From contig JABAAB010000112.1 in NCBI GenBank assembly GCA_014238945.1, positions 1 to 53,551 of the forward strand: a DNA stretch of 53,551 nucleotides. Direction: 5' to 3'. Source of the stretch: Lysobacterales bacterium (GTDB lineage: Bacteria; Pseudomonadota; Gammaproteobacteria; Xanthomonadales; SZUA-36). Below are positions 1-53,551 of this stretch, piece by piece (position 1 is the stretch's first letter; each line of letters starts with the position of its first letter). The position numbers and the translations under genes are program-made. Under the pieces are notes generated by a model that saw only the letters and a program-made list of their open reading frames with translations, did not search any database and was not told where the DNA came from.

Positions 1-2
1 CC

Positions 3-140
3 CGCGGGAACGTCCTGTCACTGATCACCCGCAATCACGAAAAAGGACTCCGAATTACCCCCGAAACCACGGTACCGCAGTGGCACGGCGAGCACATGGA
101 CGATGACCTGGCGGTATCGGAGTTGTTGCAGTGCGAGTGA
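3..140 (+). CDS. C-terminal tail of a DUF222/HNH endonuclease-type protein (partial)
   Basis: An open frame runs in from the left edge and stops at TGA 138-140, giving about 45 residues. The tail contains GLRITPETTVPQWHGEHMD followed by a short helical end (LAVSELLQ). This resembles the C-terminus of the DUF222-HNH proteins common in gammaproteobacteria, where an 'ITPxTxxxxWxGExMD' segment follows the HNH motif. The catalytic HNH part lies outside the window, so activity cannot be judged. Such genes are often multicopy and linked to group II introns or 13E12-type repeats, but nothing here shows that. The assignment rests on a short stretch and is moderate at best. Confidence 0.45.
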   Translation, partial: RGNVLSLITRNHEKGLRITPETTVPQWHGEHMDDDLAVSELLQCE

Positions 141-173
141 GGCTTTCGAATAGTTGAATCGATCAGTTTCCGC

Positions 174-590
174 TCAGGGCAAATCCCCCTCAATGATCTC
201 AAAACTGGTCCGCACATCCGCCAGTGCCTTCATCTGCGCGGAGGCAGAGCAATACTTCTCCATGGCAAGATCAATGGCGCGTTTGACGTGGTGTTCTTTT
301 ACATCCGTGCCCTTGACGACAAAATGCATCTCGATACCGGTGTAGTAACGCGGTAGCTCCTCGCGGCGTTCACCACCGACCTGAACCCAGGCATCGACGA
401 CCTTCTGTCGGGCCTTTTTGAGGATCATGACCAGGTCGACACAGGCGCAACTGCCGGTGCCGAGCAACAGCAGTTCCATCGGTGACAGACCGAGGACGCC
501 ATCGCTGTCGATGACCACGCTGTGGCCGCTGCCGCCGGTGCCAATAAAGCTGAGACCGCCGGCCCATTTGATGTGATGATTTCTTTCCAT
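174..590 (-). CDS. OsmC family peroxiredoxin-like protein, YhfA type
   Basis: This 138-residue protein has the OsmC/Ohr fold signature. The first redox cysteine region is GTGSCACVD (Cys48, Cys50) and the second is in KYCSASAQM (Cys114), the two positions that form the thiol peroxidase centre in OsmC proteins. Length and the KYCSAS motif fit the cytoplasmic YhfA branch better than Ohr, which has a different second motif. The family reduces organic hydroperoxides or other thiol-reactive electrophiles; the substrate of YhfA-type members is not settled. The start at 590 has an AGGAC ribosome site just upstream. It stands alone: its left neighbour is the HNH tail on the other strand and its right neighbour is the HigBA promoter region. 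Confidence 0.85.
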   Translation of the reverse strand: MERNHHIKWAGGLSFIGTGGSGHSVVIDSDGVLGLSPMELLLLGTGSCACVDLVMILKKARQKVVDAWVQVGGERREELPRYYTGIEMHFVVKGTDVKEHHVKRAIDLAMEKYCSASAQMKALADVRTSFEIIEGDLP

Positions 591-848
591 GAGTGTCCTG
601 GTTTTGCTGTAGTTTTGGTGTACTGAAATTGGTGAGCCGCACAGTATAGATCATTGCTCATAGTCAGGGTCAACGCCGGTTAATTAGCCAGTACAAACGA
701 TTAGTTTTTTCCTACAGGAATTAGAGCTGATTGCTCTACCCCATTTACCCAGATCGAAATATGGTGGGTGGAGCACGTAAGGCCGTACACGTTGGCGGGG
801 CAGGGACCGGGCCACTTACCCGGGAGAGATAAGGTTGGTAATTGCAAA

Positions 849-877
849 TTGTTCCCAAATTGGGAACTTGATATAAT
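849..877 (+). promoter_or_regulatory. HigBA promoter with an internal palindromic operator
   Basis: TTGTTC (849-854) and a perfect TATAAT (872-877) are spaced by 17 bp. Lying between them and overlapping the -35 box is a palindrome, GTTCCCAA-A-TTGGGAAC (851-867), with 8-bp arms. Binding there would block RNA polymerase. Autorepression by the HigA antitoxin or HigBA complex is the usual logic of this family and is the inferred use here. The rest of the 591-901 gap (OsmC leader and upstream sequence) holds no gene that I can recognise. Confidence 0.75.
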
Positions 878-901
878 TCATTGCATCCAATGGAGTAGGT
901 G

Positions 902-1201
902 GTGCGAATCATAGCCCGAAGGACGATAAAGGAATTTTGGGAAGATCCGGCCTACGCGGACAGTGAGCAGGCTTTGAAGTCCTGGTTTGCCATCGCAAAA
1001 AGTGCGAAATGGGCCACACCACAGGACATCAAGAACCAGTTTGCCAATGCAAGTATTATCGGTGACAAACGCGTTGTGTTTAATATTTCAGGCAATAAAT
1101 ACAGACTGATTGTGAAATTCAACTACCCCTACCGTATTGGATACATACGATTTATTGGAACACACAGGCAGTACGATCTGATTGACGCGGAGTCCATTTG
1201 A
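902..1201 (+). CDS. higB: Type II toxin HigB (mRNA interferase)
   Basis: The protein is about 99 residues and begins MRIIARRTIKEFWE, the typical N-terminus of the HigB_toxin family (RelE superfamily fold). The C-terminal part, with YRLIVKFNYPYRIGYIRFIGTHRQYD, is also characteristic. The family cleaves mRNA on the ribosome. Two adjacent GTG codons (899 and 902) could start it; 902 is chosen because it gives the family's usual N-terminus and lies 6 nt after a GGAG ribosome site (892-895). Its stop overlaps the ATG of the antitoxin, so the two are translationally coupled. As in other HigBA modules the toxin gene comes first. Confidence 0.88.
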   Translation: MRIIARRTIKEFWEDPAYADSEQALKSWFAIAKSAKWATPQDIKNQFANASIIGDKRVVFNISGNKYRLIVKFNYPYRIGYIRFIGTHRQYDLIDAESI

Positions 1202-1563
1202 TGGAAATCAAACCAATACGAACCGATGCAGATTACAAGGCAACTCTGGCACGAGTTGAAACCCTGTTTGATGCTGAATATGGCAGTGTGCAGGGTGATG
1301 AACTGGAACTGCTCACCATGCTTGCTGATGCATGGGAGCAACAGCATTTTCCTGTGGCAGAACCTGACCCGGTTGAATTCATCAAAAACGTGATGGAGTT
1401 TAAAGGCACCGGGCAAGGTGAGTTGGCCGAGATTCTGAGTTCACGGCCACGTGCTTCTGAAATTCTGAACAGACGCCGTTCCCTGACACTGGGAAATATA
1501 CGCAAGATTACGGCCGCCTGGCAGGTTCCCGCGGATGCGCTTATTGGCGAGTACGAACTCTGA
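1201..1563 (+). CDS. higA: HigA-type antitoxin, Xre family
   Basis: This 120-residue protein is the partner of the HigB toxin. The N-terminal half is a helical region, and the C-terminal half carries a helix-turn-helix of Xre type (GQGELAEILSSRPRASEIL then LTLGNIRKI) ending in VPADALIGEYEL. Long-form HigA proteins with an N-terminal extension of this kind accompany this HigB class. It should neutralise the toxin by direct binding and repress the operon through the palindrome at 851-867. The ATG at 1201 overlaps the toxin stop by one base; an in-frame TTG at 1198 is a less likely start. Confidence 0.87.
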   Translation: MEIKPIRTDADYKATLARVETLFDAEYGSVQGDELELLTMLADAWEQQHFPVAEPDPVEFIKNVMEFKGTGQGELAEILSSRPRASEILNRRRSLTLGNIRKITAAWQVPADALIGEYEL

Positions 1564-1581
1564 TCAGGGCAATCCTGCCTG

Positions 1582-2781
1582 CTAACCCCCAACCTTCAAA
1601 ACCGCCGTCATCGAGGTATCCCCCGCAGCACAACCCTGGAACAACCCATAACCACCACCCCGTATCGCCAGTTCCTCGATCATTTCGATCATCGCACGCA
1701 TACCCGTGGGTCCCTGTGGGTGGCCCCAGATCAGGGAGCTGCCGTAGTTGTTCATCGACATCAGGTCCGCGCCGGTCTCCTTTGCGAAAATGATGTCGTT
1801 GACCGCGAAGGGGTTGTGGGACTTAATGGCTGTGCAATCTTTGATGCCAATACCGGCGCGTTCCAGTGCCTGCCTGGCGGCCGGTATGGTGGCGGCCGGC
1901 ATATAACTTTTTTCTTCCCGGGCCTGTCCGAAGGAAACCACTTCTATGCTGATGGCGGGGTCGGAGGACAGTTCTTTGGCCTTGTCCCTGGTGGTGACCA
2001 CCATGCCTGCCGCACCATCGGCGGGGTGGGTCTGGCCACCGAAGGTGATGGTCCCGCCTTCCTTGACAGTTCTCAGCTTGGCCAGTCCTTCTGCAGTGGA
2101 AGGAAATATACCCTCGTCGCCATCCATCGTGGCCACGGTCTTTCTGAAGCGTGGGTCGGGTACATCAAAGGGCAGGGTCATAAAGCGTTTCAGGAAGGCC
2201 GAGTCATTGGCCAGTGCATCACGGTATTGTTCCAGACGCCGCAATACGACCTCGTGTTGCTGTTCTGTGGTTACATCCCACTTGCTGGCACAGTTTTCCG
2301 CGGTCTGGGTCATATCGGCCTTTGCATACGGGTCCCAGCCCATGTTGTCGGGTACCCAGTCTTCGTGGGCCCCGATCCCGCCCGGTGCACCGGGGCGCGG
2401 ATAGAACAGATGCGGGCCATTGGATAAACGGTCGGTGGTGACTGCCAGTACACATTCGGCCGAGCCGGTCTCGACTTCCTGGGCTGCGACATTCAGTACC
2501 CTTGCGCTGGTCGCACAGGCCTGGCTGATGGTCGGTCCGCCGACACCGGTGGCGCCGACCAGGCCGGTCAGCCAGGGCAGGCCGTAAAAGGAAAATTGCT
2601 GGGGTACGGTCATGCCCAGTACACCGGCATCAAAGACATCGGCGGAAATCTTGCGTGATTCCAGTGCCTGGCGAGTGAGGTGTGCCGCAAATTCAATGCT
2701 GGGAAGATGTTGCAGGCTGCCCTGCCAGCGTGCGAACGGACTACACCAGTAGGCACCGTAGGGTATAAAACTCGCCGTCAT
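1582..2781 (-). CDS. Thiolase family acyl-CoA acyltransferase
   Basis: This 399-residue protein has the complete thiolase catalytic set: nucleophile Cys89 in SQACATS, a His322 block (SHNPFAVND) where classical thiolases have NEAFA, His354 in WGHPQGPTG, and the second catalytic Cys384 in FQGCAAGD. The modified NEAFA block points towards the lipid-transfer/branched-acyl thiolase side of the family rather than bulk acetoacetyl-CoA thiolase. It is divergent from the catabolic operon at 2992 and shares its 210-bp control region, so it probably supplies the final CoA-dependent C-C cleavage of that pathway. The start at 2781 has a strong GAGGAG ribosome site. The substrate is unknown. Confidence 0.85.
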   Translation of the reverse strand: MTASFIPYGAYWCSPFARWQGSLQHLPSIEFAAHLTRQALESRKISADVFDAGVLGMTVPQQFSFYGLPWLTGLVGATGVGGPTISQACATSARVLNVAAQEVETGSAECVLAVTTDRLSNGPHLFYPRPGAPGGIGAHEDWVPDNMGWDPYAKADMTQTAENCASKWDVTTEQQHEVVLRRLEQYRDALANDSAFLKRFMTLPFDVPDPRFRKTVATMDGDEGIFPSTAEGLAKLRTVKEGGTITFGGQTHPADGAAGMVVTTRDKAKELSSDPAISIEVVSFGQAREEKSYMPAATIPAARQALERAGIGIKDCTAIKSHNPFAVNDIIFAKETGADLMSMNNYGSSLIWGHPQGPTGMRAMIEMIEELAIRGGGYGLFQGCAAGDTSMTAVLKVGG

Positions 2782-2816
2782 TTCTATCTCCTCAAACTTG
2801 CTTTCAAGGTAATAAT

Positions 2817-2847
2817 GGTATTATAGTACCTAAATACCGTTTATGAA
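2817..2847 (-). promoter_or_regulatory. Thiolase promoter overlapped by an inverted repeat operator
   Basis: On the minus strand a perfect TATAAT (2820-2825) lies 16 bp from TTCATA (2842-2847). An inverted repeat, GGTATT-N10-AATACC (2817-2838), covers the -10 box and most of the spacer, the position expected for a repressor. The obvious candidate is the Rrf2-family protein encoded at the end of the divergent operon; that link is inference. A convincing promoter for the plus-strand operon is not visible in 2848-2991. An FNR-like sequence with two mismatches (TTGAC-CGTC-ATCAG, 2921-2934) lies there and is weak evidence. Confidence 0.55.
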
Positions 2848-2991
2848 TAAACCAACCTGTCAGGAATCACCCGGAAGACTTCTAACACAGGCTTATTGCA
2901 TGACTCACCGAAGCATGTGATTGACCGTCATCAGGAATTTGCATCTTCCGTGTCATCCATAGACAGTTGATATTAACCTATTAGAAGATTA

Positions 2992-4590
2992 ATGGATTTC
3001 TCAGACTGGATCAGCCATCACGCTGAAACTACCCCGACCAGGCCGGCCATCATTTTTGAGGGTGGCAGTATCAGCTATGGGGAACTGGCTGCCTGGATTA
3101 ATACCTTTGTCCAGGTGCTGGGAGCCGGGCTGGGCATCAAGCCCGGTGACCGGGTTGCCTATCTTGGTCTGAACTCACCCGAATTTGTTGCCCTGCTGTT
3201 TGCCTGCGCCCGTGTCGGTGCCGTGGCATTGCCGTTGAACTGGCGACTGGCAGCGGCCGAACATGTGCAGATACTGCAACACGCCCAACCACTCGTATTG
3301 TTCGTGGAGGATGAGTTTAAACAGCAGGTTGATGGCGTGAGAGACCAGCTGGCTGTCGATGAGCTAATCTGCTTTGGTGAAGCGGGTGATGGCTGGCTGG
3401 GTTTTCAGCAACTCAAGCTTGCTGCTTTGCAAAAACCGGCGTTCCAGCGACCGGCGGATCTCAGCGAAGAGGACGGCCTGCTGTTGTGTTACACCTCGGG
3501 TACCACCGGTGTGCCCAAGGGTGCATTGCTGAGCAAGAATGCGTTGTACTACAACGCGCTGAATTCCACCCATATGCATGACATGGGCCCCGAGGATACG
3601 GTGCTGGCCATGTTGCCGATGTTCCATGTGGGTGGTATCAATGTACAGTCCATCCCGGCCTGGTTCAACGGTGCAACGGTGGTGTTGCTCAAGCGTTTTG
3701 AAGTTGACCTTTTTTACCGGTCCATTGCCCGCCATCCCGTCACGCTTACGGTCGCGGTACCAACGATGATGCTGGCCATCATGGCCGACCCGCGCTGGAC
3801 CGATACCCGTCCGGGCAGTCTGCGATCGATCACCACCGGTTCCACCATCGTACCGGCGAGCATGGTTTCTACCGTGTGTGATTGGGGTGTGCCGATGGTA
3901 CAGATCTATGGCTCGACCGAGACTTGCCCGATCGCGGCCTATACCCTTCCCGACCAGGCCCGTACCCATCCTGCATCAACCGGCAAAACGGCAATACACA
4001 GCGAGATCCGCTTGATCGATGAACAGGGACAGCCCGTGGATACCGGTCAGAAGGGCGAAATCCTGGTGCGTGGCCCGCATGTCATGAACGAATACTGGGG
4101 CGATGACGAGGCCACCCGTGAAGCATTTACCGGACGCTGGTTTCATACCGGTGATGTCGGGCATTTTGATGAGGAAGGATTTCTTTACGTCGATGGACGC
4201 ATCAAGGACATGATCATATCCGGTGGTGAGAACATCTACCCGGCGCTGGTCGAAAACGTCCTTTCCACCATGGACGGTATCAGGGAAATTGCGCTAGTGG
4301 GTCTGCCGGATGACTACTGGGGTGAGATCGCTGTTGCCGTCGTCGTGGTACGGGCCGGCAGCGAAATTGACGGTGGGCAGATACGGGATTTCTCCGAGGA
4401 CCGGATTTCTCATTACTCCCTGCCGCGAGAGATTTTCATCGTGGATGAACTACCAAAAAACAGCATGGGCAAAGTCCTCAAAGATGAGGTCTGCGAACTG
4501 GCAATGAATTTGCAGGTTCAACAGCGGGCTCAACAGCAGAAACATCAGCCAGAACAACAAGAACAACGGAAAGAACAGCGGGAAAATTAA
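2992..4590 (+). CDS. Acyl-CoA synthetase (AMP-forming), first gene of the catabolic operon
   Basis: This 532-residue enzyme of the ANL superfamily shows the phosphate-binding loop YTSGTTGVPKG (about 167-177), YGSTET (about 306), the hinge motif GRIKDMIISGGENIYP (about 402) and the catalytic lysine motif PKNSMGKV (about 487). It should convert a carboxylic acid, ATP and CoA to an acyl-CoA in the cytoplasm. Placed immediately before HyuA/HyuB, it may activate the acid that enzyme makes, as acetoacetate or benzoylacetate ligases do in acetone and acetophenone catabolism; the real substrate is unknown. The last 30 residues form an unusual Gln/Glu-rich low-complexity tail. Only 14 bp separate it from the next gene. 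Confidence 0.88.
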   Translation: MDFSDWISHHAETTPTRPAIIFEGGSISYGELAAWINTFVQVLGAGLGIKPGDRVAYLGLNSPEFVALLFACARVGAVALPLNWRLAAAEHVQILQHAQPLVLFVEDEFKQQVDGVRDQLAVDELICFGEAGDGWLGFQQLKLAALQKPAFQRPADLSEEDGLLLCYTSGTTGVPKGALLSKNALYYNALNSTHMHDMGPEDTVLAMLPMFHVGGINVQSIPAWFNGATVVLLKRFEVDLFYRSIARHPVTLTVAVPTMMLAIMADPRWTDTRPGSLRSITTGSTIVPASMVSTVCDWGVPMVQIYGSTETCPIAAYTLPDQARTHPASTGKTAIHSEIRLIDEQGQPVDTGQKGEILVRGPHVMNEYWGDDEATREAFTGRWFHTGDVGHFDEEGFLYVDGRIKDMIISGGENIYPALVENVLSTMDGIREIALVGLPDDYWGEIAVAVVVVRAGSEIDGGQIRDFSEDRISHYSLPREIFIVDELPKNSMGKVLKDEVCELAMNLQVQQRAQQQKHQPEQQEQRKEQREN

Positions 4591-4604
4591 CGGGAATAAC
4601 AACT

Positions 4605-6719
4605 ATGGGTTTGAAAATTGGCATTGATGTCGGCGGTACCTTCACCGATTTCCTGGTGGCCTGGGAAGACCGGGAACCGGAGATATTCAAGGTGTTGTCG
4701 ACCTCGGATAATCCATCGGTGGGGGTGATCAACGGATTGTCTGAAATTGCTGAAAAACAGCAGCCGTCGATGAACCTGAATACTTTCCTGTCCAGCGTGG
4801 AGACCATCGTGCACGGGACCACTGTAACCACCAATGCCACGTTGACCCGTAACGGTGCCAGATCCGGTCTGATCACCACCGAGGGTGTGCGTGATGCACT
4901 GGAAATGCGTCGTGGCATCCGTGAAGAGCAATACAACAACCGTTATACCAATGTCGAGCCACTGGTTTCGCGCTACCTCAGGGTGGGTGTAAAGGGACGG
5001 TTGCGCCGCGATGGCGCCGAGGTCGAGGCACTCAGCCTGGCCGATGTGGAAAAGGCCATCGAACTGTTTAAAGAGGAGGGGGTTGAGGCAGTATCAATCT
5101 GCTTCATGAACGCCTTTGCCAACGCGCAACATGAACATGCTGCTGCCGAACTGGTGCGGGAGAAAATGCCCGCTGCCTACCTGACGGTATCGACTGACCT
5201 GTTGCCGTCGATTCGTTTTTATCCTCGGGTCAGCACCACCGTGCTGAACTCCTATATCGGACCGATATTGAATGATTACCTTGAACAACTGACCGGGCGT
5301 CTCAGCGACAACGGATTCAACGGCCTGTTGCTGATCATGCAGTCCAACGGCGGCGTGATGACACCGGAGGTCGCGCGCAAGACTGCTGCTTTGACCCTGC
5401 TGTCCGGTCCAGCCGCTGGACCCGGTGCCGGACTGGTCTATGCCAAGGCGCACGGGCAGGACAACTGCATCGTCGTCGACATGGGTGGCACCAGCTTCGA
5501 GGCCGCATTGGTCACCGGCAGCCCGGTACTGGTCAATGAGGGCTTGATCGACCGTCACCGCATCGCCCTGCCGATGCTGGCCATCCACACCATCGGTGCC
5601 GGTGGTGGCTCGATCGGCTGGATCGATGAGGGTGGTCTGCTGCGTATGGGTCCACAGAGTGCAGGTGCCGTACCGGGACCTGCAAGCTACGGACAGGGTG
5701 GCCGACTGCCGGCCTGTACCGATGCCAACCTGGTGTTGGGATTCCTGAACCCGGATTTCTTTGCCGGTGGCACCATGAAACTGGATATTGAAGCTGCACG
5801 TGCAGCCATCAAGGAACACATCGCCGACCCGATGGGTATGGATGTTGAGACCGCCGCCGCCGGTATGTACCGGGTCACCTGCAATAACATGGCACAGGGT
5901 GTACGCGAGGTGACCATCAAGCGTGGTTTTGACCCGCGTGAATTCCCGATGGTGGTGGCCGGTGGTGCCGGTCCGATCCATTCCTGCATGATCTGCGAGG
6001 AACTGCAGATCCCGTTCCAGATCGTACCGCGTGAGTCCTCCATCCTGTGTGCCGTGGGTATGCTGATGGGTGACCTGAAACACGATTTCGTGCGTACCTT
6101 CTTTGCGCGTCTCGACAACATTGACTGGCCCGCCTTGCAGGGCCTGGTCACCAGCATGGTCGACGAGGGTGGCGCACTGCTGAGCGAGGAGAGTATTCCG
6201 GCTGAACGCCAGCGCTTCCAGGTCAAACTGGATTGCCGCTATCAGAAGCAATACCACGAGGTCTCCGTGGTGGTGGAGCGTGAATGGATTGACCATGCCG
6301 ATACCGCTGCCGTACTGGCGGCCTTCCACGCAGAACACAACAGGTTGTATGGCTATTCGCTGGAAGACCAGGACGTGCCGGTGGATCTGATCAACGTTCG
6401 TCTTCAGGCGGTTGGCGTAACCGAAAAGCCTGATTTCCGCGAACAGGTATATGCCGGGGCCGATGCTTCTGCAGCGCTCAAGGGTGAACGCGACATGTAC
6501 ATATTCTCTGAAAAGGCTTTCAAACCGGTACCGGTGTACGACGGTCATGCGATGCGCTTTGGCAACCGGGTAAATGGCCCGGCCATGATCGAACAGGTCA
6601 CCACCGCCATCCTGGTCAGTGACAACTACGATTGCGTGGTGGATAAATTCGGTTCGTTCGCCGTGTTTGAGAAGGGTCGTGAAGAACTGGTTAGTTCCGT
6701 ACTAAAGGAGGCTGAATGA
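4605..6719 (+). CDS. HyuA-type subunit (hydantoinase A / acetone carboxylase beta superfamily)
   Basis: This 704-residue protein opens with GIDVGGTFTDF, the ASKHA-type ATP phosphate loop of Hydantoinase_A/oxoprolinase proteins. A second phosphate motif, VVDMGGTSFEAAL, follows at about 290, then GAGGGSIGWID and the family signature MGPQSAGAVPGPASYGQGG. In known members this subunit phosphorylates the substrate (N-methylhydantoin, 5-oxoproline, caprolactam, bicarbonate or a ketone enolate) and works with a HyuB partner, which is the next gene. Length matches HyuA and the acetone carboxylase beta subunit. The stop overlaps the start of HyuB by 4 bp, implying an equimolar complex. The sequence alone does not settle whether it is a lactamase or a carboxylase; neighbours favour an acyl-CoA-producing route. 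Confidence 0.85.
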   Translation: MGLKIGIDVGGTFTDFLVAWEDREPEIFKVLSTSDNPSVGVINGLSEIAEKQQPSMNLNTFLSSVETIVHGTTVTTNATLTRNGARSGLITTEGVRDALEMRRGIREEQYNNRYTNVEPLVSRYLRVGVKGRLRRDGAEVEALSLADVEKAIELFKEEGVEAVSICFMNAFANAQHEHAAAELVREKMPAAYLTVSTDLLPSIRFYPRVSTTVLNSYIGPILNDYLEQLTGRLSDNGFNGLLLIMQSNGGVMTPEVARKTAALTLLSGPAAGPGAGLVYAKAHGQDNCIVVDMGGTSFEAALVTGSPVLVNEGLIDRHRIALPMLAIHTIGAGGGSIGWIDEGGLLRMGPQSAGAVPGPASYGQGGRLPACTDANLVLGFLNPDFFAGGTMKLDIEAARAAIKEHIADPMGMDVETAAAGMYRVTCNNMAQGVREVTIKRGFDPREFPMVVAGGAGPIHSCMICEELQIPFQIVPRESSILCAVGMLMGDLKHDFVRTFFARLDNIDWPALQGLVTSMVDEGGALLSEESIPAERQRFQVKLDCRYQKQYHEVSVVVEREWIDHADTAAVLAAFHAEHNRLYGYSLEDQDVPVDLINVRLQAVGVTEKPDFREQVYAGADASAALKGERDMYIFSEKAFKPVPVYDGHAMRFGNRVNGPAMIEQVTTAILVSDNYDCVVDKFGSFAVFEKGREELVSSVLKEAE

Positions 6720-8404
6720 TGAGCCAGATTGATCCCATCCTGCTGTCCGTCTACGCCCGCACTTTCAAGTCGATCACCGACGAGATGAGCATGTCGGTGG
6801 AGCAGACCGCACGCTCACCGATCTTGTGTGAGGCCAAGGACTTTGTCACCGGTCTGTACGATGCCAAAGGCCATATGCTGGAGCAGAAAGAAAACCTGCC
6901 GATCCTGGCCTTTTCGCTGGCCCCGGTGTGCAAGTACCTGGTCGAATACTTCGGTGATGATATCCATGAAGGTGACGTGATCTTCCACAACGATGTGTTT
7001 TCCATGGGTAACCAGAACAACGATGTGGCGGTCTACAAGCCGATCTTCTTCAAGGGTGAACTGGTGGCCTGGTCCGCGGTCAAGGGACACCAGGCCGACA
7101 TTGGCGGCAACGTTGCGGGTGGCTACAACCCGCGTGCCACCGAGGTCTGGCAGGAGGCATTGCGTATTCCACCGGTCAAGGTGTTTGACCGGGGCGTGAT
7201 CCGCAAGGATGTGTGGGATCTGATCTTTGCCAATATCCGTCTCGAAATCGTTCAACATGATATGCGCGCCCAGATCGGGGCCTGCACGGTGGGTGAAAGG
7301 CGTCTGCTGGACCTGTTGAACAAGTATGGACTCGAGAGTTTTGAGAGCCACAAACTGGCCCTGTTTGACGCCACCCGCAAGATGATGGAAGCCGAGATCG
7401 CGACCATCCCCGAGGGCTCCTACAGCGGCGAGGGCTATGTCTACTTTGATGGCCACAACGAGGGCACCAAGTTCACCATCCGGGTGACGGTGACGGTGAA
7501 GGACAAGCACATCTGCTTTGATTACTCCGACACCGATGCCCAGACCAATGGGTTTGTAAATGGTACCTACACCTCAAGTGCATCGGCCTCCATCCTGACC
7601 TTTTTGCAGATGGTCAACCCGGATATCCCCCACAACGAGGGTATGGTCGGACCGATCGAGATGATCATCCCGGAAGGCACGATACTGAATGCGTCCTATC
7701 CAAAGGCGACCACCTTTGGCAATCACCTGTGTCCACCCAATGCCGATGCCATCATCCGCGCACTGGCACCGGTGATTCCGGACCGGGTCACGGCCGGCTG
7801 GAACAACCTGCTGGCCTCACTGACCACGGGTCTGGACGAGGACAAGGGCGAGGATTACGTAGATATCGGTTTCATGGGGCTCAAGGGTGGTTCCGGTGCC
7901 ATGAACGGCACCGACGGTTATGACCACATCGGTATGATCGACGCCTCCGGTGGCATCCTCGATCAGGACTACGAAATGTTCGAGCAACAGACACCGCATT
8001 TGCTTAAAAAACACGAATACCTGGCCGACTCCGCCGGTGCCGGTCAATGGCGGGGCGGGCTCGGGGTTGAGACTGAGTTCATCATCGGCTCCGAGGACAC
8101 CCAGTTGGTGACCTTCGGTGACGGTGATTTTGAACCGGCCTTCGGTCTGTTCGGTGGTGGTGACGGAACCCTCAATATCATCAGCCTGACTTACCCTGAT
8201 GGCAGCGAGGTAGTACCCAATAACAAGGACCTGATCATCGGTGTGCCACGGGGCACTATTTACTACCAGGCGGCGGGTGGTGGCGGTGGATACGGCGACC
8301 CGGCAAACCGGGATCGTGAAACACTGACCCGTGAAGTCAGAAACGGGGTAATCAGTTCAAAGGCCGCGAAAGATCTGTATGGCTTTGAAGGAGGCGAAAG
8401 CTGA
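6716..8404 (+). CDS. HyuB-type catalytic subunit (hydantoinase B / acetone carboxylase alpha superfamily)
   Basis: This 562-residue protein has the HyuB layout: an N-terminal SMSVEQTARSPIL block, a central KGHQADIGG (His125, Asp128), the EALRIPPVKV signature and a C-terminal GGGGGYGDP end. The first half of the usual metal motif (HxxD in most members) reads QNND here (Gln100 to Asp103), so one expected histidine ligand is replaced while His125 is kept. Length fits N-methylhydantoinase/caprolactamase B subunits; acetone carboxylase alpha is about 200 residues longer and has a small gamma subunit, which is missing here. An AAAGGAGG ribosome site precedes two possible ATGs (6716 and 6719). It forms the catalytic complex with HyuA. 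Confidence 0.85.
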   Translation: MMSQIDPILLSVYARTFKSITDEMSMSVEQTARSPILCEAKDFVTGLYDAKGHMLEQKENLPILAFSLAPVCKYLVEYFGDDIHEGDVIFHNDVFSMGNQNNDVAVYKPIFFKGELVAWSAVKGHQADIGGNVAGGYNPRATEVWQEALRIPPVKVFDRGVIRKDVWDLIFANIRLEIVQHDMRAQIGACTVGERRLLDLLNKYGLESFESHKLALFDATRKMMEAEIATIPEGSYSGEGYVYFDGHNEGTKFTIRVTVTVKDKHICFDYSDTDAQTNGFVNGTYTSSASASILTFLQMVNPDIPHNEGMVGPIEMIIPEGTILNASYPKATTFGNHLCPPNADAIIRALAPVIPDRVTAGWNNLLASLTTGLDEDKGEDYVDIGFMGLKGGSGAMNGTDGYDHIGMIDASGGILDQDYEMFEQQTPHLLKKHEYLADSAGAGQWRGGLGVETEFIIGSEDTQLVTFGDGDFEPAFGLFGGGDGTLNIISLTYPDGSEVVPNNKDLIIGVPRGTIYYQAAGGGGGYGDPANRDRETLTREVRNGVISSKAAKDLYGFEGGES

Positions 8405-9534
8405 TGGATTTTGAACTGAGCCAGGAGCAGCAAACAGTCCGCGATACCTTCGCACGTTTCTGTGACGAAAGAATCAATCCACAGGCCGAGGCCATTGATG
8501 AGGCCCATGAATTTCCCTGGGAACTGTTTCGCGAACTGGGTGAGCTGGGTTTTTTTGGCATGCGTTACCCGGAGGACGCCGGTGGCAGCGCCATGGACCT
8601 CAATTCATTCTGCCTGGCCCTGACCGAGATCGCACGTGGTTCCATGTCGCTGGCCGGTGCCGTGGCCATGCAATCACTGATGGGTACCAAGTTCCTGCAC
8701 ATGCTGGGTAATGAAGATATCCGTAATCGTTTGTTCGCACCGGCACTGGCCGGTGAGAAGGTCGGCGCAATTTGCATGACCGAGCCCAATGCCGGTTCCG
8801 ACCTGGCGGGAATTTCAACTTCGGCTACCAAGGTCGAAGGCGGTTACCGGTTGAACGGACAGAAAATGTGGGTGACTTCAGCCCCTGTGGCAGATTTTTT
8901 CACAGTATTTGCAAAAGCCGGTGAAGCCGGTGGACTGACCATCTTCCTGGTGGAGAAGGATTTCGAAGGTCTGGCCGTCGGTCGAGCCATCGAGAAAATG
9001 GGGGTGCGTGCCCTACCGACATCAGAACTGGCAATGAACGACTGTTTTGTGCCCGACAGCCACTGTCTGTGCGCCGAGGGCGAGGGCAGCAGGCACCTGC
9101 GCAAATTGCTCGCCGAGATTCGCATCATCACCGCTGCGATGGCGGTGGGTGGCGGTCGCGGTGCCTTGAACGAGGCAGTGCGTTATGCCGCTGAACGCAA
9201 GCAGTTCGGCAAACCGATCAACCGTTTCCAGGCCATACAGTTAAAACTGGCCGAAATGGCCACCGAACTCGAAGCCGCCGAACAACTGCTGCACTACGCG
9301 GCCTGGTTGAAACAAAATGACCGCCCCTGTCACCAGCAGTCGGCGATGGCCAAACTGTTCGCCTCCGAAGCCGCCGTCAAGGCCTGTGACCAGGCAGCAC
9401 GGGTACTGGCCTCCTATGGTTTTGCCATGGAGTACCCGGTGCAACGTCACCTGCGGGATATCCGTTTCACACTGATCGGTGGCGGCACCAGTGAAATTCT
9501 CAAACTCATTATCGCCAAGGAATTGTCTGCATGA
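8404..9534 (+). CDS. Acyl-CoA dehydrogenase
   Basis: This 376-residue flavoprotein has the ACAD signatures CMTEPNAGSDLAG (about 120) and the C-terminal block VRYAAERKQFGKPI. It should oxidise an acyl-CoA to the 2-enoyl-CoA using FAD and pass electrons to ETF. The usual catalytic base sits in a YEGT motif near the C-terminus; here that block reads GGGTSEI (359-365), so the Glu is Gly. Enzymes for branched substrates such as isovaleryl-CoA dehydrogenase place the base elsewhere (helix G), and a Glu in LAEIRIITAAM may serve, but this is uncertain. The ATG overlaps the HyuB stop by one base. The substrate is probably a branched or substituted acyl-CoA of the operon's pathway. Confidence 0.87.
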   Translation: MDFELSQEQQTVRDTFARFCDERINPQAEAIDEAHEFPWELFRELGELGFFGMRYPEDAGGSAMDLNSFCLALTEIARGSMSLAGAVAMQSLMGTKFLHMLGNEDIRNRLFAPALAGEKVGAICMTEPNAGSDLAGISTSATKVEGGYRLNGQKMWVTSAPVADFFTVFAKAGEAGGLTIFLVEKDFEGLAVGRAIEKMGVRALPTSELAMNDCFVPDSHCLCAEGEGSRHLRKLLAEIRIITAAMAVGGGRGALNEAVRYAAERKQFGKPINRFQAIQLKLAEMATELEAAEQLLHYAAWLKQNDRPCHQQSAMAKLFASEAAVKACDQAARVLASYGFAMEYPVQRHLRDIRFTLIGGGTSEILKLIIAKELSA

Positions 9535-9926
9535 ACCAACGCAGTACCAGGGTGCTTATCGCCAAGCCCGGCCTGGACGGGCATGACCGGGGGGCAAAAA
9601 TTGTCGCCCATGCTTTGATCGATGCCGGTTTTGACGTCATCTACACCGGTCTGCGCCAGGCACCCGAAGCCGTGGTCCAGGCAGCACTGGATGGGCAGGT
9701 CGATGTCATCGGTTTGTCCTCCATGGCCGGTTCACATGTGCCGTATTGCCAGCAGTTGAAACCCCTGCTGGAGGAAAAAGGACTGGGTGACAAGCTGTGG
9801 ATTATCGGTGGCAGCATCCCGGCCGGGGACCAGCAGGCCCTGTTGGATATCGGTCTGGACGGGGTGTTTCCGGCCGGCTCAAAACTCGAATCAATAGTTG
9901 ATTTCATCAATGAGAGATGTCAATGA
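9531..9926 (+). CDS. B12-binding small subunit of an acyl-CoA mutase
   Basis: This 131-residue protein is a free-standing cobalamin-binding domain. It carries the DxHxxG motif as DGHDRG (Asp16, His18, Gly21), whose histidine ligates cobalt in the base-off/His-on mode. It also has the later SSMAGSH and IGGSIPAGD loops that hold the nucleotide tail. Separate small subunits of this size occur in 2-hydroxyisobutyryl-CoA mutase (HcmB), isobutyryl-CoA mutase (IcmB) and archaeal methylmalonyl-CoA mutase. It overlaps the dehydrogenase upstream (ATGA) and the large subunit downstream, so the mutase is made as a coupled pair. Confidence 0.92.
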   Translation: MNQRSTRVLIAKPGLDGHDRGAKIVAHALIDAGFDVIYTGLRQAPEAVVQAALDGQVDVIGLSSMAGSHVPYCQQLKPLLEEKGLGDKLWIIGGSIPAGDQQALLDIGLDGVFPAGSKLESIVDFINERCQ

Positions 9927-11575
9927 CAACACCAGTTAATAAAGCACCTGAAATGGTCACGGGCGCTTCCAGAAAGCGAATGGACACCGCTCAACCGGTG
10001 TTCAATGAATCCGGTATCGAGATCAGGAAAACCTATACGGCCGAAGACCTTGAATCTTCCGGTGGCGTGGACATGGTCGGTCTGCCCGGTGAGTACCCGT
10101 TTACCCGCGGTATCCACCGCGAGATGTACCGCAAGCGGCCCTGGACCATGCGTCAGTACACCGGTTTTGGCAATCCTTCAGAAACCAACAAGCGTTTCAA
10201 GTTCCTGATCGAAAATGGCCAGACCGGTCTGAATGTGGCCTTTGACCTGCCCTCACAGATCGGGATTGATTCGGATGATGACATGGCCACCGGTGAGATC
10301 GGCCGGGTGGGTATGGCGGTGGACTCGTTGCGAGATTTCGAGGTGGCTTTCGATGGCATCGACCTGGACAAAATCACCGTCTCACTGACCGTCAATGGTT
10401 CGGCGGCCATCATGATTGCCATGTATCTGGCCATGGCTGAAAAACGCGGCTATGACATCACCAAACTGCGTGGCACGGCCCAGAACGACATCCTGAAGGA
10501 ATTTATCGGCCGCGGTACCTGGATCTTCCCGGTCGAGCCATCGATCAAACTGGTGGCCGATACCATCGAGTACTGTGCCCACAACGCACCCAAGTACAGT
10601 CCGGTCAGCGTCTGTGGCTACCACATCCGCGAATCGGGTGCCGATCCGGCCCAGGAGATGGCCTATGGTTTCTGTATTGCAAAGGCCTATACCGACCTGG
10701 TGCTGGCACGCGGTCTGGATGTCGATGAATTCGCCTCACGGCTGTCATTCAATTTCAATATTTACGGCAACATCTTCGAACAGGTAGCCAAGTTCCGGGC
10801 CGGTCGCGGTCTGTGGGCAAAGATCATCTCCGAAGGATACGGGGCGACCAACCCACGCTCGATGGTACTGCGCATGATCGCCGGTGGGGGTGGCTCTGGT
10901 CTGACCAAGGAGCAACCCGAGGTCAATATCGTCCGGGGTGCCTACTATGCATTGATCAGCGCCCTGTCCGGTGCCCAGACCATGGCGTTGTGCTGTTTTG
11001 ACGAGGCCTACACGATACCCAGCGTGGACGCACAGCGTCTGTCACTGCGGACCATGCAGGTACTGATCGAGGAAATGGGTCTGTGTGACACGGTCGACCC
11101 GTTGGCCGGTTCCTATTACGTCGAGACCCTGACCAACCAGATGCGTGAGCGCATGGAAGAGGTCATGGCAGAGGTCGAAGAGCAGGGCGGTATCGTGGCG
11201 ATGGTGGCCGATGGATCGATCCAGGCCAAGGTGTCTGAACAGGCTTACCAGATGTTACAGGATATCGAATCCGGTGAATTCCCCAAGGTGGGTATCAACT
11301 GCTACCAGATGGATGAAAAAGAGCCCGAGGTCGAATTACACCCCTATGCTGAAGATGACGCGCGCCGCCAGGTGGAACGCATCGTTCAGTTACGCGAGGA
11401 ACGTGATGGTGCCGCGGTGGAAGCCACGCTGGCGAAGCTGGTGACCGACGCGCAGGCGGGTGTCAATGTAATGCCGGCCATCATGGCCGCGGTCAAGGCC
11501 TATGCCACCGTCGGCGAGATGACCGATGCACTGGTCTCGGTCTATGGCCGTTACCAGGAACCGGTCCGGTTTTGA
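9923..11575 (+). CDS. Acyl-CoA mutase large subunit (methylmalonyl-CoA mutase family) with an atypical pocket
   Basis: This 550-residue TIM-barrel subunit aligns throughout with methylmalonyl-CoA mutase (MCM) and HcmA. Numbering from this start, the MCM substrate residues Tyr89, Arg207 and His244 are matched by Tyr79 (MRQYTGFG), Arg197 (FIGRGTW) and His234 (CGYHIRE). HCM has Ile and Gln, and ICM Phe and Gln, at the first two. Elsewhere the pocket departs from all of them: the MCM loop THSQTSG is MIAGGGGSG (about 318-326) and the HTQSLHTN segment is GAQTMALCC (about 350-358). Tyr/Arg suggests a carboxylated acyl-CoA, but not methylmalonyl-CoA itself. ATG 9923 is chosen over 9917 because GAGAG (9912-9916) lies 6 nt ahead; its ATGA overlap couples it to the small subunit. 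Confidence 0.9.
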   Translation: MTTPVNKAPEMVTGASRKRMDTAQPVFNESGIEIRKTYTAEDLESSGGVDMVGLPGEYPFTRGIHREMYRKRPWTMRQYTGFGNPSETNKRFKFLIENGQTGLNVAFDLPSQIGIDSDDDMATGEIGRVGMAVDSLRDFEVAFDGIDLDKITVSLTVNGSAAIMIAMYLAMAEKRGYDITKLRGTAQNDILKEFIGRGTWIFPVEPSIKLVADTIEYCAHNAPKYSPVSVCGYHIRESGADPAQEMAYGFCIAKAYTDLVLARGLDVDEFASRLSFNFNIYGNIFEQVAKFRAGRGLWAKIISEGYGATNPRSMVLRMIAGGGGSGLTKEQPEVNIVRGAYYALISALSGAQTMALCCFDEAYTIPSVDAQRLSLRTMQVLIEEMGLCDTVDPLAGSYYVETLTNQMRERMEEVMAEVEEQGGIVAMVADGSIQAKVSEQAYQMLQDIESGEFPKVGINCYQMDEKEPEVELHPYAEDDARRQVERIVQLREERDGAAVEATLAKLVTDAQAGVNVMPAIMAAVKAYATVGEMTDALVSVYGRYQEPVRF

Positions 11576-11590
11576 AGGAGTTTGGACAGT

Positions 11591-12454
11591 ATGAATATTG
11601 AGAGCTACAACGCGCCGGATTCGATTGCCGAGGCCGCGCAATTACTCCAGGGTGGCAACGCCACGGTCGTGGCCGGAGGCACCGACCTGACGCCGCAGAC
11701 TGAAAGCGGTGTCCGGCAATTTGCTGCGACACTGGTCAACATCCAGCGTATCGATGAGATGCGTGGTATCGGTGTAATGAATGGGCGTATACGCATTGGT
11801 GGATTGACCACGGTCACGGACATACTGGAAAGCAAATTGCTGGCTGATGAGGCACCCGTACTGGTTGATGCGGCGGACCGTTTCGCCAGTTCTCAAATCC
11901 GCAACGCCTCTTCATTGGCAGGCAACCTGTGCAATGCATCACCCGCCGGGGACATGTGTATCCCGTTATTGGTACTGGATGCAGAGGTGGAACTGGCCTG
12001 TTGGGATGGTGAATCAATTTCCACCCGCAAAGTGTCCCTGGAGCGGTTTTTTACCGGCCCCGGTAAATCGGTCATGGTAGCGGGGGAACTGATGACGGCG
12101 ATTGAATTTCCCCGGTGCGCAAACCGGTTTGTGGCCGCCTTCCTGAAGTCTGGACCCCGCCCGGCCCTGGAAATCTCCACGGTTTCCATGGGGCTGTCGT
12201 GCAGCCTGACTGATGGCGTCATCAGCAATGTCCGTGTGGCCATCGGTGCCGTGGCACCCACTCCATTACGGGCAAAACGGACCGAGGCCGCACTGGAAGG
12301 AAAAGTTTTAAACGAAGCCACCATTCAACTGGCTGTAGAAACAGCTGGGGAAGAGGTGTCACCGATCGATGATGTGCGTGCCTCGGCCTGGTACCGAAAA
12401 CACCTCACCGGGGTATACATCAGGAGGCTTTTGAATCATGTCAATGGAAGTTGA
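11591..12454 (+). CDS. Molybdenum hydroxylase FAD subunit (CoxM/XdhB-like)
   Basis: About 287 residues, matching the FAD-binding subunit of xanthine-dehydrogenase-family enzymes. The flavin motifs are AGGTDLTPQ (near residue 28) and IRNASSLAGNLCNASPAGD (about 100), the equivalent of the IRNxGTxGG block. There is no extra 4Fe-4S loop of the kind found in 4-hydroxybenzoyl-CoA reductase, so it is of the plain CoxM type. It passes electrons from the 2Fe-2S subunit to an acceptor. ATG 11591 is chosen; AAGGAG (11574-11579) precedes it by 11 nt, and a TTG at 11582 is too close to that site. It overlaps the next gene by 17 bp. Confidence 0.9.
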   Translation: MNIESYNAPDSIAEAAQLLQGGNATVVAGGTDLTPQTESGVRQFAATLVNIQRIDEMRGIGVMNGRIRIGGLTTVTDILESKLLADEAPVLVDAADRFASSQIRNASSLAGNLCNASPAGDMCIPLLVLDAEVELACWDGESISTRKVSLERFFTGPGKSVMVAGELMTAIEFPRCANRFVAAFLKSGPRPALEISTVSMGLSCSLTDGVISNVRVAIGAVAPTPLRAKRTEAALEGKVLNEATIQLAVETAGEEVSPIDDVRASAWYRKHLTGVYIRRLLNHVNGS

Positions 12455-12941
12455 AATCAATTTTAGTCTGAACGGTATCGCCACCCAGGCCCATGTACCA
12501 CCGACCATGACCACGCTGGCGATGTTACGGGAAAAATTTGACCTGACCGGTGGCAAGCTGGCCTGTGGCGAGGGCGAATGCGGTGCCTGTACGGTGCTTA
12601 TCGATGATCGCACCATCAATGCATGCCTGATGTTTGCTGTTGATTGTGACGGGCGCGAGATGCAGACCATCGAGGGTCTGGCCAGTGCCAGTGGACTGGC
12701 GGTCATGCAGCAGGCGTTTGTAGACCACGGTGCAATCCAGTGCGGTTACTGTATGCCTGGCATGATCATGCAGGCCAAATACCTGGTCGAGCAGAATTCC
12801 GGACAGCAAGCCCTGACACGTGACGATATCGCCCGTGGACTGGAAGGTAATGTCTGTCGTTGCAGCGGTTATACCAAGGTGGTCGATGCGGTCGCAGCAG
12901 TCGTGCTTGAGGAAAATCAGACCGGGGAGCGTGCATCATGA
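12438..12941 (+). CDS. Molybdenum hydroxylase 2Fe-2S subunit (CoxS/XdhC-like small subunit)
   Basis: This 167-residue protein has the two [2Fe-2S] domains of the family. The plant-type ferredoxin ligands are Cys43, Cys48, Cys51 and Cys63 (CGEGECGAC and a later Cys). The second, helical cluster uses Cys102, Cys105 (QCGYCMPGM) and Cys140, Cys142 (CRCSGY). It relays electrons from the molybdenum centre to the FAD subunit. GGAGG sits 10 nt upstream of the ATG, inside the end of the FAD subunit gene. Its stop overlaps the ATG of the large subunit, so the three subunits are co-translated. Confidence 0.95.
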   Translation: MSMEVEINFSLNGIATQAHVPPTMTTLAMLREKFDLTGGKLACGEGECGACTVLIDDRTINACLMFAVDCDGREMQTIEGLASASGLAVMQQAFVDHGAIQCGYCMPGMIMQAKYLVEQNSGQQALTRDDIARGLEGNVCRCSGYTKVVDAVAAVVLEENQTGERAS

Positions 12942-15241
12942 GTGCTGTTATTGAAAGAAAGACCATTATCGGTAAACGTGTGCCCAAACCTGATGCACCC
13001 GACAAGGCCACCGGTCGTACCCGATACATCAACGACATGGTGCTGCCGCGTATGCTGATCGGCAAAATCCTGCATACCGACCGGGTGCATGCCAGAATTC
13101 TCAGCATCGACACAACTGCTGCAATGGCCCTGCCGGGTGTGCATGCGGTTCTTACCGGTGAGGATTCACCCGATCTTCGTTTTGGACCCACACGTGACAA
13201 CTTTCCGTTAAAGAGCGGAAAAGTCCGTTGCATCCGCGACGAGGTCGCGGCGGTGGCGGCAGAGACCGAAGAAATCGCACAGCAGGCCATTGATTTGATC
13301 AAGGTGGAATACGAGGATCTGCCACCGGTATTTACTCCTACTGAAGCCATGCGCGATGGTGCACCGGTAGTACACGATGACCACCCGGACAATCGCAGCC
13401 TGGGCTACGAATTCTCACATGGGGATATTGCACGGGCCGAGGCCGAATCGGATATCGTCGTTGAGCACCAGTTCGAAGTGCCCTACGTGACCCACTGTTG
13501 TATGGGTCCGAGTTGTGCGATCGCAGATTTTGACACCACCGGCAAGCTGACCATCTGGTCACAGACCCAGTACCCCTATAACTACAAGATGGATTTGGCC
13601 CCGGCCCTGGGGATACATCCGGGTGACATCCGGGTGATCCAGCCACCGGTCGGTGGCGCCTTCGGTTCCAAACTGGATGTCTACCCATTCGAACCCATCT
13701 GCGCATTGCTGGCGAAAGCCACACGCAGGCCGGTCAAACTGACCTTTTCACGTGAGGAGGAATTCATCAACTCACCTACCCGCCAGCCGGTTGAGTTCAG
13801 GATCAAGAGCGGTGTGAACAGGGATGGAACATTGACCTTTCGCAGCGTGGATGCGTTGTTGAACAACGGTGCCTACACCTCGTGGGGACCGACCACACCG
13901 GTGATCCAGATGCGTACCTTTACCGGTCACTACCGGTTGCCGGCGGTTGAATACCGGGCCCAGGCGTATTACACCAACATGGTCTATGCCGGGTCATTCC
14001 GTGGGTATGGCAATGTGCAGGCGACCTTCGTTACCGCTTCGGTAATGGATATGCTGGCCGAAGAGGTTGGCATGGACCCGATTGCCTTTCGTCTGAAAAA
14101 CGCCCAGAACTCCGGTGAAGTGACACCGCAGGGGTCGATACTGGACGATTGCAGACTGGGTGAATGTATCGAACTGGTAGCGGAAAAGACCGATTTTCTG
14201 AACAAGCACAAGGCCTACACCGATCAGCGCAAGCAGACCGCTCGCATCCAGCGTGGCATTGGTATCGCCACCACCATACACAACGCCGGTGGTGCCAAGA
14301 TCCACAAGAGTGACGGTTGTGGCACGATGCTGAAACTTGACGACTACGCCCGCGCCACGCTGATCACCGGAGCATCCGAGATCGGACAGGGTATCGACGC
14401 GGTGCTGTGTCAGATCGTTATGGAGGAACTGGGTATCCCGATCCGCGACATAACCATCGTCAATGACGATACCGCACTGGGTCCATGGGATGTGGGCGTA
14501 CATGCCAGCAGGACCACGTTCATAGCCGGTAATTCGGCACTGCGCGCGGCTCGTGCCGCCCGTAAACAGGTACTCGATGCGGCAGCCAAACAGTCGAATG
14601 TCACTGCAGACCAACTGGATCTCAGGGAAGGGCACGTGGTGCAGGCCGACAACGGTGTGCCGGTGATCCGTCTCGACAAACTGTTGCGTCAGATGCACTT
14701 TGGCGATGAGCCCGAACTGGTGATGGTGACCGATTATTACGAACCGAACAGCGTCCCGGAGGACAAGAATCACTTCGGTAACCTGTCCTCATCCTGGGCC
14801 CACGGAGCCTATGTCGCCGAGGTCGAAGTGGATACTGAGACCGGTGAGGTGCGGGTGCTCAAGATGACCGTCGTTCAGGACGTGGGCCGGGTCATCAACC
14901 GTCTCGGTATTGAAGGTCAGATCGAGGGTGGTATCTCGGTGTCACTGGGTTACGCACTCAGTGAACAATTACAAATAAGTGAAGGCAGGGTAATGAACCC
15001 AAATTTCCGGGACTACAAGGTCATGACCGCTCCGGAAACACCTGAGATTGAGTTGCACTTTATCGAGAGCGACTGCAAGGAAGGCCCGCTGGGCGCCAAG
15101 GGCATCGCCGAGATCCCCGCCATCGTCCCGGCACCCGCCATTGCCAACGCGGTATATAACGCCATTGGAATCCGTTTCCACGCACCGCCACTGACACCTG
15201 AAAAGGTCGCCCGGGCCCTGCACGGTGCACCACAGCAATGA
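12938..15241 (+). CDS. Molybdenum hydroxylase large (molybdopterin) subunit
   Basis: This 767-residue subunit of the xanthine dehydrogenase/aldehyde oxidase family shows the molybdopterin-binding motifs [10 protein letters not shown] (about 235), GSFRGYG (about 350), [10 protein letters not shown] (about 480) and the C-terminal [12 protein letters not shown], whose Glu725 is the catalytic base of the family. It lacks the active-loop cysteine motif VAYRCSFR of CO dehydrogenase, so it is not a CO oxidiser. Known relatives hydroxylate N-heterocycles or aldehydes, or reduce 4-hydroxybenzoyl-CoA. In this operon it may hydroxylate a ring or an activated carbon of the substrate. No dedicated maturation factor (XdhC/CoxI-like) lies nearby. 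Both ends overlap neighbours by 4 bp. Confidence 0.92.
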
Positions 15242-16443
15242 AACCACGCACCGTGCTGAGCCTGGAGCAAGCGTTGTCCATGCCCTATGCGACGCTACGC
15301 TTTGCCCAGCTTGGCTGGCGTGTAATCCGGATTGAGGCCACGCCATTTGGTGAGCGTCTGCCGGGTGATCCCAATCGTTATATCGGCACCGAGGTGGTAG
15401 ATGATGATCGCAACAGTTATTTCATCGCACCCAACGTGGGCAAGGAGACTATCGCACTGGATCTGAAGGACCCTCGTGGCCAGGGATTGTTGTTGAAGAT
15501 CATCAGGGAACTCAAGGTTGATATCTTCTGCTGCAATACCCTGCCGGGGCGCTATGAAACCCTCGGCATCGATTACGAAACCCTGCAAACTGCCAATCCG
15601 GGGCTGATCTGGGCGGGTATTTCAGCCATGGGTCCGGAGTATCCCAACTTTCCGGGTTACGACCCAGCATTACAGGCCATGTCCGGATTCATGGAACTGA
15701 CCGGCAGGGAAGACGGCTCACCCACCCTGTCCGGTATCCCGTTGATTGATCTGAAAGCGGGTGATGAAGTCTATGCCGGTGTCTGCCTGGCATTGGCAGA
15801 GCAGGCGGAATCCGGTGAGGGAAGCGCCATTCATGTTTCCATGTTACAGGCCGCGGCTTCGTGGCTGATCACCACGCTGCCACTGGTGGATTTTGGCTGT
15901 GATGACTCGGAGATTACCCGTTGTGGTAACGAACACCGCAAGTTTATCCCGACCAATGCCTATCCCACCACGGACGGCTTTGTCTATGTTGCCATTGGTA
16001 ACGACCTGCAATGGCAACGCTTTACCCAACTGGAGAAATTCAAATCCGTGGCCAACGAGGTCCGTCGGACCAACAAGGGCAGACAGGCTCAGCGGCAAAG
16101 CTGTTACCAGGACATTGCGGCGATCTCGGCCGGATTTACCAAGGCAGAACTGGTGGAAGATTTCCTGGCGGCGACCATTCCACACGCGGTGATCAATGAC
16201 ATACGCCAGGTACGTGAATTGCAAGCCCTGGGTGACAGGCTCACCACCACACGGACACCGGATGGAAAAATGATCCACATGCAACCCATGGCTGTCGACC
16301 GGGAACAGGCACACACGGAATTATCATTTCCGGGAAAGTACGGGCAGCACACGGCCGATATTCTTGCCGAGGCGGGTCTGAATACTGATGAAATTGCTAT
16401 GCTTGCCCAGGCAGGTGTCATTGCAACGATGCTCGAATCATGA
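15238..16443 (+). CDS. CaiB/BaiF class III CoA transferase
   Basis: This 401-residue protein belongs to the CaiB/BaiF family. Asp171 in [14 protein letters not shown] matches the aspartate of formyl-CoA transferase that forms the acyl-anhydride intermediate. N-terminal [15 protein letters not shown] and [16 protein letters not shown] segments are also typical of the family. It moves CoA between carboxylic acids without ATP. In this operon it could recycle CoA from a late intermediate such as succinyl-CoA onto the incoming acid, giving a second activation route beside the ligase at 2992; that is inference. The ATG overlaps the molybdenum subunit stop and its own stop overlaps the next gene. 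Confidence 0.9.
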
Positions 16444-16904
16444 ACAGTTCAGTCCTCAACGAAGCATCAATAGCTGTTCAAATCCGCAGGGCGGCACAGT
16501 CCGATCTGGCAGCAATCATGGCCTTTGATGAGCGCAGCAACAAGGACGCAAACCCGGAATACTGGCAAGCGATGTTCAGACGCTACGGTGATGATCAGGG
16601 CAAGCAGTTGTTTCTGGTTTGCGAACATGGTCCGGAGATTGTCGGCTTTATCATAGGTGAAGTGCGTGACTGGGAATTTGGTTCCAGTCCTTGTGGCTGG
16701 GTATTCGCACTGGGTGTACGACCGGACATCAGGCTTGGGGGTGTCGCAACCCGGATGTACCGCGAAATGTGCGACTTTTTCCGGCGCGCGGGTGTCAACA
16801 AGGTGCGCGCGATGGTCGCGCGACAGGACAATGATTTCCATTCATTTTTCCGCAGCCAGGGCATGATGGCGGGCCCATATGTGCAGTTGGAAAAAGACCT
16901 GTGA
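16440..16904 (+). CDS. GNAT family N-acetyltransferase
   Basis: This 154-residue GNAT-fold protein shows the acetyl-CoA binding motif A region as [21 protein letters not shown] (a variant of RxxGxA) followed by a beta strand with [21 protein letters not shown], the end of motif B. The substrate is unknown. Its coupling to the operon by an ATGA overlap, just before the regulator, makes a protein-acetylating control role possible, for example on the acyl-CoA synthetase as in Pat systems, or a metabolic acyltransfer. There is no direct evidence for either. Confidence 0.8.
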
Positions 16905-17320
16905 AATTACAGCAATCCACACTGCTGGGTCTGTATGCGACACTGGAACTGGCCAGGGCCGACGGTGGGCAACGCTCGGCGGCGGAAATCGCTGAGAAGT
17001 TCAACGTATCCCTGAACCACCTCGCCAAGGTGTTACGCACATTGGTCAGGGCCGGTTTATTGCAGGCCGTGCGCGGGGTTGGCGGAGGATATCGCTTTCT
17101 GGGCAATGCCAAGCGCACCACCCTGATGGATGTGATCGAGTTGTTTGAGCCGGTGTCGATTGAGGGTTTCGAAAATCATGCCAGAGCACATCCCACCGAT
17201 GTGGAATCCGGTCTTGCAATCGCCCTGGTGGAAATCAGCGAGATGATGCAGGCAACCCTGCGCTCCATTACCATCCGCACCATGCTCAAGATGATGAACC
17301 CCGACAGCACGACGGCATAA
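16901..17320 (+). CDS. Rrf2 family transcriptional regulator without cysteines
   Basis: This 139-residue protein has the Rrf2 winged helix: an N-terminal helix, a recognition region SAAEIAEKFNVSLNHLAKVL, and the wing LLQAVRGVGGGYRF, the equivalent of the RGxxGGxxL block. IscR, NsrR and RirA bind Fe-S clusters through three cysteines after this wing; this protein contains no cysteine at all, so it cannot be a cluster sensor of that kind and resembles CymR-type members, which respond to a protein or metabolite. The GTG start overlaps the previous stop. It is the last gene of the operon and the natural candidate for binding the inverted repeat at 2817-2838. Confidence 0.85.
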   Translation: MKLQQSTLLGLYATLELARADGGQRSAAEIAEKFNVSLNHLAKVLRTLVRAGLLQAVRGVGGGYRFLGNAKRTTLMDVIELFEPVSIEGFENHARAHPTDVESGLAIALVEISEMMQATLRSITIRTMLKMMNPDSTTA

Positions 17321-17364
17321 TACAGTGCCGGCATGTAGACGCAGACGCCAACTGGATACCTGCG

Positions 17365-17781
17365 TTACTGTTCACCGGGTTTGCCACGCATTTTTTTCAG
17401 GGACCCTCGTTTTTTCTTGGCATCAAGACGTCTTTGTTTGGCTGCCCGCCCGGGTTTGGTGGCAATACGTCTGGGTGGCTTTTTCAGACCTTTTTGTACC
17501 CAGTCGGACAAGCGGGACAGGGCTTCATTGCGGTTTTTTTCCTGTGTACGGTGATTCTGGGCCTTGATGACCAGCACCCCGTCGGTGGTGATACGCTTGT
17601 CACGCAATGACAGCAGGCCTTGTTTCACCGCTTCGGGCAAGGAAGATGCGGTAATGTCAAAACGCAGGTGGATCGCGGAAGATACCTTGTTGACGTTTTG
17701 TCCGCCGGCACCCTGAGCGCGAATAGCAGAGAGTTCAATCTCTTCCATGGGAATGCTGATTTGTGCGGAGATCCTGAGCAT
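17365..17781 (-). CDS. arfB: Alternative ribosome-rescue factor ArfB (peptidyl-tRNA hydrolase)
   Basis: This 138-residue protein carries the catalytic GGQ tripeptide (Gly26-Gly27-Gln28, in RAQGAGGQNVNK) and the release-factor-like domain that follows. A long basic, Lys/Arg-rich C-terminal tail (KKPPRR to KKMRGKPG) is the part that enters the empty mRNA channel in ArfB/YaeJ. Its role is to free ribosomes stalled at the 3' end of broken mRNAs by hydrolysing peptidyl-tRNA. It is a single gene, convergent with the catabolic operon. Confidence 0.93.
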   Translation of the reverse strand: MLRISAQISIPMEEIELSAIRAQGAGGQNVNKVSSAIHLRFDITASSLPEAVKQGLLSLRDKRITTDGVLVIKAQNHRTQEKNRNEALSRLSDWVQKGLKKPPRRIATKPGRAAKQRRLDAKKKRGSLKKMRGKPGEQ

Positions 17782-18002
17782 GCTGAATCATGTTATGCCA
17801 TTGGCCGGTGTGATGACCAGAGCCCGTCTGGTATCGATGTGTGGTCCTGGAGATCAGGCCGCCGACCAGAAAACCTGACCAATGCAAGATAAGTAATATA
17901 TTGGTGTCATCAAATCGGCTCTCAATCAATGTCCTTGCGTGTTGTGTATAATTCCACCATCCAGTTCAATAGCATGAATAGCGGTGCGGAAGAAAATCGA
18001 AA

Positions 18003-19238
18003 GTGATCAACAGCGACAATATCGAACAACTTGATCGTCAGGACCCACTGGCTACGTACCGGAATGATTTCCATTTGCCCTCGGGTCTGGTTTACCTGAA
18101 CGGCAACTCTCTGGGCGCGATGCCGCTCAAGGCGGTGGTCCGGGCCAGACAGGTGGTGGAGAAGGAGTGGGCAGAGGGACTTATTGGCAGTATGAATACC
18201 GCCGGGTGGTTCGATCTGCCCGTATCGCTCGGGAACAAGATCGCAAACCTGGTCGGAGCAGACCCGGGCGAAGTAGTATTGACCGACTCAACCGGTATCG
18301 ATCTGTACAAGGTATTGTCGGCCGCATTGCAACTCAAGCCACAGCGCCGGGTTGTGGTCATGGAGGGCAGCAATTTTCCTACCAATAACTACATGGTTGA
18401 AGGGCTGCTGGAGCAACTTGGTGACGGCTACGGGATCAGGTACGCGGAGGCCGGTGAACTTGTCCAGGCGATCGATGATGATGTCGCGGCAGTCTGTCTT
18501 ACACATGTTCACTACAAGACGGGTGGGATTCTTGATATGGCCCGTATCACTGCGCTTGCACATGCTGCTGGTGCTGCGGCGGTCTGGGACCTGTGCCACA
18601 GCGTGGGAACCATGCCCGTGGAACTCAATACCTGTGGCGTTGATTTTGCGGTCGGATGTACCTACAAGTACCTCAATGGTGGCCCGGGTAGTCCGGCCAT
18701 GCTGTTTGCAGCAAAACGGCATCATGGCCGTTGCCGCCAACCCCTGACAGGCTGGTTTGGCCATGCGGCCCCGTTTGATTTTGACCCGCATTACCACCCG
18801 GCCCCGGATATCAGGCAGATGCTCAGTGGCACCCAGCCCATTGTAAGTCTGTCCATCGCGGAGATCGGAATTGATCTCATGCTGAGCGCGAATCTGGGCT
18901 ACATCCGTGACAAGGCCATGAAATTGACCAGCCTGTTCATTGAGGGGGTCGAAGCACTTGGTCGCGGCAATGAACTGGTGCTTGTGAGCCCCCGCATTGC
19001 GGAGCATCGGGGTAGCCAGGTCTCCTTTCAACACGACAACGGATACGCCATCGTGCGTGCTCTGCATGACCGGGGCGTCATCTGCGATTATCGGGAGCCG
19101 GGGATCATGCGCTTCGGGTTTGCACCCTTGTACAACAGTTATGCAGATATCCTGCACGCTGCGGAGATACTCGGAGAAATATTGAAGAGTGGCTGCTGGG
19201 CGGATACGTGTTACCAGTATCGCGAAACGGTCACATGA
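18003..19238 (+). CDS. kynU: Kynureninase
   Basis: This 411-residue PLP enzyme is kynureninase by length and signatures: YLNGNSLGAMP near residue 31, VWDLCHSVG (Asp196, His199) contacting the cofactor, and the Schiff-base Lys222 in GCTYKYLNGGPGSP. It cleaves L-kynurenine to anthranilate and alanine in tryptophan degradation. No tryptophan dioxygenase or formamidase gene is adjacent, so the rest of the pathway must lie elsewhere. The start is GTG at 18003 with a GGAAG ribosome site. A perfect TATAAT (17947-17952) lies upstream, but with no good -35 box. A 51-bp gap leads to the next gene on the same strand. Confidence 0.93.
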   Translation: MINSDNIEQLDRQDPLATYRNDFHLPSGLVYLNGNSLGAMPLKAVVRARQVVEKEWAEGLIGSMNTAGWFDLPVSLGNKIANLVGADPGEVVLTDSTGIDLYKVLSAALQLKPQRRVVVMEGSNFPTNNYMVEGLLEQLGDGYGIRYAEAGELVQAIDDDVAAVCLTHVHYKTGGILDMARITALAHAAGAAAVWDLCHSVGTMPVELNTCGVDFAVGCTYKYLNGGPGSPAMLFAAKRHHGRCRQPLTGWFGHAAPFDFDPHYHPAPDIRQMLSGTQPIVSLSIAEIGIDLMLSANLGYIRDKAMKLTSLFIEGVEALGRGNELVLVSPRIAEHRGSQVSFQHDNGYAIVRALHDRGVICDYREPGIMRFGFAPLYNSYADILHAAEILGEILKSGCWADTCYQYRETVT

Positions 19239-19289
19239 ACCCTACGAGCTGTTTTTTGCCAGTAATTCAAACCTGCGGGTATATGAATT

Positions 19290-20315
19290 ATGAGTGTTGA
19301 ATCAGGCAAAAACCAAAAGGGCCGGGTAAAGAAAGTGAAAACCCGTTTTACAGCTGACCCGGGGCAAACTGCATTGTTGCCATCGATTTCCGGCAATTCC
19401 ATCAACGGGCAGGGAGAAACGGATTTTCGCCGTCCTGCCAGGGTTTACTGGCACAATCCTGATGCCATACCACACGGTGACGTACAGCAATGGATGGTGG
19501 ACCGGTTTAACCGGGTGGAAGATTTCAGGGAAGTCTATGCCTCTGGGGATCGCGGGCCCAAACAACCCGACCCGGTCGTTCAGACCCGTGTCCGGGACAC
19601 AGCTCAAAATTGGTCGGCACGGGTCAAAGCCCTTGCCCTGGAACAGGGTGCCAATTTGGCCGGGATTGCAGAACTGGACCCGGACTGGCAATTCGATGAT
19701 TGCACTGATGATGTACAACCATGGATCATCGTATTGGGTGTGGCGATGGATCATGAGCGGCTTGCGCAGGCACCGTCATCGGATGAGGACACCGTGTCGG
19801 CACTTGAGGTCGCGGACAAATACAACCGTGGCGCCCGGGCTGCTGCCCTGACCGCCAACTGGATACGTGGGCAGGGTTATTATGCACAATCGCATGCGGG
19901 TCCGTGGGCTGGTCCCATCACCCTGACTCCCGCTGCAATGGCCTGTGGTCTGGGCGAACTGGGCAAACACGGCAACCTGATCAACCGGCAATATGGCTCA
20001 TCGTTCCGCTTGTCGGCGGTGGTGACGGATATGCCATTGGTTGCCGATGTTCCAGATGATTTCGGGGCTGATGATTTCTGTACACGTTGCCAGGTTTGTA
20101 TCAATGCCTGCCCGGTGACAGCGATCACCGATGACAAGCAGATGGTGCGTGGTGTTGAGAAATGGTATGTTGATTTTGACCGTTGTATCCAGTATTTCAA
20201 CGAAACCCATGGTTGTGGTATCTGTATCGCAGTGTGTCCATGGAGCCGGCCGGGTACGGCGCCCAAATTGGCAGAAAAAATGTTGCGAAGGCGACGAAGG
20301 CAACAATTGAAATGA
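19290..20315 (+). CDS. RdhA/QueG-like protein with two 4Fe-4S clusters
   Basis: This 341-residue protein has a nitroreductase-like, B12-binding core typical of reductive dehalogenases and epoxyqueuosine reductase; the segment GELGKHGNLINRQYGSSFR followed by AVVTDMPL is the RdhA-style GELGRxG block. It ends in two cluster motifs: Cys264, 267, 270 and 274 followed by Pro, and Cys299 plus Cys309, 312 and 316 followed by Pro. There is no Tat signal, so it is cytoplasmic, and it is shorter than respiratory RdhA (about 450-500) and catabolic RdhA (about 700). It does not look like QueG, lacking its C-terminal HEAT domain. A cobamide-dependent reductase of unknown substrate is the best call. Confidence 0.7.
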   Translation: MSVESGKNQKGRVKKVKTRFTADPGQTALLPSISGNSINGQGETDFRRPARVYWHNPDAIPHGDVQQWMVDRFNRVEDFREVYASGDRGPKQPDPVVQTRVRDTAQNWSARVKALALEQGANLAGIAELDPDWQFDDCTDDVQPWIIVLGVAMDHERLAQAPSSDEDTVSALEVADKYNRGARAAALTANWIRGQGYYAQSHAGPWAGPITLTPAAMACGLGELGKHGNLINRQYGSSFRLSAVVTDMPLVADVPDDFGADDFCTRCQVCINACPVTAITDDKQMVRGVEKWYVDFDRCIQYFNETHGCGICIAVCPWSRPGTAPKLAEKMLRRRRRQQLK

Positions 20316-20370
20316 TGGTTGAACCGGATGTCGGTCCCACAGCACCTTGATGGAACATTAGAGGAATCAA

Positions 20371-20903
20371 ATGAAACATTTGACCACCAAAGAGCTTGAA
20401 TCGGGGCTTGACCAAATTTTGGGTTCACCCAAGGACGAAGGTGTGCTTGAACTCATAAGTAAGACGTCCCGAGGTAGACCAGCGCGAATCGCTGGACGTG
20501 GGCACGCTTGATGTGGACCAGGGTCTGCTGGGTGATAACTGGAGCAGACGTGATAATGCAGATCCCGAGATGCAGATCAACATCATGAATTCGCGGGTGA
20601 CCTCACTGGACTCTCAACAGCGTGACCGTTGGGCACTGGCTGGTGACCAGTTATACGCAGACCTGGATTTGAGCAATGAAAATCTGCCAGTCGGAACACG
20701 TCTGTCCCTTGGTTCCGCCATCCTCGAAGTCACTTCGCCACCACACACGGGTTTGTAAGAAGTTTGCAGCCAGATTTGGGGTAGATGCCATGGTCTTCGT
20801 TAATTCGGGACGAGGAAAGAAATTGAATTTTCGGGGGATCAACGCAAAGGTAGTGCAGTCCGGGACCATAAAAATCAGGGACATGATAAAGAAACCGGGG
20901 TAA
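20371..20903 (+). pseudogene. MOSC-domain protein, broken by two frameshifts
   Basis: Three reading frames join into one MOSC-type protein of about 175 residues. Frame 1 starts at ATG 20371 after a GAGGA site (MKHLTTKELESGL to VLELIS). Frame 2 continues from about 20462 with VDQRESLDVGTLDVDQGLLGD and ENLPVGTRLSLGSAIL. Frame 3 continues from about 20755 with CKKFAARFGVDAMVF to the stop at 20901-20903. Both shifts are explained by one extra base each, at about 20460 and in GGTTTG near 20752. The PPHTGC-KKFAARFG block holds the conserved MOSC cysteine, but in the present frame it is lost. Either this is a recent pseudogene or both indels are sequencing errors. It overlaps the end of the opposing kinase remnant. 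Confidence 0.75.
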
Positions 20904-22921
20904 CCCCCCGGGTAAGAACCAGGTCTGGTTCAGAGCGAAAGCTGTCCTTCTCCAGCCATTTCTCCATTGTGTTCCGAAGCTCCAGCAGCGAAAGTGGTTT
21001 GGACAGGAAGTCGTTCATCCCGGCCTCGAAACAACGTTTCCGATCCTCATCAAATACGTGTGTGGTCAATGCAATGATGGGCAGGTCAGACTCGGTGTAG
21101 CCACGTTTACGAATCAGGCGGGTTGCCTCGATACCATCCAATTCGGGCATTTGGCAGTCCATCAGAACCAGGGAATATTGGTTTTTCTTGAGTGCTTTTA
21201 GTACTTCACGACCATTCCACGCCACATCGACAGTCAATCCCAGTTCCTCAAGCTGGCGGACAGCCACAATCTGGTTGATTTCGTTGTCCTCCGCCAGTAA
21301 TACCCGCACATCGTGTCGGCGCACCGGTCCTTCCTCCGGCGGGGATTCCAGTTCTTTCTCGTCAATTGAACCTTCGATGTATGGTATTTCGAACCAGAAG
21401 ATGGACCCAAGACCCATTTCACTGACCACTCCAATCGATCCCGCCTGCGCTTCCACGGCCTGTTTGGAGATCGGTAAACCCAGGCCGCTTCCCCCGAATT
21501 TTCGGGTCTTGCTTTCATCTGCCTGTGAAAATGGCAGGAACAGGCTTTCAATAATCTTCGGCTCTATTCCAATGCCGGTGTCCTCGATCTCGCATCGTAT
21601 CCTGGTATTGAGTTCCTTGTTGCCTGAAATGGAAAACCTGATCTTGACCCCCCCGGTATGGGTGAACTTGATGGCGTTGGAAATCAGGTTTACCAGGACC
21701 TGGCGCAATCTTGAAGGGTCACCCTCGAGTAAGGCTGGTAATCCATCATCCAAATTAAGATCCAGTTGCAGGTTTTTATCCGCCGCAGTGACACGAAACA
21801 GGTCGGTGACTTCGCCTGCAACTTGCTGCAGGTTGAATGACTCTTTCACTATGCTGAGGTCACCGGCCTCAATCCGGGAGTATTCAATAATGTCATCGAT
21901 TACCGCCAGCAATCCCTGAGCCGATGACTTGATCAGCTTCACATGATCCCGCTCTCTGTCTTCAATGTCATTCCTGAGCATGATCTCGGAAAGACCCAGA
22001 ATACCGTTCATCGGTGTGCGGATTTCATGACTTACGCTGGCAAGAAATTGAGCTGGTCAGGGAACGTCGTTCAAGCTGTGCGTGGGACTTTTCCGGGGCC
22101 GTTTACGTCAAGGACCCTGGCAGTCTGAAATTGCGCAGCCTGGCTGCCGTAACAATTATCAGGAAGGGAATGCTCCAGGGTAGGTAACTCGCGGCAATGT
22201 TGATGACCACGTAAATACCCGCATAGTCCAGCGCCTCTACCCCGTCCAACATCATGGCGGCAAAATGATTGACTGCAAGTGCCCCATATAAAATTTTCCA
22301 GCGCATGGACCCGGTAGTCGTCATCAGACGCAGCAGCAGCAACGTCAGGATAAAATCCACACACGTGAACAGCAACAGAGATGGCACCCAGATGTCATAA
22401 ATTTCCGGTGCCACACGACTGGGCACCAGGATGGAATAGGAGAACAGAAATGCGGAGAGCAGTATCGCCCCTGCAGCCAGTAACCATCGGTCCGACGGCT
22501 CCAGGTTTCCATGACCCCGGACATGTGGTACCAGGCTTACTGCAAACAACCAGGCAATGTAATAACCCATGTACACGAAATCTGTAAACAGGTCGGAAGG
22601 TGTCGTCCAGACATCCAGCAGCCAGGTCAGATTGATCAGGCTGACCAACCACCAAAGACAGAAAGCAAAAGAGATCAGGCGCCAGAAAAGAGTCTCGTTT
22701 TTGGTAAACCCGTCCTTTTTACCTGCTCAGAGTACGACAGCAAGAAAGGGCAGAAAGACCACGGTGGACAGGTACCAGGAGTAGTTCTCCAAGTCCTCCA
22801 CAAAATGGCCTGGAAAGAAAAAAGGCACATGCAGAACGACCAGCAACGCCAAAAATATTCTGTAAACAGGATCTTTCAGCAGTTGCCGCAATATCACAGC
22901 GCTTTGGTTTTCGGGATTCAT
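20875..22921 (-). pseudogene. Hybrid sensor histidine kinase with receiver domain, broken
   Basis: About 680 codons of one former gene. The N-terminus (MNPENQSAVILRQLL, from 22921) and several hydrophobic segments form a membrane sensor domain. An in-frame TGA (22727-22729) interrupts it, and an in-frame TAA (22103-22105) follows. Between about 22050 and 22065 the frame shifts, and the H-box then reads FLASVSHEIRTPMNGI. The HATPase motifs (ISNAIKF, DTGIGI, GGSGLGL) and a receiver domain with LVLMDCQMPELDG follow in one open frame to 20875. The kinase-receiver half could still be translated from ATG 22011, but without the phosphorylated histidine, so it should be dead as a kinase. Confidence 0.85.
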
Positions 22922-23035
22922 TGAACCTGATCTTATACCAAATTAATTTCCAGTCGCCGATGCTCCTGATGGTACACCTGTTGATGTTAGCATAACGCAC
23001 AAGGACGCAGTTTCCACCATTTTTAAGGGGCAGGA

Positions 23036-23854
23036 TCAGTTGCCCTCAAACACTGGTTTTTGCTTATTCACAAAAGCATCATAGGCCCGTTTGAAATCTT
23101 CTGTCTGCATACAGATCGCCTGGGCTTCGGCTTCGATCTCCAGGGCTTGTTCAATACTGACATCCCATTCCTGGTGCAGACACTTTTTAGTAACAGCGTG
23201 GGCAAAAGTCGGACCCAATGCCAGTCGCCTGGCCGTATCGATGGCTTTTTCCAGGGTGGCACCCACGGGTGCAAGCGCATTGAAAAATCCCCATGCCCGG
23301 CCTTCTTCTGCACTCATGGATCGACCGGTATAAAGAAGCTCCGAGGCCCTGCCCTGGCCGATGATTCGTGGCAATATCGCACAGGCACCCATATCACAAC
23401 CTGCCAGTCCCACCCGGGTGAACAGGAATGCCGTTTTGCAGTCTCTCGAACCATAACGAAGGTCACTGGCCATGGCGATGATGGCCCCCGCACCGACACA
23501 TATTCCCTCTACAGCAGCAATGATCGGTTGTGGACAGTTCCGCATTTCCTTGACCAGGTCCCCGGTCATCCGGGTGAAGGCAAGCAGGCCCCGCATGTCC
23601 ATTTTTGTAAGTGGCCCAATGATCTCGTGCACATCGCCACCGGAACAGAAATTTCCACCCGCGCCGGTGATCACGATGACCTTGACATCACTGGCAAACT
23701 GCAGCTTGTGAAAGGTGTCCCGAAGCTCGGCATAACTTTCAAAGGTCAAAGGATTCTTACGCTCTGGCCGGTTCAGTGTGATCGTTGCCACACGTTCCTC
23801 GACTGTCCAGTTAAAATGCTCCGGTTGAAATTCTGCGCCCTTCAGTTCGTACAT
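23036..23854 (-). CDS. Crotonase family enzyme (enoyl-CoA hydratase/isomerase-like)
   Basis: This 272-residue protein has the crotonase oxyanion-hole segments GGNFCSGGD (about 67-75) and EGICVGAGA (about 116-124). Both hydratase glutamates are missing: the GGGCE position is Ile125 and the PEI position is Arg147 (FTRVGLAG). An aspartate in GCDMGA (Asp154) sits about where dienoyl-CoA isomerase has its catalytic Asp (GLAADVG). It is therefore more likely an isomerase or another crotonase chemistry than a hydratase. The start at ATG 23854 has AGGAG upstream; an earlier TTG is rejected. The gene stands alone, 6 kb from the catabolic operon. Confidence 0.82.
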
Positions 23855-24063
23855 GTCTTGTCGCTCCTGCAATTGTTAAAAATTGTACCGCATTGTCGGG
23901 TTGGTCCGGTGATAACCGGGTAATATCGAAGATAAGCAGATTTTGGCATGGGGTTCGGATTGTCGGTCATCCTGGCTCTGTGTGTATGGCCGTTATTGCG
24001 GGTACGGGGCTTTGTCGATATGATTGCCACCGAAAAAAACACGGTCGGAATCAGGATGAGGTA

Positions 24064-25236
24064 ATGGGGGTTGATAAAAAAATAAAGTTAATCGCGATGT
24101 ATTTTCCCCAACTGCACGCAATTCCTGAAAACGACGGGTGGTGGGGTGCAGGATTCACCGATTGGGTTAATGTCAGAAAAGCCCGGCCCCAGTTTGAGGG
24201 GCACAATCAGCCCAGGATTCCGTTGGATAACCATTATTATGACCAGTCGCAGATGGAAACCCTGCGCTGGCAGGTTGACCTGGCGAAAAGCCATGGAGTA
24301 TACGGTTTCTGTCACTATCACTATTGGTTTGATGGTAAGCAATTACTGGAAACCCCCACCAATTTAATGCTGCAGAACAAGGAACTCGACCTTCCGTTCT
24401 GCTTGTCCTGGGCCAATGAAACCTGGTCGAGACGGTGGGACGCAAGTGACTACCATGTCCTGATCAAGCAGACCCATCCTGCGGAGAAATCCCGTTGGAA
24501 ATTACATTTCGACTATCTGCTCAAGGCATGGTCGGATGACCGCGCGATCAAGGTGGATGGCAAACCCGTATTTGTTATTTACCGGCCCCAGCATATTTCA
24601 CACATCGACGATATGCTCGATTACTGGCGGGAACTGGCAGTTGGAGCGGGTTTGAATGGATTGTATTTTTTGGTGCAAAAAAACTGGGAATTTCCCCGCC
24701 GGGATTACCTGAAAGGATTTGATGCCATTTTTCAGTTTCAGCCTTTTGAGGCAATGTATTCACCTTTCTTTGAGAACAGTCCAATCAAACACCGCCAACT
24801 GGCCAAATTGTTTCACCTGTTGCCGGAATCTGTTCAGAGTCTGGGCAGGGCTGTTTATGCAAAACTGAACCAGAGACTGGAACACTGGGACTATGATGAG
24901 GTCTGGAATCAGATGATCCAGATTCACAATGACCCGGAGCTGACCACTTATCCCGGGGTCTTTGTCGATTGGGATAATACCGCGCGTTATGGAAACAGGG
25001 CACGGGTATTCAAAGACGCAAGTCCCGAGCGATTTGAACCCTGGTTTGCCCGGCTGGTCGACAGCATGGAAAAGAGAAACCTGCCTGAGAATTTTATGTT
25101 CCTCAATGCATGGAATGAATGGGCAGAAGGTGCATACCTTGAGCCGGATGAAAAAAACGGCTACGGCTATTTACAAGCCATTGAGCGTCAATTGGTGCAG
25201 AAACAAACAGGAACTGAACCGATCATCGAACGGTAA
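24064..25236 (+). CDS. WbsX-like glycosyltransferase / GH99-like protein
   Basis: This 390-residue protein matches the WbsX family found in O-antigen and exopolysaccharide loci. Typical blocks are AMYFPQLHAIPENDGWWG near the start, GVYGFCHYHYWFDGKQLLE (about 80), LSWANETWSRRW (about 116) and a C-terminal FLNAWNEWAEGAYLEPD. These belong to a TIM-barrel related to GH99 glycosidases. Activity is not established for most members. There is no signal peptide. ATG 24064 is used, with AGGA 7 nt ahead; the open frame extends upstream to 23893 but that part has no family similarity. No other polysaccharide gene is nearby, which is unusual for this family. Confidence 0.78.
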   Translation: MGVDKKIKLIAMYFPQLHAIPENDGWWGAGFTDWVNVRKARPQFEGHNQPRIPLDNHYYDQSQMETLRWQVDLAKSHGVYGFCHYHYWFDGKQLLETPTNLMLQNKELDLPFCLSWANETWSRRWDASDYHVLIKQTHPAEKSRWKLHFDYLLKAWSDDRAIKVDGKPVFVIYRPQHISHIDDMLDYWRELAVGAGLNGLYFLVQKNWEFPRRDYLKGFDAIFQFQPFEAMYSPFFENSPIKHRQLAKLFHLLPESVQSLGRAVYAKLNQRLEHWDYDEVWNQMIQIHNDPELTTYPGVFVDWDNTARYGNRARVFKDASPERFEPWFARLVDSMEKRNLPENFMFLNAWNEWAEGAYLEPDEKNGYGYLQAIERQLVQKQTGTEPIIER

Positions 25237-25258
25237 CTGTGCTGATCCGTCCGCTATC

Positions 25259-26349
25259 TCATGGTATGTCCGTGGCAATCGACAGCAATACGGGTACCAG
25301 GTCAAAATGATCTGCACCCGATCCCTGGTTCATTAAAACTGCGACGGTAATCGCGCTGGCCGGGTCGTGTACGAACAGGCTGCTGCCAAACCAGGAGCCA
25401 CCACTGTGTCCGAACTGGTCACGACCGAGGAAATGATATCCCCGGATACCCAGCCCCGCACCGGATTCTCCGGGGATATTACCGGCCGCCGGTACCAGGG
25501 TGCGCATTTCCGCCTGTAGTTGGCCAGACCGGAGGTGTGGTTCAGTAATTGCCGGATGGTGATCGATGCCGGTACGTTGGTGATTGGTGGCAACCACTGA
25601 CCGATGGTGTCCGAGAGCGACAATCGTTGTTGATCGACCCCCCGCAATATTAATGCACTGGTCATGGTCTTGGTGATGCTGGCAATGAGGACCAGGTCAT
25701 CGCTTTGTAACGGATCGTTGGCCTGTGTGACACCGGCGTTGCCGGTCCATAATCTTCCGTTGGCAAACACCACCGCCGCGCTTACGCCGTGGTGCCGGAT
25801 CAGCGAAGCCCACTGGTCCAGGGCGGTTTGCAGTTCCCCATTGATTTTTTCATCGGCTGCCAGCTTTGCACAATCTTCCACATTGTCACCAGCGATGCGG
25901 TGCAGTGGGAAGTTACCGGACGGTCCATCCGCATCAAGACTGTAGTCCATGGTGGCCACCGCGCAGTCAGAAAAATCCAGCACGATCTGCCCGACAGGCT
26001 GGTTGGTCACCGGTGCAGGGTCATCGAACCGGCCATCGGTGGTCAGGTAAACGGTGAGATCTGCATGGCTTCCATCGTAAGGTCCCAGCGCGGTCACCCA
26101 GCGGTGGTCACCATCACCGATGATGGCAGAAGCCGGTGGAGATGCCGGTACCACGTCCCAGGTCAGCCAGGTGAGCGTCACCAGCCTGCTTTGGGGCAAT
26201 ACCTCGAGAAAAACACCCTGGCCTGGGCTGGACGGATTGAACCAGGCACCACTGAGACCGGCGTTGATGGCAAAATTGTCCGCCTGGTCTGCAAAGATGG
26301 TATTTGTCAAAAGCAGGCAGGCCGAAAACAGGGCGGGGATAATTCTCAT
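25259..26349 (-). pseudogene. Secreted beta-lactamase-family serine hydrolase with internal deletion and frameshift
   Basis: The gene begins with a signal peptide (MRIIPALFSACLLLTNTIFAD) and a roughly 140-residue beta-rich domain starting AINAGLSGAWFNPSSPGQG, which recurs in secreted gammaproteobacterial proteins but for which I know no name. The serine hydrolase domain follows with the SxxK motif (ASITKTMTS) and HTSGLANY. At about 25520 the frame changes and the protein resumes with EMRTLVPAAGN, GLGIRGYHFLG and the HSGG motif to a stop at 25259. The roughly 100 residues normally between these points are missing, so the break is a deletion that also changed frame. The intact frame alone would give a chimeric tail ending at 25333. 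Confidence 0.8.
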
Positions 26350-26446
26350 TGACGCAGGTTCACTCAAAAAGACAGCATTCAAAGATAGCGTGTGAACTGC
26401 AGCATTTCAGAACACATCCAGATACCGGGCCGGGTAGATTTGGTGT

Positions 26447-27925
26447 TCATTCGCCAAAACCGTCTTTGAATACCACGATGGGTGGTTCGCCCGGTATATT
26501 CACCGGCCAACCGATATCCATGAATGCCGCTGCGGTCAAATCGACACCGCCATGCTCAATAAACCCCAGAAACGGATGCATCAGCAGGTCGGGTCTTGCC
26601 GATCCGCTCCAGTGGGAAACCGATGCACCCTCCCGATAGTTCGCCGGTGCGTATATTTTTACCTTACCCTGGTTGTCACCAAGAAATAGGGTGGAGAGTA
26701 AGCCGATGGTCACGTTGGCTGTATCGAGATTTGCGCGCAGGGCTTCGCCCACGGATTTTTCCACCCCAACATAGGGGATCGTGGCGCCGTCGCTAATGAA
26801 ATACCCACTGACATCTGGCAGGCCACTTTCCGTCGTCGCCGCGATAATGACACCCGTTGCACCCTCAACCTGCGCCCAGCGGGCCTGTCTGAACGCGCCA
26901 CAGTCAGCGGCATCAAGCAATACAATCCTGCCCGGGAATGGCGCAGAGAAATCGAATTGTGTACAGCCACCCGTCAGGTCACCAGGAATATCTTCATAAA
27001 GATTGCCATCAACCACGTTGCCGGTAACGCCATCGGGTGGAATGACGGCCGATGGTTGCTCGCCCGGCACGCCTAAGTGCTCTCCCGACACGGGTTCGGG
27101 GGTATTAATGATGACACCGGGTGCTGCAACCAGGTGAAGTCCCCGGTCCTGGGTGGTCTTCTCCCCCTTCCATACCAGTGCGGGTTGATTCAGAGTCGAT
27201 GCCTTGCGCTCTGCATTGTTCATTTCATCCCAGGACTTGCCGGTGTCGAGATCGAGCAGGTTGCGGCTGTAGGAATCCGGGTAACCACCGGCACCGACAA
27301 ATGCTCCCGTGCCATCGGGACCGATATCAGCCAGGCTGGAAAACCCAAGCGCGTGGGCCAAATCGTGCAGCACCACCGGGAACAGCGGTACGGTCTCCGG
27401 GGGTACGTTGTCATCCAGACCATAGTAGAAACCACCATCACCCAGGCAGCTGTCATCGGCGTCCACGTCACTGTTAATCGTCGCCGTGATTTCCACTTCA
27501 TCACCATTGAGGTTCATGCGGCTGATACTTTCGGCGAGGGCCACTGTGTAGGCAACACCGGGTTCCGCCCCCCTGAAATCCGCATGGCTCGAGGTGGCAC
27601 TTGCATTGCCCAGCACGGTACCTGTTTCATCGCATAGCAGGGGGTCAAAACTGGCACCAACGGTGATTACGACCGTACTGTGCAATATTTCTTCCCACAC
27701 CTGTGCGGCTGCCTTGACCAACTCAAGTCGCATGGCTCCCAGAGTAGTGCCGGGATTGTTGCCCTTCTGGGTGGGGAGGGTGGCAGCAGGGGTGGGGTCA
27801 TTGAAGCCCTCGCCGGGGGCATCATCATTTTGAATCATGATGGTGGTGGCTGATGCCTGCATGGAAAAGACAATGAGCAGAAAGACCGTAAGTGGCACCA
27901 ATGAACTCAATCGTTGTGTGGTCAT
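26447..27925 (-). CDS. Secreted PA-domain protein, metalloprotease-like
   Basis: This 492-residue protein has a signal peptide (PLTVFLLIVFSMQASAT), a metzincin-like region with VVLHDLAHALGF (His187, Asp188, His191, Gly194), a protease-associated (PA) domain around 310-410 (YEDIPGDLTGGCTQF to ATGVIIA) and a C-terminal VDLTAAAFMDIGWPV segment. It ends in FKDGFGE, like the terminal sorting-type ends seen in related secreted proteins. The usual zinc-protease motif is HExxHxxGF; here the catalytic Glu is Asp. It starts 3 bp after the stop of the small secreted protein at 27928, so the two form an operon. Confidence 0.72.
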   Translation of the reverse strand: MTTQRLSSLVPLTVFLLIVFSMQASATTIMIQNDDAPGEGFNDPTPAATLPTQKGNNPGTTLGAMRLELVKAAAQVWEEILHSTVVITVGASFDPLLCDETGTVLGNASATSSHADFRGAEPGVAYTVALAESISRMNLNGDEVEITATINSDVDADDSCLGDGGFYYGLDDNVPPETVPLFPVVLHDLAHALGFSSLADIGPDGTGAFVGAGGYPDSYSRNLLDLDTGKSWDEMNNAERKASTLNQPALVWKGEKTTQDRGLHLVAAPGVIINTPEPVSGEHLGVPGEQPSAVIPPDGVTGNVVDGNLYEDIPGDLTGGCTQFDFSAPFPGRIVLLDAADCGAFRQARWAQVEGATGVIIAATTESGLPDVSGYFISDGATIPYVGVEKSVGEALRANLDTANVTIGLLSTLFLGDNQGKVKIYAPANYREGASVSHWSGSARPDLLMHPFLGFIEHGGVDLTAAAFMDIGWPVNIPGEPPIVVFKDGFGE

Positions 27926-27927
27926 GC

Positions 27928-28284
27928 CTATTTCTCAGCGACCGGTGCATTCAACGAAGGTGGCGTCTTGAGCTGACCCACACCCGCCATCCAGGCTCGC
28001 GCGGTGTTTTCTTCGGTTGTGCAAATGGTCTCAATTTTTCCGTCTGCACCCAGGCGGGCAACGGTCACGTGACCGAGCGTGCCATGGTGTTGAGCCATCC
28101 TCGAACCATCTTCGTTTTTGCTGTGGCCAATGGTATGCCCGCTGTGGTCAAAAGCCTTCATGGTCACCGCTGAGAATGCGGGTCGGGTATGGCCAGCGTT
28201 TTTCTGTTCAGCCTTACCCTCGGCCTCAAGCGTTGGTGATGCGACAAGCAAGCCAAGCAGCGACAAATAGTAAAAGTTTTTCAT
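27928..28284 (-). CDS. Small secreted protein of unknown function
   Basis: This 118-residue protein begins with a signal peptide (MKNFYYLSLLGLLVASPTLEAE) and continues with a His-rich middle (FDHSGHTIGHSK, MAQHHGTLGH) and one cysteine near the C-terminus (ETICTTEENTARAW). I do not recognise a family. It is the first gene of a two-gene unit with the PA-domain metalloprotease-like protein; a propeptide, inhibitor or partner role is possible from position alone. Confidence 0.6.
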   Translation of the reverse strand: MKNFYYLSLLGLLVASPTLEAEGKAEQKNAGHTRPAFSAVTMKAFDHSGHTIGHSKNEDGSRMAQHHGTLGHVTVARLGADGKIETICTTEENTARAWMAGVGQLKTPPSLNAPVAEK

Positions 28285-28551
28285 TGGATTTCTATTGGGC
28301 CATTTTTGCCAACGGCAGAGTATATAGTGTTTGGACCCCTTGTCCCCAGAACCATGAATACTGGCTGGTTAGAACAGCATTCAATCAAGCGATATCCAAT
28401 ATTTAGAGTACATTGCTTTAGCGGCAAACTAAGAGAGAAAAACATTCAACCTGCTTCGTCTTACCTAACACACAAAGGAAGAAAACTGATTCGCGGCAGG
28501 ACACGATGTTTTGGTGGTCACTACTGGTATTAATCTCGGTATGCAGGTCTG

Positions 28552-28582
28552 ATGCGGGGTGGGAAATCCGCCCACCCCGCAT
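28552..28582. terminator. Strong hairpin between secreted-protein genes
   Basis: A perfect 12-bp stem (ATGCGGGGTGGG with CCCACCCCGCAT) closes a 7-nt loop. It lies 40 nt past the stop of the DUF4097 gene on the minus strand and is the likely transcription end for it. There is no clear U-tract on either side, so it may be a processing or rho-assisted end. The remaining gap (28285-28551) shows only short open frames without support. Confidence 0.5.
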
Positions 28583-28621
28583 GCTTACGTAGAATAGATT
28601 CAGTGTGAAAGCCCCCGGACG

Positions 28622-29404
28622 TCAGTCGGCGGGCGTTATGACCTCACCTGCCACATCCGTGGCGTGGATCCCACCACTGCCATCCTTTAGTACCCTGAAG
28701 TCACCACCGATGCGTTCGGCGTAAATGGATCCGGATGAATCACGTTCGACCGTGAAATCATTGCGGACATCCGTGAAGCGAATTTCACCTGAACTGTCTT
28801 TCATCACCAGCACGGATCCTTCGATGTCCTGTCCGTAAATGCCACCGGAACTGTCGGCAACGATCGTCACATCGCCGCCGATGTGATTCAGCGTGAGACT
28901 GCCGGAGGAGTCCGTCACATTCACCTCGCCTTTGACGTTGGTAACTACTATGGAACCTGAACTGTCCTTCAGTTTGAGCGAACCAACATCTTCTATCTTC
29001 AGACTTCCTGAACTGTCTTTCACATCAAGCTTCAGATCATCCGGTACGGTCAATTCCAGGTCCATTCGGGCATAGCGACTTCCGGTGAAAGACCAGCCAC
29101 CATTAATGTCGGGTAACACGACTTCCACCCTGGCCTGGCTTCCGCCCCGGGTTGTGATGCTCGCATCATCAAGCCAGGCTTCTTTTGAAACACAGACGGT
29201 TCCGGTGATGGTGGCCTCATCCGCATCCGGATTGCCATTGATGGTCAGGCTGCCGGCCCGGGCAAGCACCGCCAGCGAATCGCTGGACGACAAATCAAGG
29301 GTTTTATTTATTTGCTTCTCATACGCACAGTCATCAGCACGCAATCCTTCAGAAAATAAAACAGCCACTGTCAGACAAGCTGTAACCACGAAAAACTTCT
29401 TCAT
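28622..29404 (-). CDS. Exported DUF4097-type beta-solenoid protein
   Basis: About 260 residues with a signal peptide (MKKFFVVTACLTVAVLFSEGLRA) and a C-terminal solenoid of seven repeats of about 18-20 residues, each opening with a DSSGS-type turn (DSSGSL, DSSGSI, DSSGSL, DSSGGI, DSSGEI, DSSGSI, DGSGGI). This is the head-to-tail arrangement of DUF4097/adhesin-like beta-strand proteins of the envelope. The role is unknown; homologous proteins are often envelope-stress linked. ATG 29404 is preferred because GGAG and AGGA lie just before it; an in-frame ATG at 29419 is also possible. Confidence 0.75.
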   Translation of the reverse strand: MKKFFVVTACLTVAVLFSEGLRADDCAYEKQINKTLDLSSSDSLAVLARAGSLTINGNPDADEATITGTVCVSKEAWLDDASITTRGGSQARVEVVLPDINGGWSFTGSRYARMDLELTVPDDLKLDVKDSSGSLKIEDVGSLKLKDSSGSIVVTNVKGEVNVTDSSGSLTLNHIGGDVTIVADSSGGIYGQDIEGSVLVMKDSSGEIRFTDVRNDFTVERDSSGSIYAERIGGDFRVLKDGSGGIHATDVAGEVITPAD

Positions 29405-29614
29405 ATCCTGCACTCCCATTTGATTCTTAATAGATAGTAAGATGCAAGAATGAAGCCAGTTACAATTTTTATGTAAAAATGGGCAAATATTCAGGGCTTT
29501 CTTGATTCAGGGCCGATTCCAGTCAGATTTGATCGTCAATCGGGCCACATACTGGTAAAAATAGCGTTCGGTATCTGGGCAGCAGCGTCTGCGTTGGGGT
29601 CTACAACCCTGTCG

Positions 29615-30793
29615 TTAATCCGGGCTTGAAAGGGCTGCACAAAAGCGCCTGATTTCATCTCCGGTGTTGTAGTAATGCACGGATGCCCTGAGTAGTTCTT
29701 CAAGACCGCGCTGCTCCATATCCAGTCTCGCCCAGGGTGCCGTTGAAACACTGGTGTTGATACCCCGCGCGGCCAGCCTGGCCTGGATGTCAGTGGCGGT
29801 TTCTGTTTCGCTGCGTAGTGAGACGATACCGCAGCGGTTTTCACCCAGGTCATGAACCGTGATGCCGGGCAACGCGGACAATTGTTGACGTAGCTGTTCA
29901 GCCAGTCGTACCACCCTGTGCTCAATGGCTTCAAGACCCAGGTTCAATGCATATTCGACGGCGACGGCAAGCCCCACTTTGCCCGCCACATTGCTCTCCC
30001 AGTTTTCAAAGCGCCGGGCATCGGGTCTCCATTCGTAGCGGTCTACCGCAGACCAGGTGGCCGCATGCAGGTCGATAAACGGGGGATCCAGTTCATCCAG
30101 CAACGACGCCCTGACATACAGGAAGCCAGTCGCCCGGGGGCCACGCAAAAATTTTCTTCCGGTACCCGCCAGCATGTCACAGCCAATTTTTTGCACATCC
30201 ACGGGCATTTGCCCGACCGATTGGCAGGCATCCAAAAGGAACGGGATGCCATGCTTTCGTGCCACGCGACCGACCGCTTGAGCCGGGTTTACCAGACCAC
30301 CCTGGGTGGGTACATGAGTGATTGAGATCAGTCTTGTGCGTTCATGGATCAAGTCTTCCATGGCACCGACATCCAACTGACCCGATGCATCATCAGGGAT
30401 CACATCTATTTCAACACCATGGCGTTTTTGTACCTGTAAATAGGCCAGGAAATTGCTGGCGTATTCAGAACGGGCGGTCAGAATTCGGTCACCCGCCTCA
30501 AAGCCGATGGAATAAAATGCCATGTCCCAGGCACGGGTGGCGTTTTCCACGTAGGCCAACTCATCTGGCCGGCAATTGAGCAATGTCGACAGCGCGGTGT
30601 AAAAACGCTCAAGTCGCTCATTGGCCAGCGCTTCAGCGCGGTAGCCGCCCACGCTGTTCTCCAGTTCCAGGTGGTCCAGCACCGCCTGTCTTACCGGCAG
30701 CGGCTGTAGCGCCGCTCCGGCGTTGTTAAAGTGCAGCAGTTTTTCACAGCCAGGTGTATCCTGTCGGATCGCCTCAATATTGATCTCGTTCAT
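29615..30793 (-). CDS. Class V aminotransferase / cysteine-desulfurase-like PLP enzyme
   Basis: This 392-residue fold-type I PLP enzyme has FNNAGAALQPLP near the N-terminus, DACQSVGQMPVDV (Asp188) contacting the pyridine nitrogen, and the Schiff-base Lys214 in GTGRKFLRGPRATGFLYV. The latter block resembles isopenicillin-N-epimerase-like and selenocysteine-lyase-like members more than IscS, and the catalytic-loop cysteine of IscS-type enzymes is not visible. The substrate cannot be told. ATG 30793 is preferred over the upstream 30844, whose extra residues lack family similarity. It is divergent from the EamA exporter. Confidence 0.82.
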   Translation of the reverse strand: MNEINIEAIRQDTPGCEKLLHFNNAGAALQPLPVRQAVLDHLELENSVGGYRAEALANERLERFYTALSTLLNCRPDELAYVENATRAWDMAFYSIGFEAGDRILTARSEYASNFLAYLQVQKRHGVEIDVIPDDASGQLDVGAMEDLIHERTRLISITHVPTQGGLVNPAQAVGRVARKHGIPFLLDACQSVGQMPVDVQKIGCDMLAGTGRKFLRGPRATGFLYVRASLLDELDPPFIDLHAATWSAVDRYEWRPDARRFENWESNVAGKVGLAVAVEYALNLGLEAIEHRVVRLAEQLRQQLSALPGITVHDLGENRCGIVSLRSETETATDIQARLAARGINTSVSTAPWARLDMEQRGLEELLRASVHYYNTGDEIRRFCAALSSPD

Positions 30794-30943
30794 TTCTGCA
30801 AACCTTGTAACGGAAGTCGAATACTGAGTGCTATCCTTGATCAATTCAACAACACATTGGTTTCAGCAGGGATTCCTTGTTGATGCAGTACCCATGGGAT
30901 CTAACCCCGGAATGGTCTTTTCCTCTTGCCTGGATAACGAAAT

Positions 30944-31852
30944 TTGATAAAGCTCGCCATAACCAAGAAAAAATCATGGCCGGTCATTGTCGCATTGGCT
31001 GCATTGATCCTGTGGAGCGGAACCGCCATTGCCAACAAGATCGCGGTTGCCCACTTGGACGGGCTGACCGCTGGCGTGTTGCGCTCAATGGCTGCGGGTA
31101 TCTTCGCACTGGTGATTGGACTGGTACTGAAGCTGCCTTTTCCGGACACGGGCAGAGACCGGCTACTGCTGGCGATTGCCGGAATAACCAGCTTTGCATT
31201 GTGGCCGATCATGTTGAGTATCGGCATTGTGCGCACCACTGCAGGACATGCTGCATTGATCATGGCAATGATCCCGGTGTTTACCGTGCTCATTCTCGCC
31301 TTGCTGCAAAGGCGTTTTCCTGCAACCGGCTGGTGGATCGGAGCAGGGATCGCACTGACCGCAACGGCGATATTGATGACCAGCAGGGGTGTCAGCCTGG
31401 AAGTCTTGGAAGATGGTTCCAGTTTTGGCGGGGATCTGATCATCCTGCTGGGCAGTGTTTTTTGTGCTGCGGGCTATGTGACCGGTGGCAAACTTTCTCC
31501 CAAAACCGGAACAGCGGCTACCACATTTTGGGGTCTTTCGATGGCCTTGCTGGTTTTGGTCCCGGTCTTCCTGGTGATATTCGATCACACCCACTGGTCA
31601 GAGGTCCCGGTTTCAGCGTGGATGGCCATTGCCTGGATGATTTTTCTGTCCTCACTGGCAGGCTATGCCCTGTGGTTTTATGCCCTCGGCAAGGGTGGTA
31701 TCGGGCGCATCGGGTCACTGCAATTACTCATGCCGGTCATCACGCTGTTTGCCGCTGCCATGATACTCGATGAGAAACTGAGCTTGCTGCTCGCAGCCAC
31801 CTGCGTCGCCATCATCCTGGGCACTATGCTGGCCCAGCGACATGCCCCATAG
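30944..31852 (+). CDS. EamA/DMT family transporter
   Basis: This 302-residue membrane protein has ten predicted hydrophobic segments in two EamA halves (about 12-135 and 150-295), the layout of drug/metabolite exporters such as YdcZ- and RhaT-like members. Typical signs are WSGTAIANKIAV in helix 1 and the final WFYALGKGGIGRIGSLQLLMPV segment of the second half. The start is TTG at 30944; an ATG is not available in good position. It is divergent from the class V PLP enzyme, with which it may share a metabolite, an inference from position only. Confidence 0.85.
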   Translation: MIKLAITKKKSWPVIVALAALILWSGTAIANKIAVAHLDGLTAGVLRSMAAGIFALVIGLVLKLPFPDTGRDRLLLAIAGITSFALWPIMLSIGIVRTTAGHAALIMAMIPVFTVLILALLQRRFPATGWWIGAGIALTATAILMTSRGVSLEVLEDGSSFGGDLIILLGSVFCAAGYVTGGKLSPKTGTAATTFWGLSMALLVLVPVFLVIFDHTHWSEVPVSAWMAIAWMIFLSSLAGYALWFYALGKGGIGRIGSLQLLMPVITLFAAAMILDEKLSLLLAATCVAIILGTMLAQRHAP

Positions 31853-31890
31853 GTTGCCACGCCCTTTAGGTTGCAATGCCTTTTAGGTTG
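31850..31890 (+). repeat. 17-bp tandem repeat starting at the EamA stop codon
   Basis: Two 17-bp units (31850-31866 and 31867-31883), each beginning TAGGTTG, plus a partial third TAGGTTG (31884-31890). The units differ at a few positions. The TAG of the first unit is the stop codon of the EamA gene, so the repeat could have arisen by slippage over the gene end. No function is evident. The rest of 31891-32075 up to recQ is without recognisable features. Confidence 0.6.
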
Positions 31891-32075
31891 ATCGAATAAC
31901 AGAGGCAAAGTTCCTACGGCTATCACGGACAAGCGTGGATGGCGGCACTGCCGGTATCTCGCTAGCCTGACTGGATGAGCAAAAACCAATTGAGATCGCG
32001 CAACATGATTCGGCGACCTGTATGATGTGTGCTGGTCAATTACAACTACCTGTTGGCGGAATTTTCTATCAACCC

Positions 32076-33875
32076 ATGAGTAGCATCCACGACAGCCTGC
32101 GTCGGGTCTTCGGCCTGCATGAGTTCAGGCCTATGCAGCAGGACATTATCGAACAGCTCATGGCTGGGGGTGATGCTTTTGTACTGATGCCCACCGGTGG
32201 TGGCAAGTCACTTTGTTATCAACTACCTGCCTTGCATCGCCCGGGCCTCGGCATCGTGGTTTCGCCGTTGATCTCGTTGATGAAAGACCAGGTGGATGCA
32301 CTTGTTGCCATTGGTGTCAGGGCGGCCATGTACAATTCCACGCTGGACGCGGCCGAGAAAAATTCGGTAGAGGAGCGTCTGCACAACGGTGAACTCGATC
32401 TGTTGTACGTGGCGCCGGAACGTATGATGCGTCCCGGCTTTATCCACCGCCTGGAGCAAATTCCACTGGCCTTGATCGCGATCGATGAAGCCCATTGTGT
32501 TTCACAGTGGGGACACGATTTCCGGCCCGAATATGCGGCCCTGGGGGAGTTACGGCAGCATTTTAAAGATCTGCCTTTTATCGCATTGACCGCGACCGCA
32601 GACCCCCAGACCCGTGAAGATATCGTTCAGGTGCTGGGAATCCAGCAGGCCCAGCGGTTTGCTACCAGTTTCGATCGTCCAAACATCTGTTACACCGTGC
32701 TGGAAAAACACCGTGCCCAAAGCCAGTTGCTGCGTTTTCTGGGTAAGCAGGAGGGCAATTCCGGGATCGTATATGCGCTTTCGCGTAAGCGCGTGGAGGA
32801 GGTTGCCGGGTATTTGTACGAGCGTGGCCATTCAGCAGCGGCCTACCACGCCGGTCTGTCAGCTGAAACACGCAAGGATGTACAGGAGCGGTTCCTGCGA
32901 GATGATGTCTTGATCGTGGTGGCGACGGTGGCCTTTGGTATGGGGATAGACAAGCCAAATGTGCGCTTTGTGGTGCACTACGACCTGCCGCGGCATATGG
33001 AGGGTTATTATCAGGAGACGGGTCGTGCCGGTCGTGATGGCCTGCCCTCCGATGCCCTGTTGCTTTACGGTGGCCAGGACGTGGCAACGGCACGTTACCA
33101 ACTGGAGCAGGGTGTCAATGAGGCCCAACGCCGCATTGATTCCCACAAGTTGAATTCAATGGTTGGGTTCGCCGAAAGTCTGACCTGCCGCCGACGTGTT
33201 TTGTTGGGGTACCTGGGTGAACAGATGCAGGAGGATTGTGGCAATTGTGATATATGTCTGGACCCACCTGAGCGCTACGATGCCACCGAGGCGGCGCGCA
33301 AAGTATTGTCGTGCGTGTACCGTGTCGGTCAGCGTTTCGGTATCAAGCACGTGGTGGATGTCTTACGCGGGGCGGATACCGAGCGTATACGGAAGTTTGG
33401 CCACGAGGACTTGACGACCTATGGTATTGGCCTGGAATACAGTCATGCTGAATGGTTGTCCATCGTGCGGCAGCTGATCCATCGCGGTTTCCTGGTACAG
33501 GATATTGCGGACTTTTCAGTGCTCAAGCTGACCCCCGAAGCCCTGCGCCTGTTACGCGGTGAAGAATGTCTGGAACTGGCGAAGCCGAGGGTGCAGCAAA
33601 AGACCGTCAAAAAGAAGAAAAAATCCGGCCCGGTTGCAGAATTGAGTGAAGATGACCTGCGTTTGTTTGAAACGCTGCGTGAGTTACGCAAGCATCTTGC
33701 ACAGCAGCAGAGTGTGCCACCCTATGTTATTTTCGGAGACGCCACCCTGCTGGAAATGAGTCGACAGCGGCCTTCGGACGAAGCGGGATTCCTGGACATC
33801 ACCGGTGTGGGCCAGGTCAAGCTGGAACGTCACGGGGCGGTCTTTCTTGAAGCGATTGCCTGCGATGAATCCTGA
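32076..33875 (+). CDS. recQ: ATP-dependent DNA helicase RecQ
   Basis: This 599-residue helicase shows the RecQ motifs in order: LMPTGGGKSLCYQLPAL (Walker A), VVSPLISLMKDQV, DEAHCVSQWGHDFRPEY (DExH), the helicase C motif VATVAFGMGIDKPNVRFV and the arginine finger ETGRAGRDGLPS. The zinc-binding cysteines are in LTCRRR and CGNCDICLDPP. The winged helix and a C-terminal HRDC domain (LRELRKHLAQQQSVPPYVIFGD) follow, with a Lys-rich linker between them. It unwinds 3'-5' in recombination and repair. ATG 32076 matches the usual RecQ N-terminus; the open frame begins 18 codons earlier. It is convergent with yceH, 3 bp apart. Confidence 0.96.
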   Translation: MSSIHDSLRRVFGLHEFRPMQQDIIEQLMAGGDAFVLMPTGGGKSLCYQLPALHRPGLGIVVSPLISLMKDQVDALVAIGVRAAMYNSTLDAAEKNSVEERLHNGELDLLYVAPERMMRPGFIHRLEQIPLALIAIDEAHCVSQWGHDFRPEYAALGELRQHFKDLPFIALTATADPQTREDIVQVLGIQQAQRFATSFDRPNICYTVLEKHRAQSQLLRFLGKQEGNSGIVYALSRKRVEEVAGYLYERGHSAAAYHAGLSAETRKDVQERFLRDDVLIVVATVAFGMGIDKPNVRFVVHYDLPRHMEGYYQETGRAGRDGLPSDALLLYGGQDVATARYQLEQGVNEAQRRIDSHKLNSMVGFAESLTCRRRVLLGYLGEQMQEDCGNCDICLDPPERYDATEAARKVLSCVYRVGQRFGIKHVVDVLRGADTERIRKFGHEDLTTYGIGLEYSHAEWLSIVRQLIHRGFLVQDIADFSVLKLTPEALRLLRGEECLELAKPRVQQKTVKKKKKSGPVAELSEDDLRLFETLRELRKHLAQQQSVPPYVIFGDATLLEMSRQRPSDEAGFLDITGVGQVKLERHGAVFLEAIACDES

Positions 33876-33878
33876 ATT

Positions 33879-34502
33879 TCAGTCCACTAGTTTTTCGACA
33901 ATTGTCAGTCTGTCACGCAAATCGGCCAGCTCTGATTCCAGCTCGGCTATGCGTGTTTCCAGTCCAGGTACGGGCGCGGGTGTTGCGTTGGCCATGGGCG
34001 CTGCAGGGACGTCGGGTTCACCGCTGAGTAAGTGTGCAAAGCGCCCCTCTTTCTGTCCAGGTTGACGTGGCAAGGGTGTTATCAGTGGTGGTTCGCACTC
34101 TGCCAGATTGTTAAGTGCATACTGGACATCATCCAGATCATCGAAGGCAAACATGCGGTGAGAATTGTTTTTGAGTTCACCCAGGGTCTGTGGTCCCCGC
34201 AGCATCAGCGTACACATCAGGGCGATCCCCTTGCTGTGCAGTTTCAATACAACCCCTGCGCGGTGGTCGTATTTGGGTGCACGTGATCCCCATTGTTCCC
34301 GCACCAGGTCCAGGGCTTCCAGTTCACGGATGGTGTGTCCGATTTCACCCTGATCATAGCTGGTCACCGGACTTCGAGATGACTTCTGATTGCTGGCGTT
34401 GCGTAACGCGTTGAGGGTCAGGGGATAGTTGTCCGGGGTGGTCTCCTTCTTTTCCATCAGGCAGCCCAGAACCCGAACCTGTATCGGGGTCAGTTTTTTC
34501 AC
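33879..34502 (-). CDS. yceH: YceH family protein (DUF480 / UPF0502)
   Basis: This 207-residue protein has the YceH tandem winged-helix region with KKETTPDNYPLTLNALRNA and NQKSSRSPV near the N-terminus and a C-terminal leucine-rich coiled coil (LETRIAELESELADLRDRL). The molecular function is not known. GTG 34502 is selected because it sits 7 nt after a GGGAG site and gives the family N-terminus (MKKLTPIQVRVLGCLMEKK); an ATG ten codons earlier lacks a ribosome site. A Pro/Ala-rich linker (PAAPMANATPAPVPG) precedes the coiled coil. Confidence 0.88.
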   Translation of the reverse strand: MKKLTPIQVRVLGCLMEKKETTPDNYPLTLNALRNASNQKSSRSPVTSYDQGEIGHTIRELEALDLVREQWGSRAPKYDHRAGVVLKLHSKGIALMCTLMLRGPQTLGELKNNSHRMFAFDDLDDVQYALNNLAECEPPLITPLPRQPGQKEGRFAHLLSGEPDVPAAPMANATPAPVPGLETRIAELESELADLRDRLTIVEKLVD

Positions 34503-34695
34503 GCGCGTGCTCCCTGTTGTGCCTGACAACATTCTACCGGAATACCTGTCGGGATGGTCCCGGCTGAAGTATCTGCGTCATTTCGACGTTGTACGGGGAG
34601 ATACCCGTTTGACGCCAAACCCGGTCGGTGGTACACCACTGCCGATGCCCCTGCGGAAGCTGTAGCCGCCGCCGGTCACTTGCAAAAACAATAAG

Positions 34696-35886
34696 TTATT
34701 GGTTATATCGTGAATAGCCCGGTGGCAGTGCATCCGGGGAGTCCAGCATCACCACATGGTCACTGTAGCGACCGTTGAAATCGGTTCTGCCACTCAGGCT
34801 GTAAGCCCCCAGGCCACCAAACTCAAGATGATCGCCGACCCGGATATCCCGCGGTAGTTCCACCTTTTCGGGCAAAACGTCGGCTGAGTCGCAGGTCGGG
34901 CCATACAGGGTAAAGGGACGCAACTTGCCTTGCAGTCTCTCACCACCACGATAACAGCGGCAGGCAAACTGCTTGTGGCCCTCGTAACGCAATTCCCAGA
35001 ATATTCCGTGCATGCCGTCATTGAGATAAAGACGGTCATCTTTTCGTAACAACACTTCCGAGATGGCGGACAAACCCGGTGCGGCCAGCGCCCGTCCTGG
35101 CTCGGTCAAAATTTCCCCACCGGCGGTCACCGGCAATCGATGTTTTGCTTCGGATATGGCTTCGAAATAGCGATCCAGGGGTGGCATTGAAAATTGGGGG
35201 TAGGATCGGGGGAAACCACCCCCGATATCGACCAGGCGGATATCAAATGGCAGGTTGGACATAATTTCGGCGGCGATTGAAATCGCGTGACGGTACGCTC
35301 CGGGTTCGGTGACCATGCTACCCACATTGAATGCCAGCGCAGCTTCGGCACCGGTACTGGCAATGGCTTTGAGTAACGCCGGTACCTGTTCTGCAGGCGC
35401 CCCGAATCTCAGTGACAGGTCATGCATCGCGGCATCGTGATGTACAGCCAGCCTCGCGAATATTACCGATCCCGACATTTCGATCTCGCTTTTTAGCCGC
35501 TTGATCCCGTCCGGGTGATCGATCACAAAATGACGCACGTCAAAATTTTTCTGGGCCGACCGCGCCTCGCCACGCAACAGCACAGGAACCATGAAATAAC
35601 AACACGCTTGCGGAAAGACCGTCTTTACTGTCTCGATTTCTACCAGTGATGCACAGTCAAAGTGACGGACGCCAGATTCAGCCAACAGCCGGATAACTTC
35701 AGGTTCGGCACAGGCTTTTACGGCATACAGAACGCGACCGGGAAAACCCGATACAAAGGCGGCGGCCGAGCGCTGGTATACATGCGGGTAAATACAATAA
35801 ACCGGGTGCTCCGGATCAAGTGTGGTCAGCAATGACTCAACGCAGGGATAGTGTTCCATATCAGGCATAATGGCATCATCGCACAT
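34696..35886 (-). CDS. Type III PLP decarboxylase, ornithine/lysine decarboxylase-like
   Basis: This 396-residue alanine-racemase-fold enzyme has PLP Lys57 (VLYAVKACAEP), the glycine loop DIGGGFPRSYP (about 220), TEPGRALAA binding the phosphate, and GPTCDSADVLPE (Cys332, Asp333) matching the Cys-Asp pair of eukaryotic-type ornithine decarboxylase. This pair contacts the substrate amine, so ornithine or lysine is the expected substrate and putrescine or cadaverine the product. The His that stacks on the PLP ring (HVGSQ in the family) is Asn187 here (FNVGSM), which is unusual and may affect activity. Start choice among three in-frame ATGs (35886, 35868, 35859) is uncertain. It has no polyamine partner gene nearby. 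Confidence 0.8.
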   Translation of the reverse strand: MCDDAIMPDMEHYPCVESLLTTLDPEHPVYCIYPHVYQRSAAAFVSGFPGRVLYAVKACAEPEVIRLLAESGVRHFDCASLVEIETVKTVFPQACCYFMVPVLLRGEARSAQKNFDVRHFVIDHPDGIKRLKSEIEMSGSVIFARLAVHHDAAMHDLSLRFGAPAEQVPALLKAIASTGAEAALAFNVGSMVTEPGAYRHAISIAAEIMSNLPFDIRLVDIGGGFPRSYPQFSMPPLDRYFEAISEAKHRLPVTAGGEILTEPGRALAAPGLSAISEVLLRKDDRLYLNDGMHGIFWELRYEGHKQFACRCYRGGERLQGKLRPFTLYGPTCDSADVLPEKVELPRDIRVGDHLEFGGLGAYSLSGRTDFNGRYSDHVVMLDSPDALPPGYSRYNQ

Positions 35887-36040
35887 TTTGATTGCTCAAA
35901 ACCCAGGTATGAATCTCAATTTTTCTCTGACTTGCTCGAAACACCTGGCTTTATGGCAAGCTGCATGCCAAGTTTTTCGTGGAAGGAGATACAGGTTTTG
36001 TTGGTACAACAAACTTTGATTATCGCTCAAGGCTGTATAA

Positions 36041-36259
36041 CTCGGAGATGGGCTATTTTTTCGCAGCGATCCGCTGGCCAGGTCGTTGAACGAGGCCTTT
36101 GATTATCTGGTTTCCACCTCCTATCGATGGGGCAGTCCCGAGTGGCTGAAAATGCGGCGCAAAAGCATGGAAATCAGAGGTCTGAAAAGTTGGTCTACGA
36201 GACATCAGAGAACGGTGTTCAAAACACTCAAGAGCACTGGTCTGCACTGGTGGTTCTGA
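36041..36259 (+). other. Unrecognised open frame in a long intergenic region
   Basis: The 35887-36498 gap holds one open stretch of 72 codons between stops (36038 to 36259) encoding LNEAFDYLVSTSYRWGSPEW and KMRRKSMEIRGLKSW. It has no good start codon or ribosome site and I do not recognise a family; it may be the remnant of a gene. The sequence is AT-richer than its neighbours, which fits decayed or acquired DNA. Nothing else in this gap is clear. Confidence 0.3.
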
Positions 36260-36498
36260 AAATTTTGGCTAATTGCCAGAAATACTTCGTAAATTACTGA
36301 TGACTGTCAATATCTGCCTGCTTTGCAAGTACATTTACGATGTTTTTTTGTCAAAACCTGTCAATTTCTCCAGTAGTTCCAACCCCGTATTAAACAGATA
36401 ATATGGCTGTCCCAATGAATCAGTCAGTCTGACCACTGATTCGGAGAGCAAACAGGCGGAATTTTCCCACTGTGTCTCACCCGGGAGGACAAAAATCA

Positions 36499-37011
36499 AT
36501 GAAACATTTCGTCACGCTGGCACTAATCTCCGCATTGCTGTATTTCGGCTACGTTCAGTATGGCAATCCATTTGCTGAAAATACCACAAGTATTGAGCGC
36601 CTGGCAGGCCAGGTCATAGGGGTGCTTGATGGTGACACGGTTAAATTAAGGGTCGGAACAGAGACGATGCTCGTTCATCTGATCGGTATCGACGCACCGG
36701 AACATGGCCAGCGCTATGGCGGGCATGCAGGAAACTACCTGGCTGACCTGGTTAACATGCAAATTGTTGTCGTAGAAGTACGCAATGTCGATCGTCGTGG
36801 AGAACCGCTTGGAGAGTTATATCTGAACAACATGTCCGTCAACAAGTTAATGCTTACAGACGGATATGCGTGGGCCAAACGCGGCATTGCAGAGAACGCA
36901 TCCTGGGTTGGATTGGAAAAACTTGCACGGGACAAACGCTTTGGCCTGTGGCGTGAGGCCGGTGCCACCTCACCTTGGGATTATCGCGAGATGATCCGGC
37001 AGGATAGCTAG
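36499..37011 (+). CDS. Staphylococcal nuclease-like (SNase) protein without catalytic arginines
   Basis: This 170-residue protein has an N-terminal hydrophobic segment (FVTLALISALLYFGYV) that anchors or exports it, then one SNase OB-fold. The metal-binding acids are present: Asp46 (VLDGDTV), Asp65 and Glu68 (GIDAPE). The two catalytic arginines (Arg35 and Arg87 in staphylococcal nuclease) appear as His60 (LVHLIGID) and Glu102 (RRGEPLG). Normal family members read RLxGIDxPE and GRxLG there. It may be catalytically weak or have another role. ATG 36499 follows GGGAGGAC; an earlier ATG at 36472 lacks a site. Confidence 0.82.
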   Translation: MKHFVTLALISALLYFGYVQYGNPFAENTTSIERLAGQVIGVLDGDTVKLRVGTETMLVHLIGIDAPEHGQRYGGHAGNYLADLVNMQIVVVEVRNVDRRGEPLGELYLNNMSVNKLMLTDGYAWAKRGIAENASWVGLEKLARDKRFGLWREAGATSPWDYREMIRQDS

Positions 37012-37226
37012 CCGAATTCCGATTGGTTTTGGCAGGGACAGAATAACCACGACCGGCAACTACAGCGGGTCTTATGAAACATACTTTTTAGGTCCAGGGG
37101 TCCGAGGAAGCCCCACGTCTGTGCGGCGTCATCTATCGCAAAATCCCAGGTGGCCGCACCTGGCTTGGCTGTGGACCGGGACATCGAGGATCGGCCGGCA
37201 ACGGACGCAGCCCCCTGATTATCTTG

Positions 37227-38006
37227 TTAACGCTTATTATTCGATGAGTGGTTCCCGTTACCATTACCCCGGCCATTGCGTCGTCCCCGGCCCCACAGGA
37301 CCAGCCCACTGAGTGCCAAAAACCCCAGCGCCAGAGCCAGGATGTCGTACACGATCGTACCCCACGATCCGAAGATGCGACCGCTGTGTATGTCCAGGGT
37401 AAAGCGTTCCAGGCTGATGGCCTGGCCGTTATATTGCCGCTTTATGAATTCATTGACATTGCCAGGTGCATCCGCAGCAATCGACCAGGTCGGTTCATGC
37501 TCCGGTCGTTCTATTGTGTGCCAGTCCATCAGTTCGGTATCCGCCAGCCAATAACGACCACCGGATTTGAGTACTGGACCATGCTCTGATTGGCCGAGCA
37601 GCTCAATGCCATCCGCCCCCGCCTGTTTCCAGGCCAGGCGTTCAATTAGCTGGCCATCCTCATCCACGATCAGTAATTCATCGATGCCGGCAACCAGCAG
37701 CCAGTCTCCAAAGGCCACAGCGCCCACACCGGCGGTTGCAGCGGTCACATGCTGGTCATCCAGGTACAGATCTGAACCCGCAAAGCTCAGCCATCGTTGG
37801 TTAACCGGAAAGCTGGTCAGGTCCGGTACCTCACCCAGTCCGTACCAACTGAGCAGAAATGGCCTGGACACATGGTTTTGGTCAAGACCGAGATCACTGG
37901 AGTGATTAATCACCATGCCGCTGATGACCATGAAAAGGGCAAAAACACCAGCGCCGAGACCTATCGTCCGGTGCCAGCGACGTGTTTTGGAATTCCTACG
38001 CGCCAT
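37227..38006 (-). CDS. PepSY-associated transmembrane protein
   Basis: This 259-residue protein has an N-terminal helix preceded by RRWHRTIGLGAG, a second motif VINHSSDLG and, near the C-terminus, LDIHSGRIFGSWG followed by a further membrane helix (ILALALGFLALSGLVLW). The paired histidines of these PepSY_TM proteins are thought to bind haem and carry electrons across the inner membrane, as in FoxB/PiuB-like ferrisiderophore reductases. The tail is Gly/Asn/Arg-rich. ATG 38006 overlaps the end of the FMN-binding protein, so it belongs to a three-gene operon with it and the porin, driven from a Fur-box promoter. Confidence 0.8.
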   Translation of the reverse strand: MARRNSKTRRWHRTIGLGAGVFALFMVISGMVINHSSDLGLDQNHVSRPFLLSWYGLGEVPDLTSFPVNQRWLSFAGSDLYLDDQHVTAATAGVGAVAFGDWLLVAGIDELLIVDEDGQLIERLAWKQAGADGIELLGQSEHGPVLKSGGRYWLADTELMDWHTIERPEHEPTWSIAADAPGNVNEFIKRQYNGQAISLERFTLDIHSGRIFGSWGTIVYDILALALGFLALSGLVLWGRGRRNGRGNGNGNHSSNNKR

Positions 38007-38538
38007 TTTTGCAACCGGTTTCTTTGTGCAGATACAGGGCCAGTCCGGCAAGACGGGTCAATGCGTTGACTGACAGTGTGGCACCCGATATCCCGTCGAT
38101 GGTGGAGTCCAATTGATTGTCGCTGCCCTGCGTCATACCATCAAACTGTTCTGTGAATGCGGGCGCCACGACTTCACCCCCACGGTTCTCCCGGTAAACC
38201 AGCACCCGCAGGCTCTGGATATGGTCCTGATCAATAATGACTCCAACCGTTATGGGCAGTTCTTTGCCAATCTCATCAAGTATCCAGGCTGAGCGGCCTT
38301 CTCTGCACCAGTATCTCAGACGCAGGGTGGCATAGTCGTGACCCAACAGACGCTTGACCTCCATTTTGGTAGCACCACTGAACCAGACTACCCTGCTCTG
38401 CGGATGCGCACTGCCAAACGCACGGGTCAAGAACTGTTCCCTGGTCTCATAGACTGAATCTGCAAGTACCGTTGAAGAAAGCCCCATGGCCAGGGTCAGG
38501 TACCATGCGACTAGCAATTTTTCACGGGCCGTGCTCAT
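37996..38538 (-). CDS. Periplasmic FMN-binding domain protein
   Basis: This 180-residue protein has a signal peptide (LLVAWYLTLAMGLSSTVLAD) and an FMN_bind domain near the C-terminus with DSTIDGISGATLS, the motif where FMN is attached covalently by ApbE in NqrC/RnfG-like proteins. In this setting it should accept electrons from the PepSY membrane protein and reduce a periplasmic target, most plausibly ferric iron given the upstream Fur box. It lies between the porin (5 bp away) and the PepSY gene (11-bp overlap). Direct evidence for the acceptor is lacking. Confidence 0.82.
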   Translation of the reverse strand: MSTAREKLLVAWYLTLAMGLSSTVLADSVYETREQFLTRAFGSAHPQSRVVWFSGATKMEVKRLLGHDYATLRLRYWCREGRSAWILDEIGKELPITVGVIIDQDHIQSLRVLVYRENRGGEVVAPAFTEQFDGMTQGSDNQLDSTIDGISGATLSVNALTRLAGLALYLHKETGCKNGA

Positions 38539-38542
38539 ACGC

Positions 38543-39787
38543 TCAAAAACTGTAACCGAGACCTAGATCAATAGCGGTGAAGTCTCTGCCGTCCTGACTT
38601 TCCAGCTCATGGTTGCGGTCCCGGTAGTCGAGTTTGACTACCACGTTTTGATGCGGCCACCAGTTCAGACCCAGTTCCCATTGATCAAATTTATCCCTTG
38701 AGCGCGCGCCCTCGAGCGCTTCGTAGCGGGTATAAAATCCGAGCTTGGGACTGATACGGTAACTCGGTTCCAGATACCAACCGGTCTGCTTGTCGGCATC
38801 GGCGGCCTCGACGGCCTCACCGGAAAAATGCCAACGGGCATAGAGTGCCCTCAAACCAAACCCACCATGACGATAATCCACATGAGCCTCGTACAGGGTA
38901 CCGTGGTCGAGACCGTCATCTGCCATCTGGGACGGGTCAAACTGGTGCTGAACCGTCAATCCCGCCTGTAAACCAGCAATACCCAGGTAACGAAGCCGGC
39001 CGGTCACGGCGCCATCGCTGGCCAGCGCCTTGGCCACCTTCTGCCGCCCACTTCGAACCCGGAATGCATTGCTGCCGGTTACCGGCATTGCCAATCCGGA
39101 ATGCAGGGCCAGGTCCCAATGCCAACCGGAGCCAAAACGGCCGTTGATGCCTGCCCCGGCCTCCCACCAGGTGCTGGGTACAATAATATTTTCAACATCG
39201 TTACGCTCAACACCATAAAAAGTGGGTGGTTCGTGGGTCTCGTTCAACAGGCCTACCGGCAGCAAAAATATCCCGGCTTTTGAATGTGTACCTGGACTCA
39301 GGTCGAACTCTACAAAGGCCTGCTCCAGTTCCACCTCGCCCGGGGTATCGCCCCCACTGTCCGCCACCAGTGAATGTTCCAGTTCCAGTTCGGAGTAAAA
39401 ACGGGTCTTGTCGTTGAATTGGTGCCCAAAAAATAGTACGAAGCGGTGGAAATCAACTTCCTCAACATCACGTTCAGGGTCCCGTGCATCCAACTGGGTA
39501 AAATGCAGTTCACCGTATCCACCGATGGTGGTATTCGGGTCTTCGCCCTCGTACAGTCTTTGCGAATCAAGCACATCGGCAACAGCTTCAACCCTGGCAT
39601 CGGTTTCGGCAGAGCTTGTCTTTGTCTCTGTCAGCAGCTGTTTTAAATCATCTATTTGTTGTTGCAATGATTCGAGCCTGTTGACCAGGTTTGCGTTGTC
39701 TTCGTGTGCGTGAATTTGCGGAGACAACAGAAGACAAAACAGCAATGCGGTTCTCACTATCACTGAGTGGCGCCTGCATGGATGCAT
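38543..39787 (-). CDS. Outer-membrane porin with N-terminal coiled coil
   Basis: This 414-residue protein has a signal peptide (VIVRTALLFCLLLSPQIHAHE), a coiled-coil stalk (VNRLESLQQQIDDLKQLL) and then a long beta-barrel region with alternating hydrophobic/polar strands, GGYGELHFTQLD at the start and a terminal ...LGLGYSF ending in Phe, as outer-membrane barrels do. The layout is like the phosphate-selective O/P-type porins. It leads the Fur-controlled operon with the FMN and PepSY proteins, so it may admit small iron chelates or a reduced shuttle. ATG 39787 is preceded by AAAGGAA; earlier in-frame codons are less likely. Confidence 0.82.
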   Translation of the reverse strand: MHPCRRHSVIVRTALLFCLLLSPQIHAHEDNANLVNRLESLQQQIDDLKQLLTETKTSSAETDARVEAVADVLDSQRLYEGEDPNTTIGGYGELHFTQLDARDPERDVEEVDFHRFVLFFGHQFNDKTRFYSELELEHSLVADSGGDTPGEVELEQAFVEFDLSPGTHSKAGIFLLPVGLLNETHEPPTFYGVERNDVENIIVPSTWWEAGAGINGRFGSGWHWDLALHSGLAMPVTGSNAFRVRSGRQKVAKALASDGAVTGRLRYLGIAGLQAGLTVQHQFDPSQMADDGLDHGTLYEAHVDYRHGGFGLRALYARWHFSGEAVEAADADKQTGWYLEPSYRISPKLGFYTRYEALEGARSRDKFDQWELGLNWWPHQNVVVKLDYRDRNHELESQDGRDFTAIDLGLGYSF

Positions 39788-39830
39788 GTAAAAATTCCTT
39801 TGATTGCTGCCTGGGAAGAAAGAAGGAGAT

Positions 39831-39859
39831 ATCGTAATGTAAATGAGAATTATTCGCAA
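39831..39859 (-). promoter_or_regulatory. Fur-box promoter of the porin-FMN-PepSY operon
   Basis: On the minus strand TTGCGA (39854-39859) and TACGAT (39831-39836) are 17 bp apart. Between and over the -35 box sits TGAGAAT-T-ATTCGCA (39844-39858), which matches the 7-1-7 Fur consensus TGATAAT-N-ATTATCA at 11 of 14 positions. Iron-loaded Fur bound there would block the promoter, so the operon is expected to be switched on under iron limitation. Confidence 0.7.
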
Positions 39860-39897
39860 TAAGATAGCATGTTCTTGAGCACGGAATCTTCGGCATG

Positions 39898-39913
39898 ATT
39901 GACACAGGTCAAT
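39898..39913. promoter_or_regulatory. FNR/Dnr-like palindrome
   Basis: ATTGAC-ACAG-GTCAAT is a perfect inverted repeat with 6-bp arms and the TTGAC-N4-GTCAA core of the CRP/FNR superfamily (FNR consensus TTGAT-N4-ATCAA). It lies 111 bp upstream of the porin start and about 175 bp upstream of the di-heme enzyme, so it could act on either operon. Redox, oxygen or NO control of these electron-transfer genes is plausible. Confidence 0.45.
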
Positions 39914-40088
39914 TAGCTGCTTGGCTCAAATCGTCTTTCCCTGCTGGAACAGGACTTGGGAATGCAGCCATTGAGGTTCAAGTAATTCAGGCCCAAATCT
40001 TCTTTGCTATAATTTGATCCTGCCAGGGATCGGACCCGCATCGTCAACTTTTTGGCGGTGTCATTCATCACCTCAGGCATATTTGCCC

Positions 40089-41291
40089 ATGAAAATCCCC
40101 TACCAAAAGGCACACGACATCATTCGACTGGTCATCCTGTGTCTGATCGGCGTGGTGTGTATTAATGTGGTCGCCGGTAACAAGGATCCAGCCATCGAGC
40201 TCTCGGACCGCTGCCCGCCTTATTTCAGGCTGGACGACCAAAACCTGTGCCGTCTGAGCACTTTGTATGATCTTTACCCGTTGGCCAACCCGAAATGGGG
40301 TGGTTACCGGGTGGCCCTGCCCGAACGCCGTGACGGTTATACCCCGCAACTCATCGACCTTGGCCGATACCTGTTCTTTGACCCCGTACTGTCTGCCGAT
40401 GGGGACCTGTCCTGTGCGCACTGTCACCATCCCGATTTTGGGATGTCCGATGGGCGGGCACGCAGTATCGGTCGTCACGGACGCGGCCTGGGTCCGGCCA
40501 GAACTGGTGGAGAGGAGTTACCACGGGGTGCACCCATGTTGTGGAACATGGCTTTCCAACAGTCATTCTTCTGGGATGGCCGTGCCGCTACCCTTGAAGA
40601 GCAGATTCAGACCGTTTTGGAAACAAGCAGCGAGATGGCCACCAGTCCTGAGCAGGTAGTGGCAAGTCTGAATGAAGTTGCCGTCTATCGCCGTTTGTTT
40701 TTTGAGGTATTTGGTGACGAAGAGGTGAGTTTTTCCCAGGTGCTGCGGGCCCTGGTGGCTTTTGAAACCAGCCTGGTTTCGTTGAACAGCCCCTATGACC
40801 GCTATATCCACGGTGATCAACAGGCGATCAATGCCCAGGAAAAAAATGGGCTGCATATCTTCAGATCCTTTGCCAGTCGTTGTTCCCAGTGCCATGCACC
40901 GCCTTTGTTTACCAGTGGACAACTCGCTACAACCGGTATTCCTGGCCAACCGGGCAAGCCTTATGACGTCGGGGCAGAAAGTGTACTCGATGAAGCCAGT
41001 CTGCGCGGGGCCTTCAAAGTCCCCGCACTCAGGAACATTGCCCGAACGGCACCCTTTATGCACGCGGGCCAGTTTGCTTCGCTGAGTGAAGCAGTAAGCT
41101 TCTATAATAATGAACCGGGACATGCAGTGGCCGATAGGGATGACCTGACACTGCACTGGCACATTGTGAACCCTCACTTGCGGGCAGATGAGATCATGGA
41201 TCTGGTGGCATTTTTGAATACACTGACCGATGAAGCGGCATTACCGCAGACCCCTGAGGTGGTTCCGTCCGGGTTGCGGGTACCCAGGTAA
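40089..41291 (+). CDS. Di-heme MauG/cytochrome c peroxidase family protein
   Basis: This 400-residue protein has an N-terminal export segment (IIRLVILCLIGVVCINVVAG) and the two CxxCH haem motifs of the CcP/MauG superfamily: CAHCH at about 109 and CSQCH at about 265, with a GRHGRGLGPARTG loop and FFWDGRAATLEEQ between them. It should sit in the periplasm and either reduce peroxide or, as in MauG/MbnH, oxidise a protein partner. It is followed by a beta-helix/cytochrome protein and a TPR protein on the same strand (43-bp gap, then 50 bp). ATG 40089 is chosen because the upstream extension is not conserved-looking; its ribosome site is weak. Confidence 0.85.
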   Translation: MKIPYQKAHDIIRLVILCLIGVVCINVVAGNKDPAIELSDRCPPYFRLDDQNLCRLSTLYDLYPLANPKWGGYRVALPERRDGYTPQLIDLGRYLFFDPVLSADGDLSCAHCHHPDFGMSDGRARSIGRHGRGLGPARTGGEELPRGAPMLWNMAFQQSFFWDGRAATLEEQIQTVLETSSEMATSPEQVVASLNEVAVYRRLFFEVFGDEEVSFSQVLRALVAFETSLVSLNSPYDRYIHGDQQAINAQEKNGLHIFRSFASRCSQCHAPPLFTSGQLATTGIPGQPGKPYDVGAESVLDEASLRGAFKVPALRNIARTAPFMHAGQFASLSEAVSFYNNEPGHAVADRDDLTLHWHIVNPHLRADEIMDLVAFLNTLTDEAALPQTPEVVPSGLRVPR

Positions 41292-41334
41292 AAGCAGCCG
41301 GATCAGGAAATATTGAAATTTTGAGGAGCATGTT

Positions 41335-42720
41335 ATGCAATTAGATAAATTGGTTGTCCGGTTCATTTTCAGTTCCTGCTGTTTGCTGCCGTCCACCCTC
41401 CTGGCCAGGGATATTGTGGTCAATCCGGGGGAGCAGATACAGGATGCTGTCAACCAGGCGCAGGCCGGTGACAGCGTGCGGGTCATGCCCGGGCTGTACC
41501 AGGAAACCGTGTACATCGACAAGGATGATGTGGCTCTGATCGGAGTCATCATCGATGGTGAGCGAGCCATACTCGACGGGGGTGAAAAAGAACTCCACGA
41601 CGGGATCATTGCATCCGGCCATGGGGTGAACATTGAAGGTTTCCACGTCCGTAATTACCGCAGCAACGGTATAACAACCCAGGGTGCCAACAACTACCGG
41701 ATCCACAACAACATCGTTGAGAATATCCACCTGTATGGAATTTTTCCGCAGTTTGGAAAGAACGGTCTGGTGTCCCAGAACATCACCTCAAATACCTCTG
41801 ATGCAGGTATTTACGTGGGTATTTCAGAGAACGTCGACATCATAGCCAATGAGGCTTTCGACAATGCACTCGGAATCGAGGCAGAAAACTCTCACAATAT
41901 TCTCATTGAAGCCAATTATGTGCACGACAATGCCGTGGGAATTCCGGTGGTGATTTTTCCGGGCATGCAGACCAAGACCTCAGCCGATGTCATCGTACGC
42001 AACAACATGGTGATCAATAATAATTCCACCCTGTTCGAGCGTTCAGCCATGAAAACCGGACGCGGTATCACCGTTACCGCTGTTGACCGGGTGACAATTG
42101 AAGGGAATATCATCAAAGGCAACAGCACCTGTGCTGTGTGTATTAACAGCCTGTCCAGCATGGGTGGGGCTTTCCCGGTCGATGCCGCAGTCGAGCCCGA
42201 GCCGGATCACACCAGTATTACCCGTAATGTGTTTGTCAATAACGGCTATCAGGCAGTGGGTCTCGAGGTCGCGGGTGCCACCATCAAAAATGGCGCAGAC
42301 ATCGTAAATCTTGCCAGGGGAAGGGGACATTGCGCTGCCGCAAGTCAGGGGGCCACGACCCTGGGTCTTTCCCGTTGGGCAGACTGTGATCCACAGTTGA
42401 GCAGTGCACACGTGGAGAGCTATCTTCTTGCTGAACCTGTCGTCAGCCAGGCACTTTCCCGCACCCAGAAAGCGCAACTGACCTACCATGCGGTGTGTTC
42501 CGGGTGTCACTCATATGATCACACCATGATTGGCCCACCAATGATCGTTATCCAGGCGCTGTACAAGAACAATCCGCAAGGACTTGCAGCCTGGATCGCG
42601 GAACCGACCAAGAAGCGACCCTTGGAGCAGTTCCCTGCGATGCCTCCTCAGAATTATCTGTCAGCTGAATTGCGTCTAGACCTTGCGCGTTACATCCTTA
42701 ATGAAGTGGGTGCCAGGTGA
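41335..42720 (+). CDS. Beta-helix repeat protein with C-terminal cytochrome c
   Basis: This 461-residue protein starts with a signal peptide (VVRFIFSSCCLLPSTLLA) and a right-handed parallel beta-helix (about 25-330) with repeating strands such as DIIANEAFDNALGIEAENS and NILIEANYVHDNAVGIPV, as in NosD/carbohydrate-binding proteins. The C-terminal part is a small cytochrome c with CSGCH (Cys388-His392) and a candidate axial methionine in FPAMPPQ. A beta-helix fused to a class-I cytochrome c is not a textbook arrangement. A role as the electron partner or the substrate of the preceding di-heme enzyme is the natural inference. It has a GAGGA ribosome site. Confidence 0.85.
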   Translation: MQLDKLVVRFIFSSCCLLPSTLLARDIVVNPGEQIQDAVNQAQAGDSVRVMPGLYQETVYIDKDDVALIGVIIDGERAILDGGEKELHDGIIASGHGVNIEGFHVRNYRSNGITTQGANNYRIHNNIVENIHLYGIFPQFGKNGLVSQNITSNTSDAGIYVGISENVDIIANEAFDNALGIEAENSHNILIEANYVHDNAVGIPVVIFPGMQTKTSADVIVRNNMVINNNSTLFERSAMKTGRGITVTAVDRVTIEGNIIKGNSTCAVCINSLSSMGGAFPVDAAVEPEPDHTSITRNVFVNNGYQAVGLEVAGATIKNGADIVNLARGRGHCAAASQGATTLGLSRWADCDPQLSSAHVESYLLAEPVVSQALSRTQKAQLTYHAVCSGCHSYDHTMIGPPMIVIQALYKNNPQGLAAWIAEPTKKRPLEQFPAMPPQNYLSAELRLDLARYILNEVGAR

Positions 42721-42770
42721 ACAGCTGCGACGCGCAGATCCCCGGACATCCGGAAACGGGAAGACAGTCA

Positions 42771-43778
42771 ATGGTTTCACCACGAAATTATGTTGTAAAC
42801 AACCACAGGCAGGGCCATGGCAGCAGGCCGTCGCTGATTGTCCTCATCCTGAGCATGGCATTTGCTGGTTTGCAGGTCGCCGGGGCGGGGGAGACTGAAA
42901 TTGCCGGATATGACTGCGGGTCGGTTACCGTGGCGGGAATTGATCAACAGAAACTGGCTGCCAGGGAGTTGCTGGTCCACAGTTATGACAGGGCCAGGTT
43001 GGCCTGCGCTGTCCATGTTCTGACTGAAATTGCCAGCAATAATCCTGCTGATTACGAGGCCCAGAGACAGGCGCTGGAAGCCAATGCCCACTACATTTAT
43101 TACCTTGATCGCATCATCCTCTATGAGCTGGGCTACCTGATTGTCTGGTATGTAGACCAGGTGCCCGAGGAGCAATTGATGAGTGAACCGTTGATCGCCA
43201 TGCAGGTTGCACAACAGCAACAGCAAGACATCCTGAGCCGTGCCCATGAAGCCGGAATGAATAATCCTGAATTGGATTATTATGCTGGTCTGGCAATGGG
43301 TCCGACTTTGCCGGCACTGCCGCTGTTGAAAAAAGCGGTTGCCGCCGATCCGCAAACACTGAAGGGTGCTGCCCATGCGTTGCTGGCGGAAACCTATTAC
43401 GCCCTGCCGGATATTGCCGGTGGTGATCTTGACCTTGCGGTCTCCACGATGCGCACAGCCCTTGTGAAAGACCCCAGCAACCCCCGTTACGCGCGCTTGC
43501 TGGCAGCCTACCTGATCGATCTTGGTGCGGTGGATGAAGCCCGTTCAAACCTGGCCCGGATGGTTGGGATGGAAACCGGTTCCGGCGGTTTACAGATCAT
43601 GGCCGACCAGTTGCGGATAGCCGCGGATCTGGCGGAGCGCATAAATGATGCCAATCTGTCCAGACAACTTTCCGGGCGCCGTGACGGCCTGCTTGAAGAA
43701 CATCCCGAGTTACTGAAGCGCATCGTTGTTTCCGCAATGGGTCATTTTGGTGACAAGGATCCAATGGAGGACAGTTAG
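42771..43778 (+). CDS. Exported TPR-like protein
   Basis: About 335 residues with a signal anchor or peptide (SLIVLILSMAFAGLQVAGAGE) and a helical repeat region (AARELLVHSYDRARLACAV; LLAETYYALPDIAGGDL; YARLLAAYLIDLGAVDEARSNL) resembling TPRs. It is the third gene of the di-heme/beta-helix operon and may act as an assembly or binding scaffold for it. ATG 42771 follows GGGAAGAC; a GTG at 42717 that overlaps the previous stop is the alternative start. Confidence 0.7.
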   Translation: MVSPRNYVVNNHRQGHGSRPSLIVLILSMAFAGLQVAGAGETEIAGYDCGSVTVAGIDQQKLAARELLVHSYDRARLACAVHVLTEIASNNPADYEAQRQALEANAHYIYYLDRIILYELGYLIVWYVDQVPEEQLMSEPLIAMQVAQQQQQDILSRAHEAGMNNPELDYYAGLAMGPTLPALPLLKKAVAADPQTLKGAAHALLAETYYALPDIAGGDLDLAVSTMRTALVKDPSNPRYARLLAAYLIDLGAVDEARSNLARMVGMETGSGGLQIMADQLRIAADLAERINDANLSRQLSGRRDGLLEEHPELLKRIVVSAMGHFGDKDPMEDS

Positions 43779-43972
43779 AATATTTTCCAGTCACCGGCGA
43801 AGAGTCCCGGCTCACTGTCTGCCGCCTGCCGGGTCTTGAAACTCCTGCATTTCGGGCCCCGATTGACGGTGGGCCTGGCGTGCCGCACGATTTGAACGGG
43901 TTGCCATGCAAACACCCGTTATCGTTTCAGATTAAAGTAAGTCCACTTATTTTTTACCCGCATGAGGTGCAT

Positions 43973-44455
43973 GTGAAAAGGATTAGGAGGTTGGCTGTTA
44001 TTTTTGCTTTGTGCTGTCTGGCGGGAATTTCCCAGGCCGCGGAAATTATGGACTCATCGGCACTGGCTGGATTCCCCAACCCACCCGCGGATCATGTCAT
44101 TGCCTAAGGGAACGGACCTTTACAGTTCGGGGAACTCAGGTTACCGATTGGAGAAGGGCCTCATCCGGCGCTGGTATTGATCCACGGTGGTTGCTGGCTG
44201 GCCCAATACCATATTGCCCATATCCGCAAACTGGCCGCAGCATTTGCCAACGAGGGTATTGCCACCTGGACACTGGAGTACCGGCGTGTAGGTGACCCTG
44301 GTGGTGGTTGGCCAGGCACTTTTGACGATATTGCAGCGGGTGCCGACCACCTGCTTTCACTGGCGGGTGACCATCATATTGACCTGGATCGTGTCGTCGT
44401 CGCCGGTCATTCGGCCGGGAAGCGCTCGGGATCAAATAGCGGATCCATCCGATAA
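43973..44455 (+). pseudogene. Exported alpha/beta hydrolase, truncated with an internal stop
   Basis: From GTG 43973 the gene encodes a signal peptide (MKRIRRLAVIFALCCLAGISQA) and the start of an alpha/beta hydrolase. An in-frame TAA (44105-44107) stands where a Tyr codon fits (IA-stop-GNGPLQFGELRLP). The same frame continues with ALVLIHGGCWLAQYH (oxyanion loop) and VVVAGHSAG (nucleophile Ser). It then ends abruptly in an unrelated tail at 44455, so the C-terminal half with the catalytic Asp and His is deleted. The break lies next to the convergent methyltransferase, which may mark the deletion end. Confidence 0.8.
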
Positions 44456-44477
44456 TTCAACTGTGCGGGCTACCGGG

Positions 44478-45011
44478 TCATACAGGTTTCCGTGCCACCA
44501 GTTGGGCGATTCCCCGGTCCGGCTCCGGTCGAATACCCTCGAAATGGTGAATGGTCTCCCAATCGGAAAATTCGTTCACCAACTCCCCGGATTGCAAAAG
44601 AAAATCCGGGTTCCCGGGTCTGCCAAACTGGCGCTGTTGGATGGTAAAAGTCTGGTAAATGATCAACCCACCCGGTATTACGGCGTCTTTGAGGGCAGGG
44701 AACAAAGGGCGGTGGAGGTAATGGAATACCATGATGGCAGCGTAGTACTGGCCCGCAAGGGGGTTTACACCCGCTTGCTCCAGGTCCAGTTGCCAGGTGT
44801 AGCCGGACAAGGCTGATGCCGTCAGTTGCCGGTCAACCAGGCTTAACGATTCAACCGACCGGTCGGCAAAAACGACGGTCATCCCCGAACTGGCCACCAG
44901 CAGGCCGTTTTGACCCCTACCACAGGCGAGATCAAGTACCGGCAGTGACCGGTCCAGTTGGGTCAGCAAATCAAGATGATCCAGTAACAGGCCCGGAATT
45001 TTGCCTTTCAT
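44478..45011 (-). CDS. Class I SAM-dependent methyltransferase
   Basis: This 177-residue protein has the SAM motif VLDLACGRGQNGLL (about 27-40), the acidic motif-II loop VVFADRSVES, and a C-terminal FHYLHRPLFPALKDAVIPGGLIIYQTF typical of TehB-like small methyltransferases. The substrate is unknown. The start ATG 45011 follows AGGTGGA; the frame is open further upstream but that part has no similarity to the family. It is divergent from the MoxR gene. Confidence 0.82.
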   Translation of the reverse strand: MKGKIPGLLLDHLDLLTQLDRSLPVLDLACGRGQNGLLVASSGMTVVFADRSVESLSLVDRQLTASALSGYTWQLDLEQAGVNPLAGQYYAAIMVFHYLHRPLFPALKDAVIPGGLIIYQTFTIQQRQFGRPGNPDFLLQSGELVNEFSDWETIHHFEGIRPEPDRGIAQLVARKPV

Positions 45012-45153
45012 TGGTTTTCCACCTGTTTGAAGACAGCTAAAGATCATACACAGGTCGTGTGCGTGTTTGTTTGAAATGTCAATCGAGGTGATCAAAATGC
45101 ACGAATTGCCACGGGTCAGGTTAAAATGACAGCTTTTCCCGGGTAATGAATTC

Positions 45154-46008
45154 ATGTCTGACAAGCGCTTTACCGGCACCGACCGATACGTTGCCACCGA
45201 TGACCTCACCACGGCGGTCAATGCGGCCGTCACCCTCGGCCGGCCCATTCTGATCAAGGGCGAGCCTGGAACCGGCAAGACACAGTTGGCTGAAGAGATC
45301 GCCCGAGGCCTGGAGCGCCCACTGCTGCAATGGCACATAAAATCGACCACCAGGGCACAACAGGGTTTGTATGAATACGATGCCGTGGCCAGGCTGCGTG
45401 ACTCACAACTCGGTGATGAACGGGTCCACGACATCGCAAATTACATCGTCAGGGGACCGATGTGGGAGGCCTTCGAACAGGACATTCAACCGGTTTTGCT
45501 GATCGATGAAATCGACAAGGCGGATATCGAATTTCCCAATGACCTGTTGCGTGAACTCGACCGGATGGAGTTCTATGTCTACGAGACACACCAGACCATC
45601 GTCGCCAAACACCGGCCGATCATCGTCATTACCAGCAACAACGAAAAAGAACTGCCGGATGCGTTCCTGCGTCGTTGTTTCTTCCATTACATTCGTTTCC
45701 CGGACAAGGAAACGATGATAGACATTGTGGATGTCCACTACCCGGGGCTTAAAAAAGAGTTGCTGAGTGAAGCGCTGAATTCTTTTTACGAGTTGCGGGA
45801 AATTCCCGGGTTGAAGAAAAAGCCGTCGACTTCCGAGTTACTGGACTGGCTTAAATTATTGCTGGCCGAGGATGTACCCCCAGAGGCACTGTCCGGCGAT
45901 GACCGCCGCAAAACATTGCCACCCATGCATGGTGCATTGCTGAAGAACGAGCAGGACGTACACCTGTTTGAACGCCTGATTTTCCTCAATCAGAGAAACA
46001 TGCGTTAG
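45154..46008 (+). CDS. MoxR family AAA+ ATPase
   Basis: This 284-residue AAA+ protein shows Walker A GEPGTGKTQLAEE (about 37-45), Walker B VLLIDEIDKAD and a sensor segment IVITSNNEKELPDAFLRRC, as in MoxR/CoxD-type chaperone ATPases. These work with a von Willebrand A partner to mature metal- or cofactor-containing enzymes. The partner is the next gene (5 bp away). The target protein is unknown; the molybdenum hydroxylase at 12938 is one possibility, because CoxD and CoxE do this job in CO dehydrogenase, but it is distant. Confidence 0.88.
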   Translation: MSDKRFTGTDRYVATDDLTTAVNAAVTLGRPILIKGEPGTGKTQLAEEIARGLERPLLQWHIKSTTRAQQGLYEYDAVARLRDSQLGDERVHDIANYIVRGPMWEAFEQDIQPVLLIDEIDKADIEFPNDLLRELDRMEFYVYETHQTIVAKHRPIIVITSNNEKELPDAFLRRCFFHYIRFPDKETMIDIVDVHYPGLKKELLSEALNSFYELREIPGLKKKPSTSELLDWLKLLLAEDVPPEALSGDDRRKTLPPMHGALLKNEQDVHLFERLIFLNQRNMR

Positions 46009-46013
46009 CACCC

Positions 46014-47189
46014 ATGCTGGTACCATTCTTTTTTCTGCTGCGTGAAGGTGGGATCAAGGTATCCATTACCGAGTTCCTGACCCTGCTCGAATTGCTGAAA
46101 GAGCGGGTGATCAGTCTCGATGTTGAACAGTTTTACTATCTCTCAAGGGCCTGTCTGGTCAAGAACGAGGCGCTGTATGACCGCTTTGACCGCGTGTTCG
46201 CGGTGCATTTCAAAGGGGTGCAGGATTTGTTTGAATCCGACGCCGTGGATATCCCCGAAGACTGGTTGCGCAAACAATTTGAACTGGGTTTGAGCGAGGA
46301 AGAAAAGGCACAGATCGAGGCCATGGGCGGCTGGGAAAAACTGATGGAAACCCTCAAAAAACGTCTCGAGGAACAGGACGAACGTCACCAGGGTGGCAGC
46401 AAGTGGATAGGAACAGGTGGTACTTCGCCATTTGGTGCCTACGGCTACAATCCAGAGGGCATCCGTATCGGCCAACAGGAATCGCGTCATCGCCGTGCGG
46501 TCAAGGTGTGGGACAGACGTGAATACCGTAACCTCGATGACTCACTGGAGCTGGGTACCCGCAATCTCAAAGTGGCTTTACGTCGTTTACGGCGATTTGC
46601 GCGCGAGGGTGCCGCTGACGAACTGGACCTGCCCGACACCATAGACTCAACCGCAAAAAATGCCGGGCTGCTGGAATTAAAAATGGTACCGGAACGTCAC
46701 AATGCCACCCGGGTATTGTTGTTCCTCGATGTCGGTGGTTCCATGGACGACCACGTGCGGGTGTGTGAAGAACTGTTCTCGGCTGCCAGCTCCGAATTCA
46801 AACACCTGGAATATTTCTATTTCCACAATTGTGTTTACGAAGGGGTGTGGAAAGACAACACGCGGCGTTACACCGAGAAAACCCCGACCCTGGATGTCAT
46901 GCACAAGTATTCGGCCGATTACAAACTGATCTTTGTGGGTGATGCCACCATGAGCCCCTATGAAATCCAGTACGCCGGTGGCAGCGTCGAGCATATGAAC
47001 GATGAAACCGGTGCCACCTGGATGAAACGTCTGCTGGATACCTACCCCAGGGCCATCTGGCTGAATCCGGAACCGGTGCAGCGCTGGGAATATACCCCTT
47101 CCATCCGCTTGTTGTCCGAGTTGATGGAGCAACGTATGTATCCGTTAACGGTCAATGGCCTGGAGATGGGGATGCGAGAACTGTCCTGA
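46014..47189 (+). CDS. CoxE-like VWA domain protein
   Basis: This 391-residue protein starts with MLVPFFFLLREGGIKVSITEFL, the usual CoxE/VWA N-terminus. It continues with a charged central helical part (about 90-130, SEEEKAQIEAMGGWEKL) and ends in a VWA domain with the MIDAS motif LFLDVGGSMDD (about 240). It pairs with the MoxR ATPase upstream in the normal order. The VWA domain coordinates a metal and is thought to grip the client. No client gene is adjacent. The gene is complete. Confidence 0.86.
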   Translation: MLVPFFFLLREGGIKVSITEFLTLLELLKERVISLDVEQFYYLSRACLVKNEALYDRFDRVFAVHFKGVQDLFESDAVDIPEDWLRKQFELGLSEEEKAQIEAMGGWEKLMETLKKRLEEQDERHQGGSKWIGTGGTSPFGAYGYNPEGIRIGQQESRHRRAVKVWDRREYRNLDDSLELGTRNLKVALRRLRRFAREGAADELDLPDTIDSTAKNAGLLELKMVPERHNATRVLLFLDVGGSMDDHVRVCEELFSAASSEFKHLEYFYFHNCVYEGVWKDNTRRYTEKTPTLDVMHKYSADYKLIFVGDATMSPYEIQYAGGSVEHMNDETGATWMKRLLDTYPRAIWLNPEPVQRWEYTPSIRLLSELMEQRMYPLTVNGLEMGMRELS

Positions 47190-47209
47190 GCTGATTTGCC
47201 TGGTCCAGT

Positions 47210-49024
47210 TCAGGAGTTAAACCAATCGACAACCCCCGTAGATATCGCCGGAACAAAAGTGATGACGAGAACTGCAATCAGGTTTATCAGGAAAAATGGC
47301 AGGCAAGCCCTGAATATCGACATAATCGGTTTGTCAAAACGAAATGACGCGAGATACAAATTCATACCCACCGGCGGGGTCAGGTAACCCAGTTCCATGT
47401 TGGCCAGAAAAATGATACCCAGGTGAACCGGGTCAATACCAAATTCCGCCGCGACCGGTAACATCAATGGGACCACGACCACGATGGCGGAAATGATGTC
47501 CAGCAGACAACCGGCAACCAGCAAGAAACCATTCAGAGCCAGGAGAAACACCCAGGGCGAGTGGGTTACCGATGAGATCAATTCTGCCGCCAGGGACGGT
47601 ATATCGGCATAAATCAGATAACTGGTCAAACCCATGGCCGAGGCAAGGATTATCATGATGCCACCGACCATGATGGCGCATTCCCTGAAAATTCCGGCCA
47701 GATCTGTACGGACTTTCAGATCACGATGAACTACAAACTCTGTGAACAGCGTGTATCCCGCAGCGAGAGCTGCCACCTCCACCAGTGTGGCTTTGCCTGA
47801 AAAGATTCCATACAACACACCTGCAGGGATCACCACTTCCCATTTGGACTCCGACAACGCACGCAATGCGGTCATCAGATCGAATTCCCTCCTGCTTACC
47901 TTCGCAGACCTGGACTTGTAAATGGCGTAGCCACTCATCGCACCAATCAACAGCAAACCCGGGACCAACCCGGCGATGAACAGGTGGTTGATGGGAGTGT
48001 GGGAAGCGACACCGTAAAGGATGATCAGTAAACTCGGAGGTAACAGGATTCCGAGGCTGCCTGATGATGTGAGTATGCCCAGGGAAAAGCGCTGCTGGTA
48101 CCCTTGCTTGATCAATACCGGCAACATGAGCCCACCCAATGCCAGGATGGTGACACCTGATCCACCGGTAAAGGTGGTAAAAAAGGCACAGACACAAATG
48201 GCCGCAACCGCTGAGCCACCCGGCATCCAGCCGACCCAGGCCTGAAACAGGTGTACCAGGCGTGAAGAGGAGTTACCGGTGGCCAGTACGGTTCCAGCCA
48301 GTGTAAACAATGGAATCGTTGGCAATATGGGATTGGAGGCGATCCGGTAGGCCTCCACTGAGATGGAGGCCAGGGGTACATCGTCCACGGCGAACAGCAG
48401 GGCGGCAAGACTGCCAAGTACGATAAAAATCGGTGCTCCGGCCAATGTTGATACCAGGATAAGAACCAGTCCCATAGTCAGAAAATAGCTGCCCTGGATA
48501 TCGACAAAGTAGCCCACCATGGTCACTGCCAGTAATAGCGCCACTCCGGCTTTTCCTCCGAGTTCAGTCATCAGTTGACACAAATACCGGTACGCCAAAA
48601 ATACAAAGCTCAACGGCATGACCGATTCTGCAATCCATAATGGAAGGATGCCGCCAAGGCGCACCTCCGAACCCATTTCAGCAACCACCATGCCGAATGC
48701 AGCATAGGCAAGCACAAGGCAGGTGATTACTGCCAGTAAGTTTGCAATCGTATCGGCCACTTTTTTGCCACGACCGGTAAGCAAGGCAGAGATGCCCAGG
48801 GAAATATGCCGTTTTTCCCTGGCCGCAATCACTGCGCCCAGGAAACCAAACCACAAGGTGGCGTGCCTGACATGGTTAATTGAACCGCTGATACCCAATC
48901 CGGAGAAGGGTCTGCCAGCCATTTCCACCAATGGCAGCAGCACAATTGCCGCCAGCACGATAGCGGCAGCAAGGGCAACAACATGACCTGGATAACGTTT
49001 GATTAAATGTATCAGTATCTTCAT
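47210..49024 (-). CDS. TRAP transporter fused small and large permease (DctQM)
   Basis: This 604-residue protein combines a DctQ-like N-terminal part (about 1-160, with four hydrophobic segments and HATLWFGFLGAVIAAREKRH) and a DctM large permease (about 170-604; FFTTFTGGSGVTILALGG, LGYLTPPVGMNLYLASF). Such fusions are known in the TatT-containing TRAP class. It should import an organic acid with sodium using a periplasmic binding protein, but the expected DctP gene just upstream is only a remnant, so the transporter may be an orphan or use another binding protein. Confidence 0.9.
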   Translation of the reverse strand: MKILIHLIKRYPGHVVALAAAIVLAAIVLLPLVEMAGRPFSGLGISGSINHVRHATLWFGFLGAVIAAREKRHISLGISALLTGRGKKVADTIANLLAVITCLVLAYAAFGMVVAEMGSEVRLGGILPLWIAESVMPLSFVFLAYRYLCQLMTELGGKAGVALLLAVTMVGYFVDIQGSYFLTMGLVLILVSTLAGAPIFIVLGSLAALLFAVDDVPLASISVEAYRIASNPILPTIPLFTLAGTVLATGNSSSRLVHLFQAWVGWMPGGSAVAAICVCAFFTTFTGGSGVTILALGGLMLPVLIKQGYQQRFSLGILTSSGSLGILLPPSLLIILYGVASHTPINHLFIAGLVPGLLLIGAMSGYAIYKSRSAKVSRREFDLMTALRALSESKWEVVIPAGVLYGIFSGKATLVEVAALAAGYTLFTEFVVHRDLKVRTDLAGIFRECAIMVGGIMIILASAMGLTSYLIYADIPSLAAELISSVTHSPWVFLLALNGFLLVAGCLLDIISAIVVVVPLMLPVAAEFGIDPVHLGIIFLANMELGYLTPPVGMNLYLASFRFDKPIMSIFRACLPFFLINLIAVLVITFVPAISTGVVDWFNS

Positions 49025-49051
49025 TGCCCGTTCCTTGACCCGTGTGAAAAC

Positions 49052-49414
49052 TTATTGTTTGGCCAACTGAAGGGTGCGAAATTCATCACGCAGCCTGAGG
49101 GTCTCATCAAAGAATTCTTCTGGAATAACGGTGCCGCGAAGTCTTGGATAACCCTACTCCACGACATCAAGCCAGGCAGCTCTGGCCTGGCCGTCCACGC
49201 TGACAATTTTCATGCCTCTCTTGGTCATTGCATCCTTGGCCTGCTGCTCCAATCCACGAACTTATTGCTGAAGATAGATTTTCTTCAGATGCTCGTGCCA
49301 GATGGAATCCTTGGGGGCTACCGTTGCCAGCTTAATGACCGATGCCGCATCGGAGACCGTTGAAATTGAGAGAAAAACAGTAAATATCATGATCTTGATG
49401 GTGTTAATTAACAT
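49052..49414 (-). pseudogene. TRAP substrate-binding protein DctP, deletion remnant
   Basis: One frame joins the two ends of a DctP protein. The N-terminal 50 codons give a signal peptide and the mature start (IFTVFLSISTVSDAASVIKL, ATVAPKDSIWHEHLK) and end at TAA (49262-49264). The same frame resumes with GLEQQAKDAMTKRG and KIVSVDGQARAAWLDVV, meets TAG (49154-49156), then reads VIPEEFFDETLRLRDEF to the natural stop at 49052. About 230 codons of the ligand-binding core are gone and two stop codons are in frame. It overlaps the end of the TatT gene by 11 bp. Confidence 0.85.
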
Positions 49415-50333
49415 CGGAATAGTCCTCCAGGAAAAGTGTGTCGGTGCGCGACAGCAACACACGGGCACGTCTTTGTGCAACCAGGTTGGCAAGACGATTT
49501 GGTATGTGGATGTCCACGTTGAAGTTCAATGCCTGTTTAAGCAAACGCTCAAACTCATCACGTTTTTGTTCGCTGACCGAAACGGATTCAGCAAGCGAGA
49601 CCAGGGGTGTGATACGGGTGGTACCGGACCATTCCATGGTCCTGGCAAAATGTGTTCTGGCCTTGGAGGTGCCGCCACCCTGCATGGGTGAGCGTCCACC
49701 TTGGTATGCAATCATGAACTCATGTAGTGCCCCCTGATCGAATCCCTCATCCAGTTCGAGGCATCTGCGTATGACGGGTTCAATCAGGTTCAGATCGGCC
49801 ACCATGTCCATATCGGTTTTGTCCGCGGAGATCGCTGCCGCCCAGGACACTGCAAACCAGTACAGTACCGGTACATCCGCTTTGGTGAATCCTGATAGCG
49901 TTGGCTTGGGATTCTGTCTCAATCCCGGGATGAAGTTTTCCTGTTTCATTTCTACCGAGCGCAACGCGTAATTCCTGCCCCGCAGGTAAAGATTTTTTGC
50001 CCTTTGTCTTAGTTCAAATGCTGTTTGAGGCGGGGTCTGCTCGACTTCCAGCGCCAGATGGTCCACATAGACATAGCTGTACTGGGTAAAGCCGCTGGCT
50101 GCAGTCAGTAACAACCCTTTGTGTTCGGGAACTTCAACCAGCAAACCCTCAATGGTCTTCAGACTGAAAGGCAGGGCTTCGCCCACAAACTCGATATCAT
50201 TATCGGACGCGTAGACACCACTGCCACCGGCCAGGGAGTCACCCAGTTTCGACGCGGCAAACTGCTTTACTGCACATCCTTGTATCGAGGCAATACACGT
50301 CAGAATCAAAATAAACTCATGTGGAAACTTCAC
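49404..50333 (-). CDS. TRAP-associated lipoprotein TatT
   Basis: This 309-residue protein matches the TatT component of TatP-TatT TRAP systems. A lipobox (ILTCIASIQGC) follows a short N-terminus. The body is a helical TPR-like fold with FELRQRAKNLYLRGRNYALR and ALHEFMIAYQGGRSPMQGG. In this class, TatT forms a trimeric periplasmic ring that binds the substrate protein. The start is GTG 50333, with a strong GGGAGG ribosome site at 50339. It is the first gene of the transporter operon; the promoter is at 50399-50427. Confidence 0.82.
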   Translation of the reverse strand: MKFPHEFILILTCIASIQGCAVKQFAASKLGDSLAGGSGVYASDNDIEFVGEALPFSLKTIEGLLVEVPEHKGLLLTAASGFTQYSYVYVDHLALEVEQTPPQTAFELRQRAKNLYLRGRNYALRSVEMKQENFIPGLRQNPKPTLSGFTKADVPVLYWFAVSWAAAISADKTDMDMVADLNLIEPVIRRCLELDEGFDQGALHEFMIAYQGGRSPMQGGGTSKARTHFARTMEWSGTTRITPLVSLAESVSVSEQKRDEFERLLKQALNFNVDIHIPNRLANLVAQRRARVLLSRTDTLFLEDYSDVN

Positions 50334-50398
50334 TGCAACCTCCCTGTGTTTTTCATTGGAGGTTGAAGATAAACACAAACAACTGAAATCACCTGATG

Positions 50399-50427
50399 AT
50401 TAGATGATTTTTTCTTAAGAATGTTAA
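50399..50427 (-). promoter_or_regulatory. Promoter of the TRAP operon with a nearby palindrome
   Basis: On the minus strand TTAACA (50422-50427) and TCTAAT (50399-50404) are 17 bp apart. The spacer holds the palindrome TTCTTAAGAA (50412-50421), and TTAAGAA occurs twice, 9 bp apart (50415 and 50424 on the plus strand), as expected for winged-helix OmpR/CadC-type sites. The adjacent CadC-like regulator is a natural candidate for binding there. Confidence 0.6.
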
Positions 50428-50472
50428 GAAGAGCTTACGGAGGGGTGTTAACTGATTGAATATAAATAGTTA

Positions 50473-51819
50473 TTAATTATCCGGTCCACCAAAAGTTTGC
50501 CAGTATTCCTTCCAGCCGATGTCTTTGGCCAGTTGTTCAAATCGTGGATCTTCGCGGAACTCCCGGGCTTCATCGGTGAAGATAAACTCCAGGTGCAGGA
50601 AATGGGGATAGGAATCATGCAGGGCATAGAATGTTTCATAGGCCTGGTCAACACCACCGATGGCAATCCACAGGCCAAACTCGATAGAAGGTCTTGAAAA
50701 TTTGCCTTCGCGCTTTGCCTGCATTGCTATGGCCAGCGTCTGTCGGTAGAGTTCTATGCTTTTTCGTATCGGTTGTTCGCCCCGTAGTTTCCACTGGAAA
50801 TTTCCATTCATCAGGTAAAGCTGGTATGCCTCTATATCCGGTGGCGCCTGGTTTGCAAGCGGTGTCTGCAGGGCGTCATCCTCGAAATGTTCGCGCATGG
50901 CCTCGACCACGGCCGTGGCGATCTCCTCACGCACATCAAAAATATCACTGGCATCGCGTTCGTAATTTGCGGACCACATCAGGAATCCGTCGCTGACGTC
51001 ACATAGTTGTGCGTTGATCCGCAACCGCTCACCATCGCGGCGTATGGTGCCTTCAAAAATTGCATCAGCATTGAGCAATCTGCCAATCGTTGGTACATCA
51101 TCAGTACGGTTTTTAAAACTGTATGAAGATCGCCGGGCGACCACCTTGAGACCTTTGACCTTGCTCAAAGACATGGTCAATTCATCGGTCAGGGCTTCAC
51201 TGAAAAATGTACTGTCGCCGTTTTCGCTGACGTTATCAAAAGGCAGTACGGCGATCGAGGTGACACCGGTGGTTCCCTCTCTTTTTTCGGTCAGAAAATC
51301 AATCCACTCCGTGATACTTTTAAATGTGGAAGCGGAACGTGGTTCAATTTCACCCTCCGGGCGGTTCCACATCACCAGTGTCGCAATCACGATGACTGTC
51401 AGGCTGATACCCACAAGCCATTTTCTATTATTCCAAAGGTCTGCCGAGTGATCCGATTGCGACTCTTTCTCCGATTTCGTAGCGGCAGCGGTCAGTGGTT
51501 TGACCTCCATCAGCAATCGGTAACCCACCTTTGGCAAGGTCTGAATATAACGCGGAGTCATGCGGTCATCACCCAGGCGGGTGCGCAACATCGAAATGGC
51601 CCTCGACAGCACCTCATCGGTCACGAACGTGCTGTGCCAGACATCTGAAATCAATTCATCACGCCGGATCACCTGGTCCTGCCGTTGGGCAAGATACAAA
51701 AGCACTTCCATGACCTTGGGCTCAAGGTGTGACTGGCTGTCTTCACCTTCGAGTAAGCCCTGGTCAGGATAGACACGCCAATCCCCCAGTTGGAAACCCC
51801 GCTGCCTGTCGATCTTCAA
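50473..51819 (-). CDS. CadC-like transmembrane regulator, shortened sensor part
   Basis: This 448-residue protein has an N-terminal OmpR-type winged helix (DELISDVWHSTFVTDEVL, then TLPKVGYRLL), a single membrane helix (WLVGISLTVIVIATLVMW, about 135-152) and a periplasmic part with IAVLPFDNVSENGDSTFFS and ANYERDASDIFDVREEIA. In related regulators of about 700 residues this is followed by several TPRs; here the chain passes quickly to a C-terminal block (HLEFIFTDEAREFREDPRF), as if an in-frame deletion removed the TPRs. It probably controls the TRAP operon downstream. Confidence 0.78.
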   Translation of the reverse strand: MKIDRQRGFQLGDWRVYPDQGLLEGEDSQSHLEPKVMEVLLYLAQRQDQVIRRDELISDVWHSTFVTDEVLSRAISMLRTRLGDDRMTPRYIQTLPKVGYRLLMEVKPLTAAATKSEKESQSDHSADLWNNRKWLVGISLTVIVIATLVMWNRPEGEIEPRSASTFKSITEWIDFLTEKREGTTGVTSIAVLPFDNVSENGDSTFFSEALTDELTMSLSKVKGLKVVARRSSYSFKNRTDDVPTIGRLLNADAIFEGTIRRDGERLRINAQLCDVSDGFLMWSANYERDASDIFDVREEIATAVVEAMREHFEDDALQTPLANQAPPDIEAYQLYLMNGNFQWKLRGEQPIRKSIELYRQTLAIAMQAKREGKFSRPSIEFGLWIAIGGVDQAYETFYALHDSYPHFLHLEFIFTDEAREFREDPRFEQLAKDIGWKEYWQTFGGPDN

Positions 51820-51981
51820 GTTTTTTTCCGGATTCCGAATGAATTATGCCTGCTGGCAGTATAGCGGTTAAGCGGTGCTCTTGCCGCTGGGTCATTGCGG
51901 GTACCGAATAAGCTGATCAACGATCCGGGTTGCCCTGTATCAGGCTCCAATTGAATGATTTTCAGCAACAACAGGATGAAT

Positions 51982-51994
51982 GGTAGTAACTACC
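51982..51994. promoter_or_regulatory. Palindrome in the CadC-DUF1800 intergenic region
   Basis: GGTAGT-A-ACTACC is a perfect inverted repeat with 6-bp arms, lying 163 bp from the regulator start and 130 bp from the DUF1800 start. It could be an operator for either. The rest of 51820-52123 contains no gene and no promoter that I can defend. Confidence 0.35.
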
Positions 51995-52123
51995 GGACCA
52001 GCGCGACATGGAAGTGTTTCATCGTTTCACCCAGATGTTAAGCTTTGAGACCTTGGTAATGATAAAGTTCTGCGCCGGTCGGCAGAGTCATTCACTCAAG
52101 CACGGATGCAAGTGAATCAGGTT

Positions 52124-53551
52124 ATGGATAACAGACGACGCACCATTTTAAAGGGTACCGCTGCGGCTATTGCCGCCACTGGTATTGCCGGTGGTGGCCT
52201 GTCAAGAGCAGCAGTAGCCGCCGGTCAGGAGCAACAATTCAATGGTCTCAAGCCATTGTTTTCAAGTCTCCAAAACCTCAAGGCATTGCAAACACCTGCC
52301 GCCGGTGCACTTTCCACAACACCCGATCAACACGTTCGCGCATTGCGCAGGTTGACCTATGGGTACCAACCCCAGGACCTGGTCGACCTGATGGCCCTGG
52401 GGGACAGTTTCGATGAACGTCTCGCCACTTATGTCGATAACCAGTTGAATGGATATCAGCCAGGCTATCCGCCGCTTAATGATCCATCGTTGAGTGCCAT
52501 AGTCAATGACCAGCAAACCAACTGGCTGACCCTCGATGACACGCTGGCCAAACTGTGGCAGGAACGGGTGGTGGCAGAACCGGAATGGCCGTTGTACCAG
52601 TACCCGGCGATGGAAACCCAGTTCATGGCCATCAACCGGGCAGTATACAGCCAGTGGCAATTGGCCGAGGTGCTGGCGGATTTCTGGCACACGCATTTCA
52701 GTGTCGAAGGTGTCCGCTTCGGTATTGCACCGGTGTTTGTCCACTATGACCGTGACGTGATCCGCCCCAATATGCTGGGAAATTTTCGCCAGATGCTGGA
52801 AGCGGTGACCCAGAGCACGGCAATGATGTACTACCTGGACAACGTATCCAATACCTTGTGGGGACCGAATGAGAACTTTGCCCGCGAGTTGCAGGAATTA
52901 CATACCCTGGGCGCGGTCAACTCATTTGGCTTCACAGCGGAGAACGAGATTCCCCCAGCCACCCCTCTTGCCGGTTCCTCAGCGGTCCTGCCCGAGGGGC
53001 TCAAAGCCGGATACTCGGAACTTGACGTGGCACAGGTGACCCTGTGCCTGACCGGGTGGACCATCAGCAATGAATGGTCGGATACCTTGAATACCGGTCA
53101 ATATATTTACTACGACGAGTGGCATGAACCCGCCAGCAAGCGGGTACTGGGGGTCGATATCACCTCCAGTGGTGAAGACGAGACCAAGGAGGTGCTGGAC
53201 TTGCTGGCCAGGCATCCGGAAACAGCCCGTTACGTGTGTCGTAAACTGTGCCGGCGACTGATCAGTGATGACCCGCCCGAATCGGTAGTTGAAGCCGCGG
53301 CCATCGTGTTTAATGATCAATGGCAGGCTGCCGATCAACTAAAACAGGTGACCCGAAGCATCATTTTATCTCCTGAATTCAAGGATGCGTCGAACTGGGG
53401 GGCCAAGACGCGAAGACCATTTGAAATCATCGCCGGTACCATGCGCAGTGTGGGTGGAACCGGCGAACACCTGGTGCGCCCCAATTACTGGTCTGACTGG
53501 ATCGACAACCTGGCCGAAGGCAGAAATTTCCAGTTCAGTATCGACCTGTAC
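52124..53551 (+). CDS. DUF1800 family protein with Tat signal (partial, runs off the window)
   Basis: From ATG 52124 a frame stays open for 476 codons to the window edge. The N-terminus NRRRTILKG followed by an Ala-rich hydrophobic stretch is a twin-arginine signal. The body shows the DUF1800 pattern: HVRALRRLTYG, LADFWHTHFSVEG, FARELQELHTLGAV and ARYVCRKLCRRLIS. The family is exported, of unknown function, and is nearly always paired with a DUF1501 gene, which would lie just beyond the edge. There is no obvious ribosome site. Confidence 0.85.
   Translation, partial: MDNRRRTILKGTAAAIAATGIAGGGLSRAAVAAGQEQQFNGLKPLFSSLQNLKALQTPAAGALSTTPDQHVRALRRLTYGYQPQDLVDLMALGDSFDERLATYVDNQLNGYQPGYPPLNDPSLSAIVNDQQTNWLTLDDTLAKLWQERVVAEPEWPLYQYPAMETQFMAINRAVYSQWQLAEVLADFWHTHFSVEGVRFGIAPVFVHYDRDVIRPNMLGNFRQMLEAVTQSTAMMYYLDNVSNTLWGPNENFARELQELHTLGAVNSFGFTAENEIPPATPLAGSSAVLPEGLKAGYSELDVAQVTLCLTGWTISNEWSDTLNTGQYIYYDEWHEPASKRVLGVDITSSGEDETKEVLDLLARHPETARYVCRKLCRRLISDDPPESVVEAAAIVFNDQWQAADQLKQVTRSIILSPEFKDASNWGAKTRRPFEIIAGTMRSVGGTGEHLVRPNYWSDWIDNLAEGRNFQFSIDLY

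Follow-up and report, generated by a model that had tools for sequence, protein, structure and literature searches.

A probable indole-3-acetate degradation locus with a putative BadL/BadM-type control pair in an uncultured Lysobacterales bacterium

The locus studied here very probably encodes the already described iaa pathway for the degradation of indole-3-acetate (auxin), in this case in an uncultured bacterium, and we regard this as the best explanation of its gene content. The genes, their order, their motifs and their conservation were read from the window, that is, the whole analysed stretch of 53,551 nucleotides, and the reactions were taken from Aromatoleum. The full enzyme set is present in the window: a ligase, a three-subunit molybdenum hydroxylase, HyuAB, a CaiB transferase, a two-subunit B12 mutase, an acyl-CoA dehydrogenase and a thiolase. 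The initial annotation had held that no described pathway matches this combination and had named a characterised operon of the same gene content as what would speak against it; the iaa locus of Aromatoleum is such an operon (PMC8360864, PMC9613470, PMC5214803, PMC8453981; here and below, papers are cited from the parts available to us), and the claim has to be given up. The substrate class suggested there, a lactam or N-heterocycle, proved a good guess, the predicted substrate being an indole that would be opened as a lactam. What was an unmatched operon can now be given the name of a pathway. The features of the locus, with positions in the window, are as follows.

1582 to 2781, minus strand: iaaA, divergent thiolase (Pfam Thiolase_N/C), with a predicted role in the last thiolysis to 2-aminobenzoyl-CoA
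2817 to 2830, unstranded: predicted operator GGTATTATAGTACC (palindrome GGTAYTATARTACC), from spacer alignment, pattern scans and promoter scan
2992 to 4590, plus strand: iaaB, AMP-forming arylacetate/indoleacetate-CoA ligase (PF00501/PF13193)
4605 to 6719, plus strand: iaaC, HyuA-type subunit of a predicted ATP-dependent lactamase, 704 aa (PF05378/PF01968/PF19278)
6716 to 8404, plus strand: iaaE, HyuB-type subunit, 562 aa (PF02538)
8404 to 9534, plus strand: iaaF, predicted decarboxylating (aminobenzyl)malonyl-CoA dehydrogenase (acyl-CoA dehydrogenase domains; GGG motif)
9531 to 9926, plus strand: iaaG, B12-binding mutase subunit (PF02310; TIGR00640 above cut-off; DGHDRG at residue 16)
9917 to 11575, plus strand: iaaH, acyl-CoA mutase large subunit (PF01642; TIGR00641 above cut-off)
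11582 to 12454, plus strand: molybdenum hydroxylase FAD subunit (PF00941, PF03450; letter iaaI from gene order)
12438 to 12941, plus strand: molybdenum hydroxylase 2x[2Fe-2S] subunit (PF00111, PF01799; letter iaaJ from gene order)
12938 to 15241, plus strand: molybdenum hydroxylase large subunit (PF01315, PF02738, PF20256; letter iaaK from gene order)
15238 to 16443, plus strand: iaaL, class III (phenylsuccinyl-type) CoA-transferase (PF02515)
16440 to 16904, plus strand: BadL-like GNAT (PF00583)
16901 to 17320, plus strand: BadM-like Rrf2 regulator, GTG start (PF02082 and TIGR00738 above cut-off)
18003 to 19238, plus strand: kynureninase, outside the operon (TIGR01814 above cut-off)

The coordinates and domains first reported for the 13 ORFs all agree with the ORF list and the domain profile searches, and the proposal of one catabolic operon holds. 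Along the 12 plus-strand genes, the gaps from iaaB to rrf2 are 14, -4, -1, -4, -10, 6, -17, -4, -4, -4 and -4 bp, and therefore all 11 junctions are below 20 bp; the close spacing had been noted correctly, but its count of ten out of eleven was one too low. The eleven iaa enzyme genes stand in the order A-B-C-E-F-G-H-I-J-K-L, with A inverted, and the same order is found in five of the six Burkholderiales iaa loci that were read (L173, L174, L175, L176 and L179), the sixth (L177) beginning at F, at a contig end; the comparison was made against those five loci. More widely, the nine genes from HyuA to CaiB are found in identical order at 35 of the 68 loci fetched (34 of 67 after removal of one duplicated contig), and this recurrence exceeds chance. 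The enzyme set occurs in many records of Gamma- and Alphaproteobacteria and Burkholderiales, and IaaF was found in at least 6 of 399 genomes, with up to four candidates scored per genome. The thiolase reached no NCBIfam model at cut-off among the best 25 of its 39 matches; a thiolase gene of 82–83% identity lies opposite iaaB in five genomes (G003, G005, G014, G006 and G007). Further downstream, the kynureninase gene starts 683 bp after the operon and is another possible source of anthranilate; its membership in the pathway is unsupported, none of the 68 iaa stretches fetched, many of them short, having a match. A NosD-like match lies at 41335–42720 of the window, and a nos (N2O reductase) cluster was rejected, no other nos gene being present among the scanned neighbours.

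Following the reactions known from work on Aromatoleum (PMC8360864), IaaB would convert indoleacetate to indoleacetyl-CoA, and the molybdenum hydroxylase would oxidise the indole C2 to form a lactam, which IaaCE (HyuAB) would open with ATP to (2-aminophenyl)succinyl-CoA; IaaL would transfer CoA to the other carboxyl group, the B12 mutase IaaGH would produce (2-aminobenzyl)malonyl-CoA, and IaaF would yield 2-aminocinnamoyl-CoA by oxidation and decarboxylation. After hydration and dehydrogenation by enzymes encoded outside the operon, thiolysis by IaaA would release acetyl-CoA and 2-aminobenzoyl-CoA. The latter may be processed by a salicylyl-CoA 5-hydroxylase-family monooxygenase/reductase because a gene for a class I benzoyl-CoA reductase was not found, the bacterium's own genome giving no PF06050 match. 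An NF006101 fusion protein encoded on another contig of that genome (C24) scores above cut-off and is a candidate for the next step; the 2-aminobenzoyl-CoA monooxygenase/reductase of Azoarcus evansii belongs to this family.

The individual enzymes fit these roles. The dehydrogenase carries GGG at residues 359–361 in place of YEG, a motif that marks IaaF (PMC8360864); it was present in all 60 distinct relatives with at least 60% identity, in 3 of 3 at 40–60% and in 0 of 4 more distant acyl-CoA dehydrogenases, rows shorter than 300 aa and the window itself being left out of the count. HyuA has DVGGTFTD at residue 8 and DMGGT at 292, and although acetophenone carboxylase models and structures also match it, more weakly, it scores 673 bits with the NCBIfam caprolactamase alpha model against 340 with ApcC, and HyuB scores 395 bits with the caprolactamase model against 111 with the carboxylase model. 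Acetone and acetophenone carboxylases have an extra gamma-subunit gene (acxC/apcB) beside alpha and beta, and two-gene hydAB clusters are assigned to hydrolases (PMC5214803); in the window, no gamma-subunit gene adjoins HyuAB, the neighbours of HyuA being the ligase and HyuB, and those of HyuB being HyuA and the dehydrogenase. Judged by model scores and subunit layout, HyuAB is the two-subunit lactam-hydrolase form and not a ketone carboxylase; the carboxylase reading was rejected on these grounds, the earlier link to acetone and acetophenone is left unsupported, and a ketone pathway built on such an enzyme is extremely improbable. Caprolactamase CapAB and the ATP-dependent hydantoinases are the closest counterparts by best NCBIfam model for both subunits and by the two-subunit layout, but at 673 and 395 of 1000 bits the proteins stay below the curated CapAB cut-offs, and a different lactam is expected.

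The mutase had been described as HcmAB-like, and it does share with HcmAB the placing of large and small B12 subunits on separate genes. In the alignment, however, its large subunit keeps the Tyr (RQYTGFG) and the Arg (IGRGTWIFP) of dicarboxyl-CoA mutases, where the 2-hydroxyisobutyryl-CoA mutase HcmA has Ile and Gln; the Ile of HcmA replaces the Tyr of MCM, and the Arg lost in HcmA binds the substrate carboxylate. An HcmAB-type mutase was rejected on these two active-site positions; the best PDB match is 4r3u.

The likeness to the iaa locus of Aromatoleum aromaticum EbN1 and Azoarcus (Aromatoleum) evansii lies in the enzyme classes, the GGG motif of IaaF, the letter order from A to L and the sizes of HyuAB, A. 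aromaticum IaaC/IaaE having 707/564 aa (PMC8453981) and the window 704/562 aa. Unlike the Aromatoleum locus, named iaaABCDEFGHIJKLMPQR (PMC9613470), the window has iaaA inverted and lacks a binding-protein (iaaM-type) gene within the operon; in A. aromaticum there are a truncated iaaD and the regulators iaaQ and iaaR, whose families the available text leaves unspecified (PMC8360864), whereas the window has the GNAT–Rrf2 pair at the operon end. Neither a comparison of six loci with the published iaaF primers nor a search for the forward primer in 64 and 74 genomes, with at most one mismatch, brought up the EbN1 iaa locus. The search gave two one-mismatch matches, L179, a relative's iaaF, and L172, which is not an iaa locus. 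At its iaaF start, L179 shares 21 of 22 bases with the A. aromaticum forward primer, but the reverse primer fits it at only 18 of 22.

The same chemistry could also serve another substrate, a different indole or aryl acid such as a substituted indoleacetate. The ligase sets the substrate and is the most diverged enzyme, with 61–65% identity to five near relatives against 67–70% for the FAD subunit and 73–92% for the others, and a related indole or aryl acid is therefore possible; moreover, the ligase reached no NCBIfam cut-off among the best 25 of 108 matches, the best model falling just under. However, many proteobacterial loci share the set and the order of the downstream enzymes, which are bound to fit aminophenyl intermediates, and we consider a change of substrate improbable.

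By their sequences, the last two genes of the operon are a BadL/BadM-type pair, resembling in their adjacency the GNAT and Rrf2 genes of Rhodopseudomonas palustris, Magnetospirillum magneticum and Geobacter metallireducens. BadL of benzoate-degrading bacteria acetylates aminobenzoates, and the repressor BadM is released by acetamidobenzoate; for M. magneticum BadL, acetylation of 2-, 3- and 4-aminobenzoate has been reported (PMC6191541). BadM controls benzoyl-CoA reductase genes, whereas the pair in the window sits in an iaa operon with a predicted aminobenzoyl product. The pathway itself would yield 2-aminobenzoyl-CoA, and we propose an N-acetylated aminobenzoate as the inducer: the GNAT would play the part that BadL has towards BadM by acetylating an aminobenzoate set free by the pathway, and the product would free iaaA and the iaaB-to-rrf2 operon from Rrf2 bound at the predicted operator. 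We give roughly even chances to repression of both units by Rrf2 at 2817–2830 with the GNAT making the inducer in this way. The fuller proposal, that auxin catabolism in this family is switched on when 2-acetamidobenzoate, made from 2-aminobenzoate by the BadL-like GNAT, releases the BadM-like Rrf2, with catabolic genes and sensor pair alike under the control of one palindrome, falls slightly short of that. The Rrf2 protein contains no Cys, and an Fe-S cluster is therefore not expected. A GNAT–Rrf2 control module of iaa loci was not found described in the parts of the pathway literature examined.

Alternatively, the GNAT could acetylate a lysine of IaaB (Pat-type control) or detoxify an arylamine, with Rrf2 sensing something else; both GNAT functions are mentioned in the available text of PMC6191541, and the Rrf2 effector proposed here is putative. 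Against this stand the adjacency of the two genes in 11 of the 12 iaa genomes searched, G063 being the one without the pair, and the 52% identity of the GNAT to the gene lying where amb3392 is estimated to be, the probable BadL of M. magneticum AMB-1, acetylation of aminobenzoates being reported for that BadL (PMC6191541); we find such a role rather unlikely. The lack of the pair in G063 weighs against the proposed control, as does its position in the five more distant genomes that have it, where it sits on a different contig from iaa.

The predicted operator was found by aligning four iaaA–iaaB spacers, where a block of about 29 bp with a palindromic core is conserved. The sequence lies between iaaA and iaaB in all six iaa genomes of the window's family, the window included, and precedes the GNAT–Rrf2 pair in 5 of 5 family genomes where the pair forms a separate unit; it was absent from all 10 checked relatives without iaa (lacking iaaF), and in the family scan one site of 12 is unexplained. 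In the promoter scan, the palindrome at 2817–2830 shares bases with a TATAAT -10-like hexamer on the strand of iaaA, and TATAAT also occurs within the GNAT upstream regions; since the operator includes TATAAT, part of the conservation may come from the promoter. Nor is the sequence confined to such loci: 9 of 17 Magnetospirillum-group genomes contain the same 13-mer, at unrelated places and nowhere beside the GNAT–Rrf2 pair, and it is absent upstream of the AMB-1 badL-type gene; of the two sites with annotated neighbours, one (L233) lies next to genes for an SDR and a tandem GNAT and the other (L219) next to a ribosomal L13 gene. The idea that the operator proves a BadM regulon in Magnetospirillum was rejected for want of a site beside the pair. 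That the palindrome is conserved -10 promoter context only, not bound by the Rrf2 protein, is nevertheless unlikely, with the length and palindromic core of the conserved block and its distribution over genomes with and without iaa arguing for a bound site. A relaxed pattern, GGTAYN4RTACC, lies upstream of GNAT in G065 and G579, but further copies fall within iaaE of some relatives and at other places. It gave 32 matches, and two control patterns gave 7 and 3; this gets little weight because the pattern was picked post hoc and the scanned loci overlap one another.

The GNAT, Rrf2 and operator together form a testable hypothesis for the induction of the iaa pathway and bear on a question raised in the available text of PMC6191541, the use of an N-acetyltransferase by a benzoate degrader to control catabolic genes. 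If true, the proposal would suggest a reason for the response of BadM to aminobenzoates, the device being suited to pathways that, like iaa, end in aminobenzoyl-CoA. Several of the iaa-bearing records look marine, judged by isolate names alone; in marine settings, auxin has been reported to act as a signal exchanged by algae and bacteria (PMC10805672).

Judged from its sequence, the window most likely encodes the set of enzymes with which Aromatoleum degrades indoleacetate anaerobically. ORF and domain searches of the window bore out the 13 ORFs and the domains listed in the initial annotation, which had not matched them to a described pathway; here we assign them to the Aromatoleum pathway. 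In the literature, the locus is named iaaABCDEFGHIJKLMPQR and its end product is 2-aminobenzoyl-CoA (PMC9613470); IaaB is the CoA ligase, IaaGH the benzylmalonyl-CoA mutase, IaaF the decarboxylating dehydrogenase and IaaL the phenylsuccinyl-CoA transferase, with iaaD truncated and non-functional and iaaQ and iaaR as regulators (PMC8360864); and IaaC/IaaE constitute a hydantoinase-like hydrolase of 707/564 aa (PMC8453981). The letters I, J and K for the three molybdenum hydroxylase subunits presumably apply, as they follow the gene order. The eleven junctions between the 12 plus-strand genes range from +14 to -17 bp, and the layout is as follows:

2782-2991: spacer of 210 bp between the divergent thiolase gene iaaA and iaaB
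2992-17320, plus strand: operon from iaaB to the Rrf2 gene

Outside the locus, the window contains a HigB-type toxin gene of a toxin-antitoxin system (899-1201; PF09907) and, at 45154-47189, genes for an AAA ATPase and then a VWA_CoxE protein; proteins of these two types together serve the maturation of molybdenum hydroxylases of the XDH family.

At residues 359-361 the window dehydrogenase carries the GGG motif characteristic of IaaF (PMC8360864), as do all 60 distinct relatives at >=60% identity and 3/3 at 40-60%; the motif is absent from all four relatives below 40% (duplicates, truncated copies and rows <300 aa were left out). In alignments with human methylmalonyl-CoA mutase and HcmA, the window mutase keeps a Tyr (RQYTGFG) and an Arg (IGRGTWIFP), at positions held by Ile and Gln in HcmA; these Tyr and Arg residues read a free carboxylate. 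The window HyuA has both phosphate motifs, as these are given in PMC8453981, and the two-gene layout of HyuA and HyuB is that of hydrolases.

Among 68 iaa stretches, the order C-E-F-G-H-I-J-K-L is intact in 35, or in 34/67 without a duplicate locus: the 89,988-bp contig bearing L004 and L005 (JAJFLA010000003.1, C13 of G007) consists of two inverted copies that meet at its centre, 100% identical over the 2,800 bases tested on each side, and such a perfect palindrome points to an assembly artefact, so that its two iaa copies count as one. The 33 loci without the intact order comprise 27 stretches shorter than 19 kb and six full-length loci; of the latter, L036, L050, L051 and L062 lack the molybdenum hydroxylase, in L052 nothing but a distant match to its large subunit lies upstream, and L041 has no iaaL nearby. 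Four loci (L048, L050, L051 and L053) have a different HyuAB (37-38% / 29-31%), which suggests that they possibly serve related pathways for other substrates. These four are alphaproteobacterial, and in them the IaaF-mutase-IaaL module adjoins the different HyuAB with no molybdenum hydroxylase match. The entire A-to-L order, with iaaA in the same direction, occurs in L173, L174, L175, L176 and L179; the last matches the A. aromaticum iaaF primers at 21/22 (forward) and 18/22 (reverse) bases and is thus a relative rather than strain EbN1.

Closer to home, IaaF was found in six of 61 genomes, namely our own, 4/9 others of the genus and 1/27 others of the family, and in 0/24 other genomes of the order, a patchy distribution. 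The near relatives carrying the operon are metagenome-assembled genomes recorded as Gammaproteobacteria or Oceanospirillales bacterium. In 5/5 gamma relatives, a glyoxalase-fold gene follows iaaL (L077, 3226-3651, minus strand; also L078, L079, L081 and L082), with no match in the window. The one copy scanned contains PF13669, which we take to be the fold of methylmalonyl-CoA epimerase; because IaaF is reported to be enantiospecific, the gene may encode a benzylmalonyl- or phenylsuccinyl-CoA epimerase.

In our genome, 2-aminobenzoyl-CoA may be passed to a monooxygenase/reductase of the salicylyl-CoA 5-hydroxylase family. PF06050 (benzoyl-CoA reductase / 2-hydroxyglutaryl-CoA dehydratase subunits) was matched in 11/11 other iaa genomes searched and nowhere in our own (4.85 Mb, 126 contigs, 98% complete), where, the genome being a draft, absence is weak evidence. 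Contig C24 of our genome encodes a 764-aa protein that scores 1265 bits (cut-off 1078) to NF006101, the model of this family, to which the Azoarcus evansii 2-aminobenzoyl-CoA monooxygenase/reductase presumably belongs too. Paramagnetospirillum caucaseum has an NF006101 protein (1168 bits) on its iaa contig, close to iaaA, in stretch L168:

1841-3052: iaaA
4887-7157: NF006101 protein gene

Taken together, our NF006101 protein, the missing PF06050 match and the P. caucaseum arrangement suggest that the product of the operon may go on to a step that uses oxygen; an aerobic 2-aminobenzoyl-CoA pathway is described for A. evansii in PMC4539516.

The last two operon genes, GNAT and Rrf2, overlap by 4 bp, as do iaaL and GNAT. 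They stand side by side in 11/12 iaa genomes searched, G063 having no pair, and the Rrf2 gene of G065 is cut by a contig end. In the five gamma relatives the pair is separate from iaaL, by up to ~7 kb, and in G006 lies on another contig. Five genomes further removed (P. caucaseum, a Phaeospirillum and three Burkholderiales records) have a pair with 45-53% (GNAT) and 49-59% (Rrf2) identity, and in these it is on a contig other than that of iaa. In G064 the pair has genes for a molybdopterin oxidoreductase, a thioesterase and an AMP ligase as neighbours, and PF06050 genes lie ~19 kb away on the same contig; the neighbours in P. caucaseum are hydrogenase- and chemoreceptor-type genes, hence no link to aromatic catabolism is seen there. 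The window Rrf2 has no cysteine and would not be expected to be an Fe-S sensor; 4/5 gamma relatives likewise have none, G003 has one, and P. caucaseum and AMB-1 have two each.

GNAT occurs in 15/17 genomes of the Magnetospirillum group. In G583, taken as M. magneticum AMB-1, the sole match at E <=1e-15 (3,686,891-3,687,352) adjoins an Rrf2 gene (51%); its position is close to that expected for gene 3392 in a genome of some 4,559 genes, and we assume it to be amb3392. This MmBadL candidate is 52% identical to the window GNAT (48% by BLAST). According to PMC6191541, BadL homologues, amb3392 among them, acetylate 2-, 3- and 4-aminobenzoate, acetamidobenzoates weaken the hold of BadM on the badDEFGAB promoter, and MmBadL and RpBadL share 41% identity. 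Among the papers listed in literature searches, none ties the pair to iaa genes by title or abstract start, the 2012 and 2016 primary iaa papers lying outside this check.

A putative operator emerges from the noncoding regions. Aligned iaaA-iaaB spacers (our genome, G003, G005 and G014) have one conserved block, holding GGTATTATAGTAC(C/T), and the regions upstream of GNAT in G003, G005, G006, G007 and G014 have this element in common in the opposite orientation, as GGTACTATAATA(C/T). The pattern GGTAYTATARTAY is present in 6/6 iaa genomes and 0/10 relatives without iaaF (ten checked of 55 IaaF-negative genomes). When each palindromic match and the duplicated contig are taken a single time, its 12 distinct sites fall in six iaaA-iaaB spacers, five regions before GNAT and one unexplained place (G014, C32); read backwards, the pattern gave two matches in the same 16 genomes. 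The sole site in our genome, 2817-2830, overlaps the TATAAT of a promoter-like site, and repressor sites often overlap promoter elements. The same 13-mer, GGTAYTATARTAC, occurs in 9/17 Magnetospirillum-group genomes (G583 C1 at 2326995 and eight others), never beside the pair, nor does such a site precede the AMB-1 pair; we therefore claim the operator for our genome's family only. Of the two sites there whose neighbourhoods were annotated, one lies between genes for an SDR and a tandem GNAT, the other by a ribosomal L13 gene.

From these elements we infer each step of a regulatory circuit. Without indoleacetate, Rrf2 would keep expression of iaaA and of the operon that starts at iaaB low; leakage or a partial flux would yield 2-aminobenzoyl-CoA and some free 2-aminobenzoate, which GNAT would acetylate to an acetamidobenzoate that releases Rrf2. 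As GNAT sits inside the window operon, positive feedback would result. A kynureninase gene 683 bp past the operon (18003-19238, above the TIGR01814 cut-off) would yield anthranilate too, and it is followed by an Fe-S protein gene (19290-20315) that matches models of reductive dehalogenase (118 of the 160 bits required) and of QueG below their thresholds.
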